Shown piece by piece: positions 1-61,501 of a stretch of 61,501 bases of DNA; positions within the stretch are counted from its first letter, which is position 1; each line of letters begins with the position of its first letter. The translations under genes and the position numbers were made by a program. The stretch comes from Lentisphaerae bacterium GWF2_49_21 (GTDB lineage Bacteria > Verrucomicrobiota > Lentisphaeria > Victivallales > GWF2-50-93): contig MHBH01000003.1 in NCBI GenBank assembly GCA_001804805.1, positions 29,555 through 91,055 of the forward strand, read 5' to 3'. The notes under the pieces are model-generated. The model had not been told where the DNA came from, did not search any database, and saw nothing but the letters and a program-made list of their open reading frames with translations.

Positions 1-1
1 T

Positions 2-790
2 GTAATAGAGGTGATGGAGACGGTAATCAACAGGCCTTCGCAGATACCGTTGGCGGGTCCCGCAAACCGGCAGGGCCGTATAGCCGCATGCAATGCACTG
101 GGCGGCAAGGCGAAGTTCAAGGGAGCTATTGGCTCTTCCATCTGCAAGGTTTTCGACCTTACCGTCGGCAACGCAGGGCCAAGCGAAAAAACACTGCGGA
201 AGGAGAAGATAGATTATCTTAAAGTGTATCTCAATCCCTTTTCCCACGCAACCTATTATCCTGGAGCAAAGCAGATGCATTTAAAGATGCTTTTCAGCCC
301 GGAAGGCAGAATCCTGGGTGTCCAGATTGTCGGAACTGAAGGGATCAAGGAGCGCATAGATGTAATGGCTACCGCCATCCAAACCTACCTAAGTGTATAT
401 GATTTGCAGGATCTGGAACTCTCCTATGCCCCTCCGTATGGATCGGCGAAGGAACCGGTCAACTATGCGGGTTTTGTAGCAGTGAACATGCTCGAAGGGA
501 AGACAGTGCAGGTTTGTGCCGATTCTGTCGTGGAAAACGCATTGCTGCTGGATGTAAGGGAGAAGTCAGAGTTCAAAGCCGGAGCGCTGTCCGGAGCCGT
601 GTCGATTCCGCTAGGACAACTGCGTTCCCGCATGACTGAACTTCCGGAGGATCGTGAAATCATAGTCTATTGCCAGGTCGGAGTCAGGGGATATATTGCA
701 GAAAGAATACTTAGGCAGAACGGTTACAAAGTGAAAAACCTCAGTGGAGGATACGTCACATGGAAAATGTTTAATGCAATACAAAAATAA
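2..790 (+). CDS. CoA-disulfide reductase with C-terminal rhodanese domain (5' truncated by window edge)
   Basis: The reading frame is open to the left edge, so only the C-terminal half of a roughly 550-residue flavoprotein is seen. The first part, starting near IPLAGPANRQGR, is the dimerisation domain of the FAD/NAD(P)H pyridine-nucleotide disulfide oxidoreductase family. The last 90 residues form a rhodanese domain with the active-site loop CQVGVR (Cys codon at 671-673). This two-domain layout is that of CoA-disulfide reductase/rhodanese proteins, which reduce CoA disulfides, persulfides or polysulfide in the cytoplasm. The GTG/ATG codons near position 11 are internal, not the start. The ArsR-RND operon downstream is too far away to link functionally. 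Confidence 0.85.
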   Translation, partial: VIEVMETVINRPSQIPLAGPANRQGRIAACNALGGKAKFKGAIGSSICKVFDLTVGNAGPSEKTLRKEKIDYLKVYLNPFSHATYYPGAKQMHLKMLFSPEGRILGVQIVGTEGIKERIDVMATAIQTYLSVYDLQDLELSYAPPYGSAKEPVNYAGFVAVNMLEGKTVQVCADSVVENALLLDVREKSEFKAGALSGAVSIPLGQLRSRMTELPEDREIIVYCQVGVRGYIAERILRQNGYKVKNLSGGYVTWKMFNAIQK

Positions 791-818
791 ATTTTTACAA
801 ATCGTTAGAAGCCATTAG

Positions 819-2252
819 ATGAATCGGATTATGAACAACGAACAAACACGCCTGCATGCTGCCCCATGGCGTACGCTTCTTTCCCAGGTCTCGCTTGCAG
901 TAATATGCGGAGGTCTGCTGATCCTGGGATATCCGCCCTTCGGTTTCTGGCCATGCGTAATACTGGCATGGGCAGGACTTTTTGTGCTCGTGCTGAACAG
1001 TTCAGTCCGAACAAGCTTCTATCTGGGCCTGTTGTTCGGTTTTCTTGGCTACGGAGGTTCCCTGCTGTGGTTTAAGAATATTTTTGGGATTGCCGCAATT
1101 CCACTTTATGGAATTCTGGCTATTTTCGTAATGCTCTCCGGCATGTCCGCATGCTACTTCAGCCGCCGTTTCAAATCACCCTGGCTGAAGGCCCTGCTTA
1201 TTGCATCGTTGTTTGCCGGATTCGAGTTTTTCCGCTGCGAATTGTTTTTTCTCAAGTTCCCATGGATCAGTGCCGGATCGGCCTTGCCTCCTAACTGGCT
1301 GACACCGATCGTCGGTGTCTACGGCTGTTCCTTCCTGATCTTTGCGGCAACCGCTTTTTTGACGGTCAGGGGAACGAGGGTGGCTGGGAGCGGATTGCTA
1401 ATACTGCTCATTGGGATATGTATTTTCAGACCGCCCTCCGTGATGCCTGTCGGCCCTGGAACGATCAGGGTTGCGGTTGTGCAGGGAGAGGAACTCAGTT
1501 TCAACGAGTACGTGAATCTTACAAAGAAGACGCTTGACCAGGCACCCATGCTGATAGCATGGCCTGAGTATGCATTGCCATACGATGTTCGCAAAAAGGA
1601 GCCTCGGCAGCTGGATGAGCTGCGGGATCTTGCCAAGGCTCATGATGCCATCTTCGTCATAGGCACCAAGACCACGATGGGGAAAGGCGAACGGGAATGG
1701 TGGAATACAGCTCTGACAATCGGGGGGGATGGTGTTCTGGGAGAGCACCATAAGAACCGGCCTGTCCACTTCTTCAACGACGGAATTGCCGGGACATCCG
1801 CCGACCCGGTCAGAACGCCAATCGGACTGGTTGGGACCGAGATCTGCTTCGACTGCGACTATGAATCGATAACCCGCGAACTCGTCCGCAAGGGGGCGGA
1901 ATTGATTGTCATACCGACTTTTGATGCCGAGGAATGGGGGGAAATCCAGCACAGGCAGCACTCCGTGTTCTTCCAGCTCCGCGCCGCAGAAAACGGGCGA
2001 TGGCTCATTTGTTCTGCCAGTTCCGGCAGCTCAAAGATCGTTGATCCGCATGGGCACGTCCATGAATCGTTGCCGTTTGCCAGGACAGATGCATTTACAG
2101 GAAAGATCGTACCCCTGGCTGGAAGAACCATCTACAATCGCATTGGCTGGCTCTTTCCCTGGAGTGTCATGCTCGCTGCTATCGTGCTTTGCATCTCAGC
2201 TGTAGCAGGCAGAAAAGGTAAGCCAGGAATTGAAAGTGTTATTGACATCTGA
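819..2252 (+). CDS. lnt: Apolipoprotein N-acyltransferase
   Basis: An inner-membrane enzyme that adds the third acyl chain to the N-terminal cysteine of lipoproteins. The first 190 residues contain about six hydrophobic segments, followed by a carbon-nitrogen hydrolase (nitrilase-type) domain facing the periplasm. The triad is visible: Glu250 in AWPEY, Lys312 in EHHKNRP and Cys343 in GTEICFD. The length of 477 residues is a little under the E. coli enzyme (512). A last hydrophobic segment lies near residues 445-465. No strong ribosome binding site is seen; ATG at 819 is used, and ATG at 831 is possible. It fits with the several lipoproteins encoded in the window. Confidence 0.9.
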   Translation: MNRIMNNEQTRLHAAPWRTLLSQVSLAVICGGLLILGYPPFGFWPCVILAWAGLFVLVLNSSVRTSFYLGLLFGFLGYGGSLLWFKNIFGIAAIPLYGILAIFVMLSGMSACYFSRRFKSPWLKALLIASLFAGFEFFRCELFFLKFPWISAGSALPPNWLTPIVGVYGCSFLIFAATAFLTVRGTRVAGSGLLILLIGICIFRPPSVMPVGPGTIRVAVVQGEELSFNEYVNLTKKTLDQAPMLIAWPEYALPYDVRKKEPRQLDELRDLAKAHDAIFVIGTKTTMGKGEREWWNTALTIGGDGVLGEHHKNRPVHFFNDGIAGTSADPVRTPIGLVGTEICFDCDYESITRELVRKGAELIVIPTFDAEEWGEIQHRQHSVFFQLRAAENGRWLICSASSGSSKIVDPHGHVHESLPFARTDAFTGKIVPLAGRTIYNRIGWLFPWSVMLAAIVLCISAVAGRKGKPGIESVIDI

Positions 2253-2295
2253 GTTATAGAGGTTAACCAAAAATAAAAAAGGAGGAAGAGTTGAA

Positions 2296-3132
2296 GTGAA
2301 CAAAAAAACAAAACTCGCCGCGCTGGCCCTGTCAGTCTTTCTGGCATCGAACGCATTCTGCGGAGGGCCGATAATCGGGCATGGATGCACAGACATATCC
2401 AAAGTCCCTAAAGAATCCATAGTTAAAGCCAAAACAATGTTCAAGATTGCATATGGTCATACTTCGCACGGCAGCCAGATAGTTTCCGGGATGGAGGCAC
2501 TGAAAAAATCCGATCCGGTGCTTTTTGCATTTGGAAAAAATCCAGCCGCCGGTTCCTTGGCCTTGTCAGACGGCTTGCCCAGCGGAGATCTGGGGAATCC
2601 CGACAGGACTACATGGGCCCAACGTACCCGTGAGCTGCTGAATGGAAAAGGCAAGGATGTAAATCTTGTCATGTGGTCATGGTGCGGCCAGGTCAGCGGA
2701 TCTTCAGAGAAGGACATTCAGACCTATCTCGAGCTGATGAGCGGCCTGGAGAAGGAATTTCCGAAGGTGAAATTCGTATATATGACCGGGCATCTCGACG
2801 GGAGCGGCAAGGACGGGAACCTGAACAAGCGCAACGAGCAGATAAGAGATTTCTGCAGGAAGAACGGCAAGATACTTTTTGATTTCGCCGACATAGAGAG
2901 CTATGATCCCGACGGCAAGGTTAATTATATGGAACTTAAGGCGACAGACGGTTGCGATTATACGGACGCAGGTGCAAGGAAGAACTGGGCCGATGAATGG
3001 CTGAAGGCGAATCCTGGCAAGATGGTGCTTCCAGCCGACGCGGCGCATTCAAGACCATTGAACGGGGCGCTCAAAGGCAATGCCTTCTGGTGGATGCTCG
3101 CGCGCCTCTCAGGATGGGAGCCGAAGCAGTAG
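2296..3132 (+). CDS. Secreted conserved protein of unknown function
   Basis: The start is GTG at 2296, nine bases after the site GGAGGAA. Residues 1-22 are a Sec signal peptide ending near AFCGG. The mature protein has conserved-looking motifs: GHTSHGSQ near residue 56, WSWCGQ near 128, YMTGHLDG near 155, a DFADIE segment, and a C-terminal AHS...KGNAFWWMLARLSGW. The order of Gly-His-Thr-Ser, Gly-His and His-Ser motifs recalls hydrolases of the SGNH type, but the GDS block is absent and I do not assign an activity. It probably acts in the periplasm or outside the cell. It stands alone between lnt and the ferritin-like gene. Confidence 0.7.
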   Translation: MNKKTKLAALALSVFLASNAFCGGPIIGHGCTDISKVPKESIVKAKTMFKIAYGHTSHGSQIVSGMEALKKSDPVLFAFGKNPAAGSLALSDGLPSGDLGNPDRTTWAQRTRELLNGKGKDVNLVMWSWCGQVSGSSEKDIQTYLELMSGLEKEFPKVKFVYMTGHLDGSGKDGNLNKRNEQIRDFCRKNGKILFDFADIESYDPDGKVNYMELKATDGCDYTDAGARKNWADEWLKANPGKMVLPADAAHSRPLNGALKGNAFWWMLARLSGWEPKQ

Positions 3133-3202
3133 GTTATTCCGGAATGGAATTGAAGTGATGATAGAAAAATAATATACGTAAAAAAATAAAATGGAGTTTC
3201 TT

Positions 3203-3508
3203 ATGCCGGATTTTGGAAATTCGTTCTCGGGGCTTGCAAAGGATCGGAAGCTGACAAAGGCGGAGTTGGTCCGCGCAATACGTTTCATGGTTGCTGCGGA
3301 ATATGAGGCCGTACAGCTCTACATGCAACTCGCCGAATCAACCGACAACAAGCTCGCAATTGAAGTGCTGAAGGACATAGCCGACGAGGAAAGGGTTCAC
3401 GCCGGTGAATTCCTGCGTCTTTTGAAGGAACTTGCACCTGATGAGGAGAAGTTCTACAAGGAAGGAGCGGAGGAGGTCGAGGAGGAAATAGAAAAAATGA
3501 AAAAATAA
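3203..3508 (+). CDS. Encapsulin-type ferritin-like protein (EncFtn family), no encapsulin nearby
   Basis: A short, very acidic alpha-helical protein of 101 residues. It carries the two-helix iron motif of encapsulated ferritins: AAEYEAVQLY in the first helix and DEERVHAGEF in the second (E-x2-H pattern). Related domains are small proteins encoded next to encapsulin or fused to its N terminus, as in Pyrococcus; they oxidise iron as ring-shaped decamers. The start ATG at 3203 is chosen because GGAG lies six bases upstream, whereas ATG at 3191 overlaps that site. The charged C-terminal tail (EEIEKMKK) shows no obvious encapsulin targeting peptide. No encapsulin gene lies nearby: the next gene is a SulP transporter. 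Confidence 0.8.
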   Translation: MPDFGNSFSGLAKDRKLTKAELVRAIRFMVAAEYEAVQLYMQLAESTDNKLAIEVLKDIADEERVHAGEFLRLLKELAPDEEKFYKEGAEEVEEEIEKMKK

Positions 3509-3618
3509 TCTGACCAGGAGATATCCATGACAGGAGGTTGAAATTGGAATGCAGCAGTAAGATATTATCCGGATTTATGTAAACAAGAAACTGATCTTCT
3601 CCCGGATAGGTTGTACTT

Positions 3619-5355
3619 ATGAAAAAAAGCGATGGTGTGATAAAGGCGATATTCCCTTTCCTGAGATGGTTTCCAATGTCAAAGGATACTGTCAGCGCCG
3701 ATTTCATGGCCGGGCTTACCGTGTCACTGCTTCTTATACCGCAGGCAATGGCATACGCGCAACTGGCTGGACTGCCGCCTCACTACGGCCTTTATGCTGC
3801 ATTTCTGCCTGTAATGATCGGAGCATTGTTCGGCTGGTGCAACCAGCTTCATACAGGCCCTGTTGCAATGACTTCCCTGCTGACCTTTGCAGTAATATCG
3901 CAGATTCCTGGATTGAGCGATGATAAGAGCCAGATGTTTCATGCGGTGTTCTTCCTTTCCTTCCTGGCCGGACTGATCCAGCTGTCATTTGGGATTTTCC
4001 GCCTTTCTGTATTCGTCAATTTCCTCTCGCATCCGGTAGTGGCGGGCTTCACCTGCGCTGGCGCGCTTATCATAGCGGCTTCCCAGCTGCCCCAGATACT
4101 CGGGATAAGTATTGAAAAGAAAGGCGGAATGCTTGTTGATCTGTATGCGCTGCTTCTCCAGATCGGAAGGACTCACTTCCCGACCCTCGTCGCCGGTACA
4201 GCTTCCATAGCCATAATAATGATCCTCAGGAAGGTTGCGCCGCGCTTCCCTGGAGTGATATTCACAGTTCTGCTTTCAATAGCAGTAAGCTATCTAATTG
4301 ACTTCAAAGGAATCATGGGAGGGGCTGTCGTAGGACATATTCCGCCGGGGCTTCCGCCGTTGCAGCTTCCGCATTTCGACTGGACACTCACCGGGGATCT
4401 CATAGGCGGCGCTTTGATGATATCCCTGATTGGGTTTATGGAGGTGCTCGCTACGGACAAGGCCTTATCCGCCACTACCAGGCAGAGGCTTGACTTCAAT
4501 CAGGAGATGATAGGACAGGGAGCTGCAAAGATTGCAGGAAGCTTTTTCCTTTCATTCCCAGTAAGCGGCTCCTTTTCCCGCTCTGCACTCAACCTTTATG
4601 CCGGGGCAAGGACGGGATTGTCATCAATTTTCGCAGGAGGATTCGTGCTTCTTGCGCTTTTCTTCTTTACGCCAGCACTCTTTTACCTGCCGAACGCAAC
4701 CCTTGCCGCCGTGATAATCGCAGCGGTCTCAGGACTTGTAAATTTCAAGGTGTTTTCAAGGATATGGAAGGTCGACAGGCTTGACGGCATAGCCGCCATT
4801 TCCACTTTTGCATCTGCGATTATCCTCGCGCCCAACATTGTAGAAGGAGTAATCTTAGGTGTTGCCCTGTCAATCGCCTTCCATCTTTACAGGCTTATGA
4901 AGCCATATGTCGCCGTCCTTGCAAGGCATTCCGACGGAACTTTCAGGGATGCATCCAAGCACAATCTTGACAAGGACAAGGACATCATCCTCATCAGGTT
5001 TGAAGGAAGCCTGGTATTTGCGAATGCATCGCACTTCGAGGAGAAGGTACTTGATGAAATTGCATCAAATTCCACTGCAAGGGCGGTGGTTTTCCAGACC
5101 GACTGCATCAACGAGATTGATGCCACTGGAGAGGAATCCCTGCGGAATATGGTGAAGGATCTGAGGAAAAATGGAATGATTGTCGCCGTGTCCGAGATGA
5201 AATGGCGGGTCCTTGAACTCCTCGAGAAGACAGGATTCTACGAGATCCTTGAAAATAAATACTTTTTCAGGACGACCGAAGACGCCTTCCTTTATGTCAA
5301 GAATGAACTGCAGGCATCTAAGGACGCCGGGTCAGATAAAGACTCCATCCGTTAA
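3619..5355 (+). CDS. SulP family anion transporter with STAS domain
   Basis: An inner-membrane transporter of the SulP/SLC26 family. The N-terminal block KDTVSADFMAGLTVSLLLIPQAMAYAQLAGLPP has the family signature, followed by about ten hydrophobic segments up to residue 425. Residues 450-560 form a cytoplasmic STAS domain (ILIRFEGSLVFANASHFEE, then an acceptor-like region INEIDATGEESL). Members carry sulfate, bicarbonate or other anions, and the substrate cannot be read from this sequence. It is 578 residues long, normal for the family. ATG at 3619 follows AGG at a reasonable distance. It ends 34 bases before the ArsR promoter and is probably transcribed separately. Confidence 0.9.
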   Translation: MKKSDGVIKAIFPFLRWFPMSKDTVSADFMAGLTVSLLLIPQAMAYAQLAGLPPHYGLYAAFLPVMIGALFGWCNQLHTGPVAMTSLLTFAVISQIPGLSDDKSQMFHAVFFLSFLAGLIQLSFGIFRLSVFVNFLSHPVVAGFTCAGALIIAASQLPQILGISIEKKGGMLVDLYALLLQIGRTHFPTLVAGTASIAIIMILRKVAPRFPGVIFTVLLSIAVSYLIDFKGIMGGAVVGHIPPGLPPLQLPHFDWTLTGDLIGGALMISLIGFMEVLATDKALSATTRQRLDFNQEMIGQGAAKIAGSFFLSFPVSGSFSRSALNLYAGARTGLSSIFAGGFVLLALFFFTPALFYLPNATLAAVIIAAVSGLVNFKVFSRIWKVDRLDGIAAISTFASAIILAPNIVEGVILGVALSIAFHLYRLMKPYVAVLARHSDGTFRDASKHNLDKDKDIILIRFEGSLVFANASHFEEKVLDEIASNSTARAVVFQTDCINEIDATGEESLRNMVKDLRKNGMIVAVSEMKWRVLELLEKTGFYEILENKYFFRTTEDAFLYVKNELQASKDAGSDKDSIR

Positions 5356-5388
5356 GATTCGAAACAAGGGATATTTATTGATACTTGC

Positions 5389-5431
5389 TTGACAAGCGCC
5401 CATTTGCATCGTATTATTGCAATATAACGAT
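5389..5431 (+). promoter_or_regulatory. Sigma-70-type promoter overlapping a palindromic ArsR operator
   Basis: A perfect -35 box TTGACA (5389-5394) is followed after 17 bases by TATTAT (5412-5417). The -10 box lies inside an inverted repeat at 5408-5431 with outer arms ATCGT/ACGAT, a central ATTGCAAT and only four mismatched positions in 24. The placement, 14 bases before the ArsR start codon, is classical for an autoregulated ArsR/SmtB operon: the bound repressor would block RNA polymerase until its ligand releases it. The promoter and palindrome are seen directly; ArsR binding is inferred. Confidence 0.8.
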
Positions 5432-5444
5432 ATAAGAGGTTATT

Positions 5445-5711
5445 ATGATAAAGGATTATGAAAGAGAGAGCGAAATGCTCAAAGCCCTTGCGCATCCTGT
5501 GAGACTCAAGATGGCCGAGGGGCTTGTCAGCAATGAATGCAACGTCAATAAGATTGTCTCGAAACTCGGTCTTCCGCAGTCGACCATCTCCCAGCATCTC
5601 TCAATACTGAGGAGCAGAGGGATCGTCAAGGCCAGGAAAGAAGGACTTAAGACCTGTTATAAGGTTGATAATCCCAAAGTGGCCGAGATTGTGAAGATCC
5701 TGGGCAGATAA
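5445..5711 (+). CDS. ArsR family winged-helix repressor
   Basis: An 88-residue transcriptional repressor of the ArsR/SmtB type. The winged helix is clear: LAHPVRLKMAEGL, then the recognition helix LPQSTISQHLSILRSRGIV and the wing residues KARKEGLKTCYKV. Cys32 lies in the sequence ECNV, at the place where metal-sensing ArsR proteins carry the ELCVC motif, but only one cysteine is present there; the other cysteine is in the wing. The inducer is therefore uncertain and could be a metal or a sulfur species. AGAGG lies upstream of the ATG. It is the first gene of an apparent operon with DUF6132, adaptor and RND pump genes and should repress it through the palindrome at 5408-5431. Confidence 0.9.
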   Translation: MIKDYERESEMLKALAHPVRLKMAEGLVSNECNVNKIVSKLGLPQSTISQHLSILRSRGIVKARKEGLKTCYKVDNPKVAEIVKILGR

Positions 5712-5784
5712 TTTTTTTGGCGTCATGTAACGTAAAATCTGTATATAAGGATGAATGAACATGTCTAAATATAAGGGGAAAATC

Positions 5785-5943
5785 ATGAAAATACTCATTG
5801 GCATATTGGTTGGGGCGGCCATTGGCTTTCTAATAGGTTATTTTGGCAGATGCGCTTCGGGGACCTGCCCTTTGACAAGCAATCCATGGACAAGCATGAC
5901 CATAGGGGCGACACTCGGATTTGTAGCAATGCTGGACAGATGA
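5785..5943 (+). CDS. Small membrane protein, DUF6132-like
   Basis: A 52-residue protein with a glycine-rich first hydrophobic helix (ILIGILVGAAIGFLIGYF), the motif CASGTCPLTSNPW, and a second hydrophobic segment. The Cys-x4-Cys-Pro-x-Thr-Ser-Asn-Pro pattern matches DUF6132 proteins, whose function is unknown. ATG at 5785 is preferred over in-frame ATGs at 5755 and 5761 because AGGGG lies six bases upstream. It sits between arsR and the efflux genes, so it may belong to the same stress-response operon; the two cysteines could bind a metal or be redox-active, which is inference. Confidence 0.7.
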   Translation: MKILIGILVGAAIGFLIGYFGRCASGTCPLTSNPWTSMTIGATLGFVAMLDR

Positions 5944-6032
5944 CGGGAGGAGGCATGTATTTGCCTTGAAAACTCTTGCGTCTGAAATACTTTAAAGCTA
6001 GGCACATATAATAGATATAGAACAGGAGTCAT

Positions 6033-7100
6033 ATGAAAAACCGCAGGACAATATTGATGCTCGCTTCAGGACTGCTTGTGCTGATGCTCCTGATGTGGAT
6101 GTCGGGCAAGTTCCATTCAAAGGTTGGTTCTGGCGCAGGACAGAAGGAGACACGGAAGGTTGACGGACGCATCGTCCCGGTCCGTCTTGTCAATATGCCG
6201 TTGATGGAATCAGCGGCAGGCACGGTGCAGGCCGTCCATGAGACTACCATTTCATCGAAGCTCCTTTCCCGCGTCATGGAAATGAAAGTAAAGGCCGGAC
6301 AGCTGGTAAAAAAGGACGAAGTCCTCATGAAGCTCGATGATACCGACCTTCGTGCAAAGCTCCAGCAGGCCAAGTCCAGCGTGTCCATGGCGGAGGCTGC
6401 ATACAACCAGAGCGTTGCCGATGAGAAAAGACTCGGCTCCCTCACAAAGTCAGGCGCAGTAAGCAAGCAGGAATATGACAAGACAGTTACGAAGATGAAG
6501 TCCGCCGATGCCGAACTTAAAAGGGCCAAGGAGGCCGTGAACGAAGTCCAGTCCATCCTCGACTACGCGACAATACTTTCGCCCATGGACGGAACAGTGA
6601 TCGACAAGAAGGTGGACGTCGGAGACACCGTCGTGCCCGGACAGGCCCTCGTAAGAATCTTTGATCCCGCCCGCATGCAGATGGTATCAAGCGTCAGGGA
6701 GGCTCACGCGATCAGGCTGAAGCCCGGGCAGGAGATAGGCGTCAAGGTTGATAGCATGAACAAGATCTGCAACGGCACCGTGAGCGAGATCGTCCCCGAA
6801 TCAAGTTCCTCAAGCAGGACATTCCTGGTGAAGGTCACCGGCCCCTGCCCGGCAGGAATTTATTCCGGAATGTTCGGACGGATCTACATTCCGCTGGCGG
6901 ACGAACAGGTACTCGTGATCCCTTCAAAGGCCGTCAGGAAGGCCGGACAGCTGGAGATGGTTGATGTCGCCGAAAACGGCAGCGCCGTCCGCAGGTCTGT
7001 CAGGACAGGCCGGACATTCGGTGACGATGTCGAAGTTCTCTCAGGGCTGAAGGAAGGTGAGAACGTAGTGGTTCCGGAGGATAAGACTGATGCCAGATAA
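6033..7100 (+). CDS. RND efflux periplasmic adaptor (membrane fusion protein)
   Basis: A 355-residue adaptor that links an inner-membrane RND pump to an outer-membrane channel. It has an N-terminal hydrophobic anchor (residues 7-22), a biotinyl-lipoyl-like half (VQAVHETTISSKLLSRV...VKAGQLVKKDEVL), an alpha-helical hairpin at roughly 105-180 rich in Ala, Lys and Glu, the second lipoyl half (ATILSPMDGTVIDKKVDVGDTV) and C-terminal beta-barrel and membrane-proximal domains. CAGGAG precedes the ATG. Its 3' end overlaps the pump gene by 11 bases, so the two are translationally coupled. No TolC-like outer-membrane factor gene is present in the window. Confidence 0.9.
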   Translation: MKNRRTILMLASGLLVLMLLMWMSGKFHSKVGSGAGQKETRKVDGRIVPVRLVNMPLMESAAGTVQAVHETTISSKLLSRVMEMKVKAGQLVKKDEVLMKLDDTDLRAKLQQAKSSVSMAEAAYNQSVADEKRLGSLTKSGAVSKQEYDKTVTKMKSADAELKRAKEAVNEVQSILDYATILSPMDGTVIDKKVDVGDTVVPGQALVRIFDPARMQMVSSVREAHAIRLKPGQEIGVKVDSMNKICNGTVSEIVPESSSSSRTFLVKVTGPCPAGIYSGMFGRIYIPLADEQVLVIPSKAVRKAGQLEMVDVAENGSAVRRSVRTGRTFGDDVEVLSGLKEGENVVVPEDKTDAR

Positions 7101-10100
7101 GAAGGACATTCCACATTTGAAGGAACACAATATCACCGACAAGATCATCGGGCTCTTCCTCAGGTCGAACCTGTCGCTGGTGCTGATAATCCTTGCATCG
7201 TTGATGGGGCTTGCGGCATTGTACTTGACGCCACGGGAGGAGGATCCGCAGATCATAGTTCCGCTGGCGGACGTATATGTCAATTTCCCGGGCCATTCGG
7301 CCACCGAGGTGGAACAGCTTGTAACCACCCCTCTCGAAAAGATCCTCTACCAGATTGACGGCGTCGAATATGTTTATTCCATGAGCCGCGAAAACCAGGC
7401 TGTCATAACCGTTAGGTATTATGTCGGCGAGGACAGGGAGCGCAGCCTTGTAAAGCTGTTCAAGAAGATGGATGAGAATCTTGACATCGTCCCTCCGGGC
7501 GTCGCCGACTGGATCGTCAAGCCCGTGGAGATCGATGATGTCCCGATCGTCACCCTGACCTTGTCCTCCAGGATCTCCGATGACATGAACATACGCCGCG
7601 TCGCCGAGGAGGTCACCCAGCATCTCTCCGCAGTCAAGGACGTCTCCAGGGCCTACGTGATAGGAGGAAGACCGCGCGTGGTCCAGATAATGATGGATCC
7701 TGACAGGATGTCGGCATATCATGTGTCGCCTCTCGAGCTCCAGCGATCGTTGAAGGGCGCAAACCTCAGCAGTACCGCCGGTGATTTCAGGAGCAAGGAC
7801 AATTTGATTGAGATAGAAGTCGGACAGCCGATCAGCGATTCCAGGCAGCTCCGGGACATTGTTGTTGGAGTATTCGACGGACGTCCAGTGTTCCTCAAGG
7901 ACGTAGCGGAAGTATCTGATGGTCCGGACGAGGTCTCCAGCTACGTCAGATATGGGCATGGACCTGCGAAAGGTTTCACGAATGAGGAGAACTTCCCTGG
8001 AACTTCAATCGGGAAAGAATCTTCCATCGCCGGAACGGGATCAGAACCTTCTCCTGCAGTTACAATCGCGATTGCCAAAAAAAAAGGTGCTAACGCTGTC
8101 CGGGTGGCGACAGCCGTGCTGGAGGAGGCAAGGCATCTGAAGGAATCCATTGTTCCGGGCGACATCGAGATGACCATCACCCGCAACTACGGGCTGACCG
8201 CCGACGAAAAGGTAAACGAACTCGTATGGGGGCTGGTGATAGCGATCATCATCATCGTGGTGCTCCTCACGTTCGGACTCGGCTGGCGCGAGGCGCTTAT
8301 CGTCGCTCTTGCGGTGCCAGTCGTCTTCGGACTGACTTTGGCAATCAACCTCCTCTTCGGCTTCACCATCAACAGGGTCACACTCTTCGCGCTGATACTT
8401 GCACTCGGTCTTCTGGTGGACGATCCAATCGTCGATGTCGAGAACATCGCCAGGCATTTCTCCCTCCGCAAGAAGGCGACGAGGCGCATAGTCCTGGACG
8501 CCGTCTCCGAGATACGGCCTCCGCTGATTATTGCGACTCTCGCAGTGATCGTGAGCTTCCTTCCGTTGTTCTTCATAACCGGGATGATGGGCCCGTACAT
8601 GCGTCCGATGGCGCTCAATGTGCCGGTAACTATGCTCATGTCGATGCTGGTCGCGTTCACGATAACACCGTGGCTCTCCTTCCATCTTCTTAAGAGCAAA
8701 TATGCTGACGCCTCCGCTCCTTCGCACGATGAATCCGATGGAATGGACGAGGTGAAAAGGACACGGCTATACAAGATCTTCAATCCTCTCATGGAACCCC
8801 TGATCCGCACCCGGAAACGCTCGTTGCTGTTCCTGGCTGCAATCATTGCGCTCACAGCCTGCGCCATGAGCCTTACAGCTTTCAGGAGCGTCCCGCTGAA
8901 GATGCTCCCGTTCGACAACAAGAATGAACTGCTGCTGGTCCTTGACTTCGACGAGGGTACGACGCTTGAGAGGACAGATGCAGCCGTCAGGGAATTTGAA
9001 AGTTTCCTGTCCGGCGTTCCTGAGATTGCGGACTATACCAGCTATGTCGGCCTTTCATCGCCAATGGACTTCAACGGCCTGGTCAGGCATTACTACCTGA
9101 GGAAAGGCGACAACATCGCCGAGATCAGGATCGATCTGGCAGGCAAGAAGAACCGCTCCCTCCAGAGCCACGGATTTGGACTCCGCATACGCAACGAACT
9201 GCAGAAGATCGCCGACAAAAACCACGCCAGGATGAAGATCGTCGAGACTCCTCCGGGTCCGCCCGTGATCGCAAGCGTTGTCGCGGAAGTCTACGGAAAA
9301 CCATATGACAGCTATGAGGACCTTCTGCTTGCGGCCGATACCATCGAGTCTCGGCTTTCCCTCGAACCTGGAGTCGTGGATGTAGACAATATACGCGAGG
9401 CGCCCAGGAAGAAGTTCATATTCGTCACCGACAAGGAAAAAGCCGCGCTCAACGGCATAAGCACAGAGATGATAGCCGACACCCTGAAGATGGTCCTTTC
9501 CGGAACCACTGCCGGTATCGTCCAGAAGGAGACGGAAAGGAATCCGCTGAGGATCGAGCTCAGGATTCCCGTATCACAGCGCACCAGCGCCTCGGACCTC
9601 TCAAGGATCTATGTGAAAGGCGATACCGGACACCTTGTCCCATTGTCTGAACTTGGCAAATGGGAGACAGCGCGCGTCGACCAGCAGATCTACCACAAGA
9701 ACCTTAAACGCGTAGCATACGTCTTTGCGGAAACAGCAGGACGTCCGCCTGCTGATGTTGTCGTCGACGTCCAGAGCGACAGGATGGAATTTGGCGCTGC
9801 TGCTGGAACATCCAAACGAATCTCCAAAGGTAGCGGCTGGATCGTTGATGCTTCCCCGAGGCCTGTATCACACCGCACATTCCTGTCCAACGGCAGCGGC
9901 ATAAAATGGGCGGTGCCCGGTAATTTCAAAGTCACATTTTCCGGCGAGGGCGAATGGAAGATAACGCTTGACGTATTCCGCGATCTCGGACTGGCCTTCG
10001 GCGCGGCGCTGATCGGCATATACATACTGCTTGTGGCCCAGACATCCTCTTTCACGATTCCCGCCGTTATGATGGCGGCGATACCCCTGACAGTTCTCGG

Positions 10101-10524
10101 CGTAATGCCCGGATTCTGGCTTCTGAACCTCCTCGGCGCACAGTCAATAGACGGATATCTCAATCCGGTATATTTCACAGCTACCGGCATGATAGGAATG
10201 ATCGCGCTCTCGGGCATAGTCACCAGGAACTCCATAATCCTCGTCGATTTCATACACGCTTCCCTCTCCAGGGGCAGGACATTGTCCGAGGCGATAATGG
10301 AAAGCTGCGTAGTCCGCATGCGTCCGATACTGCTGACCGCCAGTGCGGCGATGCTTGGAGCCGTACCGATCATTATAGATCCGATCTTCTCCGGACTAGC
10401 CTGGGCGCTGATATTCGGTCTTTTCGCCTCTACAATCTTTACTCTGTTCGTAATCCCAGTGACTTATTGGCTCCTCTATGCAAATAAACCCGGACACGGA
10501 ATGCCCGAACCGGAAGAAAAATAA
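7090..10524 (+). CDS. RND efflux transporter (AcrB/HAE-1 type)
   Basis: A proton-driven inner-membrane pump of 1,144 residues, longer than the usual 1,030-1,070. The family pattern is clear: an N-terminal helix, a porter domain starting FPGHSATEVEQLVTTPLE, then a first transmembrane block with LALGLLVDDPIVDVENI, whose Asp-Asp pair is the proton relay. The second half repeats the fold (TSFTIPAVMMAAIPLTVLGV; GIVTRNSIILVDFI). Extra length sits near residues 288-322 (a Gly/Ser/Glu-rich linker) and near 895-940, where the porter loops are expanded. Sequence alone does not show whether it exports metals, organic compounds or both; ArsR control upstream hints at a metal or thiol-reactive substrate. 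Confidence 0.9.
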   Translation: MPDKKDIPHLKEHNITDKIIGLFLRSNLSLVLIILASLMGLAALYLTPREEDPQIIVPLADVYVNFPGHSATEVEQLVTTPLEKILYQIDGVEYVYSMSRENQAVITVRYYVGEDRERSLVKLFKKMDENLDIVPPGVADWIVKPVEIDDVPIVTLTLSSRISDDMNIRRVAEEVTQHLSAVKDVSRAYVIGGRPRVVQIMMDPDRMSAYHVSPLELQRSLKGANLSSTAGDFRSKDNLIEIEVGQPISDSRQLRDIVVGVFDGRPVFLKDVAEVSDGPDEVSSYVRYGHGPAKGFTNEENFPGTSIGKESSIAGTGSEPSPAVTIAIAKKKGANAVRVATAVLEEARHLKESIVPGDIEMTITRNYGLTADEKVNELVWGLVIAIIIIVVLLTFGLGWREALIVALAVPVVFGLTLAINLLFGFTINRVTLFALILALGLLVDDPIVDVENIARHFSLRKKATRRIVLDAVSEIRPPLIIATLAVIVSFLPLFFITGMMGPYMRPMALNVPVTMLMSMLVAFTITPWLSFHLLKSKYADASAPSHDESDGMDEVKRTRLYKIFNPLMEPLIRTRKRSLLFLAAIIALTACAMSLTAFRSVPLKMLPFDNKNELLLVLDFDEGTTLERTDAAVREFESFLSGVPEIADYTSYVGLSSPMDFNGLVRHYYLRKGDNIAEIRIDLAGKKNRSLQSHGFGLRIRNELQKIADKNHARMKIVETPPGPPVIASVVAEVYGKPYDSYEDLLLAADTIESRLSLEPGVVDVDNIREAPRKKFIFVTDKEKAALNGISTEMIADTLKMVLSGTTAGIVQKETERNPLRIELRIPVSQRTSASDLSRIYVKGDTGHLVPLSELGKWETARVDQQIYHKNLKRVAYVFAETAGRPPADVVVDVQSDRMEFGAAAGTSKRISKGSGWIVDASPRPVSHRTFLSNGSGIKWAVPGNFKVTFSGEGEWKITLDVFRDLGLAFGAALIGIYILLVAQTSSFTIPAVMMAAIPLTVLGVMPGFWLLNLLGAQSIDGYLNPVYFTATGMIGMIALSGIVTRNSIILVDFIHASLSRGRTLSEAIMESCVVRMRPILLTASAAMLGAVPIIIDPIFSGLAWALIFGLFASTIFTLFVIPVTYWLLYANKPGHGMPEPEEK

Positions 10525-10606
10525 ATTCCTTATTGCCAAAGCTACATTTGTCCGGCCTCGGTAGAGGGTTTGCGTTTCGGCTGCCCTTGCCTATTCCGTG
10601 AATTAA

Positions 10607-10634
10607 TTGTAAATTTCCCTTTCAAATTTATATT
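10607..10634 (+). promoter_or_regulatory. Possible metX promoter
   Basis: TTGTAA (10607-10612) and TATATT (10629-10634) are separated by 16 bases and lie 31 bases before the metX start codon. It is in the 140-base gap after the RND gene, so metX probably has its own promoter. No SAM riboswitch was recognised in this gap. Confidence 0.35.
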
Positions 10635-10665
10635 TATGGTTTGATAATCACCAGGATTTGGAACT

Positions 10666-11826
10666 ATGGAAGAAAAAAGCGTTGGAACAGTCGTACCTAA
10701 GGATTTCACCTTCGGGCTCACCGAGGAGGACAAGCTCCTGCTCGACTGCGGCCGGAAGATCGGTCCTGTCAATATAAGATTTGAGACCTACGGAAAACTC
10801 GACGAGACCAGGTCCAACGCAATACTCATCCTCCACGCCCTCAGCGGCGATGCTCATGTCGCCGGATACCTCGATGAGGAAAAGAAAAAGATTGGATGGT
10901 GGGACAGCATGGTCGGCCCCGGCAAGGCGTTCGATACCGACAAGTATTTTATCGTATGCAGCAACGTGATCGGCGGATGCAGCGGCTCGACGGGCCCGCG
11001 TTCCTTCAATCCCGATTCAACAAACGTTTCCAAGATCTACAATATGGATTTCCCGGTTATCACCATTGCAGACATGGTCCGCGCACAGCACCGTCTGATG
11101 AAGCATCTCGGGATCGAGAAATGGCTCTCTCTCAGCGGCGGTTCGATGGGCGGAATGCAGGCGCTTGAATGGGTGGTCTCATATCCTGAAGCCGTTGCAA
11201 GCGTAATACCGATAGCAACAACCTCCTGTCTTTCCCCGCAGAGCATATCTTTCAACTGGGTCGGCAGACAGGCCATCATGGGCGATCCCAACTGGAACAA
11301 CGGAAACTATGATCTCGACAAGGTCCCCGAAACCGGCCTGGCGATCGCCAGGATGCTCGGGCATATAACCTATCTGAGCGACAAGTCCATGGACAAGAAG
11401 TTCGGAAGGGAGCTCCAGGAGAGCGAAAGCTACTCCTTCGACTTCAAGCATAATTTCAAGGTTGAGAGCTACCTGAAACACCAGGGTGAAAAGTTCGTCG
11501 AGCGTTTCGATGCCAACAGCTACCTGTACATTTCCAGGGCGATGGACTATTTCGATCTCTCAGAGAAGTTCGGCGGAAATCTCTCTGTGGCGTTCTCGCA
11601 GGTCCGCGCCCCTTTCCTTATAATTTCGTTCTCAAGCGACTGGCTTTTCCCTCCGGATGAATCTATAAAGATAGTCGAAGCTCTCAGGATCAATTCAATC
11701 GATGTGACTTACTGCGATATAAAGTCCATCTACGGGCACGATGCATTCCTGCTCGAAGTCAACGTGCTTGAAAGACTCATATCTGATTTCCTAAGATGCA
11801 GATACGAGGAAGTGAGGAAAAAGTAG
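10666..11826 (+). CDS. metX: Homoserine O-acetyltransferase
   Basis: Catalyses acyl transfer from acetyl-CoA to homoserine at the entry to methionine biosynthesis, in the cytoplasm. The 386-residue alpha/beta-hydrolase has the MetX landmarks: HALSGDAH (oxyanion region), GSTGPRSFNP, the nucleophile elbow SGGSMGGMQ with Ser160, a lid domain, and the late Asp/His pair (FSSDWLFPPDES and YGHDAFLLE). Some MetX-like enzymes use succinyl-CoA instead, and this cannot be told by eye. AGGA lies nine bases before the ATG. It is followed by metW, the common bacterial pairing. Confidence 0.93.
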   Translation: MEEKSVGTVVPKDFTFGLTEEDKLLLDCGRKIGPVNIRFETYGKLDETRSNAILILHALSGDAHVAGYLDEEKKKIGWWDSMVGPGKAFDTDKYFIVCSNVIGGCSGSTGPRSFNPDSTNVSKIYNMDFPVITIADMVRAQHRLMKHLGIEKWLSLSGGSMGGMQALEWVVSYPEAVASVIPIATTSCLSPQSISFNWVGRQAIMGDPNWNNGNYDLDKVPETGLAIARMLGHITYLSDKSMDKKFGRELQESESYSFDFKHNFKVESYLKHQGEKFVERFDANSYLYISRAMDYFDLSEKFGGNLSVAFSQVRAPFLIISFSSDWLFPPDESIKIVEALRINSIDVTYCDIKSIYGHDAFLLEVNVLERLISDFLRCRYEEVRKK

Positions 11827-11893
11827 GGACGGGCTTTAGCCTGTCCCATGTATTTTAAAGAAAGATGGTACACCCTAAAGGGCGTACCTACTA
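11825..11893. repeat. Short inverted interspersed repeat after metX
   Basis: The unit GTAGGGAC-GGGCTTTAGCCTGTCC starts on the metX stop codon, and a related inverted arm follows at 11866-11893 (GGTACACCCTAAAGGGCGTACC). The same unit recurs at 23487-23513, again starting on the stop codon of its upstream gene. Both arms can form small hairpins and may act as transcript ends. Confidence 0.65.
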
Positions 11894-11915
11894 AAGACAG
11901 ATTCTGAAAGATCTT

Positions 11916-12530
11916 ATGACACAAAAAATCAGAGACAAACTGGCGAAACGGCCCGACATACTCGTCATAGCCGAGATCATTCCTCCAAACTCGAGGATCC
12001 TCGATCTTGGCTGCGGCGACGGCAGTCTTCTCGAACTGCTCAGGAAGGAAAAGAACGTCTATGGATCCGGAATTGAATTCTCACAGGAGAAAATTCTCGA
12101 CTGCGTTTCCGCTGGCGTTCCTGTCGTGCATGGCGACTTGAACAAGGGACTGCGCGAGTTTCCCGACAAGTCGTTCGACTATGTCGTCCTCAGCCAGACG
12201 CTCCAGGCGGTCGAACGCCCCGACCAGCTGCTCGAGGAAATGATGAGGGTCGGCAAAAAGGTGATTGTCAGTATCATAAACATAGGCTACTACACGGCGC
12301 GGTCCCAGATAATGTTCCAGGGGAAGATGCCGGTGACCGATGCACTGCCTCTCTACTGGTATAATACTCCGAACATCCATCTCGGGACAGTCTGCGACTT
12401 CCGCAATCTGTGCAAGGAAAAGAAACTGAATATCGTCTCGGAAATCCCGATCGGGGAGGCGTATGAGAAGCTCCTCGCCGGCTTCTGGCCAAACCTCTTC
12501 GCCCCGACCTGCGTGTTCGTGATCGAATAA
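11916..12530 (+). CDS. metW: Methionine biosynthesis protein MetW
   Basis: A 204-residue class I SAM-methyltransferase-like protein. Motif I is RILDLGCGDGSLLELL, followed by an acidic residue in GIEFS and the MetW-typical block VVLSQTLQAVERPDQLLEEMMRVGKKVIVS. The segment PLYWYNTPNIHLGTVCDF is characteristic of the family. MetW works with MetX in homoserine acylation and is nearly always next to it; its exact role is not settled. The gap to metX is 89 bases and filled by a repeat. The ribosome site is weak. Its stop is followed at once by a gene remnant. Confidence 0.9.
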   Translation: MTQKIRDKLAKRPDILVIAEIIPPNSRILDLGCGDGSLLELLRKEKNVYGSGIEFSQEKILDCVSAGVPVVHGDLNKGLREFPDKSFDYVVLSQTLQAVERPDQLLEEMMRVGKKVIVSIINIGYYTARSQIMFQGKMPVTDALPLYWYNTPNIHLGTVCDFRNLCKEKKLNIVSEIPIGEAYEKLLAGFWPNLFAPTCVFVIE

Positions 12531-12555
12531 TTTTTTGCAGGGCAAAAAATTATAA

Positions 12556-13041
12556 CTTGTAAAAGAACTCGGTTCGGAGGACTTCAAGACAAGAGAGAAC
12601 GCCACCAAGGAACTAATCCAGCTTGGCCCTTCTATAAAGTCAGAACTTCTCGCCGCATCAAAAAGCAAGGATCCAGAAACCTCGTTCAGGATCAAGAAAG
12701 TCCTATCATCTTTCAAGGAAGTAGAAGGTGAAAAACCGAAGGCTAGATTCGAGCAGTATATCTTCGGCACCCATTCCGCCTCCTATGTTAGGGCTCAGAA
12801 TACTCAACTGATTCCGATGCTCATTGCTTTCCTCGGACATTCCAACCAGCAGGTGAAGACATGCGCCTGGAACTACCTGAAAGGCGTTACAGGCCAGAAT
12901 TTTTCTGATTCCGACATCCAGCAATGGAAGAAGTGGTGGGGCGAGAATCGGGATACTTTTAAGTTCAAGGTCTCCCCGGAAAGGCTGGTGGAAGATTTCC
13001 AGAAGATCATAATATTGGATGAGTTTAATCGTTTTCAGTAG
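12556..13041 (+). pseudogene. 3' remnant of a HEAT-repeat-like gene
   Basis: An open frame of about 160 codons with good coding character but no start codon near its 5' end: a TAA stop lies at 12553-12555 and the first in-frame ATG is at 12817, in the middle of conserved-looking sequence. The frame begins VKELGSEDFKTRENATKEL and contains LGHSNQQVKTCAWNYLKGVTGQ, both typical of HEAT-like helical repeats, then the Trp-rich segment QQWKKWWGENRD and a natural C terminus. It is best explained as the C-terminal part of a larger repeat protein whose 5' portion was deleted. A protein started at 12817 would have 74 residues. Confidence 0.6.
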
Positions 13042-13083
13042 AGTTAAGAATGTTTAACCGCAGTTATTGCACTCTTTGTATCC

Positions 13084-13170
13084 GTTGGAGTTCACAGCTT
13101 TAGCGTGCTCTTGAAATTTCATCTGATTATTTACATTCAAAAAGCACACGCTAAAGCTGTGAACTCCAAC
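13084..13170. repeat. Interspersed palindromic element (family R1), complete
   Basis: Two nearly perfect inverted arms, GTTGGAGTTCACAGCTTTAG near 13084 and its complement ending at 13170, enclose a 30-base A/T-rich centre. A second full but more diverged copy is at 13490-13567, and single arms occur at 20471-20499 and 25748-25773. All are intergenic. It behaves as a REP/MITE-like element without coding capacity. Confidence 0.75.
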
Positions 13171-13201
13171 TAATGCAAAATCAAATTATGACACTTGCAT
13201 C

Positions 13202-13384
13202 TCAATGCCCCATCATCTGCCAGTCCTTGATTACCTTGAGAGGATAGACAAGCATTATTATGTTCAAGGTCAGGTTGTCCCTGATCCAGAAGAGCAGCAA
13301 TAGCTCAATGACTACAAACAGTATTATGGAATATCGCAGTCCATGGACAGAGCTTCTTCGGATCAAAACTGAGTTTACTGTCAT
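13202..13384 (-). pseudogene. C-terminal remnant of a DUF2585 (UPF0314) membrane protein
   Basis: The short minus-strand frame encodes a hydrophobic helix followed by FWIRDNLTLNIIMLVYPLKVIKDWQ, which resembles the conserved C terminus of DUF2585/UPF0314 integral membrane proteins (pattern RDNLTLNxxMLxxPxxAIxxWQ). Only about 50 residues of a normally 180-200-residue protein remain; an in-frame TGA lies just upstream (13385-13387) and the rest of the gene is missing. It lies between two R1 palindromic elements, which may have taken part in the deletion. The family assignment is from memory of the motif. Confidence 0.55.
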
Positions 13385-13489
13385 TCATATTTCTAAATAT
13401 AATTGCAACCTCCAGAATTCCTATTTGGCGTTTTATGCGGGAAGCATATATTAAAGAGCTAATTAGTCGTTTGTTGAAGCAATTAGCCT

Positions 13490-13567
13490 GTAGGAGTTCA
13501 CAACTTTAGTTGTGTGTATTTCTTAATTTAATATTTCAAAGACACAGCTGAAGCTGTGAACTCCAAC
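13490..13567. repeat. Interspersed palindromic element (family R1), diverged copy
   Basis: GTAGGAGTTCACAACTTTAG at 13490 pairs with AGCTGAAGCTGTGAACTCC ending at 13567. The copy differs from 13084-13170 at several paired positions, so it is an older or separately diverged copy. The 590-base gap 13042-13632 holds only these two elements and the DUF2585 remnant. Confidence 0.7.
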
Positions 13568-13632
13568 TTATGCAATTACCTCACATGAGGCAATTTTAAT
13601 ATTTTCTTATGTAATAAATCACGGAGAAACCT

Positions 13633-15972
13633 ATGAGCAAGAAAAGACCCCTTTACGACTGCGATACTTCGGAATACTGGTGTTCCGACAAGGATTATAA
13701 TGCGAAAAACAAGAAATACGGCAGGTTCATCGACGATGGAAAAGCCTACCAGATAACAAATCCGGAAACTCCGCGTCCCTGGCTGAACTATTTCTCCAAC
13801 CACAAGTTCGGCTCGGTCACGTCAAACCGCGGCCTCGGATTCACCTGGTACCGGTCGACGCTTCTGCGCCTGACAAAATACGAGCATCCGGTCGACTATC
13901 TCCCACGTGAGTTTCAGGACGGACGCGAGATCGTCATCGAAGAACTGCGGACTTCGCGTACATCCAATATCCTGCGCGACGCTACGGATATTGTCTGCAC
14001 ACACCATGCCGGATATAGCATCTTTACCGGCTCAGTTCTTGGCCTAAAGTTTGATCTTGCACTTTTTGTCCCCCTCGAAGATTCCTGCGAGATCTGGAGC
14101 TTGAAGCTGAAAAATGCTTCAAAGTCAAAACGTGATTTCAAGATTTCATTCTCGCAGATCTGGACTTTCTCCAAGTTTGGCATACACACCGCCGAAGAGG
14201 GCATCCCCTACATCTCGATTCCTGGAAAAGATCTGAAGACATGCACAGACAAGAAAGGATGCTACTGCCATTCCACAAACAAGGATCTCCCCTACGAAAT
14301 GTTCGGACTGTTCCAGTCACCTCAGGCGGAGTCCGCCGAGATCAGACCTCAGCCGGAGACAAGGAAGGACGGGCGCAAGTTCGTCTTCAACCTCTGCGAA
14401 CTTCGCAGCAGTATCTGCCTGAAGGCGGGCCAGTCGAAGATTTTCCAGATTGTCTCCGGAGCGGATGTGACTGAAAAGGATTTTAAAAACCTAAAATCAA
14501 AATATCAGAAGCCCTCCTCTTATTCTACGGAATTTAGGAAGCTGACGGACAAATGGAAGGAATATTTCGACTGTATTTCCTGTAAGGTGCCGGACAAGAA
14601 CATGCAGAACTTCCTGAACGTATGGTTCAAGAACCAGCTCAACCTTAATTTCCATTTCGTTCGCTCGGGACAGAACGGATACCGCGACAGCCTCCAGGAC
14701 GACTGGGGATTCACGCTGATCGATCCCAAGCTTGCTGAAAAACGTTTATACGAAATCCTATCCCACCAGTGCAAGGACGGCACCGCCCCAAGGAACTTCT
14801 CAGCCTTCGGTGACGGCAAGCACGACATGCGCAGGTTCATGGATTCACCTGTCTGGATCGCCAGGACGCTCATAGATCTGATAAAGGAAACTGGCAATTT
14901 CTCAATCCTCGACAGGAAAATTCCGTTTGTCGATGGCGGATCAGCATCCATTGATGACCATATGTGGAGAGCCCTCGACTATCTTTTCACCCATCGCGGA
15001 AAACATGGGATATGTCTTACAGGCGACGGTGACTGGAACGACGCGCTTGAAGGAATCAGCAAGCAGGGCGACGCTGAATCTCTCTGGCTGACGATCGCCG
15101 TGTATGACGCAATGCGGATAATGATCGAACTCTACAAGCGTTGCGGAAGACAGGAACGCGCCAATGAACTTATAAAAAGATCGGAAGAACTGAGAAATAC
15201 TGTCAATGCCATGGGCTGGGACGGCGAATGGTATGTTTATGGATTCACAGGTTCCGGAAAACCGATCGGCTCTAAGATCAACAAGGAAGGCAAAATCCAT
15301 CTGAATGCCCAGACCTGGGCTGTCTTTTCAGGGCTTGCCGATAATGAACGGGCTGTCAAAGTGATGAAGGCCGTTGAGAAGCATCTCGACACTCCGCTCG
15401 GGCCAGTGCTTATGACGCCTCCATATGTGCATGAAGCCGCCGAAGTCGGCAGGATCGCGCGCCTCGAACCTGGGACATTCGAGAACGCCTCAATCTACCA
15501 GCACGCTGTCACTTTCCATATTTTTGCGAATCTCGCAATCGGGGAGAAGGAGAAGGCGTTCAGGACATTTGTGAATTTACTGCCTACAAATCCGAAAAAC
15601 TTCGATTCCAGAAGGACTTCCGAACCATATTGCACAGGCAACTACTACTGCGGTCCAAAACATAAGCGATTTGGTCAGAACTTCTTCACCTGGTTCACCG
15701 GGAATGCTTCCTGGCTTATGAGAGCTGGATTCGACGAGATACTGGGTGTCAAAGCCGGATTCGACGGGCTGGAGATAAGTCCGAGGGTTCCAGAATCCTG
15801 GAAGAAATACGGCGTTATCAGGAAGTTCAGAGACTGTACCTACAGGATCAGTTTCATAAGGAAGAAAGGCACAACTGATCTTGCCATAACCTGCAACGGG
15901 AAAAGGAGATCTGGCAACGTTATCACTCCTGTTTCTGAAGAAAAATGCAATGTGATAGTATATTTTTCCTGA
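13633..15972 (+). CDS. GH94 family glycoside phosphorylase
   Basis: A 779-residue cytoplasmic enzyme without signal peptide. It phosphorolyses a beta-linked disaccharide to a sugar 1-phosphate and a free sugar. The order is an N-terminal beta-sandwich (GRFIDDGKAYQITNPETPRPWLNYFSN), linker helices, then an (alpha/alpha)6 barrel with GYRDSLQDDWGF and the catalytic motif GDGDWNDAL (Asp467 to Asp470). Family members act on cellobiose, chitobiose, cellodextrin or laminaribiose; substrate cannot be read by eye. GGAG precedes the ATG. It stands alone between repeats and the ribosomal protein pair. It is also related to the C-terminal part of the giant protein at 45126-53945, but is not part of that locus. 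Confidence 0.9.
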   Translation: MSKKRPLYDCDTSEYWCSDKDYNAKNKKYGRFIDDGKAYQITNPETPRPWLNYFSNHKFGSVTSNRGLGFTWYRSTLLRLTKYEHPVDYLPREFQDGREIVIEELRTSRTSNILRDATDIVCTHHAGYSIFTGSVLGLKFDLALFVPLEDSCEIWSLKLKNASKSKRDFKISFSQIWTFSKFGIHTAEEGIPYISIPGKDLKTCTDKKGCYCHSTNKDLPYEMFGLFQSPQAESAEIRPQPETRKDGRKFVFNLCELRSSICLKAGQSKIFQIVSGADVTEKDFKNLKSKYQKPSSYSTEFRKLTDKWKEYFDCISCKVPDKNMQNFLNVWFKNQLNLNFHFVRSGQNGYRDSLQDDWGFTLIDPKLAEKRLYEILSHQCKDGTAPRNFSAFGDGKHDMRRFMDSPVWIARTLIDLIKETGNFSILDRKIPFVDGGSASIDDHMWRALDYLFTHRGKHGICLTGDGDWNDALEGISKQGDAESLWLTIAVYDAMRIMIELYKRCGRQERANELIKRSEELRNTVNAMGWDGEWYVYGFTGSGKPIGSKINKEGKIHLNAQTWAVFSGLADNERAVKVMKAVEKHLDTPLGPVLMTPPYVHEAAEVGRIARLEPGTFENASIYQHAVTFHIFANLAIGEKEKAFRTFVNLLPTNPKNFDSRRTSEPYCTGNYYCGPKHKRFGQNFFTWFTGNASWLMRAGFDEILGVKAGFDGLEISPRVPESWKKYGVIRKFRDCTYRISFIRKKGTTDLAITCNGKRRSGNVITPVSEEKCNVIVYFS

Positions 15973-16096
15973 AAATCAGGAAAAATAATTGAAAAACCAC
16001 GGAATTGCACTAAAATACACGTCCCGATTGTCTTTGGTTGTTTTAAAAGATCAATGTTCATTCCGGTAAGAATGAACCTAAAAACTGGTGGAATAT

Positions 16097-16525
16097 ATGA
16101 AATCATATCTGGCTAAAGTTGGTGAAATCGACAGGAAATACATTCTCTTTGACGCCGATGGCGTCGTACTCGGAAGGCTGGCTGTACGGATAGCCAATGC
16201 CCTGCGCGGTAAAGACAAGCCCACATACACACCCCATATCGACACGGGTAATTTTGTGATCGTCATCAATGCCGCGAAGGTCAAGCTCACCGGCAAGAAG
16301 GAAGAGAGGAAGATCTACGTAAGCTATTCCGGATACAGGAGCGGTCTCAGGCATCTCAAGGCTTCGGAAGTCAGGGAGCAAAGGCCCGAAAGAATGATTC
16401 AGGACGCTGTCTGGGGAATGATGCCTCATGGAAGGCTCGGACGCGAACTCTACAAGAAGCTCAAGGTCTATGCGGGCGCTGAGCATCCGCACAAGGCGCA
16501 GAACCCGGAAATCGTCAAATTATAA
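16097..16525 (+). CDS. rplM: 50S ribosomal protein L13
   Basis: A 142-residue large-subunit protein. The start MKSYLAKVGEIDRKYILFDADGVVLGRLA and the later GMMPHGRLGRELYKKLKVYAGAEHPHKAQNP are diagnostic. ATG at 16097 is used, since the GTG nine bases earlier overlaps the ribosome site GGTGGA. It is followed 28 bases later by rpsI, the conserved rplM-rpsI operon. Confidence 0.97.
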   Translation: MKSYLAKVGEIDRKYILFDADGVVLGRLAVRIANALRGKDKPTYTPHIDTGNFVIVINAAKVKLTGKKEERKIYVSYSGYRSGLRHLKASEVREQRPERMIQDAVWGMMPHGRLGRELYKKLKVYAGAEHPHKAQNPEIVKL

Positions 16526-16553
16526 TCAATTGAAAAATATCCAGGAGATTTAA

Positions 16554-16946
16554 ATGAGTACCCAGATAATAACCGCAACAGGCCGGAGAAAAGAAGCGAT
16601 TTCCTGCGTCAGGCTCCAGGCAGGGACAGGAAAAATCAAGGTGAACGGCAAGCCTTACGAAAACTATTTCACAACCGAGGCGATACGTGGCTACATCAAC
16701 CAGCCCCTCGTCGTGACTTCATCTACAACCTCTGTTGACATCGACGCCACATTGAAGGGCGGCGGACTTGCCGGCCAGGCAGGTGCGCTTCGCTTCAGCA
16801 TTGCAAGGGCCCTCATCAAGAAGGATCCTTCCCTCCGTCCTGTCCTCAAGAATTCAGGGATGCTCACAAGCGACGCAAGAGTCAAGGAAAGAAAGAAGCC
16901 CGGCCAGCCCGGTGCCCGCAGACGTTTCCAGTTCTCAAAACGTTAA
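16554..16946 (+). CDS. rpsI: 30S ribosomal protein S9
   Basis: A 130-residue small-subunit protein with the usual start ATGRRKEAISCVRL, the central GGGLAGQAGALRFSIARAL and the basic tail KKPGQPGARRRFQFSKR, which reaches the ribosomal P site. CAGGAG precedes the ATG. It is co-transcribed with rplM. The 200 bases after it contain several nested inverted repeats that may end the operon. Confidence 0.97.
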   Translation: MSTQIITATGRRKEAISCVRLQAGTGKIKVNGKPYENYFTTEAIRGYINQPLVVTSSTTSVDIDATLKGGGLAGQAGALRFSIARALIKKDPSLRPVLKNSGMLTSDARVKERKKPGQPGARRRFQFSKR

Positions 16947-16950
16947 TCCA

Positions 16951-17107
16951 AAGACGGCGTACTGCAATTTGTCACTTCAGCTTGGGTATTTTTTACCCGG
17001 CGGAGTTCCTATTTTACTCTCACGCCCCGCCGTCTTATATTTGAAAAATCCAACAGGCTTTTTATATTATCATTGTTATTCCTTATTGGTTTATTGGATT
17101 TTTCAAA
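16951..17107 (+). terminator. Nested inverted repeats between rpsI and argC
   Basis: Three pairings are visible: AAGACGGCG (16951-16959) with CGCCGTCTT (17028-17036); a small hairpin GGGTA/TACCC at about 16984-16998; and TTTGAAAAATCCAA (17040-17053) with TTGGATTTTTCAAA (17094-17107), the last followed by A-rich sequence. Together they could terminate rplM-rpsI or form a structured leader for argC. No known riboswitch was recognised. Confidence 0.4.
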
Positions 17108-17149
17108 AAATAAATCCTTTCGCCGGCCTAAATAAAGGAGCCGTATAAG

Positions 17150-17197
17150 ATGCAAGGGAAATGGATATCAATACTACAAGCGGTAAATTACCGGTAA
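17150..17197 (+). other. Possible 15-codon upstream ORF before argC
   Basis: AAAGGAG at 17134-17140 is spaced nine bases from an ATG at 17150 that opens a frame MQGKWISILQAVNYR and stops at 17197, 11 bases before the argC ATG. The ribosome site is better than that of argC itself. It could be a leader peptide or a translational coupling device, but it has only one arginine codon, at its end, so classical arginine attenuation is not supported. Confidence 0.3.
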
Positions 17198-17208
17198 AGA
17201 AAGGATTT

Positions 17209-18231
17209 ATGAAGATCAAAGTTGCTGTTGTCGGAGCTTCCGGATATTCCGGAGAAGAACTTCTGCGTCTCCTGCTGCGGCATGAAAACTGCGAGATCAG
17301 CGTAATAACTTCCAGACAGAACGCCGGTGCGAAGATCAGCGACGTATTTCCACGGTTCGCCGGAAGCAGTCTCGTCTTTTCAAATCCAAACACCGACGAG
17401 ATCGCCGCTAAGTCCGATGTCGTCTTCCTTGCGCTCCCGCATGGGCTTGCTGCGGAATTCGCAGCTCCACTGCTCAATAAGGGGTTGAAGGTCATCGATC
17501 TCAGCGCGGACTTCAGGCTGAAAAACACCGATATCTACAAGAAATATTACAAGGAAGACCATCCCGCACCCGCACTTCTGAAAGATGCTGTCTATGGGCT
17601 TCCTGAAAGATACAGGACCGAAATCAAGAAGGCCAAGCTCATTGCCTGCCCGGGCTGTTACCCGACAAGCATAATCCTGCCGCTTGCGCCTCTTCTTGAG
17701 AACAAGCTCGTTTCATCTGAAAATATCGTGGTCAACAGCTTGAGCGGTGTGAGTGGAGCCGGACGCAAGGTCGATCTCCCATACATCTTCCCGGAATGCA
17801 ACGAAAGCATGCGGGCATACGGCGTCACCGGACACAGGCACCTGCCCGAAATCGAGCAGGAACTGGGCGCCGCCGCCAGCTGCGATGTCAAAATCAATTT
17901 CATTCCGCACCTGATCCCGGTGAACAGAGGAATAAACTCCACGATCGTGGCAAATGTCTCCAAGGACTTTTCCAAGGAGAAGATCGAAGCTGCCTACAAG
18001 AAGGCCTATTCCAAGGAAAAATTCGTCAGAGTCCTGGCATACGGCAAACAGCCGGACACCAAGTTCGTGACAATGAGCAACTATTGCGACATCGGCTTCA
18101 CCTTTGACGAGCATACCGGCAAGCTGATCGTCAACTCCTGCATCGACAACCTCACGAAAGGGGCCTCCGGCCAGGCTGTGCAGTGCATGAACATAATCTT
18201 CGGACTAGATGAATCCGCCGGACTGCTGTAG
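17209..18231 (+). CDS. argC: N-acetyl-gamma-glutamyl-phosphate reductase
   Basis: Reduces N-acetylglutamyl phosphate to the semialdehyde with NADPH, the third step of arginine synthesis. The Rossmann start is KVAVVGASGYSGEELLRLL; the catalytic cysteine is in KLIACPGCYPTS, and GVTGHRHLPEIEQEL and FIPHLIPVNRGI are typical of the family. The length is 340 residues. ATG at 17209 directly before the Rossmann motif is chosen; an in-frame ATG at 17161 would add 16 unconserved residues. No other arginine genes are nearby. Confidence 0.95.
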   Translation: MKIKVAVVGASGYSGEELLRLLLRHENCEISVITSRQNAGAKISDVFPRFAGSSLVFSNPNTDEIAAKSDVVFLALPHGLAAEFAAPLLNKGLKVIDLSADFRLKNTDIYKKYYKEDHPAPALLKDAVYGLPERYRTEIKKAKLIACPGCYPTSIILPLAPLLENKLVSSENIVVNSLSGVSGAGRKVDLPYIFPECNESMRAYGVTGHRHLPEIEQELGAAASCDVKINFIPHLIPVNRGINSTIVANVSKDFSKEKIEAAYKKAYSKEKFVRVLAYGKQPDTKFVTMSNYCDIGFTFDEHTGKLIVNSCIDNLTKGASGQAVQCMNIIFGLDESAGLL

Positions 18232-18294
18232 CACTTTTATATACCTGGCACGATCCTCCAAACTGTCTGTCTTGGAAATAACTATATTCTGTTT

Positions 18295-18471
18295 GTAGTT
18301 AACGCATTATTGCGTGTTCTTTAATTTCTCTTATAGTATGTCGGGGTTTCCGTGTCCGGCGTAGCTTCTCAGCGAAGTCGGAAACCCGACGATTAATTGG
18401 TGGTTTAAAAACCGCCTTACTCTTTGTATGCAACTCGGCATTTCACAGCCAATAATGGCTTGACTACAAAC
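18295..18471. repeat. Two interspersed elements, one nested in the other (families R4A and R4B)
   Basis: The left arm of R4A (GTAGTTAACGCATTATTGCG) is at 18295-18314 and its partner arm (CAGCCAATAATGGCTTGACTAC) at about 18447-18468. Between them lies R4B (18337-18421), with arms GTCGGGGTTTCC and GGAAACCCGAC. At 43695-43872 the same two elements lie side by side and R4A is uninterrupted. The remainder of the gap 18232-18592 holds one more repeat (R7, 18521-18563) and no gene. Confidence 0.7.
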
Positions 18472-18520
18472 AGGGAAACAACTCGAATTCCATGGGATTT
18501 GTGTTAGATTAATAGAGAAA

Positions 18521-18563
18521 CAAAGCCGACCCGAGGGGCGGGGAATTTGGCCCATCTAAGATT
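18521..18563. repeat. Interspersed repeat family R7, copy 1
   Basis: CAAAGCCGACCCGAGGGGCG-GGGAATTTGGCCCATCTAAGATT matches 44826-44868 with few differences and the same orientation. It contains a short hairpin (CCGACCC with GGGG-CGGG). It lies 30 bases before the methyltransferase start. Confidence 0.6.
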
Positions 18564-18592
18564 CAAGAAATTGGAGTTATTGAAAATCGCTG

Positions 18593-19357
18593 ATGGACAA
18601 ACAACCATTAAAAGTTCCGGCCCAGAAGGAGTTTGACCATTTCGCGGCAAACCGCGGATTCGAGAAGATCTTCAATACATCATATTCAAAGGCCTACGCC
18701 CTCTTTACATATGTCCTCTCCGGTTTCATGAAGCATGCAAGACCTGACCTGAAAATCCTCGATATCGGTTGCGGCGACGGATGGACCGCCGAATTCATCT
18801 CCAATCTCACTATCGGACACTATTACGGAATTGACACTTCCGAGGAAAGCATAAATAAACTGCTGAAAAGAATCCCTGCCGGCTCAGGCCTGAAAGTTCA
18901 CGGAACCGTAGATTCCGCCGAAAGCCTTTTGAATTCAAAAAACCGCATCCAGATAGAGAAGTTCCTCGAAGGCAGGCCCGATCTGATCATCTGCAACGCG
19001 TCATTCCACCAGATCCGGAAATCCTATCCCGACCTCAGGAAAATGCTGGCTACTGCCTCCTTGTTCCTGAAACAGGAAGGGACCATGTTCGTTGGAGATT
19101 ATTACTTTCCGGAGGACATGTCAGAAGAGGATGTTGAAAAGGACAGGGAATGGATAAAGGTCGAAACTGGACAGACTCCTACTCCGCGTTCCGGATTCAT
19201 AACCAGGAGTGAAATGGAGCTGATACTCGAAAACTCCGGATTCAAATCCGATTCGGCAAGGGAGATCAGGGCGAACAGGTTCATCGGATTGATCTATTAT
19301 CTTTTCGTGTCGAGAAAAACATTTTCCCAGGCAAAGACGTCCTTGGATTTGTCATAG
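18593..19357 (+). CDS. Class I SAM-dependent methyltransferase, substrate unknown
   Basis: A 254-residue cytoplasmic methyltransferase. Motif I is LKILDIGCGDGWTAEFI (residues 52-68), the acidic strand-2 end is YYGIDTS, and the strand-4 region is PDLIICNASFHQIRKSYPDLRKML, as in the methyltransf_25/Ubi-type fold. The rest (YYFPEDMSEEDVEKDREW) gives no substrate clue. Its last 61 bases overlap the 3' end of the convergent metallophosphoesterase gene. GGAG occurs only 18 bases before the ATG, so initiation may be weak. Confidence 0.8.
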   Translation: MDKQPLKVPAQKEFDHFAANRGFEKIFNTSYSKAYALFTYVLSGFMKHARPDLKILDIGCGDGWTAEFISNLTIGHYYGIDTSEESINKLLKRIPAGSGLKVHGTVDSAESLLNSKNRIQIEKFLEGRPDLIICNASFHQIRKSYPDLRKMLATASLFLKQEGTMFVGDYYFPEDMSEEDVEKDREWIKVETGQTPTPRSGFITRSEMELILENSGFKSDSAREIRANRFIGLIYYLFVSRKTFSQAKTSLDLS

Positions 19358-20115
19358 GTTATAACTGATACGCAGCCATTTCTCGTCACCGACCCAGCGC
19401 ATATCTCCCCCCTGCCCCTGCCGTCAATCTTCGCATAAGGCCTGTGGACATGTCCGCAGAGAGAAAGATCTATGCTTCCGTTCTTCAGGAGTTTCATGAC
19501 TTCCTTTTCACCCCATAATCTATGCCTTAGCCTAAGCCACGGGTGATCCTCGATGATGGGATAGTGCCCAACAAGTATCCTCGGTCTTTCCTTTTTCCCT
19601 GACCATTCCTTCACGACGAAATCACTGCTGGACTTCGGCAGGTATCCGCAGGAGGATAGAAGGTTTGTCGGACAGCTCTCGTTCACCAGTATGAAATCGC
19701 ATTCACCAACAGTCATCTTCACTGGAAGATCATCAAAGGTGAACTTACCGCGATTCAGGAATTTCACCGCATCCTTCATCGCGTCCACGCATCTTTTATT
19801 ATAGACGTAACAGTCGTGGTTTCCGGGGATGAACATGAGTGGAATCTGCGAATTTCGCACAAGCGGTTCAAGGATTTCGAGCTGTATCTTGAATTCACCC
19901 GGCTGACCTGTGGATGTTATGTCACCGCTCAGGACGGCGAGATCGGGTTTCTGTTCGAGGATATAGTCGACAGCCTTCTTCAGATAGCTCTGGTCGTGCT
20001 GGTATTTCCGCCTGAACGAGAAATTGAAGACTCCGACCCATCGCTTGTCGACGTAGGCCATCCAGTCTTCCGCCGGTCCTCCGGCATGCGGATCTGAAAA
20101 ATGTATGATCTTCAT
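19297..20115 (-). CDS. Calcineurin-like metallophosphoesterase
   Basis: A 272-residue two-metal phosphoesterase. All family blocks are present in order: SDPHAGG (D-x-H), LSGDIT (GDxx), IPGNHDCYVYN (GNHD), LVGHYPI and CGHVHRPY (GHxH). The substrate (cyclic nucleotide, UDP-diacylglucosamine or other phosphoester) is not evident; no membrane segment is seen. ATG at 20115 (MKIIHFSDPH) follows GGGAA, while an upstream in-frame ATG adds nine residues encoded by a repeat. A TGCGAATTTCGCA palindrome lies inside at 19847-19859. The 3' end overlaps the convergent methyltransferase gene. Confidence 0.85.
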   Translation of the reverse strand: MKIIHFSDPHAGGPAEDWMAYVDKRWVGVFNFSFRRKYQHDQSYLKKAVDYILEQKPDLAVLSGDITSTGQPGEFKIQLEILEPLVRNSQIPLMFIPGNHDCYVYNKRCVDAMKDAVKFLNRGKFTFDDLPVKMTVGECDFILVNESCPTNLLSSCGYLPKSSSDFVVKEWSGKKERPRILVGHYPIIEDHPWLRLRHRLWGEKEVMKLLKNGSIDLSLCGHVHRPYAKIDGRGRGEICAGSVTRNGCVSVITYDKSKDVFAWENVFLDTKR

Positions 20116-20125
20116 TGAATTCCCA

Positions 20126-20181
20126 AGTATGTCGGGTTTCAACCCGACGGTTCAGTTGACGGGTTAAAACCCGTCCTACTT
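20126..20181. repeat. Interspersed repeat related to R4B
   Basis: Two adjacent hairpins: GTCGGGTTTCAACCCGAC, then ACGGGTTAAAACCCGT followed by CCTACTT. The unit is related to R4B at 18337-18421 and 43784-43872. It lies between the metallophosphoesterase start and the next gene. Confidence 0.65.
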
Positions 20182-20448
20182 AATAGGCAAAGTCATCATC
20201 AGCGGTTCAATTATGGTATCCGCAAACGTCTTCGCCTCCATTCTCTCCTTAAGATAGCTCTGTTCCTTGTCAGGTGAAGCCTGCCATGCGTTTTTTCCGT
20301 CATCATCTAGCTTGTTGCATCCCGTTGACACCTCTTCAAAATATTGACTGCTTCTCCTGACGCCCACAATTACAGCGCACTGGTCATATGTCGGCCATTC
20401 CGTGATCTTGTCCCATGGACCTCCGGCCCATTTCGGAGGATGCTTCAT
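20176..20448 (-). CDS. Hypothetical protein, possibly 5'-truncated
   Basis: A 90-residue soluble protein with balanced composition and conserved-looking segments (PPKWAGGPWDKITEWPTYDQCAVIVGVRR near the start, SYLKERMEAKTFADTIIEPLMM near the end). I do not recognise it. The ATG is only 22 bases from a half copy of the R1 repeat, the frame stays open through that repeat, and no good ribosome site is visible, so the present start may not be original. It has no clear operon partner. Confidence 0.45.
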   Translation of the reverse strand: MKHPPKWAGGPWDKITEWPTYDQCAVIVGVRRSSQYFEEVSTGCNKLDDDGKNAWQASPDKEQSYLKERMEAKTFADTIIEPLMMTLPIK

Positions 20449-20508
20449 GAAACACAGATATCCTGCTCTTGTTGGAGTTCACAGCTTTAGCGTGCTCTTA
20501 TCTAACCA

Positions 20509-21774
20509 TTACTCGACTGTTTTCCGGCGCTCCAATAATCCCACGTATGCGCCGTCGTTGTTTTCCGAGGGAAGAATCTGTTTCTCCTCCTTCAAGACAA
20601 ACTCCTTGTTTTCAGAGACAAACTTCCTGACCTGCATCGAATTCTCCTCGTTTTCAATGCTGCACGTACTGTAGACCATCCTTCCTCCAGGCTTGACAAG
20701 CACAGACGCCCCATCTAGAATCTTCCTCTGCTGCTGGACAAGTTCCTTGAGCTTTTTTTCCGAAAATCTCCAGAGCGCGTCAGGCTTGTGCCTCCCTACT
20801 CCCGTGTTGCTGCAAGGGACATCGAGCAGGACAGCATCAAATCCGGAACCTTTAAGAGATGAGTTTTGTGCGGAAGAAACAACAACGGTCAGATTTTTAA
20901 ATCCTGATCTTGCGAAGTTCGCAACAGTTTTTTTGTGTCTGTCGAAGGAACTGTCGGCGGCAACTATCTCCCCCTCGCCTTTCATTAATTCAGCAAGAAC
21001 CAGGGTTTTTCCTCCTGGTGCCGAACAAAGATCCGCGACAATCTCCCCCTTCTGCGGATTGAGGGCAAGTGCAGAAAGGACTGTCACTGGATCTTGGACA
21101 TAAATCTTTCCGTCATCAAGCCATTTGTTCTTAAAGATCGCGTCGGGATTGGATGTCTTATAGAATTTGAACGGTGAAAGATCAAAGTCTGTCCTGACTT
21201 CCGAGCATCCTGCATCCTTGAGTTCATTTTCAGGAATTTCCTTCAGCAAACGGAATGTGAACTGGGGTTTTTCCCTAAGTATTTTTGCGAACTTCGCAAT
21301 TTCCGCTTCCGGAAAATGTTTCTTCCATCTTTCAAAGAGGACATGTGGCAGATTGAGCTGGACGACGAGAGGAGCCTCCTTTTCAAGTTTTTCAGGATCA
21401 ATTGCGATGGCCTTGCGGAGCACGGCATTGATGAATCCGGCCGGCTTGGCTCCATAGCGGCGGCGCGCATGGTCCACTGCGAAATTTACGGCCATCTCCT
21501 TGGGAATCCCGGTATGGTACCAGGCCTCGGTAACGGCTATGGAAAGAAGCCTCATGAACTTGGGATCGACTTTCCTTGCGAACTTCGCAACCGCAAATTC
21601 TATGAGCGCCTTGTTCCGGAAATACGTGTAGAGAAGGCTTGAAAGGCTTTTCCTGAACCTTGCGGCGTCAGGATTGTCCTCGAGGAAACTGTCGAGTTTG
21701 ATGCCTTTCTCCCAGACTTCGAGCCCGTCGAGGGAGGTCTTGAAAATGACACTTGCTGTATTGTCTTTATTCAT
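20509..21774 (-). CDS. rsmB: 16S rRNA (cytosine-967-C5)-methyltransferase
   Basis: Methylates C967 of 16S rRNA. The first 140 residues form the NusB-like RNA-binding domain (FRKSLSSLLYTYFRNKALIE; ARRRYGAKPAGFINAVLRKA). The methyltransferase half has motif I (VADLCSAPGGKTLVLAELM), the release cysteine in LDVPCSNTGVG and the catalytic cysteine in VYSTCSIENEEN. The length of 421 residues is normal. No clear ribosome site precedes the ATG. Three exact TGCGAANTTCGCA palindromes lie within this gene (20911, 21286, 21577), each coding for an Ala-Lys/Asn-Phe-Ala stretch. Confidence 0.92.
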   Translation of the reverse strand: MNKDNTASVIFKTSLDGLEVWEKGIKLDSFLEDNPDAARFRKSLSSLLYTYFRNKALIEFAVAKFARKVDPKFMRLLSIAVTEAWYHTGIPKEMAVNFAVDHARRRYGAKPAGFINAVLRKAIAIDPEKLEKEAPLVVQLNLPHVLFERWKKHFPEAEIAKFAKILREKPQFTFRLLKEIPENELKDAGCSEVRTDFDLSPFKFYKTSNPDAIFKNKWLDDGKIYVQDPVTVLSALALNPQKGEIVADLCSAPGGKTLVLAELMKGEGEIVAADSSFDRHKKTVANFARSGFKNLTVVVSSAQNSSLKGSGFDAVLLDVPCSNTGVGRHKPDALWRFSEKKLKELVQQQRKILDGASVLVKPGGRMVYSTCSIENEENSMQVRKFVSENKEFVLKEEKQILPSENNDGAYVGLLERRKTVE

Positions 21775-21860
21775 AGGGGGTTTTTAAATTTCCTATATGA
21801 AAATAAAATCTTAGGTTTATATTACAAGCTTGAATTCAAAAACTTAAAATATCTTTCATC

Positions 21861-22655
21861 ATGGAACTTATCTTTAAATCAATAATAATGGGAATCGTCG
21901 AGGGGATCACCGAATTCCTGCCCATAAGCAGCACGGGCCACCTGATCATCGTAGACCATTACCTGAAGCTGGACAAGCCGTTTTCAGACATGTTTGAGAT
22001 CGTGATACAGCTCGGAGCGGTATTGTCAGTCATTGTTTATTTCCACAGCAGGCTGAATCCTTTTGTGCATGAACCGGAAAAGAGGAAGGAGACTCTTGAG
22101 CTGTGGAAGAAGACCATCGCAGGAGTCATCCCGGCCCTTCTCATAGGAGGAATACTTGGAAAAAAGATTTCAGAGCATCTTTTCAATCCATTAGTTGTTT
22201 CAATCGCTCTTATTGCCGGCGGCGTAATCCTGATAGCCATTGAAAGCTTCCGGAAGAAGGAGAAAGTATTCACCGTCACTGAAATAACCTATGGTTTTGC
22301 CATCGCCGTGGGATTAATCCAGTGCATTGCCATGGTTCCCGGCACGTCGCGGTCCGCTGCGACCATCATCGGCGCAATGCTTCTTGGTGCTACGAGAGGC
22401 ACGGCCGCGGAATTTTCATTTTTCCTCGCAATCCCGACAATGTTCGCGGCCTCTGCATATTCCCTTTGGAAACATGCCTCCCAGATGAACATTCTTGAAA
22501 CCCAGGCGCTTGCTGTCGGATTCGTGGTTTCCTTCCTTGTCGCCTGGGCTGTCATCGCAGTGTTCATGAACTATATTAAAAAGCATGATTTCAAGCCTTT
22601 TGGATATTACCGGATAGTCCTTGGAATCCTTGTGCTGATATTTTGTTTGAAATGA
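21861..22655 (+). CDS. uppP: Undecaprenyl-diphosphate phosphatase
   Basis: An integral membrane enzyme that recycles undecaprenyl pyrophosphate for peptidoglycan and polysaccharide synthesis. The two family signatures are intact: EGITEFLPISSTGHLI (residues 12-27) and the PGTSRSAATIIGAML region with its catalytic arginine and serine. About eight hydrophobic segments span 264 residues. It is followed 16 bases later by the M48 peptidase gene and may be co-transcribed with it. Confidence 0.95.
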   Translation: MELIFKSIIMGIVEGITEFLPISSTGHLIIVDHYLKLDKPFSDMFEIVIQLGAVLSVIVYFHSRLNPFVHEPEKRKETLELWKKTIAGVIPALLIGGILGKKISEHLFNPLVVSIALIAGGVILIAIESFRKKEKVFTVTEITYGFAIAVGLIQCIAMVPGTSRSAATIIGAMLLGATRGTAAEFSFFLAIPTMFAASAYSLWKHASQMNILETQALAVGFVVSFLVAWAVIAVFMNYIKKHDFKPFGYYRIVLGILVLIFCLK

Positions 22656-22671
22656 AATAATAGGAGGAATT

Positions 22672-23490
22672 ATGAACTCTAAATTGATGAAGCTTCCACT
22701 GCTGACGCTCCTATGCCTCTCCCTTCTCTACGTGACCGGATGCGAGACCGTGCCATACACCGGACGGAGCCAGCTGATGCTGACAAGCCCCCAGCAGGAG
22801 GCGCAGCTTGGAGAACAGGCATGGAACGAAGTCCTCGCCAAGAGCAAGGTTTCCAACAACCAGAAATACAATGCCGCTTTGCAGCGGATTGGCCCCAGCA
22901 TCGCCAAGGCCGCAAACAAGCCTGACTACAAATGGGAGTTTAAAGTCCTCGAAAATGCAGAACCCAACGCATTCTGCCTTCCCGGAGGCAAGGTTGCCGT
23001 CAACACAGGCCTTTTCCAGTATGCCTCTAATGATGCTGAGCTCGCGGCCGTGGTTGGACATGAGGTGGCACATGCGATAGCGAGACATGGCGGCGAACGT
23101 ATTTCGCAGGGAATGGTGCAGGAGGCAGGTGCACAGGCAATTTCAGTTGCCCTGAACGGCAAGTCTGCAGGAACTGTCGAGGGCATTATGGTCGGGTACG
23201 CCGTGGGATCGAATCTCGCGGTCGTGCTCCCCTACAGCAGGACCCATGAATACGAGGCGGACAAGATGGGAATGATTTTCATGTCGAAGGCTGGCTACAA
23301 TCCCAATGCCGCCATTTCCTTCTGGCAGAAGTTCAAACAGCTCTCCGACACCGGCAGGATCGGCGAGATTTTCTCCACACATCCGATGAGCGATAAGAGA
23401 CTTGAGGAGCTGAGAGCCTATCTGCCTACTGCCCAAGACATGTACAATACCGCACCGAACAAGAAGAATTTCGGGGAAAGTTTGAAGTAG
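22672..23490 (+). CDS. M48 family metallopeptidase, predicted lipoprotein
   Basis: A 272-residue zinc peptidase of the Oma1/LoiP type. The N terminus has a signal with lipobox (SLLYVTGC), so it is probably lipid-anchored in the periplasm, consistent with lnt in the window. The zinc motif HEVAH is at residues 130-134, with the third ligand in the segment RTHEYEADKMG. The C-terminal THPMSDKRLEELR is typical of the family. AGGAGG precedes the ATG. Such enzymes do envelope protein quality control. Its stop codon lies within an R2 repeat. Confidence 0.9.
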   Translation: MNSKLMKLPLLTLLCLSLLYVTGCETVPYTGRSQLMLTSPQQEAQLGEQAWNEVLAKSKVSNNQKYNAALQRIGPSIAKAANKPDYKWEFKVLENAEPNAFCLPGGKVAVNTGLFQYASNDAELAAVVGHEVAHAIARHGGERISQGMVQEAGAQAISVALNGKSAGTVEGIMVGYAVGSNLAVVLPYSRTHEYEADKMGMIFMSKAGYNPNAAISFWQKFKQLSDTGRIGEIFSTHPMSDKRLEELRAYLPTAQDMYNTAPNKKNFGESLK

Positions 23491-23513
23491 GGACGTGCTT
23501 TAGCCTGTCCATG
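23487..23513. repeat. R2 repeat on the stop codon of the M48 gene
   Basis: GTAGGGACGTGCTTTAGCCT-GTCC is a one-base variant of the unit at 11825-11848. In both places the TAG of the repeat is the stop codon of the preceding gene. Confidence 0.6.
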
Positions 23514-23527
23514 TTTTGAAGACCTGA

Positions 23528-23637
23528 AGACGCGTCAGCAGAGTGACGCGGCTACAGCAAGGAAAATGAACCAGAAATGATATTGTGATTAAATTGTTTT
23601 TAGCATTACTGTAGCCACGTCACTCTGCTGACGTGTC
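23528..23637. repeat. Interspersed inverted repeat family R3, copy 1
   Basis: Arms CGTCAGCAGAGTGACGCGGC and GCCACGTCACTCTGCTGACG enclose about 60 A/T-rich bases. Copy 2 is at 44876-44940 with a much shorter loop. The arms contain their own small palindrome (GTCA...TGAC). It is non-coding. Confidence 0.7.
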
Positions 23638-23679
23638 ATAATTGATTATTTTTAATACTAACAACTGACGACTGACAAA

Positions 23680-24489
23680 ATGAAAACCCCATATCCAAAA
23701 GTAAATTATTTCCCAGGGGGAAGATACGATACAAAGCCTGGCTCATCCAAGACCTGGCAGAGGATTCTCTTCCTCGGAACACGGTGGCATTTCTACTTCC
23801 ATTCGTTCAGGATCGCATATAACTCCGGCACACTCGCAAAAAAAGGCCTCTATGGGCCAAATGAACTCGCGTATAACGCATTTGACCTGATAAGATCCGC
23901 AGAATGGGCTGGCGGAACCGCCCACGTTGACGGCATTGATAACTTCACCAAGGTCGGAAGTCCGGTCGTCGTAATCGGCAACCACATGAGCTCCTTTGAA
24001 ACCTATGCCCTGCCCTGCATGGTGCTTGAACACAAGAAGGACACAGTCCTGGTCGTTAAAAAGGAACTTGTCGATTATCCGTTCTTCGGCGAAGTCGCCA
24101 AGATATATGGAATTCCGGTGTCAAGGACGAATCCCCGCGAAGACTTCAAGACCATCATGACAGAAGGACAGAAATACATCGAGGCCGGCAGATCCGTGAT
24201 AATTTTCCCTCAGTCAACCCGATCTGTAGAGTTCAAGCCAGAAGAATTCAATTCCATAGGCGTAAAGCTTGCGAAACGCGCAAATGTGCCTGTGATTCCA
24301 TTCGCATTGAAGACGGATTTCTGGGGGAACGGGAAATATGTAAAGGACTTCGGTCCGGTCGACACGAAAAAACCGCTTTATTTCAGCTTTGGCGAACCGA
24401 TCCACATCAAGTCCGCCACCGGCAAGGAAGAACACGAGCAGATAGTCAAGTTCATCCAAGGCAAACTCGCGGAATGGAATAAGAAGTAA
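23680..24489 (+). CDS. 1-acylglycerol-3-phosphate acyltransferase-like (PlsC family)
   Basis: A 269-residue membrane-associated acyltransferase of the LPLAT family. Motif I is GNHMSSFET: His102 is present but the usual aspartate four residues on (HX4D) is Glu107. Motif III is FPQSTRSVEF instead of FPEGTRS, and motif IV is VPVIPFAL. These changes are consistent inside one protein and suggest a divergent subfamily rather than damage. It may acylate lysophosphatidate or another lipid precursor. No clear ribosome site is seen upstream; the 190 bases before it are R2 and R3 repeats. Confidence 0.8.
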   Translation: MKTPYPKVNYFPGGRYDTKPGSSKTWQRILFLGTRWHFYFHSFRIAYNSGTLAKKGLYGPNELAYNAFDLIRSAEWAGGTAHVDGIDNFTKVGSPVVVIGNHMSSFETYALPCMVLEHKKDTVLVVKKELVDYPFFGEVAKIYGIPVSRTNPREDFKTIMTEGQKYIEAGRSVIIFPQSTRSVEFKPEEFNSIGVKLAKRANVPVIPFALKTDFWGNGKYVKDFGPVDTKKPLYFSFGEPIHIKSATGKEEHEQIVKFIQGKLAEWNKK

Positions 24490-24495
24490 GATTTC

Positions 24496-24606
24496 TCACC
24501 ACGAAGTACACGAAGCTCACGAAGGAAAGATTTTATTGCTGGGAATGGAAGATTGGATTTAATTAATAAATAGTAATTTTCGTGAGCTTCGTGTACTTCG
24601 TGGTGA
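24496..24606. terminator. 28-bp perfect inverted repeat between convergent genes
   Basis: The arm TCACCACGAAGTACACGAAG plus CTCACGAA (24496-24523) is perfectly complementary to 24579-24606, with a 55-base A/T-rich loop. It lies between the plsC-like gene and the convergent radical SAM gene and could end both transcripts. A single degenerate arm recurs at 25978-26002. By form it belongs to the interspersed repeats of this genome. Confidence 0.6.
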
Positions 24607-24612
24607 AACTTC

Positions 24613-25476
24613 CTACAGCCAAAACGGCAGTTGCCCGGGGCCATTGCGGTCTAGACCTCCACGGGCGATCAAATAATCGAGTTCCGACAGTAGTTTTGCT
24701 TTGTCATTCGGGAATCTTCCTTCCATAGGCACCGGATTCGAGGCGTGGTTGGCACGGAACACAGTCCTTTCCAGCTCGAGATTCTCAATGATTCTGCGAA
24801 GTTCGCAGACTGCCTCATATTCTGAAACGGTCTCGTATCCGCTGAACATCTTTGTCCCCGGCACTTCGACATATCGCAGGGCCGAGAGCAGTTTTGGCTG
24901 CATCTTGTTCAGAGCTTTAGCCGTCTCAAGGGCATGTTTTTCAGAGCCTTTTTTCCCGCCAAGGCCGAGAAGGATCATGACGGAACAGCGAAGTCCGCAT
25001 TCCTGCGAAATTCGCACAGATTCAATCATCTTTTCGGCGGTTTCCCCCTTGTTGACAAGCTTCAGCAATTCTTCATCCCCGGTTTCCAAGCCGAGATACA
25101 ATGTATGCAACTTCAGCTTGCGAAGTTCGCAAAGCTGTTCCTTCGTCTTGGCGAGGATAGAGCTTCCGTTGGCATAAACATTCACCCGGGTGAGCCTTGG
25201 GAAGAGTTCATTCAGTTTCTGCAGATATTTCTGGAGTTTCTCGAATGACAGTATCATCACATCGCCATCGGCAAGAAAGATCCTCTGCGTCTCAGGGTAT
25301 TTTCTTGCCGTCTTTTCAAAATCCGAGAGGATTTTGTCATCTGCGCGTTCTTCATAACGCGCGGATTTGTACATCCCGCAAAACCGGCAGGTATTATGCG
25401 GACAGCCATATGCGACCTGGAATATCAGGCTGTCTGCTTCGGCCGGCGGACGGAACAATGGCTCACGGTAATTCAT
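24613..25476 (-). CDS. Radical SAM protein of unknown substrate
   Basis: A 287-residue radical SAM enzyme without additional domain. The cluster motif is GCPHNTCRFCGMYK, i.e. C-x4-C-x2-C, a spacing used by a known subgroup rather than the standard C-x3-C-x2-C. Downstream are the glycine-rich strand (IFLADGDVMIL), YLGLETGDEELLKLVNKG and the end ARGGLDRNGPGQLPFWL. No substrate can be named. ATG at 25476 (MNYREPLFRPP) is chosen; an upstream in-frame ATG would add 25 residues encoded by an ACCACAGA...ACACAGAT repeat. Three TGCGAANTTCGCA palindromes lie inside (24795, 25004, 25119). Confidence 0.8.
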   Translation of the reverse strand: MNYREPLFRPPAEADSLIFQVAYGCPHNTCRFCGMYKSARYEERADDKILSDFEKTARKYPETQRIFLADGDVMILSFEKLQKYLQKLNELFPRLTRVNVYANGSSILAKTKEQLCELRKLKLHTLYLGLETGDEELLKLVNKGETAEKMIESVRISQECGLRCSVMILLGLGGKKGSEKHALETAKALNKMQPKLLSALRYVEVPGTKMFSGYETVSEYEAVCELRRIIENLELERTVFRANHASNPVPMEGRFPNDKAKLLSELDYLIARGGLDRNGPGQLPFWL

Positions 25477-25547
25477 TTTTATTAACCACAGAACACACAG
25501 ATTACACAGATAGTAGATATATTTGGAAATCATAAAATATTGGTTTG

Positions 25548-25658
25548 TCAATACCTAACATGTTTCCGTCCTGTTCCTATGGCCTTTTCCATATCTTCGT
25601 GGGTTACTTTCTTAGATGGCCGTGGAAAAATCCCTTTAAGGGATTTTAATTTCTCATT
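25548..25658 (-). pseudogene. Short coding remnant, possibly the tail of an AbrB/MazE-type antitoxin
   Basis: A 36-codon frame between stops reads LKGIFPRPSKKVTHEDMEKA and then IGTGRKHV. The Lys-Gly...Pro-x-Lys-Val-Thr-x-Glu-Asp-Met-Glu-Lys-Ala-Ile pattern resembles the C-terminal linker and helix of AbrB/MazE-fold antitoxins. There is no start codon and no toxin gene alongside. The resemblance is weak and could be chance. The rest of the gap 25477-26009 holds an R1 half-element (25748-25773), a hairpin (25884-25911) and a half copy of the 24496 repeat. Confidence 0.25.
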
Positions 25659-25747
25659 TTAAATGTACCTAATTTCTTTTCTTTTTTTCATTTGTTTCAC
25701 AATGATTTACCTGCAATTTTCTCAACCTGGATGGCAATAAAACTAAG

Positions 25748-25911
25748 GACACGCTAAAGCTGTGAACTCCAACAATAAAAAACCATTCATCCTTGTGTAT
25801 AATGAAGGCTTATATGCTGATAAATCAAGTATCAGGCAGTATTTGCTTGTAGTCAAGTCCGCAAGGTCTGTTCTTGTTTTAGATAAAAAACAGGCTGGAA
25901 GCCTGTTTTAC
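25748..25911. repeat. Cluster of short repeats (R1 half-element and AGGCT hairpin)
   Basis: GACACGCTAAAGCTGTGAAC followed by TCCAAC at 25748-25773 is one arm of R1. AAAACAGGCT-GGA-AGCCTGTTTT at about 25887-25910 is a perfect hairpin; a related unit (CACAGGCAAGATGCCTGTG) is at 40528-40546. The following sequence GAGCCTGTCGAAGTATGCCG is also repetitive in type. No gene is supported here. Confidence 0.6.
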
Positions 25912-26009
25912 ATTATTGCCGGCAAGACCTGTACTGAGCCTGTCGAAGTATGCCGGCGCTCCATATATAAATATGCTCGTGTCCTTCGTGTGCTTCGTGG
26001 TGGAAATTC

Positions 26010-27272
26010 TTATTGGAATTTTGCGCCAAGATTTTTGAAGTCGGAGATGAAATCGGGATATGTGACAGCAGCGGATTCGGCGTTCTTCACGATAGTTGTG
26101 CCTTCGGCGTTGAGTCCGGCGATAGCGAGGGCCATGGCGATCCTGTGGTCATTGTAGCTTTCGACTTCGGCGCCATGGAGTTTTGAACCTTTGATAATCA
26201 TGCCGTCCGGAAGCTCCTCGACATCCGCGCCCATCTTGCGAAGTTCGCAGGTCATGCTGGCAATGCGGTCAGTTTCCTTGATTCGCGCCTGCGGGACATT
26301 CAGAAGCTTAGTAGTTCCTTCTGCAAAACATCCGGCAACCGCGAGTGCTGGCAAAGCGTCGGGAGTTGAATTGAGATCAAGCTCAGCGCCTTTTAGCTTT
26401 CCGGTGCATTTCACGACGGTCTTATCAAAACTACGTTTGATGTCCATTCCCATCTTTTCAAGATACTTGAAGACTTCCTTGTCGCCCTGGCGGTCATTGA
26501 AGTCAAGGTTCCTGATGACGACTTCACCTCCGGTGATTGCAGCGGCAACGAGAGGAAATGTCGCTGTTGAGAAATCGGCTGGGATTGTCATTTCAAAAGG
26601 CTTGTATGCCTGACCGCCCCTGATCTTGAACTTGAGAAGATCTTCTGTGTGTTCAAACTTGATCTTCTGTTTGTTGAGCCAGTCGAGGGTGAGTTCGACA
26701 TACGGTTTCTCGTTGAGATTGAAAACAGTAAGTTCGGTATCGCCTTCGATGAGGGGAACGGCGAGAAGAATGGCTGTGACAAACTGCGAGGATTTGCCTT
26801 CAACCTTTGCTTTTCCTCCTTTGATAGGACCTTGGACCGACAACGGGCATTTCCCATCTTTGGAAGTCGTCTTTGCACCAAGCATTGCAAGAGCGGACAG
26901 GACAGGTACCATATGGCGGGTGCGCAGGGATTCATCACCGTCGAAATCAGCCCTGGTCGCGGAAATAGAGGCAAGGCCTGTGAATATCCTGAGACTGGTT
27001 CCTGAATTTCCAACATCGATGACGCCGGATTTGATCTTTGGTTTGCCGGAAACACCTTTGATCGTCCAGAGGTTTTCTTTTTTCTCTATCTTCGCTCCGA
27101 AGGCGGCGGAGGCGTTCAGGCTGGAAAGAGTATCTCCGGAAACAAGGGGGCGGTGGATTTTGGAAATGCCGTCAGCCATGGCACCGATGGCGACAGCGCG
27201 TATGGTATGGGATTTTGATCCCGGCACGGAAATTTCGCCTTTAATCTTTGATTTTTTGACTTCGAGATTCAA
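26010..27272 (-). CDS. aroA: 3-phosphoshikimate 1-carboxyvinyltransferase (EPSP synthase)
   Basis: Joins shikimate 3-phosphate with PEP in chorismate synthesis. The 420-residue protein has SVPGSKSHTIRA, the PEP-binding loop DVGNSGTSLRIF, FSTATFPLVAAAITGG and the C-terminal ESYNDHRIAMALAIAGL. The loop (GNSGTSLR rather than GNAGTAMRP) sets it apart from the classical enterobacterial type. The start codon is TTG at 27272, overlapping the TGA stop of the TM2 gene as TTGA, so translation is coupled. One TGCGAAGTTCGCA palindrome lies at 26237. Confidence 0.95.
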   Translation of the reverse strand: MNLEVKKSKIKGEISVPGSKSHTIRAVAIGAMADGISKIHRPLVSGDTLSSLNASAAFGAKIEKKENLWTIKGVSGKPKIKSGVIDVGNSGTSLRIFTGLASISATRADFDGDESLRTRHMVPVLSALAMLGAKTTSKDGKCPLSVQGPIKGGKAKVEGKSSQFVTAILLAVPLIEGDTELTVFNLNEKPYVELTLDWLNKQKIKFEHTEDLLKFKIRGGQAYKPFEMTIPADFSTATFPLVAAAITGGEVVIRNLDFNDRQGDKEVFKYLEKMGMDIKRSFDKTVVKCTGKLKGAELDLNSTPDALPALAVAGCFAEGTTKLLNVPQARIKETDRIASMTCELRKMGADVEELPDGMIIKGSKLHGAEVESYNDHRIAMALAIAGLNAEGTTIVKNAESAAVTYPDFISDFKNLGAKFQ

Positions 27273-27541
27273 AACCAGCCTTTTTTATTTTCAATATATG
27301 TCTTGTGGAATTCGTCATTGTCCTTGCAGAGGTAGATGATTCCCTCGATTATTCCGATGACAGCCACTACTCCGGAAAGCATGAAACAGCTCAGGACGCT
27401 GATCAGGAGCATTATCATTCCTTCCGTCTTGTAACCGAGATAGAACTTGTGGACTCCAAAGCATCCGAGCCATATCGCAAGAAAGCCTCCGACAAGCTTC
27501 TTTTCCATGGCCGTCATGAATTTTTTCAGTTCCGGATCCAT
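27269..27541 (-). CDS. TM2 domain membrane protein
   Basis: A 90-residue protein with two transmembrane helices forming a TM2 domain: LVGGFLAIWLGCFGVHKFYLGYKTEGMIML, a tight turn, then the second helix VVAVIGIIEGIIYLC. Function is not known for the family. ATG at 27541 is chosen because GGAGGGG lies just before it; the upstream ATG at 27553 overlaps that site. It overlaps aroA by four bases and so forms a two-gene operon with it, downstream of the terminator of guaA. Confidence 0.8.
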   Translation of the reverse strand: MDPELKKFMTAMEKKLVGGFLAIWLGCFGVHKFYLGYKTEGMIMLLISVLSCFMLSGVVAVIGIIEGIIYLCKDNDEFHKTYIENKKGWF

Positions 27542-27577
27542 TTTCCCCTCCATGTTTATAATGTTTCCCCATAGTAT

Positions 27578-27607
27578 AAAAATCCGTCCGTCCCCGGACG
27601 GATTTTT
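27578..27607. terminator. Rho-independent terminator after guaA
   Basis: AAAAATCCGTCCG (27578-27590) pairs perfectly with CGGACGGATTTTT (27595-27607) around a four-base loop. Read on the minus strand it has the A-rich upstream arm and a T-run within the stem, and it begins on the guaA stop codon. It can work in both directions and separates guaA from TM2-aroA. Confidence 0.85.
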
Positions 27608-29156
27608 ATTCCCACTCGATAGTTCCCGGCGGCTTGGACGTGAGGTCGTAGACCACACGGTTGACGCCGCGGACCTCGTTGATGATCCTGTTTGAAATCA
27701 GGCCCATGAGCTCATATGGGAGCTTTACCCAGTCGGCGGTCATTCCGTCCTGGCTGTCGACAACGCGCAGCGCCACCACATTCTCATAAGTCCTCTCGTC
27801 ACCCATGACTCCAACTGTCTTCACAGGGAGCAGGACGGCGAATGACTGCCATATCGTATAGTATAATCCGGCTTTCTTCATTTCCTCGACGACGATCGAG
27901 TCGGCTTCGCGTAGCGTATCAAGACCTTCCCGGGTGATAGGTCCGAGAATGCGGACTGCGAGTCCGGGTCCGGGGAACGGCTGGCGCATGACAATCTCGT
28001 CCGGGAGTCCGAGCTTCCTGCCGACTTCCCTGACTTCATCCTTGAAAAGCCTGCTGAGGGGTTCTACAAGCTTGAGCTTCATCTTTTCCGGAAGCCCGCC
28101 GACATTGTGGTGGCTCTTGATCATCGAGCTTGGATTACCGCCTATCGGAACGCTCTCGATTACGTCAGGATAAGTAGTTCCCTGTGCGAGGAAATCGGCA
28201 TCCTTTATTTCCGAGGCCTCCTCCTGGAAGACTTCGATGAATTCATTTCCGATAATCTTGCGTTTTTTCTCGGGGTCCTGGACGCCTTCAAGTTTCGCAA
28301 GGAATCTCTTTTCTGCGTCGGACACCCTGAGATCTATCTTGAAGTTCTTGTTGAAGACCTGGGCAACCCTTTCAACTTCGCCTTTCCTGAGGAGGCCGTT
28401 GTTGACGAAGATGCAGGTGAGCTGTTTTCCGATGGCCTTATGTATGAGTGCCGCGGCGACGGCGGAATCGACTCCTCCGCTGAGACCGAGGATGACATGC
28501 CCCTTGCCGACTTTAGTGCGGATCTCCGCGACTGACTGTTCTATGAATGACTGCATGGTCCAGTCGCCTTTGCACCTGCAGATCCTGAGGCAGAAATTCT
28601 CTATTATCTTCTTGCCTTTCGGCGTATGTACGACTTCGGGATGGAACTGTATGCCATAGAATTTGCGGGAAGGATCGCAGACCGCCGCATATTCGGTATT
28701 GTTCGTTTTTGCGATCGGTGCAAATCCCTCTGGAAGAGAGAGGACCTTGTCGCCATGGCTCATCCATACGGTAAGTTTATTCTCGAGCCCCTTGAATAGC
28801 TCGCTGTCGCCAAGGACCTGGAGTTCGGCCCTTCCGTATTCGCGGGCCGTACCCTTGTTGACCTTCCCCCCGAGGAGATGGGAAGTAATCTGCAGTCCGT
28901 AGCAGATCCCGAGGATCGGTATGCCCAGCCTGAATATCTCCGGATCGCATTTCGGTGCGTCCTTCTGGTAGACGCTTGCGGGTCCGCCGCTGAAAATAAT
29001 TCCTGAAGGCTTTTCCTTTTTTATATCGGCGGCGCTGATCCTGAACGGCACTATGCGGCTGTAGACGCTGCATTCCCTTATGCGCCGTGCGATCAGCTGG
29101 CTGTACTGGGATCCGAAATCAAGTACGATGACAGTTTCATTGTTTTCGCTGCTCAC
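27606..29156 (-). CDS. guaA: GMP synthase (glutamine-hydrolysing)
   Basis: Converts XMP to GMP using glutamine and ATP. The class I glutamine amidotransferase domain has LGICYGLQ (nucleophile Cys) and [11 protein letters not shown]; the ATP-pyrophosphatase domain has [13 protein letters not shown]; the C-terminal dimer domain ends [20 protein letters not shown] at 29156 ([18 protein letters not shown]) is chosen because AGGTAGGA precedes it and it directly follows the stop of the upstream gene; an ATG at 29189 would overlap that gene by 28 bases. The length is then 516 residues, as usual. Confidence 0.95.
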
Positions 29157-29161
29157 TTTTC

Positions 29162-29401
29162 CTACCTTTTCTTTCTTTTTACTGAACATATCTCATTGCA
29201 TCTCGGGCATCTTGACACAGATTCATTCGGCTTCACCAAAAACGCGTAATGGCAGTCGTCGCAGATGCACAGCGAACCTTCTGAGAGGGCCCAGTCATAC
29301 ACCTTCCTCCTCCAGAGCTCCCTGCACCACAGGATGGCGATAAAGATGATCCAGAGGAACAGATATATCATGAAACCGCCTGTATAGCTCAGAGGAATCA
29401 T
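29162..29401 (-). CDS. Small membrane protein with zinc-ribbon-like cysteines
   Basis: A 79-residue protein: one N-terminal transmembrane helix ([17 protein letters not shown]), a basic stretch ([11 protein letters not shown]), then a cytoplasmic-type domain with [10 protein letters not shown] and RCPRCNEIC, i.e. two CxxC pairs that could bind zinc, and a basic tail. I do not recognise the family. ATG at 29401 overlaps the tonB stop as ATGA and has AAGGA upstream, so it is the last gene of the TPR-exbB-exbD-tonB operon, with guaA following five bases after its stop. Confidence 0.65.
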
Positions 29402-30177
29402 TTCGGCTGTCCTTTCCGCCATTCTATTTCAATGTAGCACGGCTCGTCGGTCTTTCTATAATCATCCGGAAGAAGGGAGCTTTTTGCGATGAACGCCTCT
29501 CTTGCCGCCGCGTCGAGCTCCTGGTTTCCGCAGGATGTAATAATCCTCGCTCTGGGGAAGAAATCCTTGCCGTAGAACGAAACCTTGAGAACTGTCTTCT
29601 TGTCAGGAGGCAGGCTCCCGGCCTTTTTACGCATGTCTTCTGTCTTCGAGAAGAACTGCGGCAGATATTTTCCATCGCCGTCCCTCCAGAGCGGATATTC
29701 CACGGGAGCCTTCTTCTGGATGGAGACTGCGAGGGGAGGAACAGCTGCGGGCCTGTAGTCCCAGGATCTCGCGAGTTCCGCGGCAAGAGGCTCCTTCTCC
29801 ACCTTGATCTCCTCAAACGTTTTCATTTTAGGATTTGCCGTCTCCGCCGACACATAATATGCAATATCAGGCTCGGGGGTACGGAGTCCCGAGACAGCAT
29901 AGACCGTACTGAATCCATGGGCCTGGCTTGGTTTTGAAATCAGAGTGGGATCTCCATATTCGATCCAGCGCATGAAATTTCTCCTGCCCAGGGAGTCGGG
30001 CATGGCATCGAGGGGGAGGAAGACTACCTTCTTGAGTTCGGCCACCGGCTTTGAACCGGAAATTTCCTTGGATGAAAAACTGCAGAATATCAGCAGATGT
30101 GCAGCAACAGCCAGTATGGCCGCAAGCACATAATCCCTGATGATCAGTCTCTTCTTTCTTTCATTCAGTGCCGGCAT
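29398..30177 (-). CDS. TonB-like energy transducer
   Basis: A 259-residue periplasm-spanning protein. One N-terminal transmembrane helix follows a basic cytoplasmic start (NERKKRLIIRDYVLAAILAVAAHLLIF). The C-terminal 80 residues match the TonB box fold (LKVSFYGKDFFPRARIITSCGNQELDAAAREAFI). The middle is not the usual Pro-Glu/Pro-Lys spacer, and the TonB domain is divergent. The gene order with exbB and exbD, with overlaps of 1 to 17 bases, supports the role. The outer-membrane receptor partner is not in the window. Confidence 0.75.
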   Translation of the reverse strand: MPALNERKKRLIIRDYVLAAILAVAAHLLIFCSFSSKEISGSKPVAELKKVVFLPLDAMPDSLGRRNFMRWIEYGDPTLISKPSQAHGFSTVYAVSGLRTPEPDIAYYVSAETANPKMKTFEEIKVEKEPLAAELARSWDYRPAAVPPLAVSIQKKAPVEYPLWRDGDGKYLPQFFSKTEDMRKKAGSLPPDKKTVLKVSFYGKDFFPRARIITSCGNQELDAAAREAFIAKSSLLPDDYRKTDEPCYIEIEWRKGQPK

Positions 30178-30607
30178 CTTCTGTCATCTGCTCCTTTTTG
30201 CTATCCGGCGACATGGTCGCCGCATAAACATTGAGATTCAACGACCTGGCAAGGGACATCAGTTTGACGATCTCCCCGTAGGCGGTGTCCTTGTCGGCCA
30301 CGATGATAACAGTCCTGGCCTTGCTTTTCGAAACGAAATACGCGAGCTTCTGCTTCAGTATCGTCCAGTCCTTCAGCTGCTCGTCGTTGAAGAAGATCTT
30401 GTTGTTCCTGTCGACCGAGATGATCAGTTTTTCAGCTCCAGTCTCATTCTCCCCTTCAGTCTCCGGCAGATTGATCTTTATGCCCGAAATCTGGACGAAG
30501 GAGCTTGAGAGCATGAAGAAAAGGAGAAGTATGAAGACGACGTTTATGACGGGAGTCATGTCCGGCATCCCCTTGAACACCTTCAGCCTTGTCTTGAACC
30601 TTGCCAT
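30161..30607 (-). CDS. exbD: ExbD/TolR-type proton channel subunit
   Basis: A 148-residue inner-membrane protein. The single helix begins with the conserved aspartate: GMPDMTPVINVVFILLLFFMLSS. The periplasmic domain carries KINLPETEG and VIIVADKDTAYGEIVKLM. ATG at 30607 lies after GGAGGAG and overlaps the exbB stop as TGATG; longer readings upstream are out of the family. It forms the proton-conducting complex with ExbB and drives the TonB-like protein encoded next. Confidence 0.9.
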   Translation of the reverse strand: MARFKTRLKVFKGMPDMTPVINVVFILLLFFMLSSSFVQISGIKINLPETEGENETGAEKLIISVDRNNKIFFNDEQLKDWTILKQKLAYFVSKSKARTVIIVADKDTAYGEIVKLMSLARSLNLNVYAATMSPDSKKEQMTEDAGTE

Positions 30608-31269
30608 CACTCCTCCGACTTGAGGTTTTCCGTGCTGCTGTTGCCGGACGGCCTGCTGTGCTTGAAGAAATACACGATTTCGGATGCGGCCTTCTCCATG
30701 TCGAGGGTGATCGCCTCGATGCGCGAGACCAGATAATTGTAGGCGATATAGCACGGGATGGCGACGCACAGTCCGCCACCAGTCGTGTAGAGCGCCTTGC
30801 TGATTCCGGAGGCGAGGTTCTTCGAATTGACAAATGCGCCGATCTCCTTGATCTGGTTGAAGACCTCGATCATTCCGAATACGGTGCCGAGAAGGCCCAG
30901 CAGCGGGGCGATATATGCGATTGTCGCGAGGATGTTCATCCTGGCTTCAAGCCTCGGGATTTCGTCGAGCGCGGCATCCTCTATGGATCTTGCGACATCC
31001 TCCTCCCCCTGTTCATAGCTGAGGATGGCCGAGCGCAGGACATGCGCCGCAGGCCCGGGAGTGTCGTCGCAGAGGCTGACCGCCTCGACGATGTTGCCCC
31101 TTTTCAGCACGTTTATAAGTCCTCTCACGAGATCCCCGACGTTCACCTGCACCCTGTGCAGGTAGAAAAGCTTCTCGAGAAAGATAAAGGTCGCAATCAC
31201 GCTGCATGCGAGTATCAACCACATGACCGGACCGCCGTCCACGAGGATTTCCTTGAAAAGTAGAATCAT
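30607..31269 (-). CDS. exbB: ExbB/TolQ/MotA-type proton channel subunit
   Basis: A 220-residue inner-membrane protein with three helices: an N-terminal helix (VMWLILACSVIATFIFLEKLF), a large cytoplasmic loop, and the paired helices starting IAYIAPLLGLLGTVFGMIEVF and ALYTTGGGLCVAIPCYIAYNYL, which are the MotA/TolQ/ExbB signature. It is five bases downstream of the TPR gene and overlaps exbD by one base. It harnesses proton motive force together with ExbD. Confidence 0.9.
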   Translation of the reverse strand: MILLFKEILVDGGPVMWLILACSVIATFIFLEKLFYLHRVQVNVGDLVRGLINVLKRGNIVEAVSLCDDTPGPAAHVLRSAILSYEQGEEDVARSIEDAALDEIPRLEARMNILATIAYIAPLLGLLGTVFGMIEVFNQIKEIGAFVNSKNLASGISKALYTTGGGLCVAIPCYIAYNYLVSRIEAITLDMEKAASEIVYFFKHSRPSGNSSTENLKSEE

Positions 31270-31273
31270 GAAT

Positions 31274-33832
31274 TTACTCCTTGAGTTTGAATTTTTCGCG
31301 AATTTCGCGGATCATCTTGGTGAAATCGTCCTTCGGCTCCATGTTGAGGGCGACAAGCTTCCTGTAGATGCTGACGGCCGCCTCCGCGGCTTCGGGCGTC
31401 TCCTTCTCGAGATAAAGCCTTGCGGCGGCCTGGGCGGCCTTGATGAGCCAGACAGGATCCCTTATCTCCCCCTTGTCCTTGTCGGCCTGATAACCATATA
31501 TGATTTCACGGTATCTTGCAAGCGCGCTGCCCTTGTCGCCTATCGTCTCATCGCATTTGGCAAGCTTATATACCGCCTGATCCCTGAAATTCAAAGATAT
31601 GTTCGTCCTTGCAATGATTTTCCTGAAATAATCGGTTGCCGTCATGATGTTGGAGTTGTCCGGTGTCTTCCAGGCGATGGAGAAATAGCAGTCTCCGAGA
31701 CGCCCCCAGCAGGCTGTCTCGAGATTCGAACCCGGCCTTCGTTCGGCGGCCTTGGTATAGAAAGGAATCGCCTTTTCAAATTCATTGGCCTCGGAAAGGA
31801 TATCCCCCCTGAGCATGAATCCCTCGGAGACGATGCTCTCGTTGGGGAATTTTTCCGAAAGCTCGTCGAGATACTTTACGGCCTTGTCATTTTTCCCGGC
31901 CTTGGAACAGATATACGCGGATTCATAGATCGCCTCGGAGGCGACGGACGGTTTCGCGGCATATTTGGCCGCAAGCTCCTGTAGCACCGCCTCCGCCTTG
32001 TCGAACTTCCCTCCGTCCCTGAGGAAATCCGCCTGCCAGAAAAGTCCTTTCACCGTGAAGAGCGAATCAGAATAATTTTTCCTGAGGAGCTCAAGATCCT
32101 TCCCGGCCGCCTCCTCGCCGCCAGAGAGGAAATGGGCGTAGAGCCTCTTGTAGAGCGCGTTCGGCGCAATCTCATCCTTCGGATAGGTCTCGAGGATCTT
32201 CGAGTAGTTCTCCTCGGCCATCTTGTAGTTTCCGCTGTCAAATCCGATGTTCCCCATTTCGAACCATGCCCTTGGGGCGTCCGTGTTCTCCGGAAATCTT
32301 TTTGCGAAATCCGCAAATACCCCGGCCGCATCATCAAACTTCCTGAGCTTCAGAAGCGTCATGCCATAGAGGAAATAGGCGCTCTGGTAGCTTGCGCCCC
32401 TGTCGAACTCCTTCATGTACGAACCGAGAAGCACGAAGGCCTTCTGGTAATCCTTCATTTCAAAGACCGCATTCACCTGCTTCAGCAGGGCGGGCTCCCT
32501 GGACATCGGATCTTCGCCCGCTATCTTCTCGAACGCGGCTGCACCCTCGGAATATTTCTTCTCCAGGCACAATATGTCGGCAAGCTGTATCCTGGCTTCG
32601 AATTTCCTGGCCCTGTCCTGGGCGTTCTCAACAATGTAGTTGAATTTCTCACGGGCCTCGTTGTACAGCTTTTCGGCGATGAAGACCTGTCCGGCCTCCC
32701 TGGCGGCCGACAATTTCATCGCATTGTCGATTTTAGGACTGTTCAACATCTCCTTGTAGATGTTCACGGCCTCCTGGTATTTCTTCAGCGCCATCAACAT
32801 CCTCGCCAGCTGGAGCATTATCCTTCCGCTGCTTGAGGAGTTCGGATAATTCTTCAGGAACCTCTGGCAGGTCCCGATGGCTCCTTCGTTGTTTCCGGAA
32901 AGAGCCTGCGAATTTATCATCTGCAGGAGCATCTTCTCCTTGTCAATTTCACTCTCCGCGAAAAACTCGGCGTCCTTCTGGTAGACAAGGGCTGACTGCA
33001 GGTTCTTCTTGTCCAGATACGCGTTCGCAAGGTTGAAGCTGGCGAGGAACCAGAGGGAATCCGGCCCCTGTGCCTGGCTCCTGATCTTCTTGTACATCTC
33101 GTCGGCCTCCGCAAGCTTGCCCTCCTTTACGAGGAGGAATACTGTCAGGAGGACATCCGTCACGTTCTTTGAATCGCCTGCGTTCAGCATTGAACGGGCT
33201 TTTTCAATGTCACCCTTGTAGATGGCGACAAGTATCCTCTGTTTCCTGGCGTAGTCCGCCCATCTTGTGCCTTTGCCGACAGCTTCGAGCTTGAGATATG
33301 TTTTTTCCGCCTCGTCCCAGTTCAGCTTGATCACCCATACGGCGGCAAGGCCTGAAAGCGATTCCGCATAGATGTCGGAAATATCAGGAGCTGTCTTGAG
33401 GATGCGGTTGTAGGCGTCGATCGCCAGGTCGAGCTCCCCTTCGAGCACGAGAATGTTGGCGTTCCAGTAGTCGGCCCTCTGGGCGAACTCCTTGCCGGCT
33501 GCGATCTCATCTGCGAACTTCGCGGAGAACTCCTGGAATTCGGTGCGTGCGTTTTTGGCGTCCCTGTTTCCCACATGTGCTGAAAAAAGACAGCAGTAGG
33601 AATCCTTCAGGGCGGCCTGGTCATCGGCCGCTTCGTTCTTATACTGGGTGTAGAACTTCACGGCAAGGGAGTAGTATCCGTCGCTGAAGGCCTTGTCTCC
33701 GATCTGCCTCGACCTGTAATATTTCCCGTTCGCATCCTGGGCGGAGACAGAAAGCACGCAGAAAAGAACGGCCGCTGCAAGGGCGAAGCAGTTTTTCAAT
33801 CTTCTGTTATTCAGAATGATATCCATAGTCAT
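31274..33832 (-). CDS. Large periplasmic TPR-repeat protein linked to ExbB-ExbD-TonB
   Basis: A protein of about 852 residues with a signal peptide (RLKNCFALAAAVLFCVLSVSAQD) and then tetratricopeptide repeats along almost its whole length, for example SDGYYSLAVKFYTQY, YNEAREKFNYIVEN, KMAEENYSKILETYPKD and EFEKAIPFYTKAAERRPGS. It should be a periplasmic scaffold. The start at 33832 (MTMDIILNN) puts the signal peptide at the N terminus; upstream in-frame residues come from the repeat at 33838. It is the first gene of a tight operon with exbB, exbD, tonB-like and the zinc-ribbon membrane protein genes, so it probably works with that energised envelope system. Confidence 0.85.
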   Translation of the reverse strand: MTMDIILNNRRLKNCFALAAAVLFCVLSVSAQDANGKYYRSRQIGDKAFSDGYYSLAVKFYTQYKNEAADDQAALKDSYCCLFSAHVGNRDAKNARTEFQEFSAKFADEIAAGKEFAQRADYWNANILVLEGELDLAIDAYNRILKTAPDISDIYAESLSGLAAVWVIKLNWDEAEKTYLKLEAVGKGTRWADYARKQRILVAIYKGDIEKARSMLNAGDSKNVTDVLLTVFLLVKEGKLAEADEMYKKIRSQAQGPDSLWFLASFNLANAYLDKKNLQSALVYQKDAEFFAESEIDKEKMLLQMINSQALSGNNEGAIGTCQRFLKNYPNSSSSGRIMLQLARMLMALKKYQEAVNIYKEMLNSPKIDNAMKLSAAREAGQVFIAEKLYNEAREKFNYIVENAQDRARKFEARIQLADILCLEKKYSEGAAAFEKIAGEDPMSREPALLKQVNAVFEMKDYQKAFVLLGSYMKEFDRGASYQSAYFLYGMTLLKLRKFDDAAGVFADFAKRFPENTDAPRAWFEMGNIGFDSGNYKMAEENYSKILETYPKDEIAPNALYKRLYAHFLSGGEEAAGKDLELLRKNYSDSLFTVKGLFWQADFLRDGGKFDKAEAVLQELAAKYAAKPSVASEAIYESAYICSKAGKNDKAVKYLDELSEKFPNESIVSEGFMLRGDILSEANEFEKAIPFYTKAAERRPGSNLETACWGRLGDCYFSIAWKTPDNSNIMTATDYFRKIIARTNISLNFRDQAVYKLAKCDETIGDKGSALARYREIIYGYQADKDKGEIRDPVWLIKAAQAAARLYLEKETPEAAEAAVSIYRKLVALNMEPKDDFTKMIREIREKFKLKE

Positions 33833-33837
33833 CCCAG

Positions 33838-34074
33838 AGGATGACGGATGATTGGATTGATGGATGATTGGATGATTGGGTTTGAATTCAATTGAACACC
33901 AAAAACACATGAAGGAATGAAAATATTTAATAGGAAATCCTAAAATTATTCCAATTGTTTTTATTATGATTATTTCCTTCATACGCAACCATCCAGCCTG
34001 TCACGCCGTATTCTGCAAAGACGTTCATTCCGTCATCAATCCCCAAATCAACCAATCATCAAATCACCCAATGA
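33838..34074. repeat. ATGATTGG-type short repeats between TPR gene and recA
   Basis: The gap holds tandem units ATGATTGGATTGATGGATGA at 33838-33880 and the inverted sense (AACCAATCATCAAATCACCC) at 34032-34074. These are simple interspersed repeats; the centre is A/T-rich and non-coding. A promoter for the TPR operon should lie here but none is clear. Confidence 0.5.
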
Positions 34075-34083
34075 ACCGTAATC

Positions 34084-35178
34084 CTACTCGTCCTTCTTGT
34101 CTCCGGTGACGATCTTGGCCCCGGATTTCACATTCTCGTAGATCTTCTCGAGGATCTTCTTCTGGATGTCGGGGTTCTCCTGGAGGTAGGCCTTCGTGGC
34201 ATCCCTGCCCTGACCGAGCTGTTCGCTACCGAACGAGAACCATGAACCTTTCTTTTCGATCACCTTGAAGTCGACGGCGACATCGACGATCGAGCCGGCA
34301 CGCGATATGCCTTCGTTGAAGTTGATGTCGAATTCGGCGATCTTGAACGGCGGTGCGCACTTGTTCTTCACGACCTTGACCCTCGTCCTGTTCCCGGTGA
34401 CTCCGCCCAGGGCGTCCTTTATGGCGGTCACCCTGCGGATGTCCATGCGGATCGAGCTGTAGAATTTCATTGCGTTTCCGCCGGGGGTTGTCTCGGGGTT
34501 TCCGAACATCACGCCGATCTTCTCGCGGATCTGGTTCGTGAATATGCAGCAGGTCCTGCTGCGGCTGATCGCGCCGGTGAGCTTCCTGAGGGCCTGCGAC
34601 ATCAGACGCGCCTGGAGCCCCATGAACGAATCGCCCATCTGCCCTTCAAGTTCGGCCTTCGGCACGAGCGCAGCGACCGAGTCGATCACTATTACGTCGA
34701 CAGCGTTGCTTTTCACGAGAGTTTCAGTTATGCTCAGGGCGTCTTCACCGCAGTCCGGCTGGGAGATGAGCAGTGTGTCGAGATTGACGCCGATCATCTT
34801 CGCGTACTGCGGATCAAAGGCGTGTTCCGCATCGATCAATGCACCTACGCCGCCACCGCGCTGTGCGTTTGCGATAATGTGGAGACAGAGCGTGGTCTTT
34901 CCGGAAGATTCCGGTCCATATATTTCAACAACCCTTCCTCTTGGAACTCCGCCGATGCCGAGGGCTATGTCGAGAGCGAGCGCTCCAGTGCTTATGATCG
35001 GGACGTCGACGTGCATGTGCGTATCGCCGAGCCTCATTATCGAGCCTTTGCCGTATTCCTTCTCTATCTGGCTGAGGGCTATCGAAAGGTTCTTGTCCCT
35101 GACGCCCTTATCGCCCTTTTCGGGCTTCTCCGTTTTTTCGGCTTTATCGGCTTTTTCCGATTTCTCGCTGTCCGCCAT
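34084..35178 (-). CDS. recA: Recombinase RecA
   Basis: The DNA strand-exchange and SOS co-protease, 364 residues. Walker A is [13 protein letters not shown], Walker B region [17 protein letters not shown], loop 1 [22 protein letters not shown], and loop 2 [23 protein letters not shown]. The first 25 residues are an added Lys/Glu/Asp-rich stretch (repeats of EKxEKxDK) before the normal start [26 protein letters not shown] lies seven bases before the ATG. I could not identify an SOS box upstream. Confidence 0.98.
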
Positions 35179-35413
35179 TTTAAATCCTCCGTATGTAATT
35201 TATTAAGTTTTACTTGGGAAAAAAGGAATAGACAAATATACCCGATGAGGGTGTTCTTCAAGCGCAGGGGGAATATTTCAAGGAAATTTAAGCGCTGCAA
35301 CGGGAAACACTGTCTTTGAAACAGAAGCTAAGCTGCCACTGCCTTGCTACCAATCGGGAACTTCTCGAAATAGATTGAGGCAATTTCAAAATTGCCCTGA
35401 GCCGATTCAAAAC

Positions 35414-35484
35414 TAACGGAGGGCGGACTTTCCAGTCCGCCGTTTGAGTTAGATTTCCGCGGGTAAGAAAACCCGCGCTCCTTT
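35414..35484. repeat. Interspersed repeat family R6, copy 1
   Basis: AACGGAGGGCGGACTTTCCA-GTCCGCC and CGCGGGTAAGAAAACCCGCG-CTCC form two hairpins. The inverse-orientation copy is at 45014-45071. The 530-base gap 35179-35709 holds this repeat and A/T-rich DNA with no supported gene. Confidence 0.65.
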
Positions 35485-35778
35485 AAATTCGAGTTTTGAA
35501 ATCGGCTCAATTAGCCTCTCATTAAGTGCCCATGTTATTATTGCCTTTCATGTTAAAGCGTTTATACTATAACCGAGTTACCAAGTTACACGCGGCTGCG
35601 CAACATGGATAATAACCGGCTGAAACGCCGTTTTCCTTATTTATTAGCATGTTTATTTAGCCTATATTATATTAGTTAACATAGATTTGCAAGATTTATT
35701 GTTGACTTTGTGGGATTTTTAAAATATAGTTTAACCGGTTTCCCGAAAAAACGCAGCTGCGTAGAAGTACAGTTATCT

Positions 35779-36408
35779 ATGAAAATAATTAAATCTATAT
35801 TGATTGCCATTTTTGTATCAGCCTTAAATCTGAGTTGTTTCAGCGTGGAATCCAAACCAGATAATGATTCCGTTTCTAAATTAGATTATAAATTGAATTT
35901 TGAAAAGGAAATTGATGAGTATGAATTTATCAAGAAAATTAATTCTTGGTTCAAGCAACGTTCATACGAAAGCGTTTTAATGTTAAGTACCGATTCAAGA
36001 TCACAACAGAGAGCCCCTTTTGGATTTAAAAAGAAATTTGATGACAATATATCAGAATTTAGCGTTTCCCCAACTTCGACCTTCACAGGAAAACTTTATA
36101 TTTCATTTAGTTACAAGACTGACAATGCCATAGTAAAAAAAGAAATTGAAAAAATCATGGGAGGGGTTATTTTAAGGGTCATGATCACGTCAACAATAGC
36201 AAAAGCCGACATTCTCAGTCTCAGCGTATCCGAGCGCATCCAGCTTGCAGAAGACATCTGGGACAGTGTTGTCGAAGTACCTCAGTCAGTCCCATTGACC
36301 GAAGCCGAGAAAGTGGAGCTGGACTCCCGGCTTGATGCTTACCATCAGAATCCTGATGCAGGATCTCCCTGGATCATTGTAAAGGAGCGTATCAGGAGCA
36401 GAAGGTGA
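35779..36408 (+). CDS. Lipoprotein-like N terminus joined in frame to a Phd/PF09720-type antitoxin
   Basis: One continuous frame of 209 residues holds two unrelated parts. Residues 1-20 are a lipoprotein signal (KSILIAIFVSALNLSC), and residues 21-134 are a polar domain of unknown family. The last 75 residues (from ATG at 36181) are a typical addiction-module antitoxin. The first part is A/T-rich with different codon use from its neighbours. An exported antitoxin would not reach a cytoplasmic toxin, so either the antitoxin is translated from its own ATG or the frame is a fusion produced by a deletion. I favour separate initiation at 36181. Confidence 0.5.
   Translation: MKIIKSILIAIFVSALNLSCFSVESKPDNDSVSKLDYKLNFEKEIDEYEFIKKINSWFKQRSYESVLMLSTDSRSQQRAPFGFKKKFDDNISEFSVSPTSTFTGKLYISFSYKTDNAIVKKEIEKIMGGVILRVMITSTIAKADILSLSVSERIQLAEDIWDSVVEVPQSVPLTEAEKVELDSRLDAYHQNPDAGSPWIIVKERIRSRR
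36181..36408 (+). CDS. Addiction-module antitoxin (PF09720/TIGR02574 type)
   Basis: A 75-residue protein: ADILSLSVSERIQLAEDIWDSV, PLTEAEKVELDSRLDAYHQNP and GSPWIIVKERIRSRR are the hallmarks of this antitoxin group, which partners RelE/ParE-type toxins. AAGGG lies very close to the ATG. Its stop TGA overlaps the toxin start as GTGA, the normal arrangement for a toxin-antitoxin operon. The upstream lipoprotein-like frame runs into it without a stop. Confidence 0.75.
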   Translation: MITSTIAKADILSLSVSERIQLAEDIWDSVVEVPQSVPLTEAEKVELDSRLDAYHQNPDAGSPWIIVKERIRSRR

Positions 36409-36704
36409 GTCATGAGCTCATCATACGGCCTGAAGCCGAAGAAGAAATGAGGGAGTCTTTTGCTTGGTATGAAGACCGTTTTTCAGGTCTAGGTTCAGAA
36501 TTTCTACTATGTATTGATGCCATATTCAACGCTATTCTGCGTAATCCACGGCAGTTCCCTGAAGTTCATCGCAATGTAAGGCGTGCCTTGTCCCGTCGTT
36601 TTCCATACGAAGTGTTTTTTATTCTAGACGACCAACGCATTATTGTTCTTGGTGTTTTCCACGCCAAACGCAATCCGAAAATTTGGAAGGAAAGAACAAA
36701 TTGA
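36405..36704 (+). CDS. RelE/ParE family toxin
   Basis: A 99-residue small basic toxin. The ParE/RelE fold is visible from the N-terminal LIIRPEAEEEMRESFAWYEDR, RNPRQFPEVHRNVRRALSRRFPYEVFFILDD and the terminal strand IIVLGVFHAKRNPKIWKER. The start is GTG at 36405 overlapping the antitoxin stop. ParE members poison gyrase and RelE members cleave mRNA; the sequence does not settle which. The pair is intact and probably functional. Confidence 0.85.
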   Translation: MSHELIIRPEAEEEMRESFAWYEDRFSGLGSEFLLCIDAIFNAILRNPRQFPEVHRNVRRALSRRFPYEVFFILDDQRIIVLGVFHAKRNPKIWKERTN

Positions 36705-36717
36705 TTGCGTACACCAT

Positions 36718-36755
36718 GGCATGCTCCTAACTGCGAGTACGCCGTAGGAGATGCC
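36718..36755 (+). terminator. Imperfect hairpin after the toxin gene
   Basis: GGCATGCTCCTA (36718-36729) pairs with TAGGAGATGCC (36745-36755) with one bulged base. No T-run follows. It may end the toxin-antitoxin transcript; it may also be a recombination-type stem. The rest of the gap to 36952 shows no gene. Confidence 0.35.
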
Positions 36756-36952
36756 GAAACGTCAAGAATGGAAGAAATGATTGATTGTTCCGGACTCGAA
36801 TGGTTTTATGATGAGCGGACTGTCCCTCGTAGCCCAAGGGGCGAAGTGGGATGCGCTTGACGCCATAAAGACAAGATATAAGTTTTTAACCATTTCCATT
36901 CAGCTTATCATCCTGCGAAGGAAGGCTGATAGAAAAGGGTAATTTAAACCGT

Positions 36953-38977
36953 ATGGAATCAGTATTACTCAGGGATCTGACAATCGTCATGGCAATTGCC
37001 GCAGCCGCGACGCTCCTCTGCCATTGGTTCCGGCAGCCAGTCGTCATCGGCTATCTGCTGGCCGGGCTCATAATCGGGCCCTACACCCCTCCCTTTTCAC
37101 TGGTGAAGGACATACACAGCATCCATACCATGGCGGAACTAGGCCTGATACTCCTTATGTTCTCGCTTGGCCTGGAATTCAGCCTGCCTAAATTGCGCCG
37201 GGTAGGCTTTGCGGCGACCATGGGGGCGGCATTCGAAGTGCTGGGAATGCTTGGGATAGGCTATCTCCTGGGCCGGCTTTTCGGATGGAGCCAGGGCAAC
37301 AGCATTTTCCTTGGAGCCATCCTTTCCATGAGCAGTACCACCATCATCGTCAAAGTCTTCATGGACATGAAGCTGCTCAAGGAGGATTTTGCACAGGTCG
37401 TCTTCGGGATCCTGATTCTGGAGGACATTGTGGCCGTACTGATCCTGTCTGTCCTGTCAGGGCTCGGGGCCGGTGGAGAAGCCCAGGTGGAACTTCTGGT
37501 CACATCAATGTTGAAAATTGGTTTTTTCATCATTCTTTTCCTGGTCTTCGGGCTATTAATAGTTCCGAGGGTCTTGAACTGGGTGGCGCAATTCCAAGTA
37601 AGGGAAATGCTGGGGATAGTCGTACTGGCCTCGTGCCTGGGCGGCGCACTGCTCGCGGCGACCTTCGGATTTTCGGTCGCACTGGGAGCTTTCCTGATCG
37701 GAGCTGTCATTGCAGCCTCCAAGGAGATCGTCATGATCGACGAATGGGTACATCCAGTCAGGGACATGTTCAGCGCCATCTTCTTTGTCTCCGCCGGCAT
37801 GATGATTGAACCGCAGATCCTATGGGAATACAAATGGCCAATACTTATCATCACCTTTGCAACTTTGGCGGGAAAGATTATTACGGATTCAGCAGGGGCG
37901 TTCCTGGCCGGGCTCAACCTCAAGACCTCCTTCAAGATCGGCGTCAGCCTGGGCCAGATCGGAGAGTTCTCCTTCGTCATCGCCAGCCTGGGGGCTTCAC
38001 TGAAGCTGACAAGCGACTTCTTTTTCCCATTGGCGGTAGCGGTGTCCTCTCTGACAACGCTCTGCACACCATATCTTATCCGTAATGCAGACGGCATAGT
38101 TGACATCTTCATACGGTTGACTCCAGATTCCTTCCAGAGGGCGTTGAACCGTTATCAGGCATGGCTCCTGAAATCTACTGGAACCGGCGGACAGCCTCCA
38201 GTGACACGCGTCTTTTCAAAATATCTTGTCAGGATGATGGTATATGTCGCTGTCCTCATAAGCGCCTTGATGCTGACCCATGGGGTTGCACGTCTCATCC
38301 CATACGCCGTCACATCAATCGATCCCATCCCCATGCAGTTTTTGATACTGGCGGTACTTACCTTCATTTCGCTGCCGTTGTTCATCGCTACTGCAAAATA
38401 TGGGAACCATGTCCTTCTGCTCCTGGTGACGATGAGCCCGACTCTGCTCAGAATGATGAATGTGCGCCACTTCTACAATGTCACTCTATTCTCCCTTTTC
38501 TCCATTCTTGGGACAGTCTACCTTTTTTCCGTCCATTCCTTCATGCATTCGTGGATTTACTCGTGCAGTCTCGTCGCACTGGTCATTCTTTGCGGGCTCC
38601 TCGCCCGCAGGAAAATATCCTCTGCAACTGAAGACATGGAGGGATTGCTGGATGAAGTACTGGGACTGGCGACCAGCGAACCCACACGTCAGGCTATATT
38701 GACGGTTGAAAAGACTTCCTTCCTGCACGGCGTAAGCGAGCCGGTCGCCATGTCCGAGGACTCCCCGTCCATCCAGAAGAGCCTCCGCGATCTCCGTCTG
38801 CGCGGACAAACAGGAGTAAGTGTAGTCGCCATCTACCGTGACGGCAAGCACATTCCAAATCCTTCGCCGGACATCTCCATTCTTCCAAACGACATACTTC
38901 TGATCATCGGCAACGAGGATGAACGTCGGAAGGCCAGGGAAATCCTCCTGGGGATGGACAAAGGAGATCCGAAGTGA
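36953..38977 (+). CDS. CPA2 family cation:proton antiporter with C-terminal RCK_C domain
   Basis: A 674-residue inner-membrane protein. Residues 1-385 form a Na+/H+ exchanger domain of the KefB/C type (VVIGYLLAGLIIGPYTPPF; LILLMFSLGLEFSLPKLRRVG; ILEDIVAVLILSVLSGL). About four more helices follow (residues 420-555), then a TrkA-C/RCK-C domain at 590-665 (LRLRGQTGVSVVAIYRDGKHIPNP...DILLIIGNEDERRKA). No NAD-binding TrkA-N domain is present between them. It may exchange K+ or Na+ for protons. It is a single-gene unit. Confidence 0.88.
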   Translation: MESVLLRDLTIVMAIAAAATLLCHWFRQPVVIGYLLAGLIIGPYTPPFSLVKDIHSIHTMAELGLILLMFSLGLEFSLPKLRRVGFAATMGAAFEVLGMLGIGYLLGRLFGWSQGNSIFLGAILSMSSTTIIVKVFMDMKLLKEDFAQVVFGILILEDIVAVLILSVLSGLGAGGEAQVELLVTSMLKIGFFIILFLVFGLLIVPRVLNWVAQFQVREMLGIVVLASCLGGALLAATFGFSVALGAFLIGAVIAASKEIVMIDEWVHPVRDMFSAIFFVSAGMMIEPQILWEYKWPILIITFATLAGKIITDSAGAFLAGLNLKTSFKIGVSLGQIGEFSFVIASLGASLKLTSDFFFPLAVAVSSLTTLCTPYLIRNADGIVDIFIRLTPDSFQRALNRYQAWLLKSTGTGGQPPVTRVFSKYLVRMMVYVAVLISALMLTHGVARLIPYAVTSIDPIPMQFLILAVLTFISLPLFIATAKYGNHVLLLLVTMSPTLLRMMNVRHFYNVTLFSLFSILGTVYLFSVHSFMHSWIYSCSLVALVILCGLLARRKISSATEDMEGLLDEVLGLATSEPTRQAILTVEKTSFLHGVSEPVAMSEDSPSIQKSLRDLRLRGQTGVSVVAIYRDGKHIPNPSPDISILPNDILLIIGNEDERRKAREILLGMDKGDPK

Positions 38978-39095
38978 CGATGAGGTTTGAGCCGGCGGGA
39001 TTCCAGTCATTCGGCGGGGCTGACGGGACAAGTGCCGGCGCTCCATCGGCAGAAACAATCACAGAGAACAGGGCCCAACTGCTGTCAGGCGGAAA

Positions 39096-40325
39096 TCATA
39101 TGTAGCTGACAGGGATTGCCATGACACCGGGCCTGAGCGGGACTTCTTCGCTGCTCATGCAGATCACCGCACCATTCCCTTTTTCCTCGCTGAACCTTGA
39201 AATGGCGTCGAAGTGTCTTGCCCATTCGCCTTTCACTGTCGCCGATTTCTTTATTTCAACAGGATAAATGGTATTGTCCTTCAATATGAGCAGGTCTATC
39301 TCCCGGCAGTCCTTGTCGCGATAATAGAAGATCTGGGGTGTCCTTATGGAGTTCCACCAGCTTTTCAGGATCTCGGTGAAGACAAAGGTTTCAAAGATAT
39401 GTCCGGACATCGCCCCGTTAAAGAGGGTTTCCGGTGACGACCATCCGGTCAGATAGGAGCAGAATCCAGTGTCGAGAAAGTAGAGCTTCGGGGTCTTTGT
39501 AAGTCTTTTGGTGATATTGCTGTGGAACGGATACAGGAGGAATATCTGACAGCTCGCTTCCAGGATGGAAAGCCAGTTCTTTGCCGTCGGAATGCTTATA
39601 TTCGAATCCCTTGCGATATCCGAGATGTTCAGGAGCTGTCCTGTCCTGGCCGCACAGACTTTAAGGAAAGTCGTGAACGCCTGGAGGTTTCCGACCTGCG
39701 TCAGATCCCTCACATCCCTCTGGATATATGTCTGCAGGTACGAGCTGAAGTATATATCCCTGTCAGTACCGGGATTTTCAACCAGTGCCGGAAAGGAACC
39801 GCGCCATATGTCGACGGAGATATCCTTCTTCATTGGGCGGTCTGAACTGCTCCTCCTGGTCTTAAGGGTCGCATCATCGGGCGTGAACGGGGGAAGCATG
39901 AGATTCATCCTGCCTGCAGATTTTTCCCTTAGTGAGAAGCCCAGCATGTTAACTATGGCGACTCTTCCGGCAAGAGTTTCCGTAACCCCTTTCATCATTT
40001 GGAACTGCTGGGAGCCGGTGAGCCAGTATTCCCCTTTGCCGCCTGACGAGTCAACGGCAATTTTTATATAGGGCATCAGTTCAGGGGCATATTGTATCTC
40101 GTCGATTATGACGGGAGGGGAGTACTGTTTCAGGAAAAGAACCGGATCCTCCTTTGCAAGCATCCTCAGGCTCAAATCATCCAAGGAGACATATTTCCTC
40201 TTCTTTTCACGGATGTTCTTCAGCATTGTGGTCTTGCCGACCTGGCGGGGGCCGGTAAGGAGCAGGACTGGAAAGCTTTCCGAGGCCTTCAGCCATCTCT
40301 TCTGCAGGGCGCGTCCGTAATACAT
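39096..40325 (-). CDS. AAA ATPase with DUF4143 domain
   Basis: A 409-residue protein of the AAA_14/DUF4143 group. Walker A is LLTGPRQVGKTTMLKNI, the Walker B region is PVIIDEIQYAPELMPYI, and the C-terminal DUF4143 part includes a winged-helix region (LLNISDIARDSNISIPTAKNWLSILEASCQIFLL) and a nuclease-like end (YYRDKDCREIDLLI...YPVEIKKSA), where the Asp and Glu-x-Lys resemble PD-(D/E)xK residues. These genes are common single-gene accessory elements in bacteria; role unknown. AAGGAG precedes the ATG, and an inverted repeat lies upstream. Confidence 0.85.
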   Translation of the reverse strand: MYYGRALQKRWLKASESFPVLLLTGPRQVGKTTMLKNIREKKRKYVSLDDLSLRMLAKEDPVLFLKQYSPPVIIDEIQYAPELMPYIKIAVDSSGGKGEYWLTGSQQFQMMKGVTETLAGRVAIVNMLGFSLREKSAGRMNLMLPPFTPDDATLKTRRSSSDRPMKKDISVDIWRGSFPALVENPGTDRDIYFSSYLQTYIQRDVRDLTQVGNLQAFTTFLKVCAARTGQLLNISDIARDSNISIPTAKNWLSILEASCQIFLLYPFHSNITKRLTKTPKLYFLDTGFCSYLTGWSSPETLFNGAMSGHIFETFVFTEILKSWWNSIRTPQIFYYRDKDCREIDLLILKDNTIYPVEIKKSATVKGEWARHFDAISRFSEEKGNGAVICMSSEEVPLRPGVMAIPVSYI

Positions 40326-40344
40326 GCTGATGCTCCTTCTTTTT

Positions 40345-40386
40345 TTACCGGCTACTTGTTAAGTGATATTATAAAATAGCCGGTAA
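40345..40386 (-). promoter_or_regulatory. Inverted repeat upstream of the DUF4143 ATPase
   Basis: TTACCGGCTA (40345-40354) and TAGCCGGTAA (40377-40386) are perfect complements separated by 22 A/T-rich bases and start 20 bases upstream of the ATG. The position suits an operator or a hairpin in the 5' untranslated region. Confidence 0.45.
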
Positions 40387-40516
40387 TAGCGCTTTTGCAA
40401 GACAATTCCGGATTTTTGGAAATCCTGCCTGTTTCCGGGCAGGTGGATTTTTTTTATATCCTGCAAGGGTATTTGAATTTTTCTGGCCGGACAGAGCAGG
40501 ACGGGCAGTCTAACAT

Positions 40517-40550
40517 AGGGACAAATCACAGGCAAGATGCCTGTGCTACA
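40517..40550. repeat. Short hairpin repeat
   Basis: AGGGACAAATCACAGGCAAG and ATGCCTGTGCTACA form the hairpin CACAGGC-AAGAT-GCCTGTG. It is related to the hairpin near 25887. It lies between the secDF stop and the ATPase promoter region. Confidence 0.5.
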
Positions 40551-40584
40551 TTTTTAAATCAAAGCTTTTATAAGACGGCCATTC

Positions 40585-43164
40585 CTATGTACGGGCAGGT
40601 GCCGATACCTTGTTGTCTTCCTTCTGGTCCGCCATGAGTTTAAGGCCAAGGCGCTTGTGCCATACCGTTATGATCGGAGTGGCGATGAAAACGGTGGACA
40701 ATGTTCCCGTGACCACACCTATCAGCATCACGATCACGAAGTCCTTGAGGTTGTTACCGCCCATGACATACATGATGAGAATAACAAGGAATACGGTGAA
40801 CGAGGTTATGAAGGTTCGGCTAAGGGTCTGGTTTATACTGAGATTGACGAGTTCCTTGTAGGTCTTGTTCTTTATGAGTCCTACATCCTCCCTTATACGG
40901 TCGAATATGACGATGGTGTCATTGACGGAGAATCCAAGGATCGTCAGGGCTGCGGCGACGACCTGCATCGATATTTCACCGTCCCAGAAGACCACGTAAA
41001 CGCCGACTCCAATGAATACGTCATGGAAGAGCGCGACCATTGCTGCGCATCCGTATGCGAACTCGAACCTGAGCGACAGATAGATTATCATGCCAATTAT
41101 GGCCAGGATGAAAGCCACTATTGCCTTCTTGGAGAACTCCCAGCCGATAAGGCCGCCGATGGACACTTCTTCTCCACCCTTGAATTCAGCCTTCGGGAAC
41201 GCCTTGTTCAGGATTGACAACACCTGTTCATGGGCGTTCATTTCCTTGATTTTCACTTCCCCGTCCTTTTTTGTCGGAGGAATGATGATTTCCATGATCT
41301 TGCTGTTCTGCGTCATGTTGGTCTTGTATGTTATCTTTGTGGATGGGAATCCGGCCTTGACAAGTTCGTCACCTACGGAGGTCTCGACCACTCTTTCCTT
41401 GTATTCATATGTCAGAAGCGTACCGCCGGTGAAATCGATGCCTAATATCGCCTTGCCCTTGTAGCAGCAGGCTCCGATGATGAAGATGGCGAAGATGGCC
41501 ATGGCCGGTGACACGAAATGGCCGATTTTGAGAAAGTCTATGTTGGGGAGGGAGAAGGCCTTGAGCATCTTCAATGTCCTGAACTCCGTGTATTTCGCCA
41601 TGATGTCAAACATCAGCCTTGTGATGAAGAGAGATGTGAACAGGTTGAGAGCGACACCGAGGGTCAGTGCAATTGCGAATCCCTTGACTGCTCCAGTTCC
41701 CTGCCACATGAGTATGATACCTATCAGGATAGTCGTCAGGTTGGAGTCGAGGATCGTTATGAACGCCCTGTCGAATCCGGCATCTACTGCGTTCGCGAGC
41801 GTCTTGTTGTTTTCAAGCTCCTCTCGGATTCGCTCGTATATGAGGACGTTCGCATCGACAGCCATACCTATGGTGAGGATGATACCTGCGATACCTGCGA
41901 GGGTGAGAGTGCAGTTGAAGGCGGAGAATCCGCCGAGAAGCAGCACTACGTTCAGAGTCAGGGCGACATTCGCGATAAGTCCGGCTTTCCTATAGTAGAA
42001 AATCATGAAGAGCAATACCAATATGTAGGATACCAGCCCTGTCATAAGGCTGTTCTTCAGCGCGGATTCGCCAAGTGTCGGATCCGTGTCGAACACTCCC
42101 TGCACGTCAATCTCCATGGGAAGACTTCCACTTAGCAGTGCGTTTGAAATATTCTCCGCCTCCTCCTTTGAGAACTGTCCGGTGATCTGTGCACGGCCCT
42201 GCTCGATTGCATTCTGGATGTTGGGCGCCGAATAAAGTGTCCCGTCGAGGATGATTGCAAGCTGGCGGTCGACGTTCTCCCTTGTCACCTTTCCAAACTG
42301 GGCTGCGCCTTCGCCGTTGAATGCAAGATGTATCTGCCTCTGTCCGTACTGATCCACTTCCGGTCCGGCATCGATTATGTTCTTTCCGGTCATCTCCGGA
42401 ATGCGCTTGATGAAATAGGTGAGTTTCTCCGCCTTCTTTCCGGGCTTGATGTCCATCATCTCCATCACCCTGTATCCATTGGGAATGACCTTGTTCCTTT
42501 CCTCGGGAGGAAGAGAATTGTATTCGGACACGAGTTCGCGGTTCTTGGCATGGACAAGGCTGAACTCGAGCTTGGCGGACATCTTGATCAGGTTCAACAG
42601 CTTGAGTTTCTCCTCTTTTCCCACAATAGGGGCCTTCAGGGATATGAAGTCAGGTCCGGCCGGGGATATTTCGGTCTCATAGATCTTCTGGCTCTCAAGA
42701 CGGTTCCTTATGATTTCGATCGCTGCGTCGCGGTACTGCGTGAAATTCTTGTCTTCGACCTTGATCTTTTTCCCATTTTCATCTTCCTTCGGCAGGAGCT
42801 TGAGGAAGAATTCGACACCGCCGTTGATGTCGATTCCGCGCCTGATCGCGCTGCTCGACTGTTCGCGGAGGTAATTTATGACGTCGCGGTTGTTGATCGC
42901 GTTCTTGACAGTGATATAGTCCCTGAGATCTACGCCGACCTCGCCGGCCGCCTCGTCGAGGGCGGAAACGGCATATACGCCCTTTTCCTTCTTCTTGATC
43001 TCAGCGAGCTTCAGCACCTTTTCAATGCTGGCGTCCGTCTTGTTCAGCTTTTTCTTGAATACTTCGAATATGTCCTGCTGCTCCAGGGGAAACATCGCCC
43101 ATACGAAGACAAGGGTTACGACGACCGCGAACAGGCTCCTGAAAAAAATAGGTTGTTTGTTCAT
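40585..43164 (-). CDS. secDF: Fused protein translocase SecDF
   Basis: SecD and SecF joined in one 859-residue protein, which uses proton motive force to pull secreted proteins across the inner membrane. The SecD half has GGVEFFLKLLP, a large periplasmic domain, and the SecD signature IILTIGMAVDANVLIYERIREEL (near residue 440). The SecF half begins near NIDFLKIGH and has GIDFTGGTLLTYEY and TILGFSVNDTIVIFDRIRED. The start ATG overlaps the yajC stop as ATGA. The yajC-secDF order is conserved in many bacteria. Confidence 0.96.
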   Translation of the reverse strand: MNKQPIFFRSLFAVVVTLVFVWAMFPLEQQDIFEVFKKKLNKTDASIEKVLKLAEIKKKEKGVYAVSALDEAAGEVGVDLRDYITVKNAINNRDVINYLREQSSSAIRRGIDINGGVEFFLKLLPKEDENGKKIKVEDKNFTQYRDAAIEIIRNRLESQKIYETEISPAGPDFISLKAPIVGKEEKLKLLNLIKMSAKLEFSLVHAKNRELVSEYNSLPPEERNKVIPNGYRVMEMMDIKPGKKAEKLTYFIKRIPEMTGKNIIDAGPEVDQYGQRQIHLAFNGEGAAQFGKVTRENVDRQLAIILDGTLYSAPNIQNAIEQGRAQITGQFSKEEAENISNALLSGSLPMEIDVQGVFDTDPTLGESALKNSLMTGLVSYILVLLFMIFYYRKAGLIANVALTLNVVLLLGGFSAFNCTLTLAGIAGIILTIGMAVDANVLIYERIREELENNKTLANAVDAGFDRAFITILDSNLTTILIGIILMWQGTGAVKGFAIALTLGVALNLFTSLFITRLMFDIMAKYTEFRTLKMLKAFSLPNIDFLKIGHFVSPAMAIFAIFIIGACCYKGKAILGIDFTGGTLLTYEYKERVVETSVGDELVKAGFPSTKITYKTNMTQNSKIMEIIIPPTKKDGEVKIKEMNAHEQVLSILNKAFPKAEFKGGEEVSIGGLIGWEFSKKAIVAFILAIIGMIIYLSLRFEFAYGCAAMVALFHDVFIGVGVYVVFWDGEISMQVVAAALTILGFSVNDTIVIFDRIREDVGLIKNKTYKELVNLSINQTLSRTFITSFTVFLVILIMYVMGGNNLKDFVIVMLIGVVTGTLSTVFIATPIITVWHKRLGLKLMADQKEDNKVSAPART

Positions 43165-43460
43165 TTGCTTTCTTTCTCTTCCTTTTCAATGACTGCGCTG
43201 ACACCGCTCTTGTTGACTTCGATCTTGACGTTGTCGGCTATTTTGACTATGAAAGTATGTTCCTTTACATTTGAAACGATCCCGTGGATGCCTCCGGATG
43301 TGACGACCTTGTCGCCGGTCTTTATCTTGGTGAGCATCTCCTGGCGTCTCTTGTTCTCCTTCTGCTGCGAGCGGAAGAGGAAGAAGATCATGACCACGAA
43401 AATTAAAATCGGGCCCATTGTAAGCATCAACTGCTTGAAGCCGTTCGCCTGTCCATCCAT
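43161..43460 (-). CDS. yajC: Preprotein translocase subunit YajC
   Basis: A 99-residue single-helix inner-membrane protein: GPILIFVVMIFFLFRSQQKENKRRQEMLTKIKTGDKVVTSGGIHGIV is diagnostic, followed by the KOW-like beta domain and an acidic tail. It accompanies SecDF at the Sec translocon and is translationally coupled to it. AGGAG lies 11 bases before the ATG. Confidence 0.95.
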   Translation of the reverse strand: MDGQANGFKQLMLTMGPILIFVVMIFFLFRSQQKENKRRQEMLTKIKTGDKVVTSGGIHGIVSNVKEHTFIVKIADNVKIEVNKSGVSAVIEKEEKESK

Positions 43461-43694
43461 AAATAAAACACTCCTGATTCGGTATTTGGATTAATCCATG
43501 ATATATGCAAAAGGGGAGAAAATGTACATCAAAAACCCCTAATGGCAAGGATGTCTATGAAAAAAAATATCCCGCCCAGGGCAAACGTAAAACTCCAAGT
43601 TCCAATATTCAAATTGAAGAACAGCCCTTGCAGGCTTAATCCACCTTACGCTTAGGATAGGATTCCCTGTTCATTCACCAAAGCTTTCATCGCT

Positions 43695-43872
43695 TGTAGT
43701 TAACGCATTCTTGCGTGTCTCTTCTCTTTGCTTTCTAAAACCACAGCCAATAATGGCTTAACTCCTTTGAAACTTGCCTCTGAAGTAGGTCGGACTTTCC
43801 CTTGTCCCGCCGTAGCATCTTAGCGAAGGCGGAAGCCCGACAAGATGGCGGCCAGGAATGACCGCCCTACTT
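43695..43872. repeat. R4A followed by R4B, uninterrupted copies
   Basis: R4A (GTAGTTAACGCATTCTTGCG ... CAGCCAATAATGGCTTAACT) spans 43695-43764, and R4B (from GTAGGTCGGACTTTCCC to ACCGCCCTACTT) spans about 43784-43872. Compare 18295-18471, where R4B sits inside R4A. The gap 43461-44014 holds these repeats and no gene I can support. Confidence 0.65.
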
Positions 43873-44014
43873 AACCGGTAAAAGTTTCTTATTGATAAAA
43901 CTGCGACCTCCGCAGTCAGTCGCTACGAACGAATTATAAAATACGAGGATTGGTTTTCATAGGATAGTGCTGTATTTTAGGCAAATCTGGAAATCTTTAA
44001 GCAAGGCGTTACCG

Positions 44015-44707
44015 ATGGGAAAAATCAAGCCGGTTCCTTTCAGACACAGGCCCAAGGGCATGGAAATCCTCTACGAGGACATGGATGTCATTGTCATCGA
44101 CAAGGAGCCGGGCCTCCTGACTGTAAGGGCTAATTACGAGAAAGAAAAAACGGCCCATCAGATCCTGACAAGTTATGTGCGCAGGGGGGACTGCAAATCG
44201 AAGAAGCAGGTCTTTGTCGTGCATCGCCTGGACCGCGAGACGTCCGGCGTCCTTGTGTTTGCCAAAAGTTTTAATTCGATGGAAAACCTCAAGCAGCAAT
44301 GGGGGAAGACTGTCAAGAAAAAATATCTTGCGGTGGTCCATGGAATATTAAAGGAAAAAGCCGGGACAATAACTTCATATCTGGCGGAAAACGATGATTA
44401 CAGGGTTTTCTCCGTCAAAGACCAGCAAAGAGGCGAGCTTGCCATAACTGCTTATAAGGTCTTAAAGGAATCAAAAAACTTCAGCCTGCTTGAGATCGAT
44501 CTGGTGACCGGCAAGAAAAACCAGATCCGAGTCCATTTGTCAGAGAAAGGGCATCCGATAGTCAATGACGACAAATACGGCAGAGACAAGTCCAGAGGCC
44601 GTCTGGCGCTCCACTCGCAATCCCTGACATTCAATCATCCGTACAGCGGCAGGACAATGACCTTCGAAGCCAAGGTCCCCGAATACTTCCATAGTTATAA
44701 TAAATAA
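44015..44707 (+). CDS. RluA-family pseudouridine synthase
   Basis: A 230-residue RNA pseudouridine synthase without S4 domain. The catalytic motif is VVHRLDRETSGVLVFAKS, preceded by IDKEPGLLTVRANYEKEKTAHQIL; later motifs are KKKYLAVVHG, LLEIDLVTGKKNQIRVHLSEKGHPIVNDDKYG and [13 protein letters not shown]. The RNA target (tRNA or 23S rRNA) is not evident. ATG at 44015 is used; an earlier in-frame ATG at 43967 adds 16 unconserved residues. A diverged copy of its last 34 codons lies at 54040-54144. Confidence 0.88.
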   Translation: MGKIKPVPFRHRPKGMEILYEDMDVIVIDKEPGLLTVRANYEKEKTAHQILTSYVRRGDCKSKKQVFVVHRLDRETSGVLVFAKSFNSMENLKQQWGKTVKKKYLAVVHGILKEKAGTITSYLAENDDYRVFSVKDQQRGELAITAYKVLKESKNFSLLEIDLVTGKKNQIRVHLSEKGHPIVNDDKYGRDKSRGRLALHSQSLTFNHPYSGRTMTFEAKVPEYFHSYNK

Positions 44708-44825
44708 TCTCCTGACGTCCATCCTATCCCCGCCGCAAGCAGCGGGGTATTACGGACGGACTCCCACGTCCTTCGGGTCCTCCGTCCCCTTCGGACGGGC
44801 CGGAGATTCTTTATAATGAAGAAAA

Positions 44826-45071
44826 TCAAAGCCGACCCAAGGGTCGGGGAATTGACCCAACGAAGATTAAATAGAGCACGTCAACAGAGTGACGTGGCTA
44901 CAACAAATCCTAGCTGTAGCCGCGTCACTCTGTTGACGCGTTCCTTTCCCGATGAATGCAAAACGGTATAAGTTACTGGTTGTCTCATAATAATTTCGAG
45001 GTATTTCCTCTTCAAAGGAGCGCGGATTTTCCAACCCGCGAAGTGGCGGACTGGAAAGTCCGCCCTCCGTT
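44826..45071. repeat. Repeat cluster R7 - R3 - R6 after the pseudouridine synthase gene
   Basis: R7 copy 2 (44826-44868), R3 copy 2 (44876-44940; arms GCACGTCAACAGAGTGACGT and CGCGTCACTCTGTTGACGCG) and R6 copy 2 in inverse orientation (45014-45071) follow each other within 250 bases. The remaining 44708-44825 is GC-rich and has a hairpin CGTCCCCTTCGGACGG. No gene is supported between 44708 and 45125. Confidence 0.65.
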
Positions 45072-45125
45072 ATTTTGGAACTCCATTCTATTTCGAGACT
45101 ATTAGTAAAATTATCTTTTCCGCTT

Positions 45126-48100
45126 TCAGGGCTGTTCAGCGGAATTCTCTGATTTCCCGCCGCCGACTTCAACTTCTACGGTGTGATCCTGGTGGTCATC
45201 GACCAGATGGACCTGCAGATCATCCTGTGCTTTTGTGTCCACGAGAACGCTCCTTACAAGCCATGTCTCCGGTCCGCGGATATGGATTTTAATGTGATAG
45301 ACTGTTTCACGGAAACGATAATGTATGGTGCATTCCTTCCAGTCCGCCGGAAGCACCGGTTCAAAAGACAGCCTGTCAACTTCCAATTTCAGTCCGATAA
45401 GGCTTTCCACGAAGAAGCGGTACATCCATCCGGCGCTGCCCGTGTACCAGGTCCATCCGCCCCGGCCTTCATGCTGTTTGGCAGTATAAATGTCGGCGGA
45501 AACGACATATGGCTCGACCTTGTATTTTCCAATCTGCTTCTTTGTGCTGCCATGGTTGACGGGATTTATCATCCTTGCTATTTCCCAGGCGCGTTTCACG
45601 TCATGAAGTTTTGAGAATGCCATTCCAACCCAGACAGCAGCATGCGTGTATTGTCCGCCGTTCTCCCTGACGCCCGGGATATAGCCTTTGATATAGCCGG
45701 GGGAAGGATCAGACTTGTCGAAAGGAGGATCGAAGAGCTGGACAAGCCCAAGTTTCTGCCTGACCAGTTGTTTTTCCACTTCATCCATCGCCTGTCTGCT
45801 TCTTTCCGGATCCGCCGCACCGCTGAGAATGGCCCAGCTTTGCGGAATCGAGTCGATGCTGCATTCGGTATTTACATGCGAGCCAAGCGGGCTGCCATCG
45901 TCAAAATAGGCACGTTTATACCATTGTCCGTCCCATGCGTTCTTCTCAATATTTTCCTTCAAGGACGCTTTCATCAGCCGGCATTTTTCGGCAAACTCCA
46001 GATCATTGCGTCCTTGAGATATCTTCTCAAACTGCTGGAGTACGTCTATGAGGAAGAAAGCAAGCCAGACACTTTCGCCTTTGCCTTTGATGCCCACATG
46101 GTTCATACCGTCATTCCAGTCTCCGCATCCCATGAGAGGAAGACCGTGTTCGCCTATCCGGGACATGGCCAGTTCGATGGCGCGCACGCAGTGGTCATAA
46201 ACCGAAATCTGCTTATCCCCCTTATATGGCATGTCGTAGTATGATTCCTCATTTTCAGGGACTGGACGGCCGCTGAGCACAGAAGTTTTTTCATCGAGCA
46301 CTCCTGTATCGTTTGTAGCGTGGACATAATGACAGACCACGAACGGAAGCCACAGGTAGTCATCCGAAAAATGCGTGCGGATGCCACGGCCTGAAGGCGG
46401 ATGCCACCAATGCTGGACATCTCCTTCGCCAAACTGACGGCTGGAACAGAGAAGTATATGGCTCCTCAGCATGTCCGGCCTGCAATGGAGAAGCGACATG
46501 GAATCCTGCAGCTGGTCCCGGAAACCAAAGGCTCCTCCCGACTGGTAGAAACCGCTGCGTCCCCATATGCGGCAGGCTATCACCTGGTATAGCAGCCAGT
46601 TGTTTACGAGGAGGTTCAACGCTCTGTCCGGAGTCTCCACATTGATCGCGCCCAGGCAGTGCTTCCATGAATCCCAGACTTTTTCAAGATCCTGCCAGGC
46701 TCCGGCCCTGGAACTGTGCTTCTGTATGATGCTCCTCGCCTCCTCCTTGCTCTGAGCCCCGCCGAGCATAAAGACAACTTGCCTCTCCTGTCCTGGTGGA
46801 ATTGTCACATATGTTTGAATTGCCGCACAAGGATCAAGGGCGGGCCCTACCCTGTTGGAAAGCCTCTGTCTGAACATTGCAGCAGGACTTTCAAGGGAGC
46901 CGTTGCGTCCGATAAATTCCGTACGATCGCCGGTGAACGTACGTTCGGATTCGCTTGTCTGTACAAAAATTATCACGCTGGAAAACTCGGTATTGAATGA
47001 ATTGGTCAGGAAAATGGCGTTCGTCTGGGGATCGATCCTGCTGACCACGTGCATCGAGCTGCGCCCCTTCAATTCGCCGACTGCGCATTCAGCAAATGAA
47101 GTGACGGACACCTTCCGTTCACGGTCGGACAAGTTTCGAATCTTGATCAGGGCCAGCTTTACCGGAACGTCAACTGGAACATAGGCCAATGTCTCCGTGA
47201 AAATATCGTTCTGCCTGTGTTCGAAGGCCGAATAACCAAGGCCGTGACGGCATACATAGGAAGTCTTTCCGCGGGCGGGGCCTGGTGTCGGAGACCAGAA
47301 CGCCCCTGTCTGCTCGTCCCGCACATAGAATGCTTCGCCTGATGTTCCGCTTACCGGATCGTTATACCATGGAGTAATGCGGAACTGCCGTGCATTTTCA
47401 AACCATGTGTAGGCCGATCCTGTCTCGCATATCACGCTGCCGAAGCTGCTGTTGGCAAGGACATTCACCCATGGTGCCGGAGTCACCACGCCGGGGGCGA
47501 GGATGATCACATATTCACGTCCGTCCTGGGTGAAACCTCCGTATCCATTGAAAAAAACCAGATCAGTCCTTGTGATAGGAATGTCCTTCTCACCGGCAGG
47601 AGCCGTCCGTCTTGGAACGAAGAACGGCAATTTTGCTTCACTCCGGAATCTCCGTTCGACCTGTTCTGCAAATGTCCCGGCCCTGTCCGTCATATAGACA
47701 CGTGCCGCGGCCTGGAGGAGAAGCCGGTCCTCCTCGGGTATCTGATCCGTGGTACGGATGAAAATACCCCCTTTCTGATCAAGCATCTGCGCTTCCGAAT
47801 CAGCGGATATCATTCCAGTTATCTCGTCACGGAGGGGCTGACGGTATCCTGAGATCGTATCCACCCAGATGACGAGGTCGAAGCGGAGCCCCTTGTTGCG
47901 GCAGTATGCATAGCAGCGCACTGCCTGACTCACCAGATCGATCCCTGTTGAATCCATTGCATGGATGAGCATGATCGGCAGATCACCGGAAATGCCATAC
48001 CTCCACAGCAGGGACTGGTCCTTGTTGTTGTGGGAGATTATGCCGGCGCCGGCGCGGTGTCGTGCGTTTGCGTAAATGATCGAGCTTGCAAGGCGGCCGA

Positions 48101-51100
48101 ACAGCTGGGCATCGGCTTCCGTGGCCCGGAGATGCTGGAGAAGCACCTGGCTGTGGGTCCATGCGATGTCGAATACGCGTTCAGCAAGGCGATAATCACG
48201 GTATTTATCTATGAGAAGCAAAGCCTGTTCCTTGGTCGACGTGGCTCCCATTATAAGATCCACCATGACAGATTCCCCGGCAGGAACAACGATCCTGCGC
48301 CTTATGGACGCTATCGGCTCAAGCACCATGCCGGCCGTATTTGACAGCCTGCCGACGGCATCCATCGCAGCAGGATTCGATAGACTGCGGGTCCTCCCGA
48401 TAAATTTGTTGCGGTCGGTTTCAAACGAACAATCCTTGACCGGCTGTCCGTTGTGTACAACCATGCTTTTGAACATCCAGGGGACAATCTCCTGTTCTGA
48501 ACGCGGACGGCGTGTGCACAAGATGGCGGATTTGTCGTGAAGCAGTACCGTCTGTATGAAAAGGCTGTTGAATACGGGGTGCGACATATCTGCCAGCTCT
48601 TCAGAAAGAACTACTTCCGCGTAGCTGGTCAGGTCGAGTGTTCTTTCCGAAGACGAAAGATTGCGTATTGTCATGCGCCTTATTTCAATGTCATCCTCCG
48701 GAGAGACTGTTATCTTCGTGTAGGATTCAATATCATTGCTTATGCTGCGGAACTCGACCAGGGCCTGGGAGAATATGACTTCATAGCTGCGGGGACGGAT
48801 GCATGTCGGCTGATATGTGGTGGACCAGAATCCGCCTGATTCGGCATCCTGCACATAACAGTGCAACCCATAGCAGTCCCGCGTCACATCCTCCCTCCAG
48901 CGCACCAGGTCCATGCCCTGCCATCTGCTATATCCGCCGCCTGCGTTTGTCAGCATCACATTATATCGTCCATTGCTCAGCATCTGCACGCGCGGCACTT
49001 CAGAATCGGGATTTGTATAGACACGCGTTATTGATTCCTTGATCTGCGCATCTGTCTTGTTCGAAATTCCCGAATGGGGATGAGTGATGAGGGCGGATTC
49101 ATTGAGAACTGCAGGAATGCGCTCCTGGAGAAGAAGCAGAGATGATCTCATTTCGGGATCCAGTATGAAACGTCTCTGCATCGGCCTGTTGAGGAGCACA
49201 TGCGCCAGCGACAGCATGCTCATGCCGCTGTGGTGGGCCATATAGCTCCACACTACGGCCCTGTCCTGTCCGGCCGGTATGCGCATGGCCGTATAGTCCA
49301 CCGCCTCATACATGCCCATCCTGCCCAGAATCCCATCTTCTGCGAGACGTTGCAAATTAAGGCACGCCTCCACGGGCATGCAGATGAGCCCCATCACCGA
49401 TGCATATGGCGCTATTACCAGCTCTTCCGAAAGACCCCTCATAAGACCAAGTTCCGGAACACCGAATGCACGGTACTGGTATATCTTCTGTCCGTCGATC
49501 AGATTATATGACGATTCAGATATACCCCACGGGACCTGGCGCTTGTTCCCATATATGATCTGCTGTTTCACGGCGTTGCGGCAGGAGTAGTCTGTCAGAG
49601 TTCCTCCATATGTGGGCATAAGGAGGTTCGGCATCAGATACTCGAACATGGAACCGCTCCATGAAAGCAGGGAGGGAGGACCTGTCTCCACCTTGGCCTG
49701 CTGGCGTCCGAGAAGGAACCAGTGCTCCTGGGGCAGACGTCCCTGCGCCACTCCTATGAAACTGCAGAGCCTGGCTTCGGAAGCAAAAAGATCGTAATAG
49801 CTGTTGTCCATCTTGTGGCTGTCAATATTGAATCCGATGGATAGCAGTTTCCGGTCCGGCTGGAAAAGGAATTCCAAGTCCCAGTCCGACAGCTCCCTGC
49901 ACTCCTCGCCAAGCTGTTCAAGTTCACTGATCCAGTTGCTTGCGCAGATGCTGGATTCAGACAAGTCGGTCCGAAGGACATTGAACCATTTGAGCACTTC
50001 ATCGTCCTGGCTTGAACCGCCTTTGTCCATGGGAACATTCTTTATCCATCCGTCAATCCTCATTCCCCACTTCTGATTCAGGGACGCCATTTCGGAAAGA
50101 GTGCTGATCCGGTGCAGATCTGACAGCAGATCATTGAGCTCCGCCGGAGGAAGGATTTGGCTGGCTTTTTCAAATGCAGATCCGGAAAGGCAGTCGCCTT
50201 CAAGCCATGGAGCAATCTGGGCAATCTCTCCAAAGAGGTCTTCACATTGCGTCCTTAATGTCTTCAACCACCAGCGGACTTCGGCGTTTCCAATCAATTC
50301 CGTCTTCAACTGGGACTGTTTGGAAATAAGATCTTTCAGACCAAGATATATTTCATCCAGAGATCCTGCAGGCTTGGAATCCATGATGATTGTCCTGCAC
50401 AGGGATATTATCGCCTGAAGTGCGTCTCTTGCATCAGGGGTGGAATTGTCGGAACTGGCAAGGAGCGCCTCCTCTTCAAGCAGTCGGGCCGTGTCCTTCA
50501 TGCCTGCAAGCCATTGATCTGAAACTATGGGGGAAGTTTTAAGTTCAAGCAGGCCTCCGCGCAGTACAATGAGGGATCCGACCAGATTTCCACTGTCGAC
50601 CGTGGAGACATAACGTGGCTTCATGGCACGGAGGCTCTTGGTTTCATACCAGTTGAAAAAATGTCCTCGGAACATTTCCATCTGTCCCATCGATTTGAAA
50701 GTGCCCTGTATGCGCTTAATCAAATTGCTCGTACCTACATATCCGAAATCGCGGGCCGCAAGGGTCGAGAGAAGACACATGCCGATGTTTGTGGGCGAAG
50801 TCCTCCACGCGATCTGGAATTCAGGTTTTTCCTGAAGATTGTCAGGAGGCAGCCAGTTGTTCTCCGGCCCCACCAGCTCTTCAAAATATCTCCAGGTCCT
50901 CCTCGATATCCTGCGCAGGAATTCCTTCTGGTTCCCGTCGAGGCTTGCACGGACATTCCTCGCCGGCCGGCTGATGAACCAGGCGACAGCCGGCGCCAGT
51001 ATCCAGAGCGCCCCTAAAACCGTTGCAGCAACGAATGATGGACTTTCATCATGGAAAACAATGATGCAGCAGAAAATTCCTATGGCAGGATTGCTCCACA

Positions 51101-53945
51101 TCCGTTTCAATACTGATATGAAGCTGGTACCCGCCCGTCTCTCAGCGCTTCTTGCCGTCTGCCATTCAAGAAGATTGCGTCCGGTGAACATCCTCCTCCA
51201 GAACGCCTTGAGGATCGCATCTATGTTCATTGAAGTTTCAAAAGGCAGAAAGATGATCTGCAGGATCTCCTGGAACAGATGCCTCAACTGCAGGTCCAGG
51301 GTGTGCCGTACATGGTAGTCCCAGGCGACTTTGCCGGGTTTTATGCACAGTCCCCATATCGTCTGGATGAATATTGGAAGGAAAAAAATGGACAGCATGA
51401 CGGTGGTCCACAGGAAAATATCTTCAGGAAAGAATATGCAGACAATGAGGATCAGAAAAAATATTGCAGGCGAAACAAGGCTGCGCCGCAGATTGTCAAA
51501 GATCATCCATTTTGCCGTCAAAGACAAGCTGTTATGTATTATTCTGCCGGTTCCGTCGGGAACTGTCGGGAACAGCCATCTTATGATCTGCCAGTCCCCG
51601 CGTATCCAGCGGTTCCTGCGGCTTATGTCGACAAGATACTGAGAAGGATGATCCTCGATCAGGTCGACATCGTTGACACATCCGCATCTTGCATAAAGCC
51701 CTTCTATAAGGTCATGGCTGAGAATCGTATTTTCAGGGAACCTGTTGCCGACCGCCGCATCGAAAGCATCAACATCATATATCCCCTTTCCGAGAAAAGG
51801 CGTCGTTCCGATCATGTCCTGGTATATTTCGGAGATTTCATGCGTGTATGGATCGATCCCGACATCACCGGAAAAGAACTTGGAATATAATGATGTGGAG
51901 GCTCCAATAAGGCTCATTGATATCCTGGGCTGCATGATCCCGTAGCCCCTGGTCACGCATCCGGTCTGTGCATCGATCTTCGGACTGTTGAGCGGATGGG
52001 CCATCGCCCCCACGAGCTTCCAGGCTGCCGACGGCGGAAGCTGCGTATCCGAATCAAGGGTGATGACATATCGGACCTCCTTGAACAAATCCTGTTTTCC
52101 TCCGGAGACATTTATTATTCTTCCGGGTCTGCCGCGGATATACGAATTGAGGTCGTTGACCTTCCCCCTCTTCCTCTCGTATCCCATCCACTTCTGTTCG
52201 GACTCGTTCCATTCTCTTTTCCTGTGCAGCAGGAAGAAGACCTGGCTATCGCCTGCCGCATATCTCCTGTTCAGGGATTCGATGCCGTTCCTGGCGTAAT
52301 CCAGCAGGGCTCCGTCCTTCTCCATTGTTTCCTGGTTTGAATCGGTGAAATCCGTCACAAGCGTGAAGATCAAGCTGGGATCGCGGTTTGCAACGTAGCA
52401 TATTTCCAAGCCTGAAATCAGTTCATCGATCGATGAGGTCCTTGTGAGCATTGTCTGTACGGCCACAAGTGTTCTGCACCTGCCGGGAATCCCTTTCGAG
52501 AAATCCATCCGCGGCAATGAACGTGGAGATATCAGCGATGTTGTTATCCAGTTGACAATCGATATTGCTGATCTCGACGCCAGCATTATGACCAGGATTG
52601 AAATCAGCGCCAGGAAGACCTCCCTGTGAATGAGATCCGGCCATATTTCAAGTATTGCAGTTCCGGCAAGGACCAGCGACAGCATGGCCACCATTCCCAG
52701 ATAGAGGAGGAGCGGATTCCTGCCCAGGAGTTTTTTTACGGCTTCACGGACCAGGAACCGGGGACGGATGATGCTTTCAAGTTCAGGCCGCCCTTTATCC
52801 ACCAGGAAATAGCCGACGTGGGCCTCCCTGGGATCGGCTCCCTTGTTTTCCATCCTCTTCGTGGCAAGATTCACTGCTTCAGAGGCTATGCCCTCCTCCT
52901 TCATGCTGCTGTTCCGGGCAAGTTTCTCCACTACGTGGCGGTATGCGTCACGTGTCCGGAAATCCATCAGCCCGTAAATGCCGGAAGGATCCTTCCTGAG
53001 CTTTTTCTCCGTTATGCTCTGGTCTTCAATGAAAGGCTTCCAGTCGGTCTCGCCGAGAGCCCTCAGGCTTGTTATGCTGTTGCCTATGGACACCTGGTCT
53101 ATGGCCTGATCCTGGCTTTCAGCCTGCAGTATCTGCTCAATCGTCTGCCCGTCCTCTGAAAGCTGGCGTTCAAGCCAGTTGATCACAAGCCCCAGGGAAA
53201 GATGCTGCCCGTGTATGCGCATCGTAAGTTCGGCTATGAACGGATGCGAGAGCTTCGGGGACTCCCTCACAAAATCAGCCAGTTCCGTTATCACCACTTT
53301 GGAGTCCTTGCTTGCGGCCGCCAGAAATCTATCAGCCCAGTCTATTGCAGAATTACGATCAAACCGCCGAAGGGCTATACGGTGTGCTACTCGGCGCAGG
53401 TTCTCGATGAGGGCCATCCTGAGCATGATAGGCATCGCCCACAGCTCGCCAAGGGAAAGATTCTGGACAGTCTGGTACGTCCCTATGAAATGCGTAAGGT
53501 TACCAACATCGACCCTGCCATCGGTATGTGAGACAAGTTCAAACGCCAGGTCATAGACTCTTGGATATCCTTCATGCTTTCCCGTCTTCAGACGCGGAAG
53601 CTGCCTGCTGTATTTCCTCGAAAGATATTTGCCTGCGAGAAGAATCTGCTCTTCTATCACATAGTAGTTGTCCAGAAGCCACTCGGCCGCAGGAGCAAGC
53701 TGACGGTTGTTGTCGAGGGCCTCCGAAGCAATCCGGTGGGCCTCCCGTATCACCATCTTGTTTTCCGCGAGCCTGGAAAGAAGGAGTTCCCTGCCTGGAG
53801 CAGGATCAACCTCGTGCTCGCCGGCAAGCGCGCGTGCGAACTTCGCAAACTGGTCACGCCCGAACAGCTCCGCGCGCAGAGGCGCCTCCACTACGAGGCT
53901 GTAGACATCACTGAGGCCTGACATGGCTGGAATTTGGATCTTCAT
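45126..53945 (-). CDS. Cyclic beta-1,2-glucan synthase (NdvB/ChvB-like, GT84 plus GH94-type domains)
   Basis: A giant inner-membrane enzyme of about 2,939 residues, the usual size for ChvB/NdvB. The order is an N-terminal cytoplasmic region; transmembrane helices near residues 420-470; a GT84 glycosyltransferase domain with TLDSDTQLPPSAAW (near 635) and RRNRWIRGDWQIIRWLFP (near 785); more helices near 825-875 and 945-1010; a glycoamylase-like region; and two glycosyltransferase-36/GH94-type modules ending in MGCGDWNDGMNHVG (near 2,615). It should make, cyclise and trim osmoregulated beta-1,2-glucan. ATG at 53945 is used; TTG at 53963 with AGAGGA further upstream is an alternative. No ChvA exporter is seen. 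Confidence 0.9.
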   Translation of the reverse strand: MKIQIPAMSGLSDVYSLVVEAPLRAELFGRDQFAKFARALAGEHEVDPAPGRELLLSRLAENKMVIREAHRIASEALDNNRQLAPAAEWLLDNYYVIEEQILLAGKYLSRKYSRQLPRLKTGKHEGYPRVYDLAFELVSHTDGRVDVGNLTHFIGTYQTVQNLSLGELWAMPIMLRMALIENLRRVAHRIALRRFDRNSAIDWADRFLAAASKDSKVVITELADFVRESPKLSHPFIAELTMRIHGQHLSLGLVINWLERQLSEDGQTIEQILQAESQDQAIDQVSIGNSITSLRALGETDWKPFIEDQSITEKKLRKDPSGIYGLMDFRTRDAYRHVVEKLARNSSMKEEGIASEAVNLATKRMENKGADPREAHVGYFLVDKGRPELESIIRPRFLVREAVKKLLGRNPLLLYLGMVAMLSLVLAGTAILEIWPDLIHREVFLALISILVIMLASRSAISIVNWITTSLISPRSLPRMDFSKGIPGRCRTLVAVQTMLTRTSSIDELISGLEICYVANRDPSLIFTLVTDFTDSNQETMEKDGALLDYARNGIESLNRRYAAGDSQVFFLLHRKREWNESEQKWMGYERKRGKVNDLNSYIRGRPGRIINVSGGKQDLFKEVRYVITLDSDTQLPPSAAWKLVGAMAHPLNSPKIDAQTGCVTRGYGIMQPRISMSLIGASTSLYSKFFSGDVGIDPYTHEISEIYQDMIGTTPFLGKGIYDVDAFDAAVGNRFPENTILSHDLIEGLYARCGCVNDVDLIEDHPSQYLVDISRRNRWIRGDWQIIRWLFPTVPDGTGRIIHNSLSLTAKWMIFDNLRRSLVSPAIFFLILIVCIFFPEDIFLWTTVMLSIFFLPIFIQTIWGLCIKPGKVAWDYHVRHTLDLQLRHLFQEILQIIFLPFETSMNIDAILKAFWRRMFTGRNLLEWQTARSAERRAGTSFISVLKRMWSNPAIGIFCCIIVFHDESPSFVAATVLGALWILAPAVAWFISRPARNVRASLDGNQKEFLRRISRRTWRYFEELVGPENNWLPPDNLQEKPEFQIAWRTSPTNIGMCLLSTLAARDFGYVGTSNLIKRIQGTFKSMGQMEMFRGHFFNWYETKSLRAMKPRYVSTVDSGNLVGSLIVLRGGLLELKTSPIVSDQWLAGMKDTARLLEEEALLASSDNSTPDARDALQAIISLCRTIIMDSKPAGSLDEIYLGLKDLISKQSQLKTELIGNAEVRWWLKTLRTQCEDLFGEIAQIAPWLEGDCLSGSAFEKASQILPPAELNDLLSDLHRISTLSEMASLNQKWGMRIDGWIKNVPMDKGGSSQDDEVLKWFNVLRTDLSESSICASNWISELEQLGEECRELSDWDLEFLFQPDRKLLSIGFNIDSHKMDNSYYDLFASEARLCSFIGVAQGRLPQEHWFLLGRQQAKVETGPPSLLSWSGSMFEYLMPNLLMPTYGGTLTDYSCRNAVKQQIIYGNKRQVPWGISESSYNLIDGQKIYQYRAFGVPELGLMRGLSEELVIAPYASVMGLICMPVEACLNLQRLAEDGILGRMGMYEAVDYTAMRIPAGQDRAVVWSYMAHHSGMSMLSLAHVLLNRPMQRRFILDPEMRSSLLLLQERIPAVLNESALITHPHSGISNKTDAQIKESITRVYTNPDSEVPRVQMLSNGRYNVMLTNAGGGYSRWQGMDLVRWREDVTRDCYGLHCYVQDAESGGFWSTTYQPTCIRPRSYEVIFSQALVEFRSISNDIESYTKITVSPEDDIEIRRMTIRNLSSSERTLDLTSYAEVVLSEELADMSHPVFNSLFIQTVLLHDKSAILCTRRPRSEQEIVPWMFKSMVVHNGQPVKDCSFETDRNKFIGRTRSLSNPAAMDAVGRLSNTAGMVLEPIASIRRRIVVPAGESVMVDLIMGATSTKEQALLLIDKYRDYRLAERVFDIAWTHSQVLLQHLRATEADAQLFGRLASSIIYANARHRAGAGIISHNNKDQSLLWRYGISGDLPIMLIHAMDSTGIDLVSQAVRCYAYCRNKGLRFDLVIWVDTISGYRQPLRDEITGMISADSEAQMLDQKGGIFIRTTDQIPEEDRLLLQAAARVYMTDRAGTFAEQVERRFRSEAKLPFFVPRRTAPAGEKDIPITRTDLVFFNGYGGFTQDGREYVIILAPGVVTPAPWVNVLANSSFGSVICETGSAYTWFENARQFRITPWYNDPVSGTSGEAFYVRDEQTGAFWSPTPGPARGKTSYVCRHGLGYSAFEHRQNDIFTETLAYVPVDVPVKLALIKIRNLSDRERKVSVTSFAECAVGELKGRSSMHVVSRIDPQTNAIFLTNSFNTEFSSVIIFVQTSESERTFTGDRTEFIGRNGSLESPAAMFRQRLSNRVGPALDPCAAIQTYVTIPPGQERQVVFMLGGAQSKEEARSIIQKHSSRAGAWQDLEKVWDSWKHCLGAINVETPDRALNLLVNNWLLYQVIACRIWGRSGFYQSGGAFGFRDQLQDSMSLLHCRPDMLRSHILLCSSRQFGEGDVQHWWHPPSGRGIRTHFSDDYLWLPFVVCHYVHATNDTGVLDEKTSVLSGRPVPENEESYYDMPYKGDKQISVYDHCVRAIELAMSRIGEHGLPLMGCGDWNDGMNHVGIKGKGESVWLAFFLIDVLQQFEKISQGRNDLEFAEKCRLMKASLKENIEKNAWDGQWYKRAYFDDGSPLGSHVNTECSIDSIPQSWAILSGAADPERSRQAMDEVEKQLVRQKLGLVQLFDPPFDKSDPSPGYIKGYIPGVRENGGQYTHAAVWVGMAFSKLHDVKRAWEIARMINPVNHGSTKKQIGKYKVEPYVVSADIYTAKQHEGRGGWTWYTGSAGWMYRFFVESLIGLKLEVDRLSFEPVLPADWKECTIHYRFRETVYHIKIHIRGPETWLVRSVLVDTKAQDDLQVHLVDDHQDHTVEVEVGGGKSENSAEQP

Positions 53946-54039
53946 ATCTACAGTATATTCCAAAATTTACAGAATTCCTCTAGAGAATAGCTGTTTTATA
54001 ATTCATACTGCAGGATTGCTGCACTAAAAAACTTCAAGC

Positions 54040-54144
54040 ATGGCACTTCACTCGCAATCCCTGACATTCAATCATCCATACAGCGGCAGGACAATGACCT
54101 TTGAAGCCAAGCTCCCTGAATATTTCCATAATTATTTCCAATAG
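54040..54144 (+). pseudogene. 3'-terminal fragment of an RluA-family gene (second copy)
   Basis: Thirty-four codons, [20 protein letters not shown] and then [12 protein letters not shown], match the end of the pseudouridine synthase at 44605-44707. At DNA level about nine in ten bases agree, and most differences are silent third-position changes, so the copy diverged while still under coding constraint. The rest of the gene is missing. The two copies have the same orientation and flank the glucan synthase gene. Confidence 0.75.
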
Positions 54145-54193
54145 CTCAAACCGGTCCGATTATCGAGATGTCTTGGAGAAAAAAGGATGGGGC

Positions 54194-54955
54194 TTATCTC
54201 CTTGGAACTTTCAACTCCATGCCCTCTTTCAACTTTGCCGGATCCATTATAGAATTTATTTTTGCAAGTTCTTCAGGAGTGGCGTTGTAAAGAATAGCTA
54301 TTTTACCTAGGGTATTTCCCTTCTTCACATGATAAATCTCGTAATCGTATGGAGATGCCTGGGAGGATGTGATATGCGGTTTAAGTCGCTTTGCTTCCGA
54401 CGAGCCATTCGTGGCCGGCAGAGACAGCATCTGTCCGATTTTAATAATATCGCCCTCAAGATGGTTTGAATTACACAGCTCCTCAACAGACACACCTTTC
54501 TTTCGAGCTATTTTAGCAAGATTGTCACCATCAACGACGGTATATGTTTCAAAAGATTCATTTTCCGCCTTGATCTTGCGAACGACATGTTTCGTCTCGT
54601 TTAAAGATCCAGGCGGCTGGATGATTTCTTCCAATAATGGGAGTATATCCTCTTTTTTAGATGATTCCCCCTCCAGCACTGGATTTTCTCCACCTGTGAC
54701 ATCGACAGGTTTTGACCCCTTATTTTCTTTTACCTCCCCATTAGGAATTTTAACAATTTCATTCTCGGAATAGTTCTTTCCTTCCACCTTCCCCTTTTTT
54801 TCATCTTCACTGTCTCCTGAATTAAACCTCCAAGCATTAAACCAGACAAAGAATAGAATGATTAGCAGATGAACAGCCGCAACGATTAGGAATATTGAGA
54901 TTATCTTGTTTGCTGTCCCTGTCCAAGTATTTGACTTGTTTTTAGAATTACTCAT
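54194..54955 (-). CDS. Membrane-anchored protein with two LysM domains (paralogue 2)
   Basis: A 253-residue protein: a short basic start, one transmembrane helix (KIISIFLIVAAVHLLIILFFVWF, residues 17-39), a low-complexity acidic/lysine linker (50-125), a first LysM (YTVVDGDNLAKIARKKGVSVEELCNSN, near 137-180) and a second LysM near 208-252 (YHVKKGNTLGKIAILYNATPEEL). LysM domains bind peptidoglycan, so it probably tethers the membrane to the wall. It is paralogous to the protein at 59507-60301 along its whole length. Its start overlaps the asnB-like stop by eight bases and has GGAG upstream, so it is coupled to that gene. Confidence 0.85.
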   Translation of the reverse strand: MSNSKNKSNTWTGTANKIISIFLIVAAVHLLIILFFVWFNAWRFNSGDSEDEKKGKVEGKNYSENEIVKIPNGEVKENKGSKPVDVTGGENPVLEGESSKKEDILPLLEEIIQPPGSLNETKHVVRKIKAENESFETYTVVDGDNLAKIARKKGVSVEELCNSNHLEGDIIKIGQMLSLPATNGSSEAKRLKPHITSSQASPYDYEIYHVKKGNTLGKIAILYNATPEELAKINSIMDPAKLKEGMELKVPRR

Positions 54956-56762
54956 TGGAACTTGCTCCTACGGAAGATTGAGGCTGATCAAACATCCTCT
55001 TTACGGCACGGTACCAGGAATGCAGGACAACAAGGCTGTAGAGACGTTCTCGTGAACCTCTGTCTCCTGCACTCTTGCATCGCAGCTTAGCCACCATTTC
55101 TGGATCGACCAGCCCTGCTTCGTCAATGTTCTTTCTGTCGAGCAGGCTGTCGGCGGCCTGTCCCGTGGCAAACCAGCGGTCTGGAGCACGGAATGGCGCC
55201 TTTCTCCGACGTATTACCGACGGTGGCAGCAGACCGCTCATCGCGCGCCGCAGTATTGCCTTTTCGCCATATTCTGAATCATGAAGCAGACGGCGAGGTA
55301 TTCGTCCGGCAAATTCCATGAGGCGGTGGTCCATGAACGGTGCACGCGCTTCAAGCGAACGTGCCATGCTCAGCTTGTCAAGCCGCAGATTGATGCGGTC
55401 CGGAAGCCGCAGACGCTGTTCGAAGAGAAGCATCTGCCCCAGCGTATCCAGACCGCCAGCCTCACTCTCCATGCAGGAGAATCTCCGGTCGTCACGGTCA
55501 CATCCGAGCAGCAGTTTTATCTCATTGGAAGAGAAGACAAACTCCTCATCTCGCAGATAACGTTCCAGCGGTGATGCACTTACTTTATTATCCTCTGTCT
55601 CGCCTGGCAGCCAGGTGCACGCACGTTTGAACTTGGAGTAACCGGCGAACAATTCGTCTCCTCCTTCTCCGGCCAGCACGGTAATTATACCCTCGGCCCG
55701 CACTGAGCGGAACACGCGGTCGGTCGGAAGAAGAGCATCGGTCGAAATCGGTTCCTCGACCCAGGCAAGCACCTCCTCAAGAGTTGCAGCTTCCTCTTCT
55801 GACACGCGCCGAAGGATATGTTTGGCCGACCAGCGGGAGGCAACCTCGGTGGCAACCGGACTTTCATCTATGTCACTCTCAGCGAATCCAATGGTGAATG
55901 CCGTAACCTGACGCGGTGAAAGCCTCTTTGCCCCGATAGCGAACACGCTCGCAGAATCAAGTCCAGCGCTTAACAGGAATCCCATGGGAACCTCGCTCTC
56001 CAACCGAATTCCGACAGCTTCATCGAGACGCTCGTGCAATTCTCTGGCCCATCGCTCAGTCTCTGCATCATCAGGCTGATGCCCGTCGTCACGTTCCGGT
56101 CTTGCCGCCCAATAACGATGTAACTGTGGCGGACTTCCACGTTCCAGGATTAATAGATGTCCTGCAGGTAATTTGTTGATATCCTGCCAAGGCGTCCGTG
56201 GACTTGGGATATATCCAAAACGCAGGTAATCGTGGATGGCACAGGGATCCACGGGTGGCAGTCCGTCGCCGAGCAGTCCGCGTAATTCAGATGACCAGCG
56301 CAGCACACCGTCATGATATCTCCAATAAAGAGGTTTTTTTCCAGCACGATCGCGCCCCAGAATGAGACGGTGATTGTGACGATCCCACAGGGTGAATGCC
56401 CACATGCCCACAGCCTTGTCAAGAAGTTTCAGTCCATCCTGTTCGTAGGCATGAACAAGCACCTCTCCATCAACGCGGCTGCGAAAACGATGGGCTTCGG
56501 CAAGCGAATAACGCAGCTGATGATGGTTGAACACCTCTCCATTTATAGTGAGTATGATCTGCTCGTCTTCATTATAGAGGGGCTGCCCTCCTCCAGCCTT
56601 GTCGATTATCGCCAGCCTCCGGAATCCGAGCACCGCATGTCGGTCCACATGCCATCCTTGGCTGTCCGGTCCACGATGGACAAGCCGATCGAGTTCCGCA
56701 GCCGTGGCAAGCGGACTGGACAGATGTCGATCAGGCGAACATGCTCCAAGAATTCCACACAT
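54948..56762 (-). CDS. asnB: Glutamine-hydrolysing asparagine synthetase-like amidotransferase
   Basis: A 604-residue class II amidotransferase. The glutaminase nucleophile is Cys2 in MCGILGACSP, with HRGPDSQGW and INGEVFNHHQLR following. The synthetase half has LLSAGLDSASV in place of the usual SGGxDS PP-loop, then EGGDELFAGYSKFKRA, LRLDKLSMARSLEARAPFMDH and RRRKAPFRAP. One PP-loop glycine is thus alanine. Such enzymes make asparagine or amidate peptides and surface sugars. The gene lies 30 bases after the decayed panD and overlaps a LysM gene, so a dedicated role is possible. GGAAGGG precedes the ATG. Confidence 0.85.
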   Translation of the reverse strand: MCGILGACSPDRHLSSPLATAAELDRLVHRGPDSQGWHVDRHAVLGFRRLAIIDKAGGGQPLYNEDEQIILTINGEVFNHHQLRYSLAEAHRFRSRVDGEVLVHAYEQDGLKLLDKAVGMWAFTLWDRHNHRLILGRDRAGKKPLYWRYHDGVLRWSSELRGLLGDGLPPVDPCAIHDYLRFGYIPSPRTPWQDINKLPAGHLLILERGSPPQLHRYWAARPERDDGHQPDDAETERWARELHERLDEAVGIRLESEVPMGFLLSAGLDSASVFAIGAKRLSPRQVTAFTIGFAESDIDESPVATEVASRWSAKHILRRVSEEEAATLEEVLAWVEEPISTDALLPTDRVFRSVRAEGIITVLAGEGGDELFAGYSKFKRACTWLPGETEDNKVSASPLERYLRDEEFVFSSNEIKLLLGCDRDDRRFSCMESEAGGLDTLGQMLLFEQRLRLPDRINLRLDKLSMARSLEARAPFMDHRLMEFAGRIPRRLLHDSEYGEKAILRRAMSGLLPPSVIRRRKAPFRAPDRWFATGQAADSLLDRKNIDEAGLVDPEMVAKLRCKSAGDRGSRERLYSLVVLHSWYRAVKRMFDQPQSSVGASSNE

Positions 56763-56792
56763 AACTAAGCCCTTCCTTAACTGCCACTGATT

Positions 56793-57182
56793 TTATTTTC
56801 CATAATCAGCCAGAGGAGATCTTCTTTTTCTCACGATGATCTTGTTCCTGCAGTCCATTACTAATATCTTAGGAGACATTTTCCCTGCCTCCTTCTCAGT
56901 ATATACTCCAAAGGACATTATTGTAATTATATTACCCGGACTTGCACGGTGGGCTGATGCACCATTGACCTTGAAGGATTTGCTTCCATCCTTTCCTGGT
57001 ATGGCATAAATTTCAAGCCTCTTCCCATTGGTATCGTTCACACGAGCATCTCCTCGTAAGGATATATGCCAGCCTTCTTCATTATGTCGGTATTTATCTC
57101 AAGGCTACCATCGTAATCAAGAATACTCTCTGCTACTCTTGCTCTGCGTATCTAGCTCTTACACATTATCAGATTCATCATA
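56793..57182 (-). pseudogene. panD: Aspartate 1-decarboxylase, inactivated by a stop codon and a frameshift
   Basis: PanD makes beta-alanine for coenzyme A. From ATG at 57182 the frame reads MMNLIMCKS, then TAG (57153-57155) where the family has Lys, then IRRARVAESILDYDGSLEIN with the Gly-Ser self-cleavage site, up to YPYEEMLV. There the frame shifts near 57041 (GTGTGAAC instead of GTGGTGAAC, one G lost) and continues VNDTNGKRLEIYAIPGKDGS to KSFKVNGASAHRASPGN and the FGVYTEKEA motif. Two independent lesions in an otherwise well preserved gene point to recent decay. The fragment from GTG 57041 cannot be an active enzyme because it lacks the cleavage site. Confidence 0.8.
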
Positions 57183-57207
57183 ATATTACTCTTTTTATGC
57201 TTTTAAT

Positions 57208-59022
57208 TCAGTAATAGTACCAAATAGACTCATAGTCACTTGTCTTCTCCCCGTCTCTTTCAAGTCTCTTTAGATAATCATATATTGAAACATCGGTGTA
57301 AAGATAATCATCCGCAATCCTAAGCCTCTCCTCCCACGGATAAAACCTGTAGATCCTCCTGCCATTCTGAAGAATCATGAGCGGTTCATGGTCCTGCCAG
57401 GCCCTGAGATGTGATTTGCCGAGCCTTGGGACATTGAACACCGGTTCGTCAAGCCTTTCAATTCCGGGAAGCAGCCTCGCTTCCTCTTTCCTCTCCTGCT
57501 CAATGCGTGCGATTGGAACCCTGAAATCGGCTGTTTCCTCCTTGCCCTTCGTATTAAAGGTGTAATAAGGATCAATACCGCAGAGCTTGAGCGTTTTTCT
57601 CAGAAAGCAAGTCTCATATCTCCTGCTGTTGTAATAGGTGAACACCTGCTGGTTATATATGTTCATGCCAAGTGATTTGATCTTTTTCACGGCAGACATC
57701 ACGTCTGGGGTTATCTCTGTTGGTGACTCGACATGTGTCACCAGGCATATCTCCCTTTTGCCCCATTCATGGAAACGGGACATTGTTTCAAGGAAGGGAT
57801 AATTTATCCTGAACGGCAGGGTTACTAACGTTCTTGTTCCAATCCTTATCCTCTTTATATGCTTCATCTCCGACAACTGGGCAATTATCCAGTGCAGGTT
57901 TCCGCTTGATAGCGTGAGAGGATCCCCTCCGGTGATAAGGACTTCCGTTATGTTCCTGTTGTTCTTGAGCCAGTTCAGCGCTTTCTTCAGCATCTTCCCT
58001 GTAACTTGGCCCCGGGCAAGATCCTTGATTTCCCAATTCCTCTGGCAGTAGACGCAGATCTGAGGACATGAGTTGAAGGGCTTAAGTATCGCAACCTGAG
58101 GATACCTCCGGGTAACACATGCGACAGGGCTTGTGGAAGCTTCTCCCATATAGTCAAGGCTCTCGCCTGATATCCTCTTGGAGGCAACGCAATCACAGTA
58201 ATATTCCGTCGGCAGCACCTGCGCCCTGATGGCCCGATCAAAACTGCATCTCCCTTCACGGTTGAACAAGGACAGGGAGTATGGGGTAATCTGCACTGGT
58301 ATCCTAAATTTTTCAGCGGCAAGAAGCCCGTCCATTTCATCCTTGTCCAGGGAAGTCAGCCTGGAAATAATCCTATGGTCATTTATTACATTCTTGAGCT
58401 GCCAGACAGGATTCATCCAATCCGCCTCCGAAGCTCTGAAAAAGTCAAGTATTTCTTCCTTGTTCTGTTCCCTCCTGGATATCAGGTTCGCATCCAATCC
58501 CGTCTTAAATTTTTTAAAAGACCCGAAAAGAGATGCGGAATACTTGTCCAATTCCCTTGAACGAGTAATAGCCGCATGGGCATCTTCTTTCAATGACAGC
58601 ATGCACGAACATTTGGAAAGCATGTTTGATTTCCCCTGGATTCCTCTGAAGAGGTAGATGAACTCCAACAGGAAGCCTTCGCTTACATCCTCAAGACCAT
58701 CCTTTTGATTTCTTGCAATTGCACATAGCTTCGAAAGTGCTGAAAATCCGGCAAGCTTCTCATTTTCCGTCCTGATAATATTTTTCAAGACTCTTATGCA
58801 TTCCTTTGCAATATGCTTTTCAGCTATGTGTATATCCTTGAACCTTTCCGTGGAATATATGTTGAAATAATGCCTTTCAAGATCGTTAAGGTACTTAAAG
58901 AAAGAATCCCTGGCTTCATGAAGAGAAGAGGAAGATTCAAGTATCTCTCTTGCTTCCGGGCATGATTGCCAAAGTTCTTCGGATAAATCTTTTAAGCTGA
59001 AAGAAATGAGCTCTTTTTTCAT
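57208..59022 (-). CDS. KamA-family radical SAM protein (lysine 2,3-aminomutase-like) with long N-terminal extension
   Basis: A 604-residue protein. Residues 1-270 are a helical region not found in classical lysine 2,3-aminomutase. Then come LKPFNSCPQICVYCQRNWEI (cluster motif C-x3-C-x2-C), ITEVLITGGDPLTLSSGNLHWI, IGTRTLVTLPFRI, the KamA signature GMNIYNQQVFTYYNSRR and a C-terminal segment VPRLGKSHLRAW whose Lys may bind PLP. Aminomutases of this family make beta-lysine or beta-glutamate; the substrate here is unknown. ATG at 59022 follows AGGAGA. It lies 28 bases after a small membrane protein gene and 25 before the panD relic. Confidence 0.8.
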   Translation of the reverse strand: MKKELISFSLKDLSEELWQSCPEAREILESSSSLHEARDSFFKYLNDLERHYFNIYSTERFKDIHIAEKHIAKECIRVLKNIIRTENEKLAGFSALSKLCAIARNQKDGLEDVSEGFLLEFIYLFRGIQGKSNMLSKCSCMLSLKEDAHAAITRSRELDKYSASLFGSFKKFKTGLDANLISRREQNKEEILDFFRASEADWMNPVWQLKNVINDHRIISRLTSLDKDEMDGLLAAEKFRIPVQITPYSLSLFNREGRCSFDRAIRAQVLPTEYYCDCVASKRISGESLDYMGEASTSPVACVTRRYPQVAILKPFNSCPQICVYCQRNWEIKDLARGQVTGKMLKKALNWLKNNRNITEVLITGGDPLTLSSGNLHWIIAQLSEMKHIKRIRIGTRTLVTLPFRINYPFLETMSRFHEWGKREICLVTHVESPTEITPDVMSAVKKIKSLGMNIYNQQVFTYYNSRRYETCFLRKTLKLCGIDPYYTFNTKGKEETADFRVPIARIEQERKEEARLLPGIERLDEPVFNVPRLGKSHLRAWQDHEPLMILQNGRRIYRFYPWEERLRIADDYLYTDVSIYDYLKRLERDGEKTSDYESIWYYY

Positions 59023-59050
59023 CTGGGCGTCTCCTTTTTTAGGATTGGAT

Positions 59051-59377
59051 TCAGAATCTGGACTTGACTGCAACAACCACAATCAGGACATTCAGGTAGA
59101 CCACTGATGCTGTCATCGCATACTTTTTCCAGTCATCCATTGTGGCGGGACCTGAATCGTCAGCCTTGTGTCCGGCGTAAAATCTGATGTCGACATATCT
59201 GATAATTATAACTGTTGCCGCAACAATTATGTATGCAGACCCGTAAAGGATCAAATCGCCTGTTTTTGCGATCATGACTACTGAAGCTAGAAGTATTATG
59301 TTTCCCAAAAGCATCCAGTAAAGCCTGAGAAGACATCCGGAACTGTTTTCAGAAGAGGGTGCGTTTTCGGTTTTCAT
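59051..59377 (-). CDS. Small membrane protein with three helices, unknown function
   Basis: A 108-residue protein: a polar start (KTENAPSSENSSG), helix LYWMLLGNIILLASVVMIA, helix YGSAYIIVAATVIIIRYVDIRF, a loop ADDSGPATMDDWKKYAM, and a third helix. The RYxDIRF...GPATMDDWxxYA pattern looks family-specific, but I cannot name a family with confidence. The ribosome site GGAGGCGG is strong. It is transcribed from its own promoter with a structured leader (59384-59489), and the promoter, leader and first codons are duplicated at 61085-61219. KamA follows in the same transcript. Confidence 0.65.
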   Translation of the reverse strand: MKTENAPSSENSSGCLLRLYWMLLGNIILLASVVMIAKTGDLILYGSAYIIVAATVIIIRYVDIRFYAGHKADDSGPATMDDWKKYAMTASVVYLNVLIVVVAVKSRF

Positions 59378-59383
59378 AACCGC

Positions 59384-59489
59384 CTCCAGTAATTTTTGAT
59401 TTACTGGATGGCGGCCCGACCATCCAAAAGCCTGTATCGGCACACCGACACACCCAAGGCACGATAAATGCCTGTAAAATCAATGTCAA
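59384..59489 (-). promoter_or_regulatory. Promoter and structured leader RNA of the small membrane protein gene, copy 1
   Basis: On the minus strand TTGACA (59489-59484), a 17-base spacer and TATCGT (59466-59461) precede a leader of about 75 bases. It can form TCGG-TGTG-CCGA, then GGATGG-TCGGGCCG-CCATCC, then CCAGTAA-(8 nt)-TTACTGG directly before the ribosome site GGAGG. The first two hairpins and the linker ACAGGCTTTT are conserved in copy 2. It has the form of a cis-regulatory RNA, but matches no riboswitch class I know. Confidence 0.5.
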
Positions 59490-59506
59490 GCAAAAATAAA
59501 TTAATA

Positions 59507-60301
59507 TTAATATTTAGACGGAACCTTTATAGTCATTCCAACTTTCAAATCGTCTGGCTCCTTTATGGAATTTAATCTTACGAGTTTATCGGTAGAAGTA
59601 AAGTAAAGACGGGCAATCTTGCTCAATGTGTCGTCCTTCTTCACAGTATAAACCTCGTATACACCCGCTACTGATGTATTATAGTCCGGGATATGGGATT
59701 CAAGCTGTTGAGTTTCCACAATGACACTGGTTTCTGCAAGTGAATCATCTGAATCCTTCGGCTTTGCAGGCAACAACAGTACCTGTCCGATTTTAATAAT
59801 ATCATCTTCTATGTTGTTTCCCATGCGCAGTTCAGCTACGGATGTTCCTGTCTTATGGGATATCTTTAAAAGATTGTCCCCTTCGGCAACGATATATGTT
59901 TTAAAAGCCTCACTTTCCATCTTTAGCTTGCCGCTCTTCACAGTAGCTTCTGGAAGGGGATGCGGATCAATCTCCTCCAATTCTGGGATAATGCCATCAT
60001 CTTCAGCTAATTCCCCTGATGTCTGAAGATTTTCCTCTTGAACGACATCAGAAGGTTCAGCAGCCGGCTTTTCTCTTTCATCCTGAATTGGAATTTTAAC
60101 ATCATCATTCTCAGAATTATCCTTTATCTGCAAATCTCCTTTTTTTTCGGTCTCTCCACCCCCGGGACTCAACCGCCAGACATTAAACCACCCAAAGAGT
60201 GTAATAATTACCATATGGGCAACTGCAACAATCAAAAGTATTGCGAGTATCTTGTCTGGTGTTCCTAGCCAGTCGTTTGATTTATTTTTAGGATTATTCA
60301 T
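59507..60301 (-). CDS. Membrane-anchored protein with two LysM domains (paralogue 1)
   Basis: A 264-residue protein with the same plan as 54194-54955: transmembrane helix KILAILLIVAVAHMVIITLFGWF, an acidic linker (60-130), LysM one (YIVAEGDNLLKISHKTGTSVAELRMGN) and LysM two (YTVKKDDTLSKIARLYFTSTDKL). The first 45 residues (KNKSN.W.GT..KI..I.LIVA) and the LysM parts align well, the linkers poorly. AAGGAG precedes the ATG. It lies downstream of the EF-hand lipoprotein gene and an inverted repeat. Confidence 0.85.
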   Translation of the reverse strand: MNNPKNKSNDWLGTPDKILAILLIVAVAHMVIITLFGWFNVWRLSPGGGETEKKGDLQIKDNSENDDVKIPIQDEREKPAAEPSDVVQEENLQTSGELAEDDGIIPELEEIDPHPLPEATVKSGKLKMESEAFKTYIVAEGDNLLKISHKTGTSVAELRMGNNIEDDIIKIGQVLLLPAKPKDSDDSLAETSVIVETQQLESHIPDYNTSVAGVYEVYTVKKDDTLSKIARLYFTSTDKLVRLNSIKEPDDLKVGMTIKVPSKY

Positions 60302-60407
60302 TAGGATTTACTCCTTACGGGATACTATCTTTAGAAATTACAGGTCGCGTTTCAGATTCATCCATCCGCCAAAAAATCACTGAGTCTCGGCAACCTTAAG
60401 ATTAAGG

Positions 60408-60490
60408 TTCAAGGTGGCGACGGCAATACACGCCTCGCGTAAAAGAGAGAACAAACGCATCGACGGGAATCTGTCCACCGCCACCTTGAA
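60408..60490 (-). terminator. Inverted repeat between EF-hand lipoprotein and LysM genes
   Basis: TTCAAGGTGGCG (60408-60419) and CGCCACCTTGAA (60479-60490) are perfect complements around a 59-base loop; a smaller palindrome CCTTAAGATTAAGG adjoins it at 60394-60407. It starts ten bases beyond the lipoprotein stop. It could be a terminator/attenuator or an interspersed element; no T-run follows. Confidence 0.45.
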
Positions 60491-60500
60491 AAACCTCATA

Positions 60501-60818
60501 TTATTTCTTTACTGCTGGAGGAACGGAGGGAACCACGGGAGCAATAACAGTAAATTCATCAACTTCTATGATTCCATTGGCATTTTTGTCAGCTTTCTTG
60601 GCATCTGCTTCATTAAGATTATATGCTGCCATATATTCAACAACGGCAACTTTTCCATCTTTGTCAGTATCAGCTTTTGTGATCTCTGCAGCTTTAGCTG
60701 AATCAACCTTTGCTGCTGGTTCGGCAACCTTTGCTGCTGGAGTTGTAGAATTATCAGCCTTATCACAGCCGACAATAACAAATCCCATAGCAATAACAAA
60801 AACCATTAATTTCTTCAT
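60501..60818 (-). CDS. EF-hand lipoprotein
   Basis: A 105-residue predicted lipoprotein: signal KKLMVFVIAMGFVIVGC with a lipobox, an Ala/Lys/Val-rich linker with the repeated word PAAKV, then two calcium-binding loops, DTDKDGKVAVVE and DKNANGIIEVDE, each with the D-x-[DN]-x-[DN]-G pattern, and a Pro/Val-rich tail. It probably binds calcium in the periplasm. ATG at 60818 follows GGAGA. Function beyond calcium binding is unknown. Confidence 0.75.
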   Translation of the reverse strand: MKKLMVFVIAMGFVIVGCDKADNSTTPAAKVAEPAAKVDSAKAAEITKADTDKDGKVAVVEYMAAYNLNEADAKKADKNANGIIEVDEFTVIAPVVPSVPPAVKK

Positions 60819-60974
60819 TTGATAAATCTCCAATTCGTTTTGATTAAAATTATGAATCAATAAAATAATTTAATTCTTCAAGACACCTCCTTTTCCTTCT
60901 GTTATGTATTAAACGTGTGGCATGTATTTATCGCTTTAACATTGGCTGATTCAAAATGTTCAGGAGCGAATCAT

Positions 60975-61106
60975 TTAGAAGCAAGTCTTGATTGATTCAT
61001 CGACATGATCAGTTCCGAGGATGAATAGTTTTGCATGACAGCCCGGCAGGTTCTGAAAAGACAATCTGGATAATTTTTCAGAAGAGAGTGTATTCTCGAC
61101 ATTCAT
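60975..61106 (-). pseudogene. Decayed second copy of the small membrane protein gene
   Basis: From ATG at 61106 the frame reads MNVENTLSSEKLSRLSF; the other gene starts MKTENAPSSENSSGCLL. After about 15 codons similarity ends, no transmembrane helices follow, and a stop comes after 43 codons. The promoter and leader in front of it are better preserved than the coding part. It is best read as a relic of a tandem duplication; a short expressed peptide cannot be excluded. Confidence 0.55.
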
Positions 61107-61219
61107 AACCGCCTCCAGAAATTCTTAATTCTACGGGATGGCGGCCCGACCATCCAAAAGCCTGTATCGACATACCGACACACCCAAGACAGTTTAAAAC
61201 ATATTTAAAATATTGTCAA
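61107..61219 (-). promoter_or_regulatory. Promoter and structured leader RNA, copy 2
   Basis: TTGACA (61219-61214), a 17-base spacer and TAAACT (61196-61191) precede a leader that matches 59384-59466 at most positions, including GGATGGTCGGGCCGCCATCC without change. In the first hairpin the loop changes TGTG to TATG and one pair changes G-C to G-U, so pairing is kept. The hairpin next to the ribosome site is not kept. The promoter spacer sequences differ strongly between copies, while the leader is conserved. Confidence 0.5.
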
Positions 61220-61266
61220 GAGGTTAAAGGATATTTTCCGCAAATACAGATAAGCCGGCAATGAAT

Positions 61267-61501
61267 TCAAATCTGTAGCGCGCGTTCTGTCGAGATCCGT
61301 AGCGATATCCATTTTTCAAGACCGGCAAGGGCGTATATCATAACCCCCACGCATATAATCCTGATCCATGATTCAAAGGGAATCGGAGCGGACTGGAAGA
61401 ATCGGTTCATGGCCGGGAAATACGTGAAAAACAGCTGCGCAATTATCATGGCTGAAACTCCGGCAATCAGCCAGCGGTTCGAGAAAACACCGACGGAAAA
61501 C
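61267..61501 (-). CDS. P-type cation-transporting ATPase, C-terminal end (truncated by window edge)
   Basis: The minus-strand frame is open to the right edge. The visible 77 residues, with SNRWLIAGVSAMIIAQLFFTYFP, the loop AMNRFFQSAPIPFESWIRI and the helix CVGVMIYALAGLEKWIS, match the last two to three helices of the cation-ATPase C-terminal domain (Ca2+ or H+/Na+-type, P2/P3). The ion cannot be told from this part. It ends about 50 bases before the copy-2 promoter. Confidence 0.75.
   Translation of the reverse strand, partial: FSVGVFSNRWLIAGVSAMIIAQLFFTYFPAMNRFFQSAPIPFESWIRIICVGVMIYALAGLEKWISLRISTERALQI

Follow-up and report, generated by a model that had tools for sequence, protein, structure and literature searches.

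A gapped palindrome iterated through Lentisphaeria genomes and two phage contigs: a candidate binding site of a symmetric DNA reader

Palindrome sites in the window and their placement

The window analysed here is the whole stretch of 61,501 nucleotides from Lentisphaerae bacterium GWF2_49_21, whose genes, rsmB and aroA among them, carry repeated copies of a 13-base palindromic word, TGCGAANTTCGCA (Table 1). By exact matching we count 10 copies of this strict word; the original prediction had listed nine, all of which are real, and had missed the one at 14395. There are also four one-mismatch copies, of which those at 17451, 32303 and 33512 had been placed correctly, and the fourth, given as 15535, belongs at 15525. 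In 100 dinucleotide shuffles of the window, copies with up to one mismatch averaged 0.33, with a maximum of 3. When the word is reduced to its core, TGCG-N5-CGCA, the window contains 18 sites, 10 strict and 8 degenerate, plus one near-site at 33512, and all of these are entered without strand.

Table 1. Sites of the palindrome in the window, with the gene that contains each and its state in related genomes.
Feature	Position	Strand	Gene	Related genomes
Strict site, TGCGAACTTCGCA	14395..14407	.	GH94 gene	present in G001
Strict site	19847..19859	.	metallophosphoesterase gene	present in G003; G001 alignment partial
Strict site	20911..20923	.	rsmB	present in G003; gone from G001 and G002
Strict site	21286..21298	.	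rsmB	present in G001, G002 and G003; altered centre base in G002
Strict site	21577..21589	.	rsmB	present in G001, G002 and G003; centre C in the window, T in the relatives
Strict site	24795..24807	.	radical SAM gene	present in G001 and G002
Strict site	25004..25016	.	radical SAM gene	core retained in G001 and G002, spacer altered
Strict site	25119..25131	.	radical SAM gene	present in G002; gone from G001
Strict site	26237..26249	.	aroA (EPSP synthase)	present in G001
Strict site	53835..53847	.	8.8-kb GH94/glycoamylase-domain gene, near 5' end	no aligned relative
Degenerate site, TGCG-N5-CGCA	8532..8544	.	AcrB-type transporter gene	
Degenerate site, TGCG-N5-CGCA	10306..10318	.	AcrB-type transporter gene, the same as for 8532	
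Degenerate site	12393..12405	.	metW-like gene	core retained in G001
Degenerate site, one spacer mismatch	15525..15537	.	GH94 gene	present in G001
Degenerate site	17451..17463	.	semialdehyde dehydrogenase gene	one core mismatch in G001
Degenerate site	24270..24282	.	acyltransferase gene	present in G001 and G002; absent in G003
Degenerate site	32303..32315	.	TPR gene	present in G001
Degenerate site	43902..43914	.	intergenic, about 60 bases ahead of a pseudouridine synthase gene	
Near-site, last core base altered	33512..33524	.	TPR gene	full strict site in G001

At the mean density of the genome, 3.95 strict sites would be expected in the window, and 10 were found (P = 0.0075). Eight of them lie within 6.4 kb, and the local density that the original prediction had drawn attention to is real for strict sites, as eight within a stretch of this length never arose when 380 sites were placed uniformly 2000 times. 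The palindrome is nevertheless not a local cluster, being found genome-wide and across much of a bacterial class. Clustering was dropped as a separate phenomenon because the spacings of core sites over 485 kb are near random (17 of 153 below 250 bp, against 13.3 expected), the dense stretch of strict sites still being real. This stretch is part of a gene block common to the sister species G001, in which six of the eight strict sites on a 126-kb contig (C97) lie between 55 and 75 kb, in the matching block. A replication terminus at the dense block, as a change of sign in GC skew might suggest, was considered and rejected; the skew tracks gene orientation, in G001 as well, and changes sign there several times. 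Matches resembling dif at the block were few, and none was common to the window and G001.

Positions 45126-53963 of the window are occupied by a single gene of 2945 amino acids with glycoamylase-like and GH94 domains, which holds one strict site in 8.8 kb and whose product resembles cyclic beta-glucan synthases.

The element and selection on its DNA

Over the 5,915,131 bases of the genome (G000), the strict word occurs in 380 exact copies and its reversed pattern in one, bearing out the massive over-representation first claimed; for the 15-bp form described below the counts are 1104 against 18 for the control. Among 180 half-site-permuted palindromes counted in 441 kb, the strict word had 48 copies and the runner-up 2. 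The same 441 kb contain 75 one-mismatch copies, far above chance, and in 62 of these the mismatch falls on the inner bases. The outer bases and their distance are rigid: the core TGCG-N5-CGCA has 153 sites in 441 kb, and each of the 15 other spacings in the range 0-15 has between 3 and 9. In G231, a near-complete genome of another family, 1.24 Mb hold 244 sites with the N5 spacing versus 2-12 at other spacings. Core density in G000 is 332 per Mb (161 sites over 485 kb), or about one site per 3 kb.

The profile of the G000 core sites has A (78%) or G (17%) at position -2, A (67%) at -1 and a free centre, and the outer neighbour at -7 is a pyrimidine, C or T, in 86% of sites. Past these 15 bp the flanks look random, with no conservation around the G000 sites, and the dyad runs around one base, so that the element has no orientation. 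It is thus a 15-bp gapped palindrome, YTGCG-R-D-N-H-Y-CGCAR, with the core TGCG-N5-CGCA and a spacer that is rigid in length and degenerate in sequence. The 13-bp palindrome of the original prediction is indeed highly iterated, but the true element is this 4-N5-4 form with a degenerate spacer. The core profile and the random flanks together are those of a site to which a symmetric dimer binds, and not of a mobile repeat.

Most sites lie in genes, and we therefore compared their number with a null model in which the proteins are fixed and codons are drawn at genome usage. For the coding DNA of the 485 kb, this null, which takes as given residues that the motif itself shapes, predicts 0.66 strict and 8.8 core sites, where 48 and 156 are seen. 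The 48 coding strict sites are distributed over the three phases as 38, 5 and 5, and a start at the third codon position is found in 38 of these 48 and in 124 of the 156 core sites; in this commonest phase the strict word encodes Ala-Lys/Asn-Phe-Ala. All three reading frames are therefore used, as had been noted earlier, though very unequally.

The sister species G001 allows 13 of the 18 core sites in the window to be aligned. Third codon positions inside the cores are identical in 38 of 40 cases, versus 5364 of 8982 (60%) elsewhere in the aligned genes (binomial P = 4e-7), and the core is intact in G001 at 10 of the 13 aligned sites versus 2.3 for random places of the same phase. Even in rsmB, whose product is only 66% identical to that of G002, two of three sites persist in that genome, both with an altered centre base. 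Selection maintains the element as DNA, not as protein. The statement that protein conservation is no explanation for the copies thus stands.

Of the 161 core sites of G000, 156 are in coding sequence and 5 are intergenic, fewer than the 13.5% share of half-sites would predict (P = 7e-6). In G231 intergenic sites are slightly too rare (11 of 244, against 8.6%; P = 0.01), and 233 are coding. This rarity was not seen in G012 or G025, where 7 of 43 and 18 of 53 sites fall outside genes called by a home-made gene finder (76% and 69% of bases called coding, respectively), and hence there is no simple rule of location. The G231 sites come from 62 stretches of 20 kb on contigs of 2.73 and 2.40 Mb. 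At least one site is found in 57 of these stretches and five are empty, with no visible gradient between origin and terminus. GC skew turns at separate points in each of the two contigs, C1 (2.73 Mb) and C2 (2.40 Mb), as though these were two replicons. A 19-base word, CTTTGCGGAGTACGCAAAG, is identical near both ends of C1 (L125:293 and L160:4613), outside called genes, and is possibly one repeat.

Spread over Lentisphaeria, a second dialect and phage carriers

The nearest named relatives that we found are Lentisphaerae metagenome genomes, with aroA identities of 89% (GWF2_50_93) and 86% (isolate GL140_5). Strict sites occur in five of six named loci around aroA, with 8 in 14.7 kb of CSMAG_162, 4 in 9.1 kb of DeMMO1_3, 6 in 21.3 kb of GWF2_50_93 and one each in two others; no site was found in the 21.3 kb of this locus from the sheep-colon genome RGIG5525. 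In a set of 60 genomes, all eight examined from the family GWF2-50-93 carry between 226 and 381 strict sites. The sister family f6 is uneven, with 498 in G025, 111 in G030, 3 in G012 and 2 in G019; G011 has 19, and the remaining 47 genomes have 0-2. A search for the 15-bp form in a sample of 288 genomes of the phylum gave strong enrichment in the members of GWF2-50-93 that were drawn and in G025, G011, G120, G142, G215 and G231, all six in the class Lentisphaeria. A few other class members had a small excess (G170, 37 versus 7), and among about 190 genomes of the phylum outside the class none had more than 23 sites of this form. The motif is therefore present in all family genomes examined and patchy in the rest of the class. 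It is also dispensable, because several class members (G249, G010 and G016) have no element of this kind in the 40-120 kb inspected in each.

The two f6 genomes that nearly lack the strict word carry another form. CGCG-N5-CGCG occurs 1305 times in G012 and 1751 times in G019, versus 51 and 30 for the controls, and 1-96 times in the 13 other genomes of the same search (at most 96, versus 25, in G007). The N5 spacing is kept, with 43 sites in 64 kb of G012 versus 0-6 at other spacings. A or G is favoured at -2, and the same phase is preferred (31 of 36 sites in genes). Genomes within f6 therefore differ in the outer base pair of the half-site, at over 1000 places, with the geometry unchanged.

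In a sample of 108 class genomes that did not include G012 and G019, counts of the CGCG form were mostly near control, with excesses of about 3-fold in some members of genus g56 and of 51 versus 3 in G140. In another genus, g27 of family f4 (G038, G040, G042 and G044), CGCGRNNNYCGCG is 3- to 5-fold over its reversed control (at the most, 334 versus 64), which could reflect a weak dialect or an effect of composition. Three palindromes of G117, GATC-N5-GATC, GCGC-N5-GCGC and GCCGC-N3-GCGGC, were considered as dialects and rejected, being intergenic tandem or interspersed repeats with shared flanks (61 of 63, 27 of 29 and 20 of 21 copies outside called genes). Between its genes, this genome (L205-L208) has arrays of period 9 around GATC and numerous palindromic repeats around GCAGAAGCGCTGAAAGCGC; the high reversed-control counts in its genus probably have the same repeats as their source.

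A viral collection scanned with 14-base versions of the element gave at least 570 distinct stretches that contain one core site or more. Among the matches listed, one site was found in 438 stretches, two in 106, three in 16 and four in 7, and 5, 6 and 13 sites in one stretch each. Most of the richer stretches are either GC-rich, with equal matches at other spacings, or have only 3-4 sites, and these we take as chance. Clear enrichment was seen in two phage contigs, which account for four of the 570 stretches among the matches listed. IMGVR_UViG_3300033146_002466 (10,068 bases, 33% GC) has 13 core sites, compared with a total of 1 for 12 other spacings; all 13 are in open frames, including the portal and tape-measure genes, between which lie protease and capsid genes. 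IMGVR_UViG_3300037087_000031 (36.9 kb), which also carries terminase and capsid genes, has 8 sites in 31.2 kb, all strict. Five of these are in called genes, two in that of a DnaB-like helicase and one in a replication-initiation gene. A search of the viral collection with the capsids of both contigs gave no relatives beyond themselves. Phages tend to lose restriction sites, not to gain them, and uptake signals are of no evident use to them, so that the phage sites would favour a function of this DNA inside the cell. For the second contig, it may also be that a phage repressor has by coincidence the same operator.

Possible readers and competing explanations

Three families of DNA methyltransferases were searched for a reader common to the carriers. 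PF01555 was absent from G000, G002, G003, G025, G215 and G231 (36 genomes searched), PF00145 from G002, G006, G025 and G231 (25 genomes), and PF02086 from G019, G025, G030, G215 and G231 (16 genomes). Each of these genomes is rich in one of the two dialects; incompleteness weakens single absences, and G231, G215 and G000 are 94-96% complete. With several motif-rich carriers lacking each of the families, a methyltransferase of these three is disfavoured as the common reader. The N6_Mtase family PF02384 has matches in 16 of 16 genomes searched, and the reader may belong to it, although the matches are of mixed types (HsdM-like, Eco57I-like and fragments) and occur also in the motif-less G249. 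A 1009-aa Eco57I-type methylase of G025 was set aside, as G012 and G019 have no weak long-frame PF02384 match of that sort. The Lrp/AsnC 15-bp consensus has the same Y...R symmetry as the element, but all 25 genomes searched have this family (PF01037), whether they carry the motif or not, and its presence does not discriminate. The same is true of ComEC, found in 37 of 38 genomes and equally in motif-less ones, with its sole absence in G019 (1751 sites, 84% complete). No reader protein was identified among the families searched.

The comparison with highly iterated palindromes made in the original prediction is apt, in that a frequent palindrome is selected as DNA (380 copies versus 1; 38 of 40 third positions). 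HIP1 and the alternate HIPs of cyanobacteria (Elhai 2015, PMC4390886) likewise number hundreds to thousands per genome, are clade-wide with losses, and are replaced by variants in some lineages; the cyanobacterial HIP1 derivative TCGATCGA also differs in its outermost base. Cyanobacteria that carry HIP all possess a methyltransferase whose predicted recognition covers part of it (PMC4390886). It is thus conceivable that here too an orphan methyltransferase recognises the palindrome, and that copies accumulate through methyl-directed repair or some further use of the methylated site. PF02384 would be available for this in every genome searched; its mixture of types, the absences of the other three families and the gain of sites by phages speak against it, and we consider this reading unlikely. 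The element moreover departs from HIP, whose core is contiguous, GC-rich and 5-8 bp long (PMC4390886), by being gapped (4-N5-4, 13-15 bp), with a core at about 330 per Mb; it belongs to another class of bacteria, lacks a methyltransferase common to carriers in the three families tested, and occurs also in phages, a point compared from its own side only. A DNA uptake sequence, with copies accrued by biased transformation because a competence receptor prefers motif DNA, would account for dialects as receptor changes. One-base dialects between related lineages, with about 1000 or more copies per genome, are described for Neisseriaceae (Frye 2013, PMC3630211), the TGCG and CGCG forms within f6 are dialects of this sort, and ComEC is nearly universal in our genomes. 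Uptake sequences, however, are oriented, non-palindromic words, and the element is a gapped palindrome without orientation, with dense sites in phage genes; ComEC, too, is as frequent without the motif and missing from a motif-rich carrier, G019. We find this explanation slightly less likely still.

The concentration of sites in the coding sequence of G000 and G231 would fit a hairpin that folds in mRNA for processing, pausing or stability. In the six pairs of the sense strand, however, 26 changes of wobble type stand against 30 mirror changes that break pairing, with codon constraints confounding two of the pairs, and a third of the G025 sites lie outside called genes; such a role is improbable. 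Marginally more improbable still is a role in segregation or division like that of matS, SlmA or Noc sites, limited to part of the chromosome. These systems and parS do use palindromes read by dimers, often in coding DNA, but with tens of sites in one part of the chromosome, where the element has hundreds to more than 1000 over the whole genome, 10-100 times as many. The G231 sites are all over both large contigs, so that the segregation system originally suggested is not supported in its macrodomain form. The strong phase bias is what might have been expected of a by-product of codon or amino-acid usage. This reading, and that of a dispersed mobile repeat, are refuted by the specificity of the N5 spacing, the coding counts and the conservation of third positions; all three phases are used, and flanks are not shared between sites.

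We therefore propose, with a probability of about one half for the explanation as a whole, that the element is a candidate binding site of a symmetric dimeric reader that marks or organises self DNA in the cell. A sequence-specific DNA-binding protein of this kind would bind the palindrome through half-sites 9 to 10 bp, or about one helical turn, apart, and would act within the cell on the DNA resident there, whether chromosomal or phage. Its most likely role would be to mark or organise self DNA in a Chi-like or nucleoid-protein-like manner. A shift of its specificity by one base pair, as suggested for two genera of the sister family, would have swapped the set of sites, TGCG for CGCG, leaving geometry and density unchanged. 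Of the earlier suggestions, a binding site remains natural, with a sequence-specific reader as its explanation, though not one read in common by a methyltransferase of the three families above; a nucleoid-type reader comes close to our proposal. Chi resembles the element in occurring once per 3-5 kb, mainly in genes, and in being of use to phages too; it differs in being short, asymmetric and strand-biased, not a gapped palindrome.

Taken further, the element could mark self DNA across a bacterial class independently of methylation, with a dimeric reader, a 4-N5-4 palindrome at one per 1-5 kb, a one-base shift that swaps more than 1000 sites, and phages that bear the host's form so as to be taken for self or to attract the reader. 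This bolder version we regard as tentative and, on the whole, doubtful. That hundreds to more than 1000 copies are present per genome in many members of the class and in two viruses suggests that a cell protein reads the word as a mark on DNA, and the phage sites suggest a role inside the cell and not in uptake. Comparing the dialect groups offers a direct route to that protein.

The element resembles HIP1 and the dialects of uptake sequences without having all of their tested features. It is apparently an independent, second case of HIP, gapped and outside cyanobacteria, and one with no common methyltransferase of the three main families, a natural one-base dialect between sister genera, and phage carriers. 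A literature search for TGCGAANTTCGCA and six variants returned no paper with the string, and one for palindromes with Lentisphaerae or Verrucomicrobia found no report. The function of HIP is itself still termed a mystery (PMC4390886).

Six family members, G000 (C60), G001 (C82), G002 (C179), G003 (C383), G004 (C34) and G005 (C432), encode a DNA methyltransferase of the D12 class, with a length of about 320-340 aa, or 284 aa in G003; matches in G006 and G007 are weak. Contig C126 of G025 (L233) carries a defence island with a type I restriction R subunit, an Eco57I-like methylase, a Schlafen AlbA_2 protein and an AbiEii toxin.

Follow-up and report, generated by a model that had tools for sequence, protein, structure and literature searches.

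Two nhaA-I leaders and their genes

The window, by which we mean the whole 61,501-nucleotide stretch of Lentisphaerae bacterium GWF2_49_21 DNA that was analyzed, carries two copies of a short leader RNA on its minus strand. Copy 1 (59406 to 59455) precedes the genes of a 108-aa small membrane protein (59054 to 59377) and a KamA-family radical SAM aminomutase (57208 to 59022), and copy 2 (61136 to 61185) precedes a decayed remnant of the small-membrane-protein gene (60974 to 61105), all on the minus strand. Directly upstream of copy 2 lies the C-terminal end of a P-type cation ATPase (61267 to 61501, minus strand), which is cut by the contig end.

An Rfam scan of the whole window matched both leaders to RF03057, the nhaA-I motif, at 59455-59406 with 50.8 bits (E 4.1e-7) for copy 1 and at 61185-61136 with 48.8 bits (E 1.3e-6) for copy 2. 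The gathering score of the family is 37, and both copies align to the full model (positions 1-55 of 55). Both aptamers have the GGGUG start, the CAGG linker (ACAGG in copy 1) between P1 and P2, and the CGGGCC loop of P2, which is present in all 52 nhaA-I loci that we examined. The scan reported no further Rfam family in the window, and the two copies are exactly the nhaA-I members of the whole genome. Because the nhaA-I motif has been validated as the Li+-I riboswitch (White et al. 2022, PMC9646797), both leaders belong to a known riboswitch class. The DUF1646 motif, which is the Na+-I riboswitch, was also considered, and its aptamer model gave no match.

The preliminary description of this DNA had proposed a new, undescribed class of structured leader after weighing GEMM, yybP-ykoY, fluoride and mini-ykkC, a list that did not include nhaA-I. 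Much of what it reported is borne out: there are two minus-strand copies, whose RF03057 matches are far beyond chance, the motifs that it quoted occur in both leaders, and the long hairpin at the ribosome site is real, as is the replacement of a G-C by a G-U pair in P1, with a change on one strand only (GUCGG/CCGAU against GUCGG/UCGAU). It had also named the lack of covarying homologues as evidence against its RNA; we found 52 loci carrying the motif, with compensatory changes in the P2 stem. However, since the cores of both copies match RF03057 at full length and well above the gathering score, as do dozens of homologues, the RNA is of a known class and the headline claim falls, leaving a new class with a negligible probability.

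A sigma-70-like site with 10 of 12 consensus matches stands directly 5' of each aptamer, which agrees with the promoters described earlier: TTGACA-17 nt-TATCGT for copy 1 (59461 to 59489, minus strand) and TTGACA-17 nt-TAAACT for copy 2 (61191 to 61219, minus strand). These are the best 2 of 12 sites found, where shuffled sequences led us to expect 5.8. In both copies the predicted transcription start coincides approximately with the aptamer's first G (about 59454-59455 in copy 1), and transcription would accordingly begin at the aptamer's 5' end.

The small membrane protein and its operon

Copy 1 is predicted to control a two-gene unit, in which the small protein, predicted to have three helices (model confidence, 78), comes first and the aminomutase second. 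The same gene order is found in a genome of the same genus (G001). No Pfam or NCBIfam model matches the small protein, the PDB holds no relative of it by sequence or by fold, and the search of plasmids gave no match. The second gene product scored 281 bits with TIGR00238, above the cut-off, but only 213.8 bits with TIGR04368, below the cut-off of 650; its next-best specific model is that of glutamate 2,3-aminomutase. It is probably an enzyme making a beta-amino-acid osmolyte.

Two other features stand in this neighborhood. A fragment of aspartate decarboxylase (PanD; 56793 to 57041, minus strand) that covers only profile positions 48-114 separates the aminomutase gene from an asparagine synthase-like gene, and G001 has a similar short open reading frame. 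Close to the riboswitch operon, a 2945-aa GH94/glycoamylase protein resembling cyclic beta-glucan synthases (45126 to 53963, minus strand) is possibly another osmoadaptation gene.

P2 and the ribosome site are paired in mutually exclusive predicted folds

In the minimum-free-energy fold of copy 1 (z of -3.9), P2 is not formed. Its 3' strand, contained in CCGCC-A-UCCAGUAA, instead pairs with UUACUGGAGGCGG through 13 pairs with one bulged A (59383 to 59418, minus strand), and this pairing hides the GGAGG ribosome site inside UUACUGGAGGCGG while competing with P2. The third hairpin that had been noticed at the ribosome site of copy 1 is therefore real, and the fold adds that it excludes P2, a mutual exclusion absent from the preliminary description. 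In copy 2 the corresponding platform (61112 to 61148, minus strand) is weakened, with the CCGCC-A-UCC/GGAGGCGG pairing retained and the outer part mispaired; its energy is -13.7 kcal/mol versus -21.3 kcal/mol in copy 1.

This arrangement recurs among 18 leaders that precede the same small-protein family, copy 2 included. Of the 18 leader folds, 17 pair the P2 3' strand with the ribosome-site zone, and the pairing of each P2 strand with its own ribosome site had a mean energy of -16.3 kcal/mol versus -13.2 kcal/mol (standard deviation, 0.63) when partners were swapped, with none of 5000 permutations as good. Removal of close relatives left 14 leaders and the same result (-16.8 versus -13.5 kcal/mol; 0 of 5000 permutations). 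The paired site itself varies, being the start codon in L016 and a GGAUGG version of the ribosome site in L017 and L018, which indicates that the details of the platform change between relatives while its logic stays. No terminator-like site was found in either window leader, and a terminator-type platform was rejected.

Because the minimum-free-energy fold of copy 1 pairs the P2 strand with the ribosome site, the third hairpin can be read as the OFF state of a translational switch. In the absence of ligand, the P2 3' strand and the bases following it would pair with the Shine-Dalgarno sequence and keep translation off; a bound alkali cation would stabilize P2 and its CGGGCC loop, freeing the ribosome site and allowing translation. 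It is the re-pairing of the P2 3' strand with the Shine-Dalgarno sequence that leads us to expect this direction, in which ligand binding should release translation. As far as computed folds can tell, the platform would thus act on access to the ribosome site.

The aptamer of copy 2 is kept beside a decayed gene

Comparison of the two copies shows that only 2 of the 50 aptamer bases differ (96% identity), whereas identity falls to 57% in the 60 bases on the upstream side and to 64% in the opening 120 bases of the reading frame. If the flanks are assumed to change at 0.30 or 0.25 changes per base, the probability of no more than 2 changes in 50 bases is about 4e-6 or about 9e-5, respectively. 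The remnant downstream of copy 2 runs for 43 codons before a stop, compared with 108 in copy 1, and the protein search found no second intact copy of the small protein in the genome. Thus, the earlier statement that the core was kept while the coding part of copy 2 decayed holds. Copy 2 is a duplicate whose reading frame has decayed and whose aptamer would have either stayed under selection or been homogenized.

We also considered that the duplication is simply young, too recent for an unconstrained aptamer to have diverged. The two aptamers do resemble each other more closely (96%) than either resembles its same-genus orthologue (82%), and only one nhaA-I copy is present in the genome of that relative. 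However, the low identity of the flanks implies that time has passed since the duplication, and the flanks of copy 1 are closer to those of the same-genus species (79% and 76%) than to those of copy 2, which makes a young duplication improbable. Recent gene conversion of the aptamer core alone may be another explanation of the similarity.

An independent parallel to copy 2 occurs in Kiritimatiellae, where an intact nhaA-I leader (L061; G456:C294) is followed by a small-protein remnant of about 12 codons and then by TRAP transporter genes, so that here too the target has decayed and the switch is kept. It seems that the riboswitch can persist after the small protein is lost and may then serve the following gene, which for copy 2 would perhaps be an EF-hand lipoprotein gene lying about 155 bases beyond. 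Between the EF-hand gene and a LysM gene there is also a strong hairpin (60390 to 60505, minus strand; -42.4 kcal/mol, z of -4.1, 0 of 200 shuffles as good), which is present as a single copy in the genome and has no Rfam match.

The riboswitch and the small protein occur together across genomes

The association of the leader with the small protein was examined from the protein side. Among 388 genomes of the window's phylum, 11 small-protein loci were found and nhaA-I lay directly upstream in all 11; the search made no reference to the RNA, but its profile had been built from nhaA-I-linked members and favors close ones. Two of these loci, in G205 and G443, are outside the search profile. When named genomes were scanned, 8 loci emerged from Verrucomicrobia, Kiritimatiellae, Lentisphaerae and Thermogutta, with RF03057 above threshold in 8 of 8. 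The 382 genomes of Planctomycetota contained 21 small-protein loci. When 20 of these were scanned at the Rfam gathering threshold, nhaA-I was upstream in 12, including 11 of the 12 best-scoring ones, and absent upstream of the remaining, distant homologues. Conversely, 11 of the 19 nhaA-I loci in the sample of the window's phylum precede the small protein. These observations suggest that the small protein acts as a dedicated nhaA-I partner in Verrucomicrobiota, Kiritimatiellae, Lentisphaerae and Planctomycetes.

Several leaders depart from this arrangement. In G004, an aptamer of 50.2 bits (L014:4959-5008) has no intact sense gene downstream and is apparently an orphan. L020 and L022 are divergent nhaA-I members that begin with GGGUU, contain a CAGUCGGGCCGCUG hairpin and precede a 119-aa protein common to two genomes. 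A further pair (L099/L107; G622:C34) consists of two aptamers separated by about 190 bases in front of a CitMHS_2 transporter, resembling the tandem arrangements mentioned for Li+-I riboswitches (PMC9646797).

Partner genes and the ion that is sensed

The two leaders of the window are not upstream of nhaA, while their homologues precede genes for NhaA, NhaD, Na_H_antiport_3 and others. Downstream of the small protein we found OadG, identified in several genomes either by model or by frame, along with trehalose synthase and phosphatase, V-type ATP synthase, an SSF symporter, a Na_H_Exchanger, and antiporters of the CitMHS_2 and NhaD types. The remaining nhaA-I loci among the 19 in the phylum sample are upstream of NhaD, trehalose synthase and an octopine-type dehydrogenase, among others. 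In Planctomycetota the motif also precedes NhaA (one copy), three Na_H_antiport_3 genes, CitMHS_2, a KamA-family aminomutase and a glucosyl-3-phosphoglycerate synthase-like (GpgS) protein, and SDF is among the genes near these loci; several of the Planctomycetota assignments do not reach the strict NCBIfam equivalog cut-offs. Even those small-protein homologues without the riboswitch adjoin Na_H_antiport_3, CitMHS_2 and GpgS-like genes.

Na+-I riboswitches, which are a different class, control the aminomutase genes ablA (lysine) and eam (glutamate), together with genes for ATP synthase, KefB and osmoprotectants (PMC9337991). The resemblance of the partner genes to that regulon points to sodium and osmotic stress. 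No functional model covers the small protein, and the role proposed for it, which is taken from its neighbors, is most likely that of an accessory to sodium extrusion or to salt adaptation.

The ligand itself is harder to assign. U precedes the CGGGCC loop in 52 of 52 aptamers (L007 and L092 were anchored by eye), and if this base corresponds to position 54 of the D. propionicus construct, it is of the Li+ type and differs from the C found in Na+-II (PMC9646797). U is the common nhaA-I base where the Na+-sensing variant has C, and when it was put into the Na+ variant, the response broadened to Li+, Na+ and NH4+ (PMC9646797); this broadened response makes U compatible with Na+ sensing. On the side of the genes, the similarity of the NhaA, NhaD, OadG, V-ATPase, trehalose, glucosylglycerate and aminomutase partners to the Na+-I regulon suggests that Na+ may be the ligand. 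The intracellular ligand would be Na+ or Li+; gene content favors Na+, to which we give odds at or just short of even.

A plain Li+-I riboswitch would instead answer toxic lithium, and the small protein and its neighbors would provide a defense against Li+ like that of NhaA in Proteobacteria. Experiments have shown Li+ selectivity of the class in several Proteobacteria, the loop base agrees with the usual nhaA-I form (PMC9646797) without exception in the aptamers examined, and one Planctomycete copy precedes NhaA itself. The trehalose, glucosylglycerate and aminomutase genes, OadG, the V-type ATPase and the sodium symporters, however, fit Na+ or salt stress and not the toxicity of trace Li+, and the gene set as a whole matches the Na+-I regulon (PMC9337991); we regard a pure lithium switch as a serious contender that falls short of an even chance. 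Our own tentative proposal, which we hold with slightly less than even confidence, is that the Verrucomicrobiota-Planctomycetota nhaA-I is a Na+ (salt-stress) sensor despite its apparently Li+-type base and that its target is an undescribed three-helix protein family aiding sodium extrusion. With the choice between Na+ and Li+ left to either ion, we may conclude with a probability of roughly 0.87 that these leaders are translational nhaA-I switches with the small protein as dedicated partner and a regulon of Na+ export and osmoprotection.

Comparison with known systems

The distribution in the PVC group, the dedicated small protein, the ribosome-site design of the switch and the conflict over its ligand appear to be new. 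The tight pairing of switch and protein gives a first functional clue, to sodium or salt stress, for an undescribed membrane protein, and the osmolyte and sodium-pump neighbors yield a sharp, testable prediction about the ion sensed by nhaA-I outside Proteobacteria.

The leaders resemble nhaA-I/Li+-I (RF03057, PMC9646797) in the GGGUG start, P1, the CAGG linker, P2 with its CGGGCC loop, the leader position and the presumed control of ribosome access. The main text of PMC9646797 places Li+-I in Alpha-, Beta-, Gamma- and Deltaproteobacteria, mostly before nhaA; PVC bacteria are absent from that text, and the commonest partner here is the small membrane protein. Na+-II, the rare nhaA-I variants of Deltaproteobacteria (PMC9646797), shares the aptamer architecture and has downstream genes of unknown function, but uses terminator platforms and carries C at position 54, whereas no terminator was found in the window leaders and their loop-closing base, which may be the counterpart of position 54, is U. 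In regulon, finally, the closest likeness is to Na+-I (DUF1646 motif, PMC9337991), with its Na+/H+ antiporters, OadG, ATP synthase and osmolyte-making aminomutases, although Na+-I is a different aptamer class and the window copies match RF03057 only.
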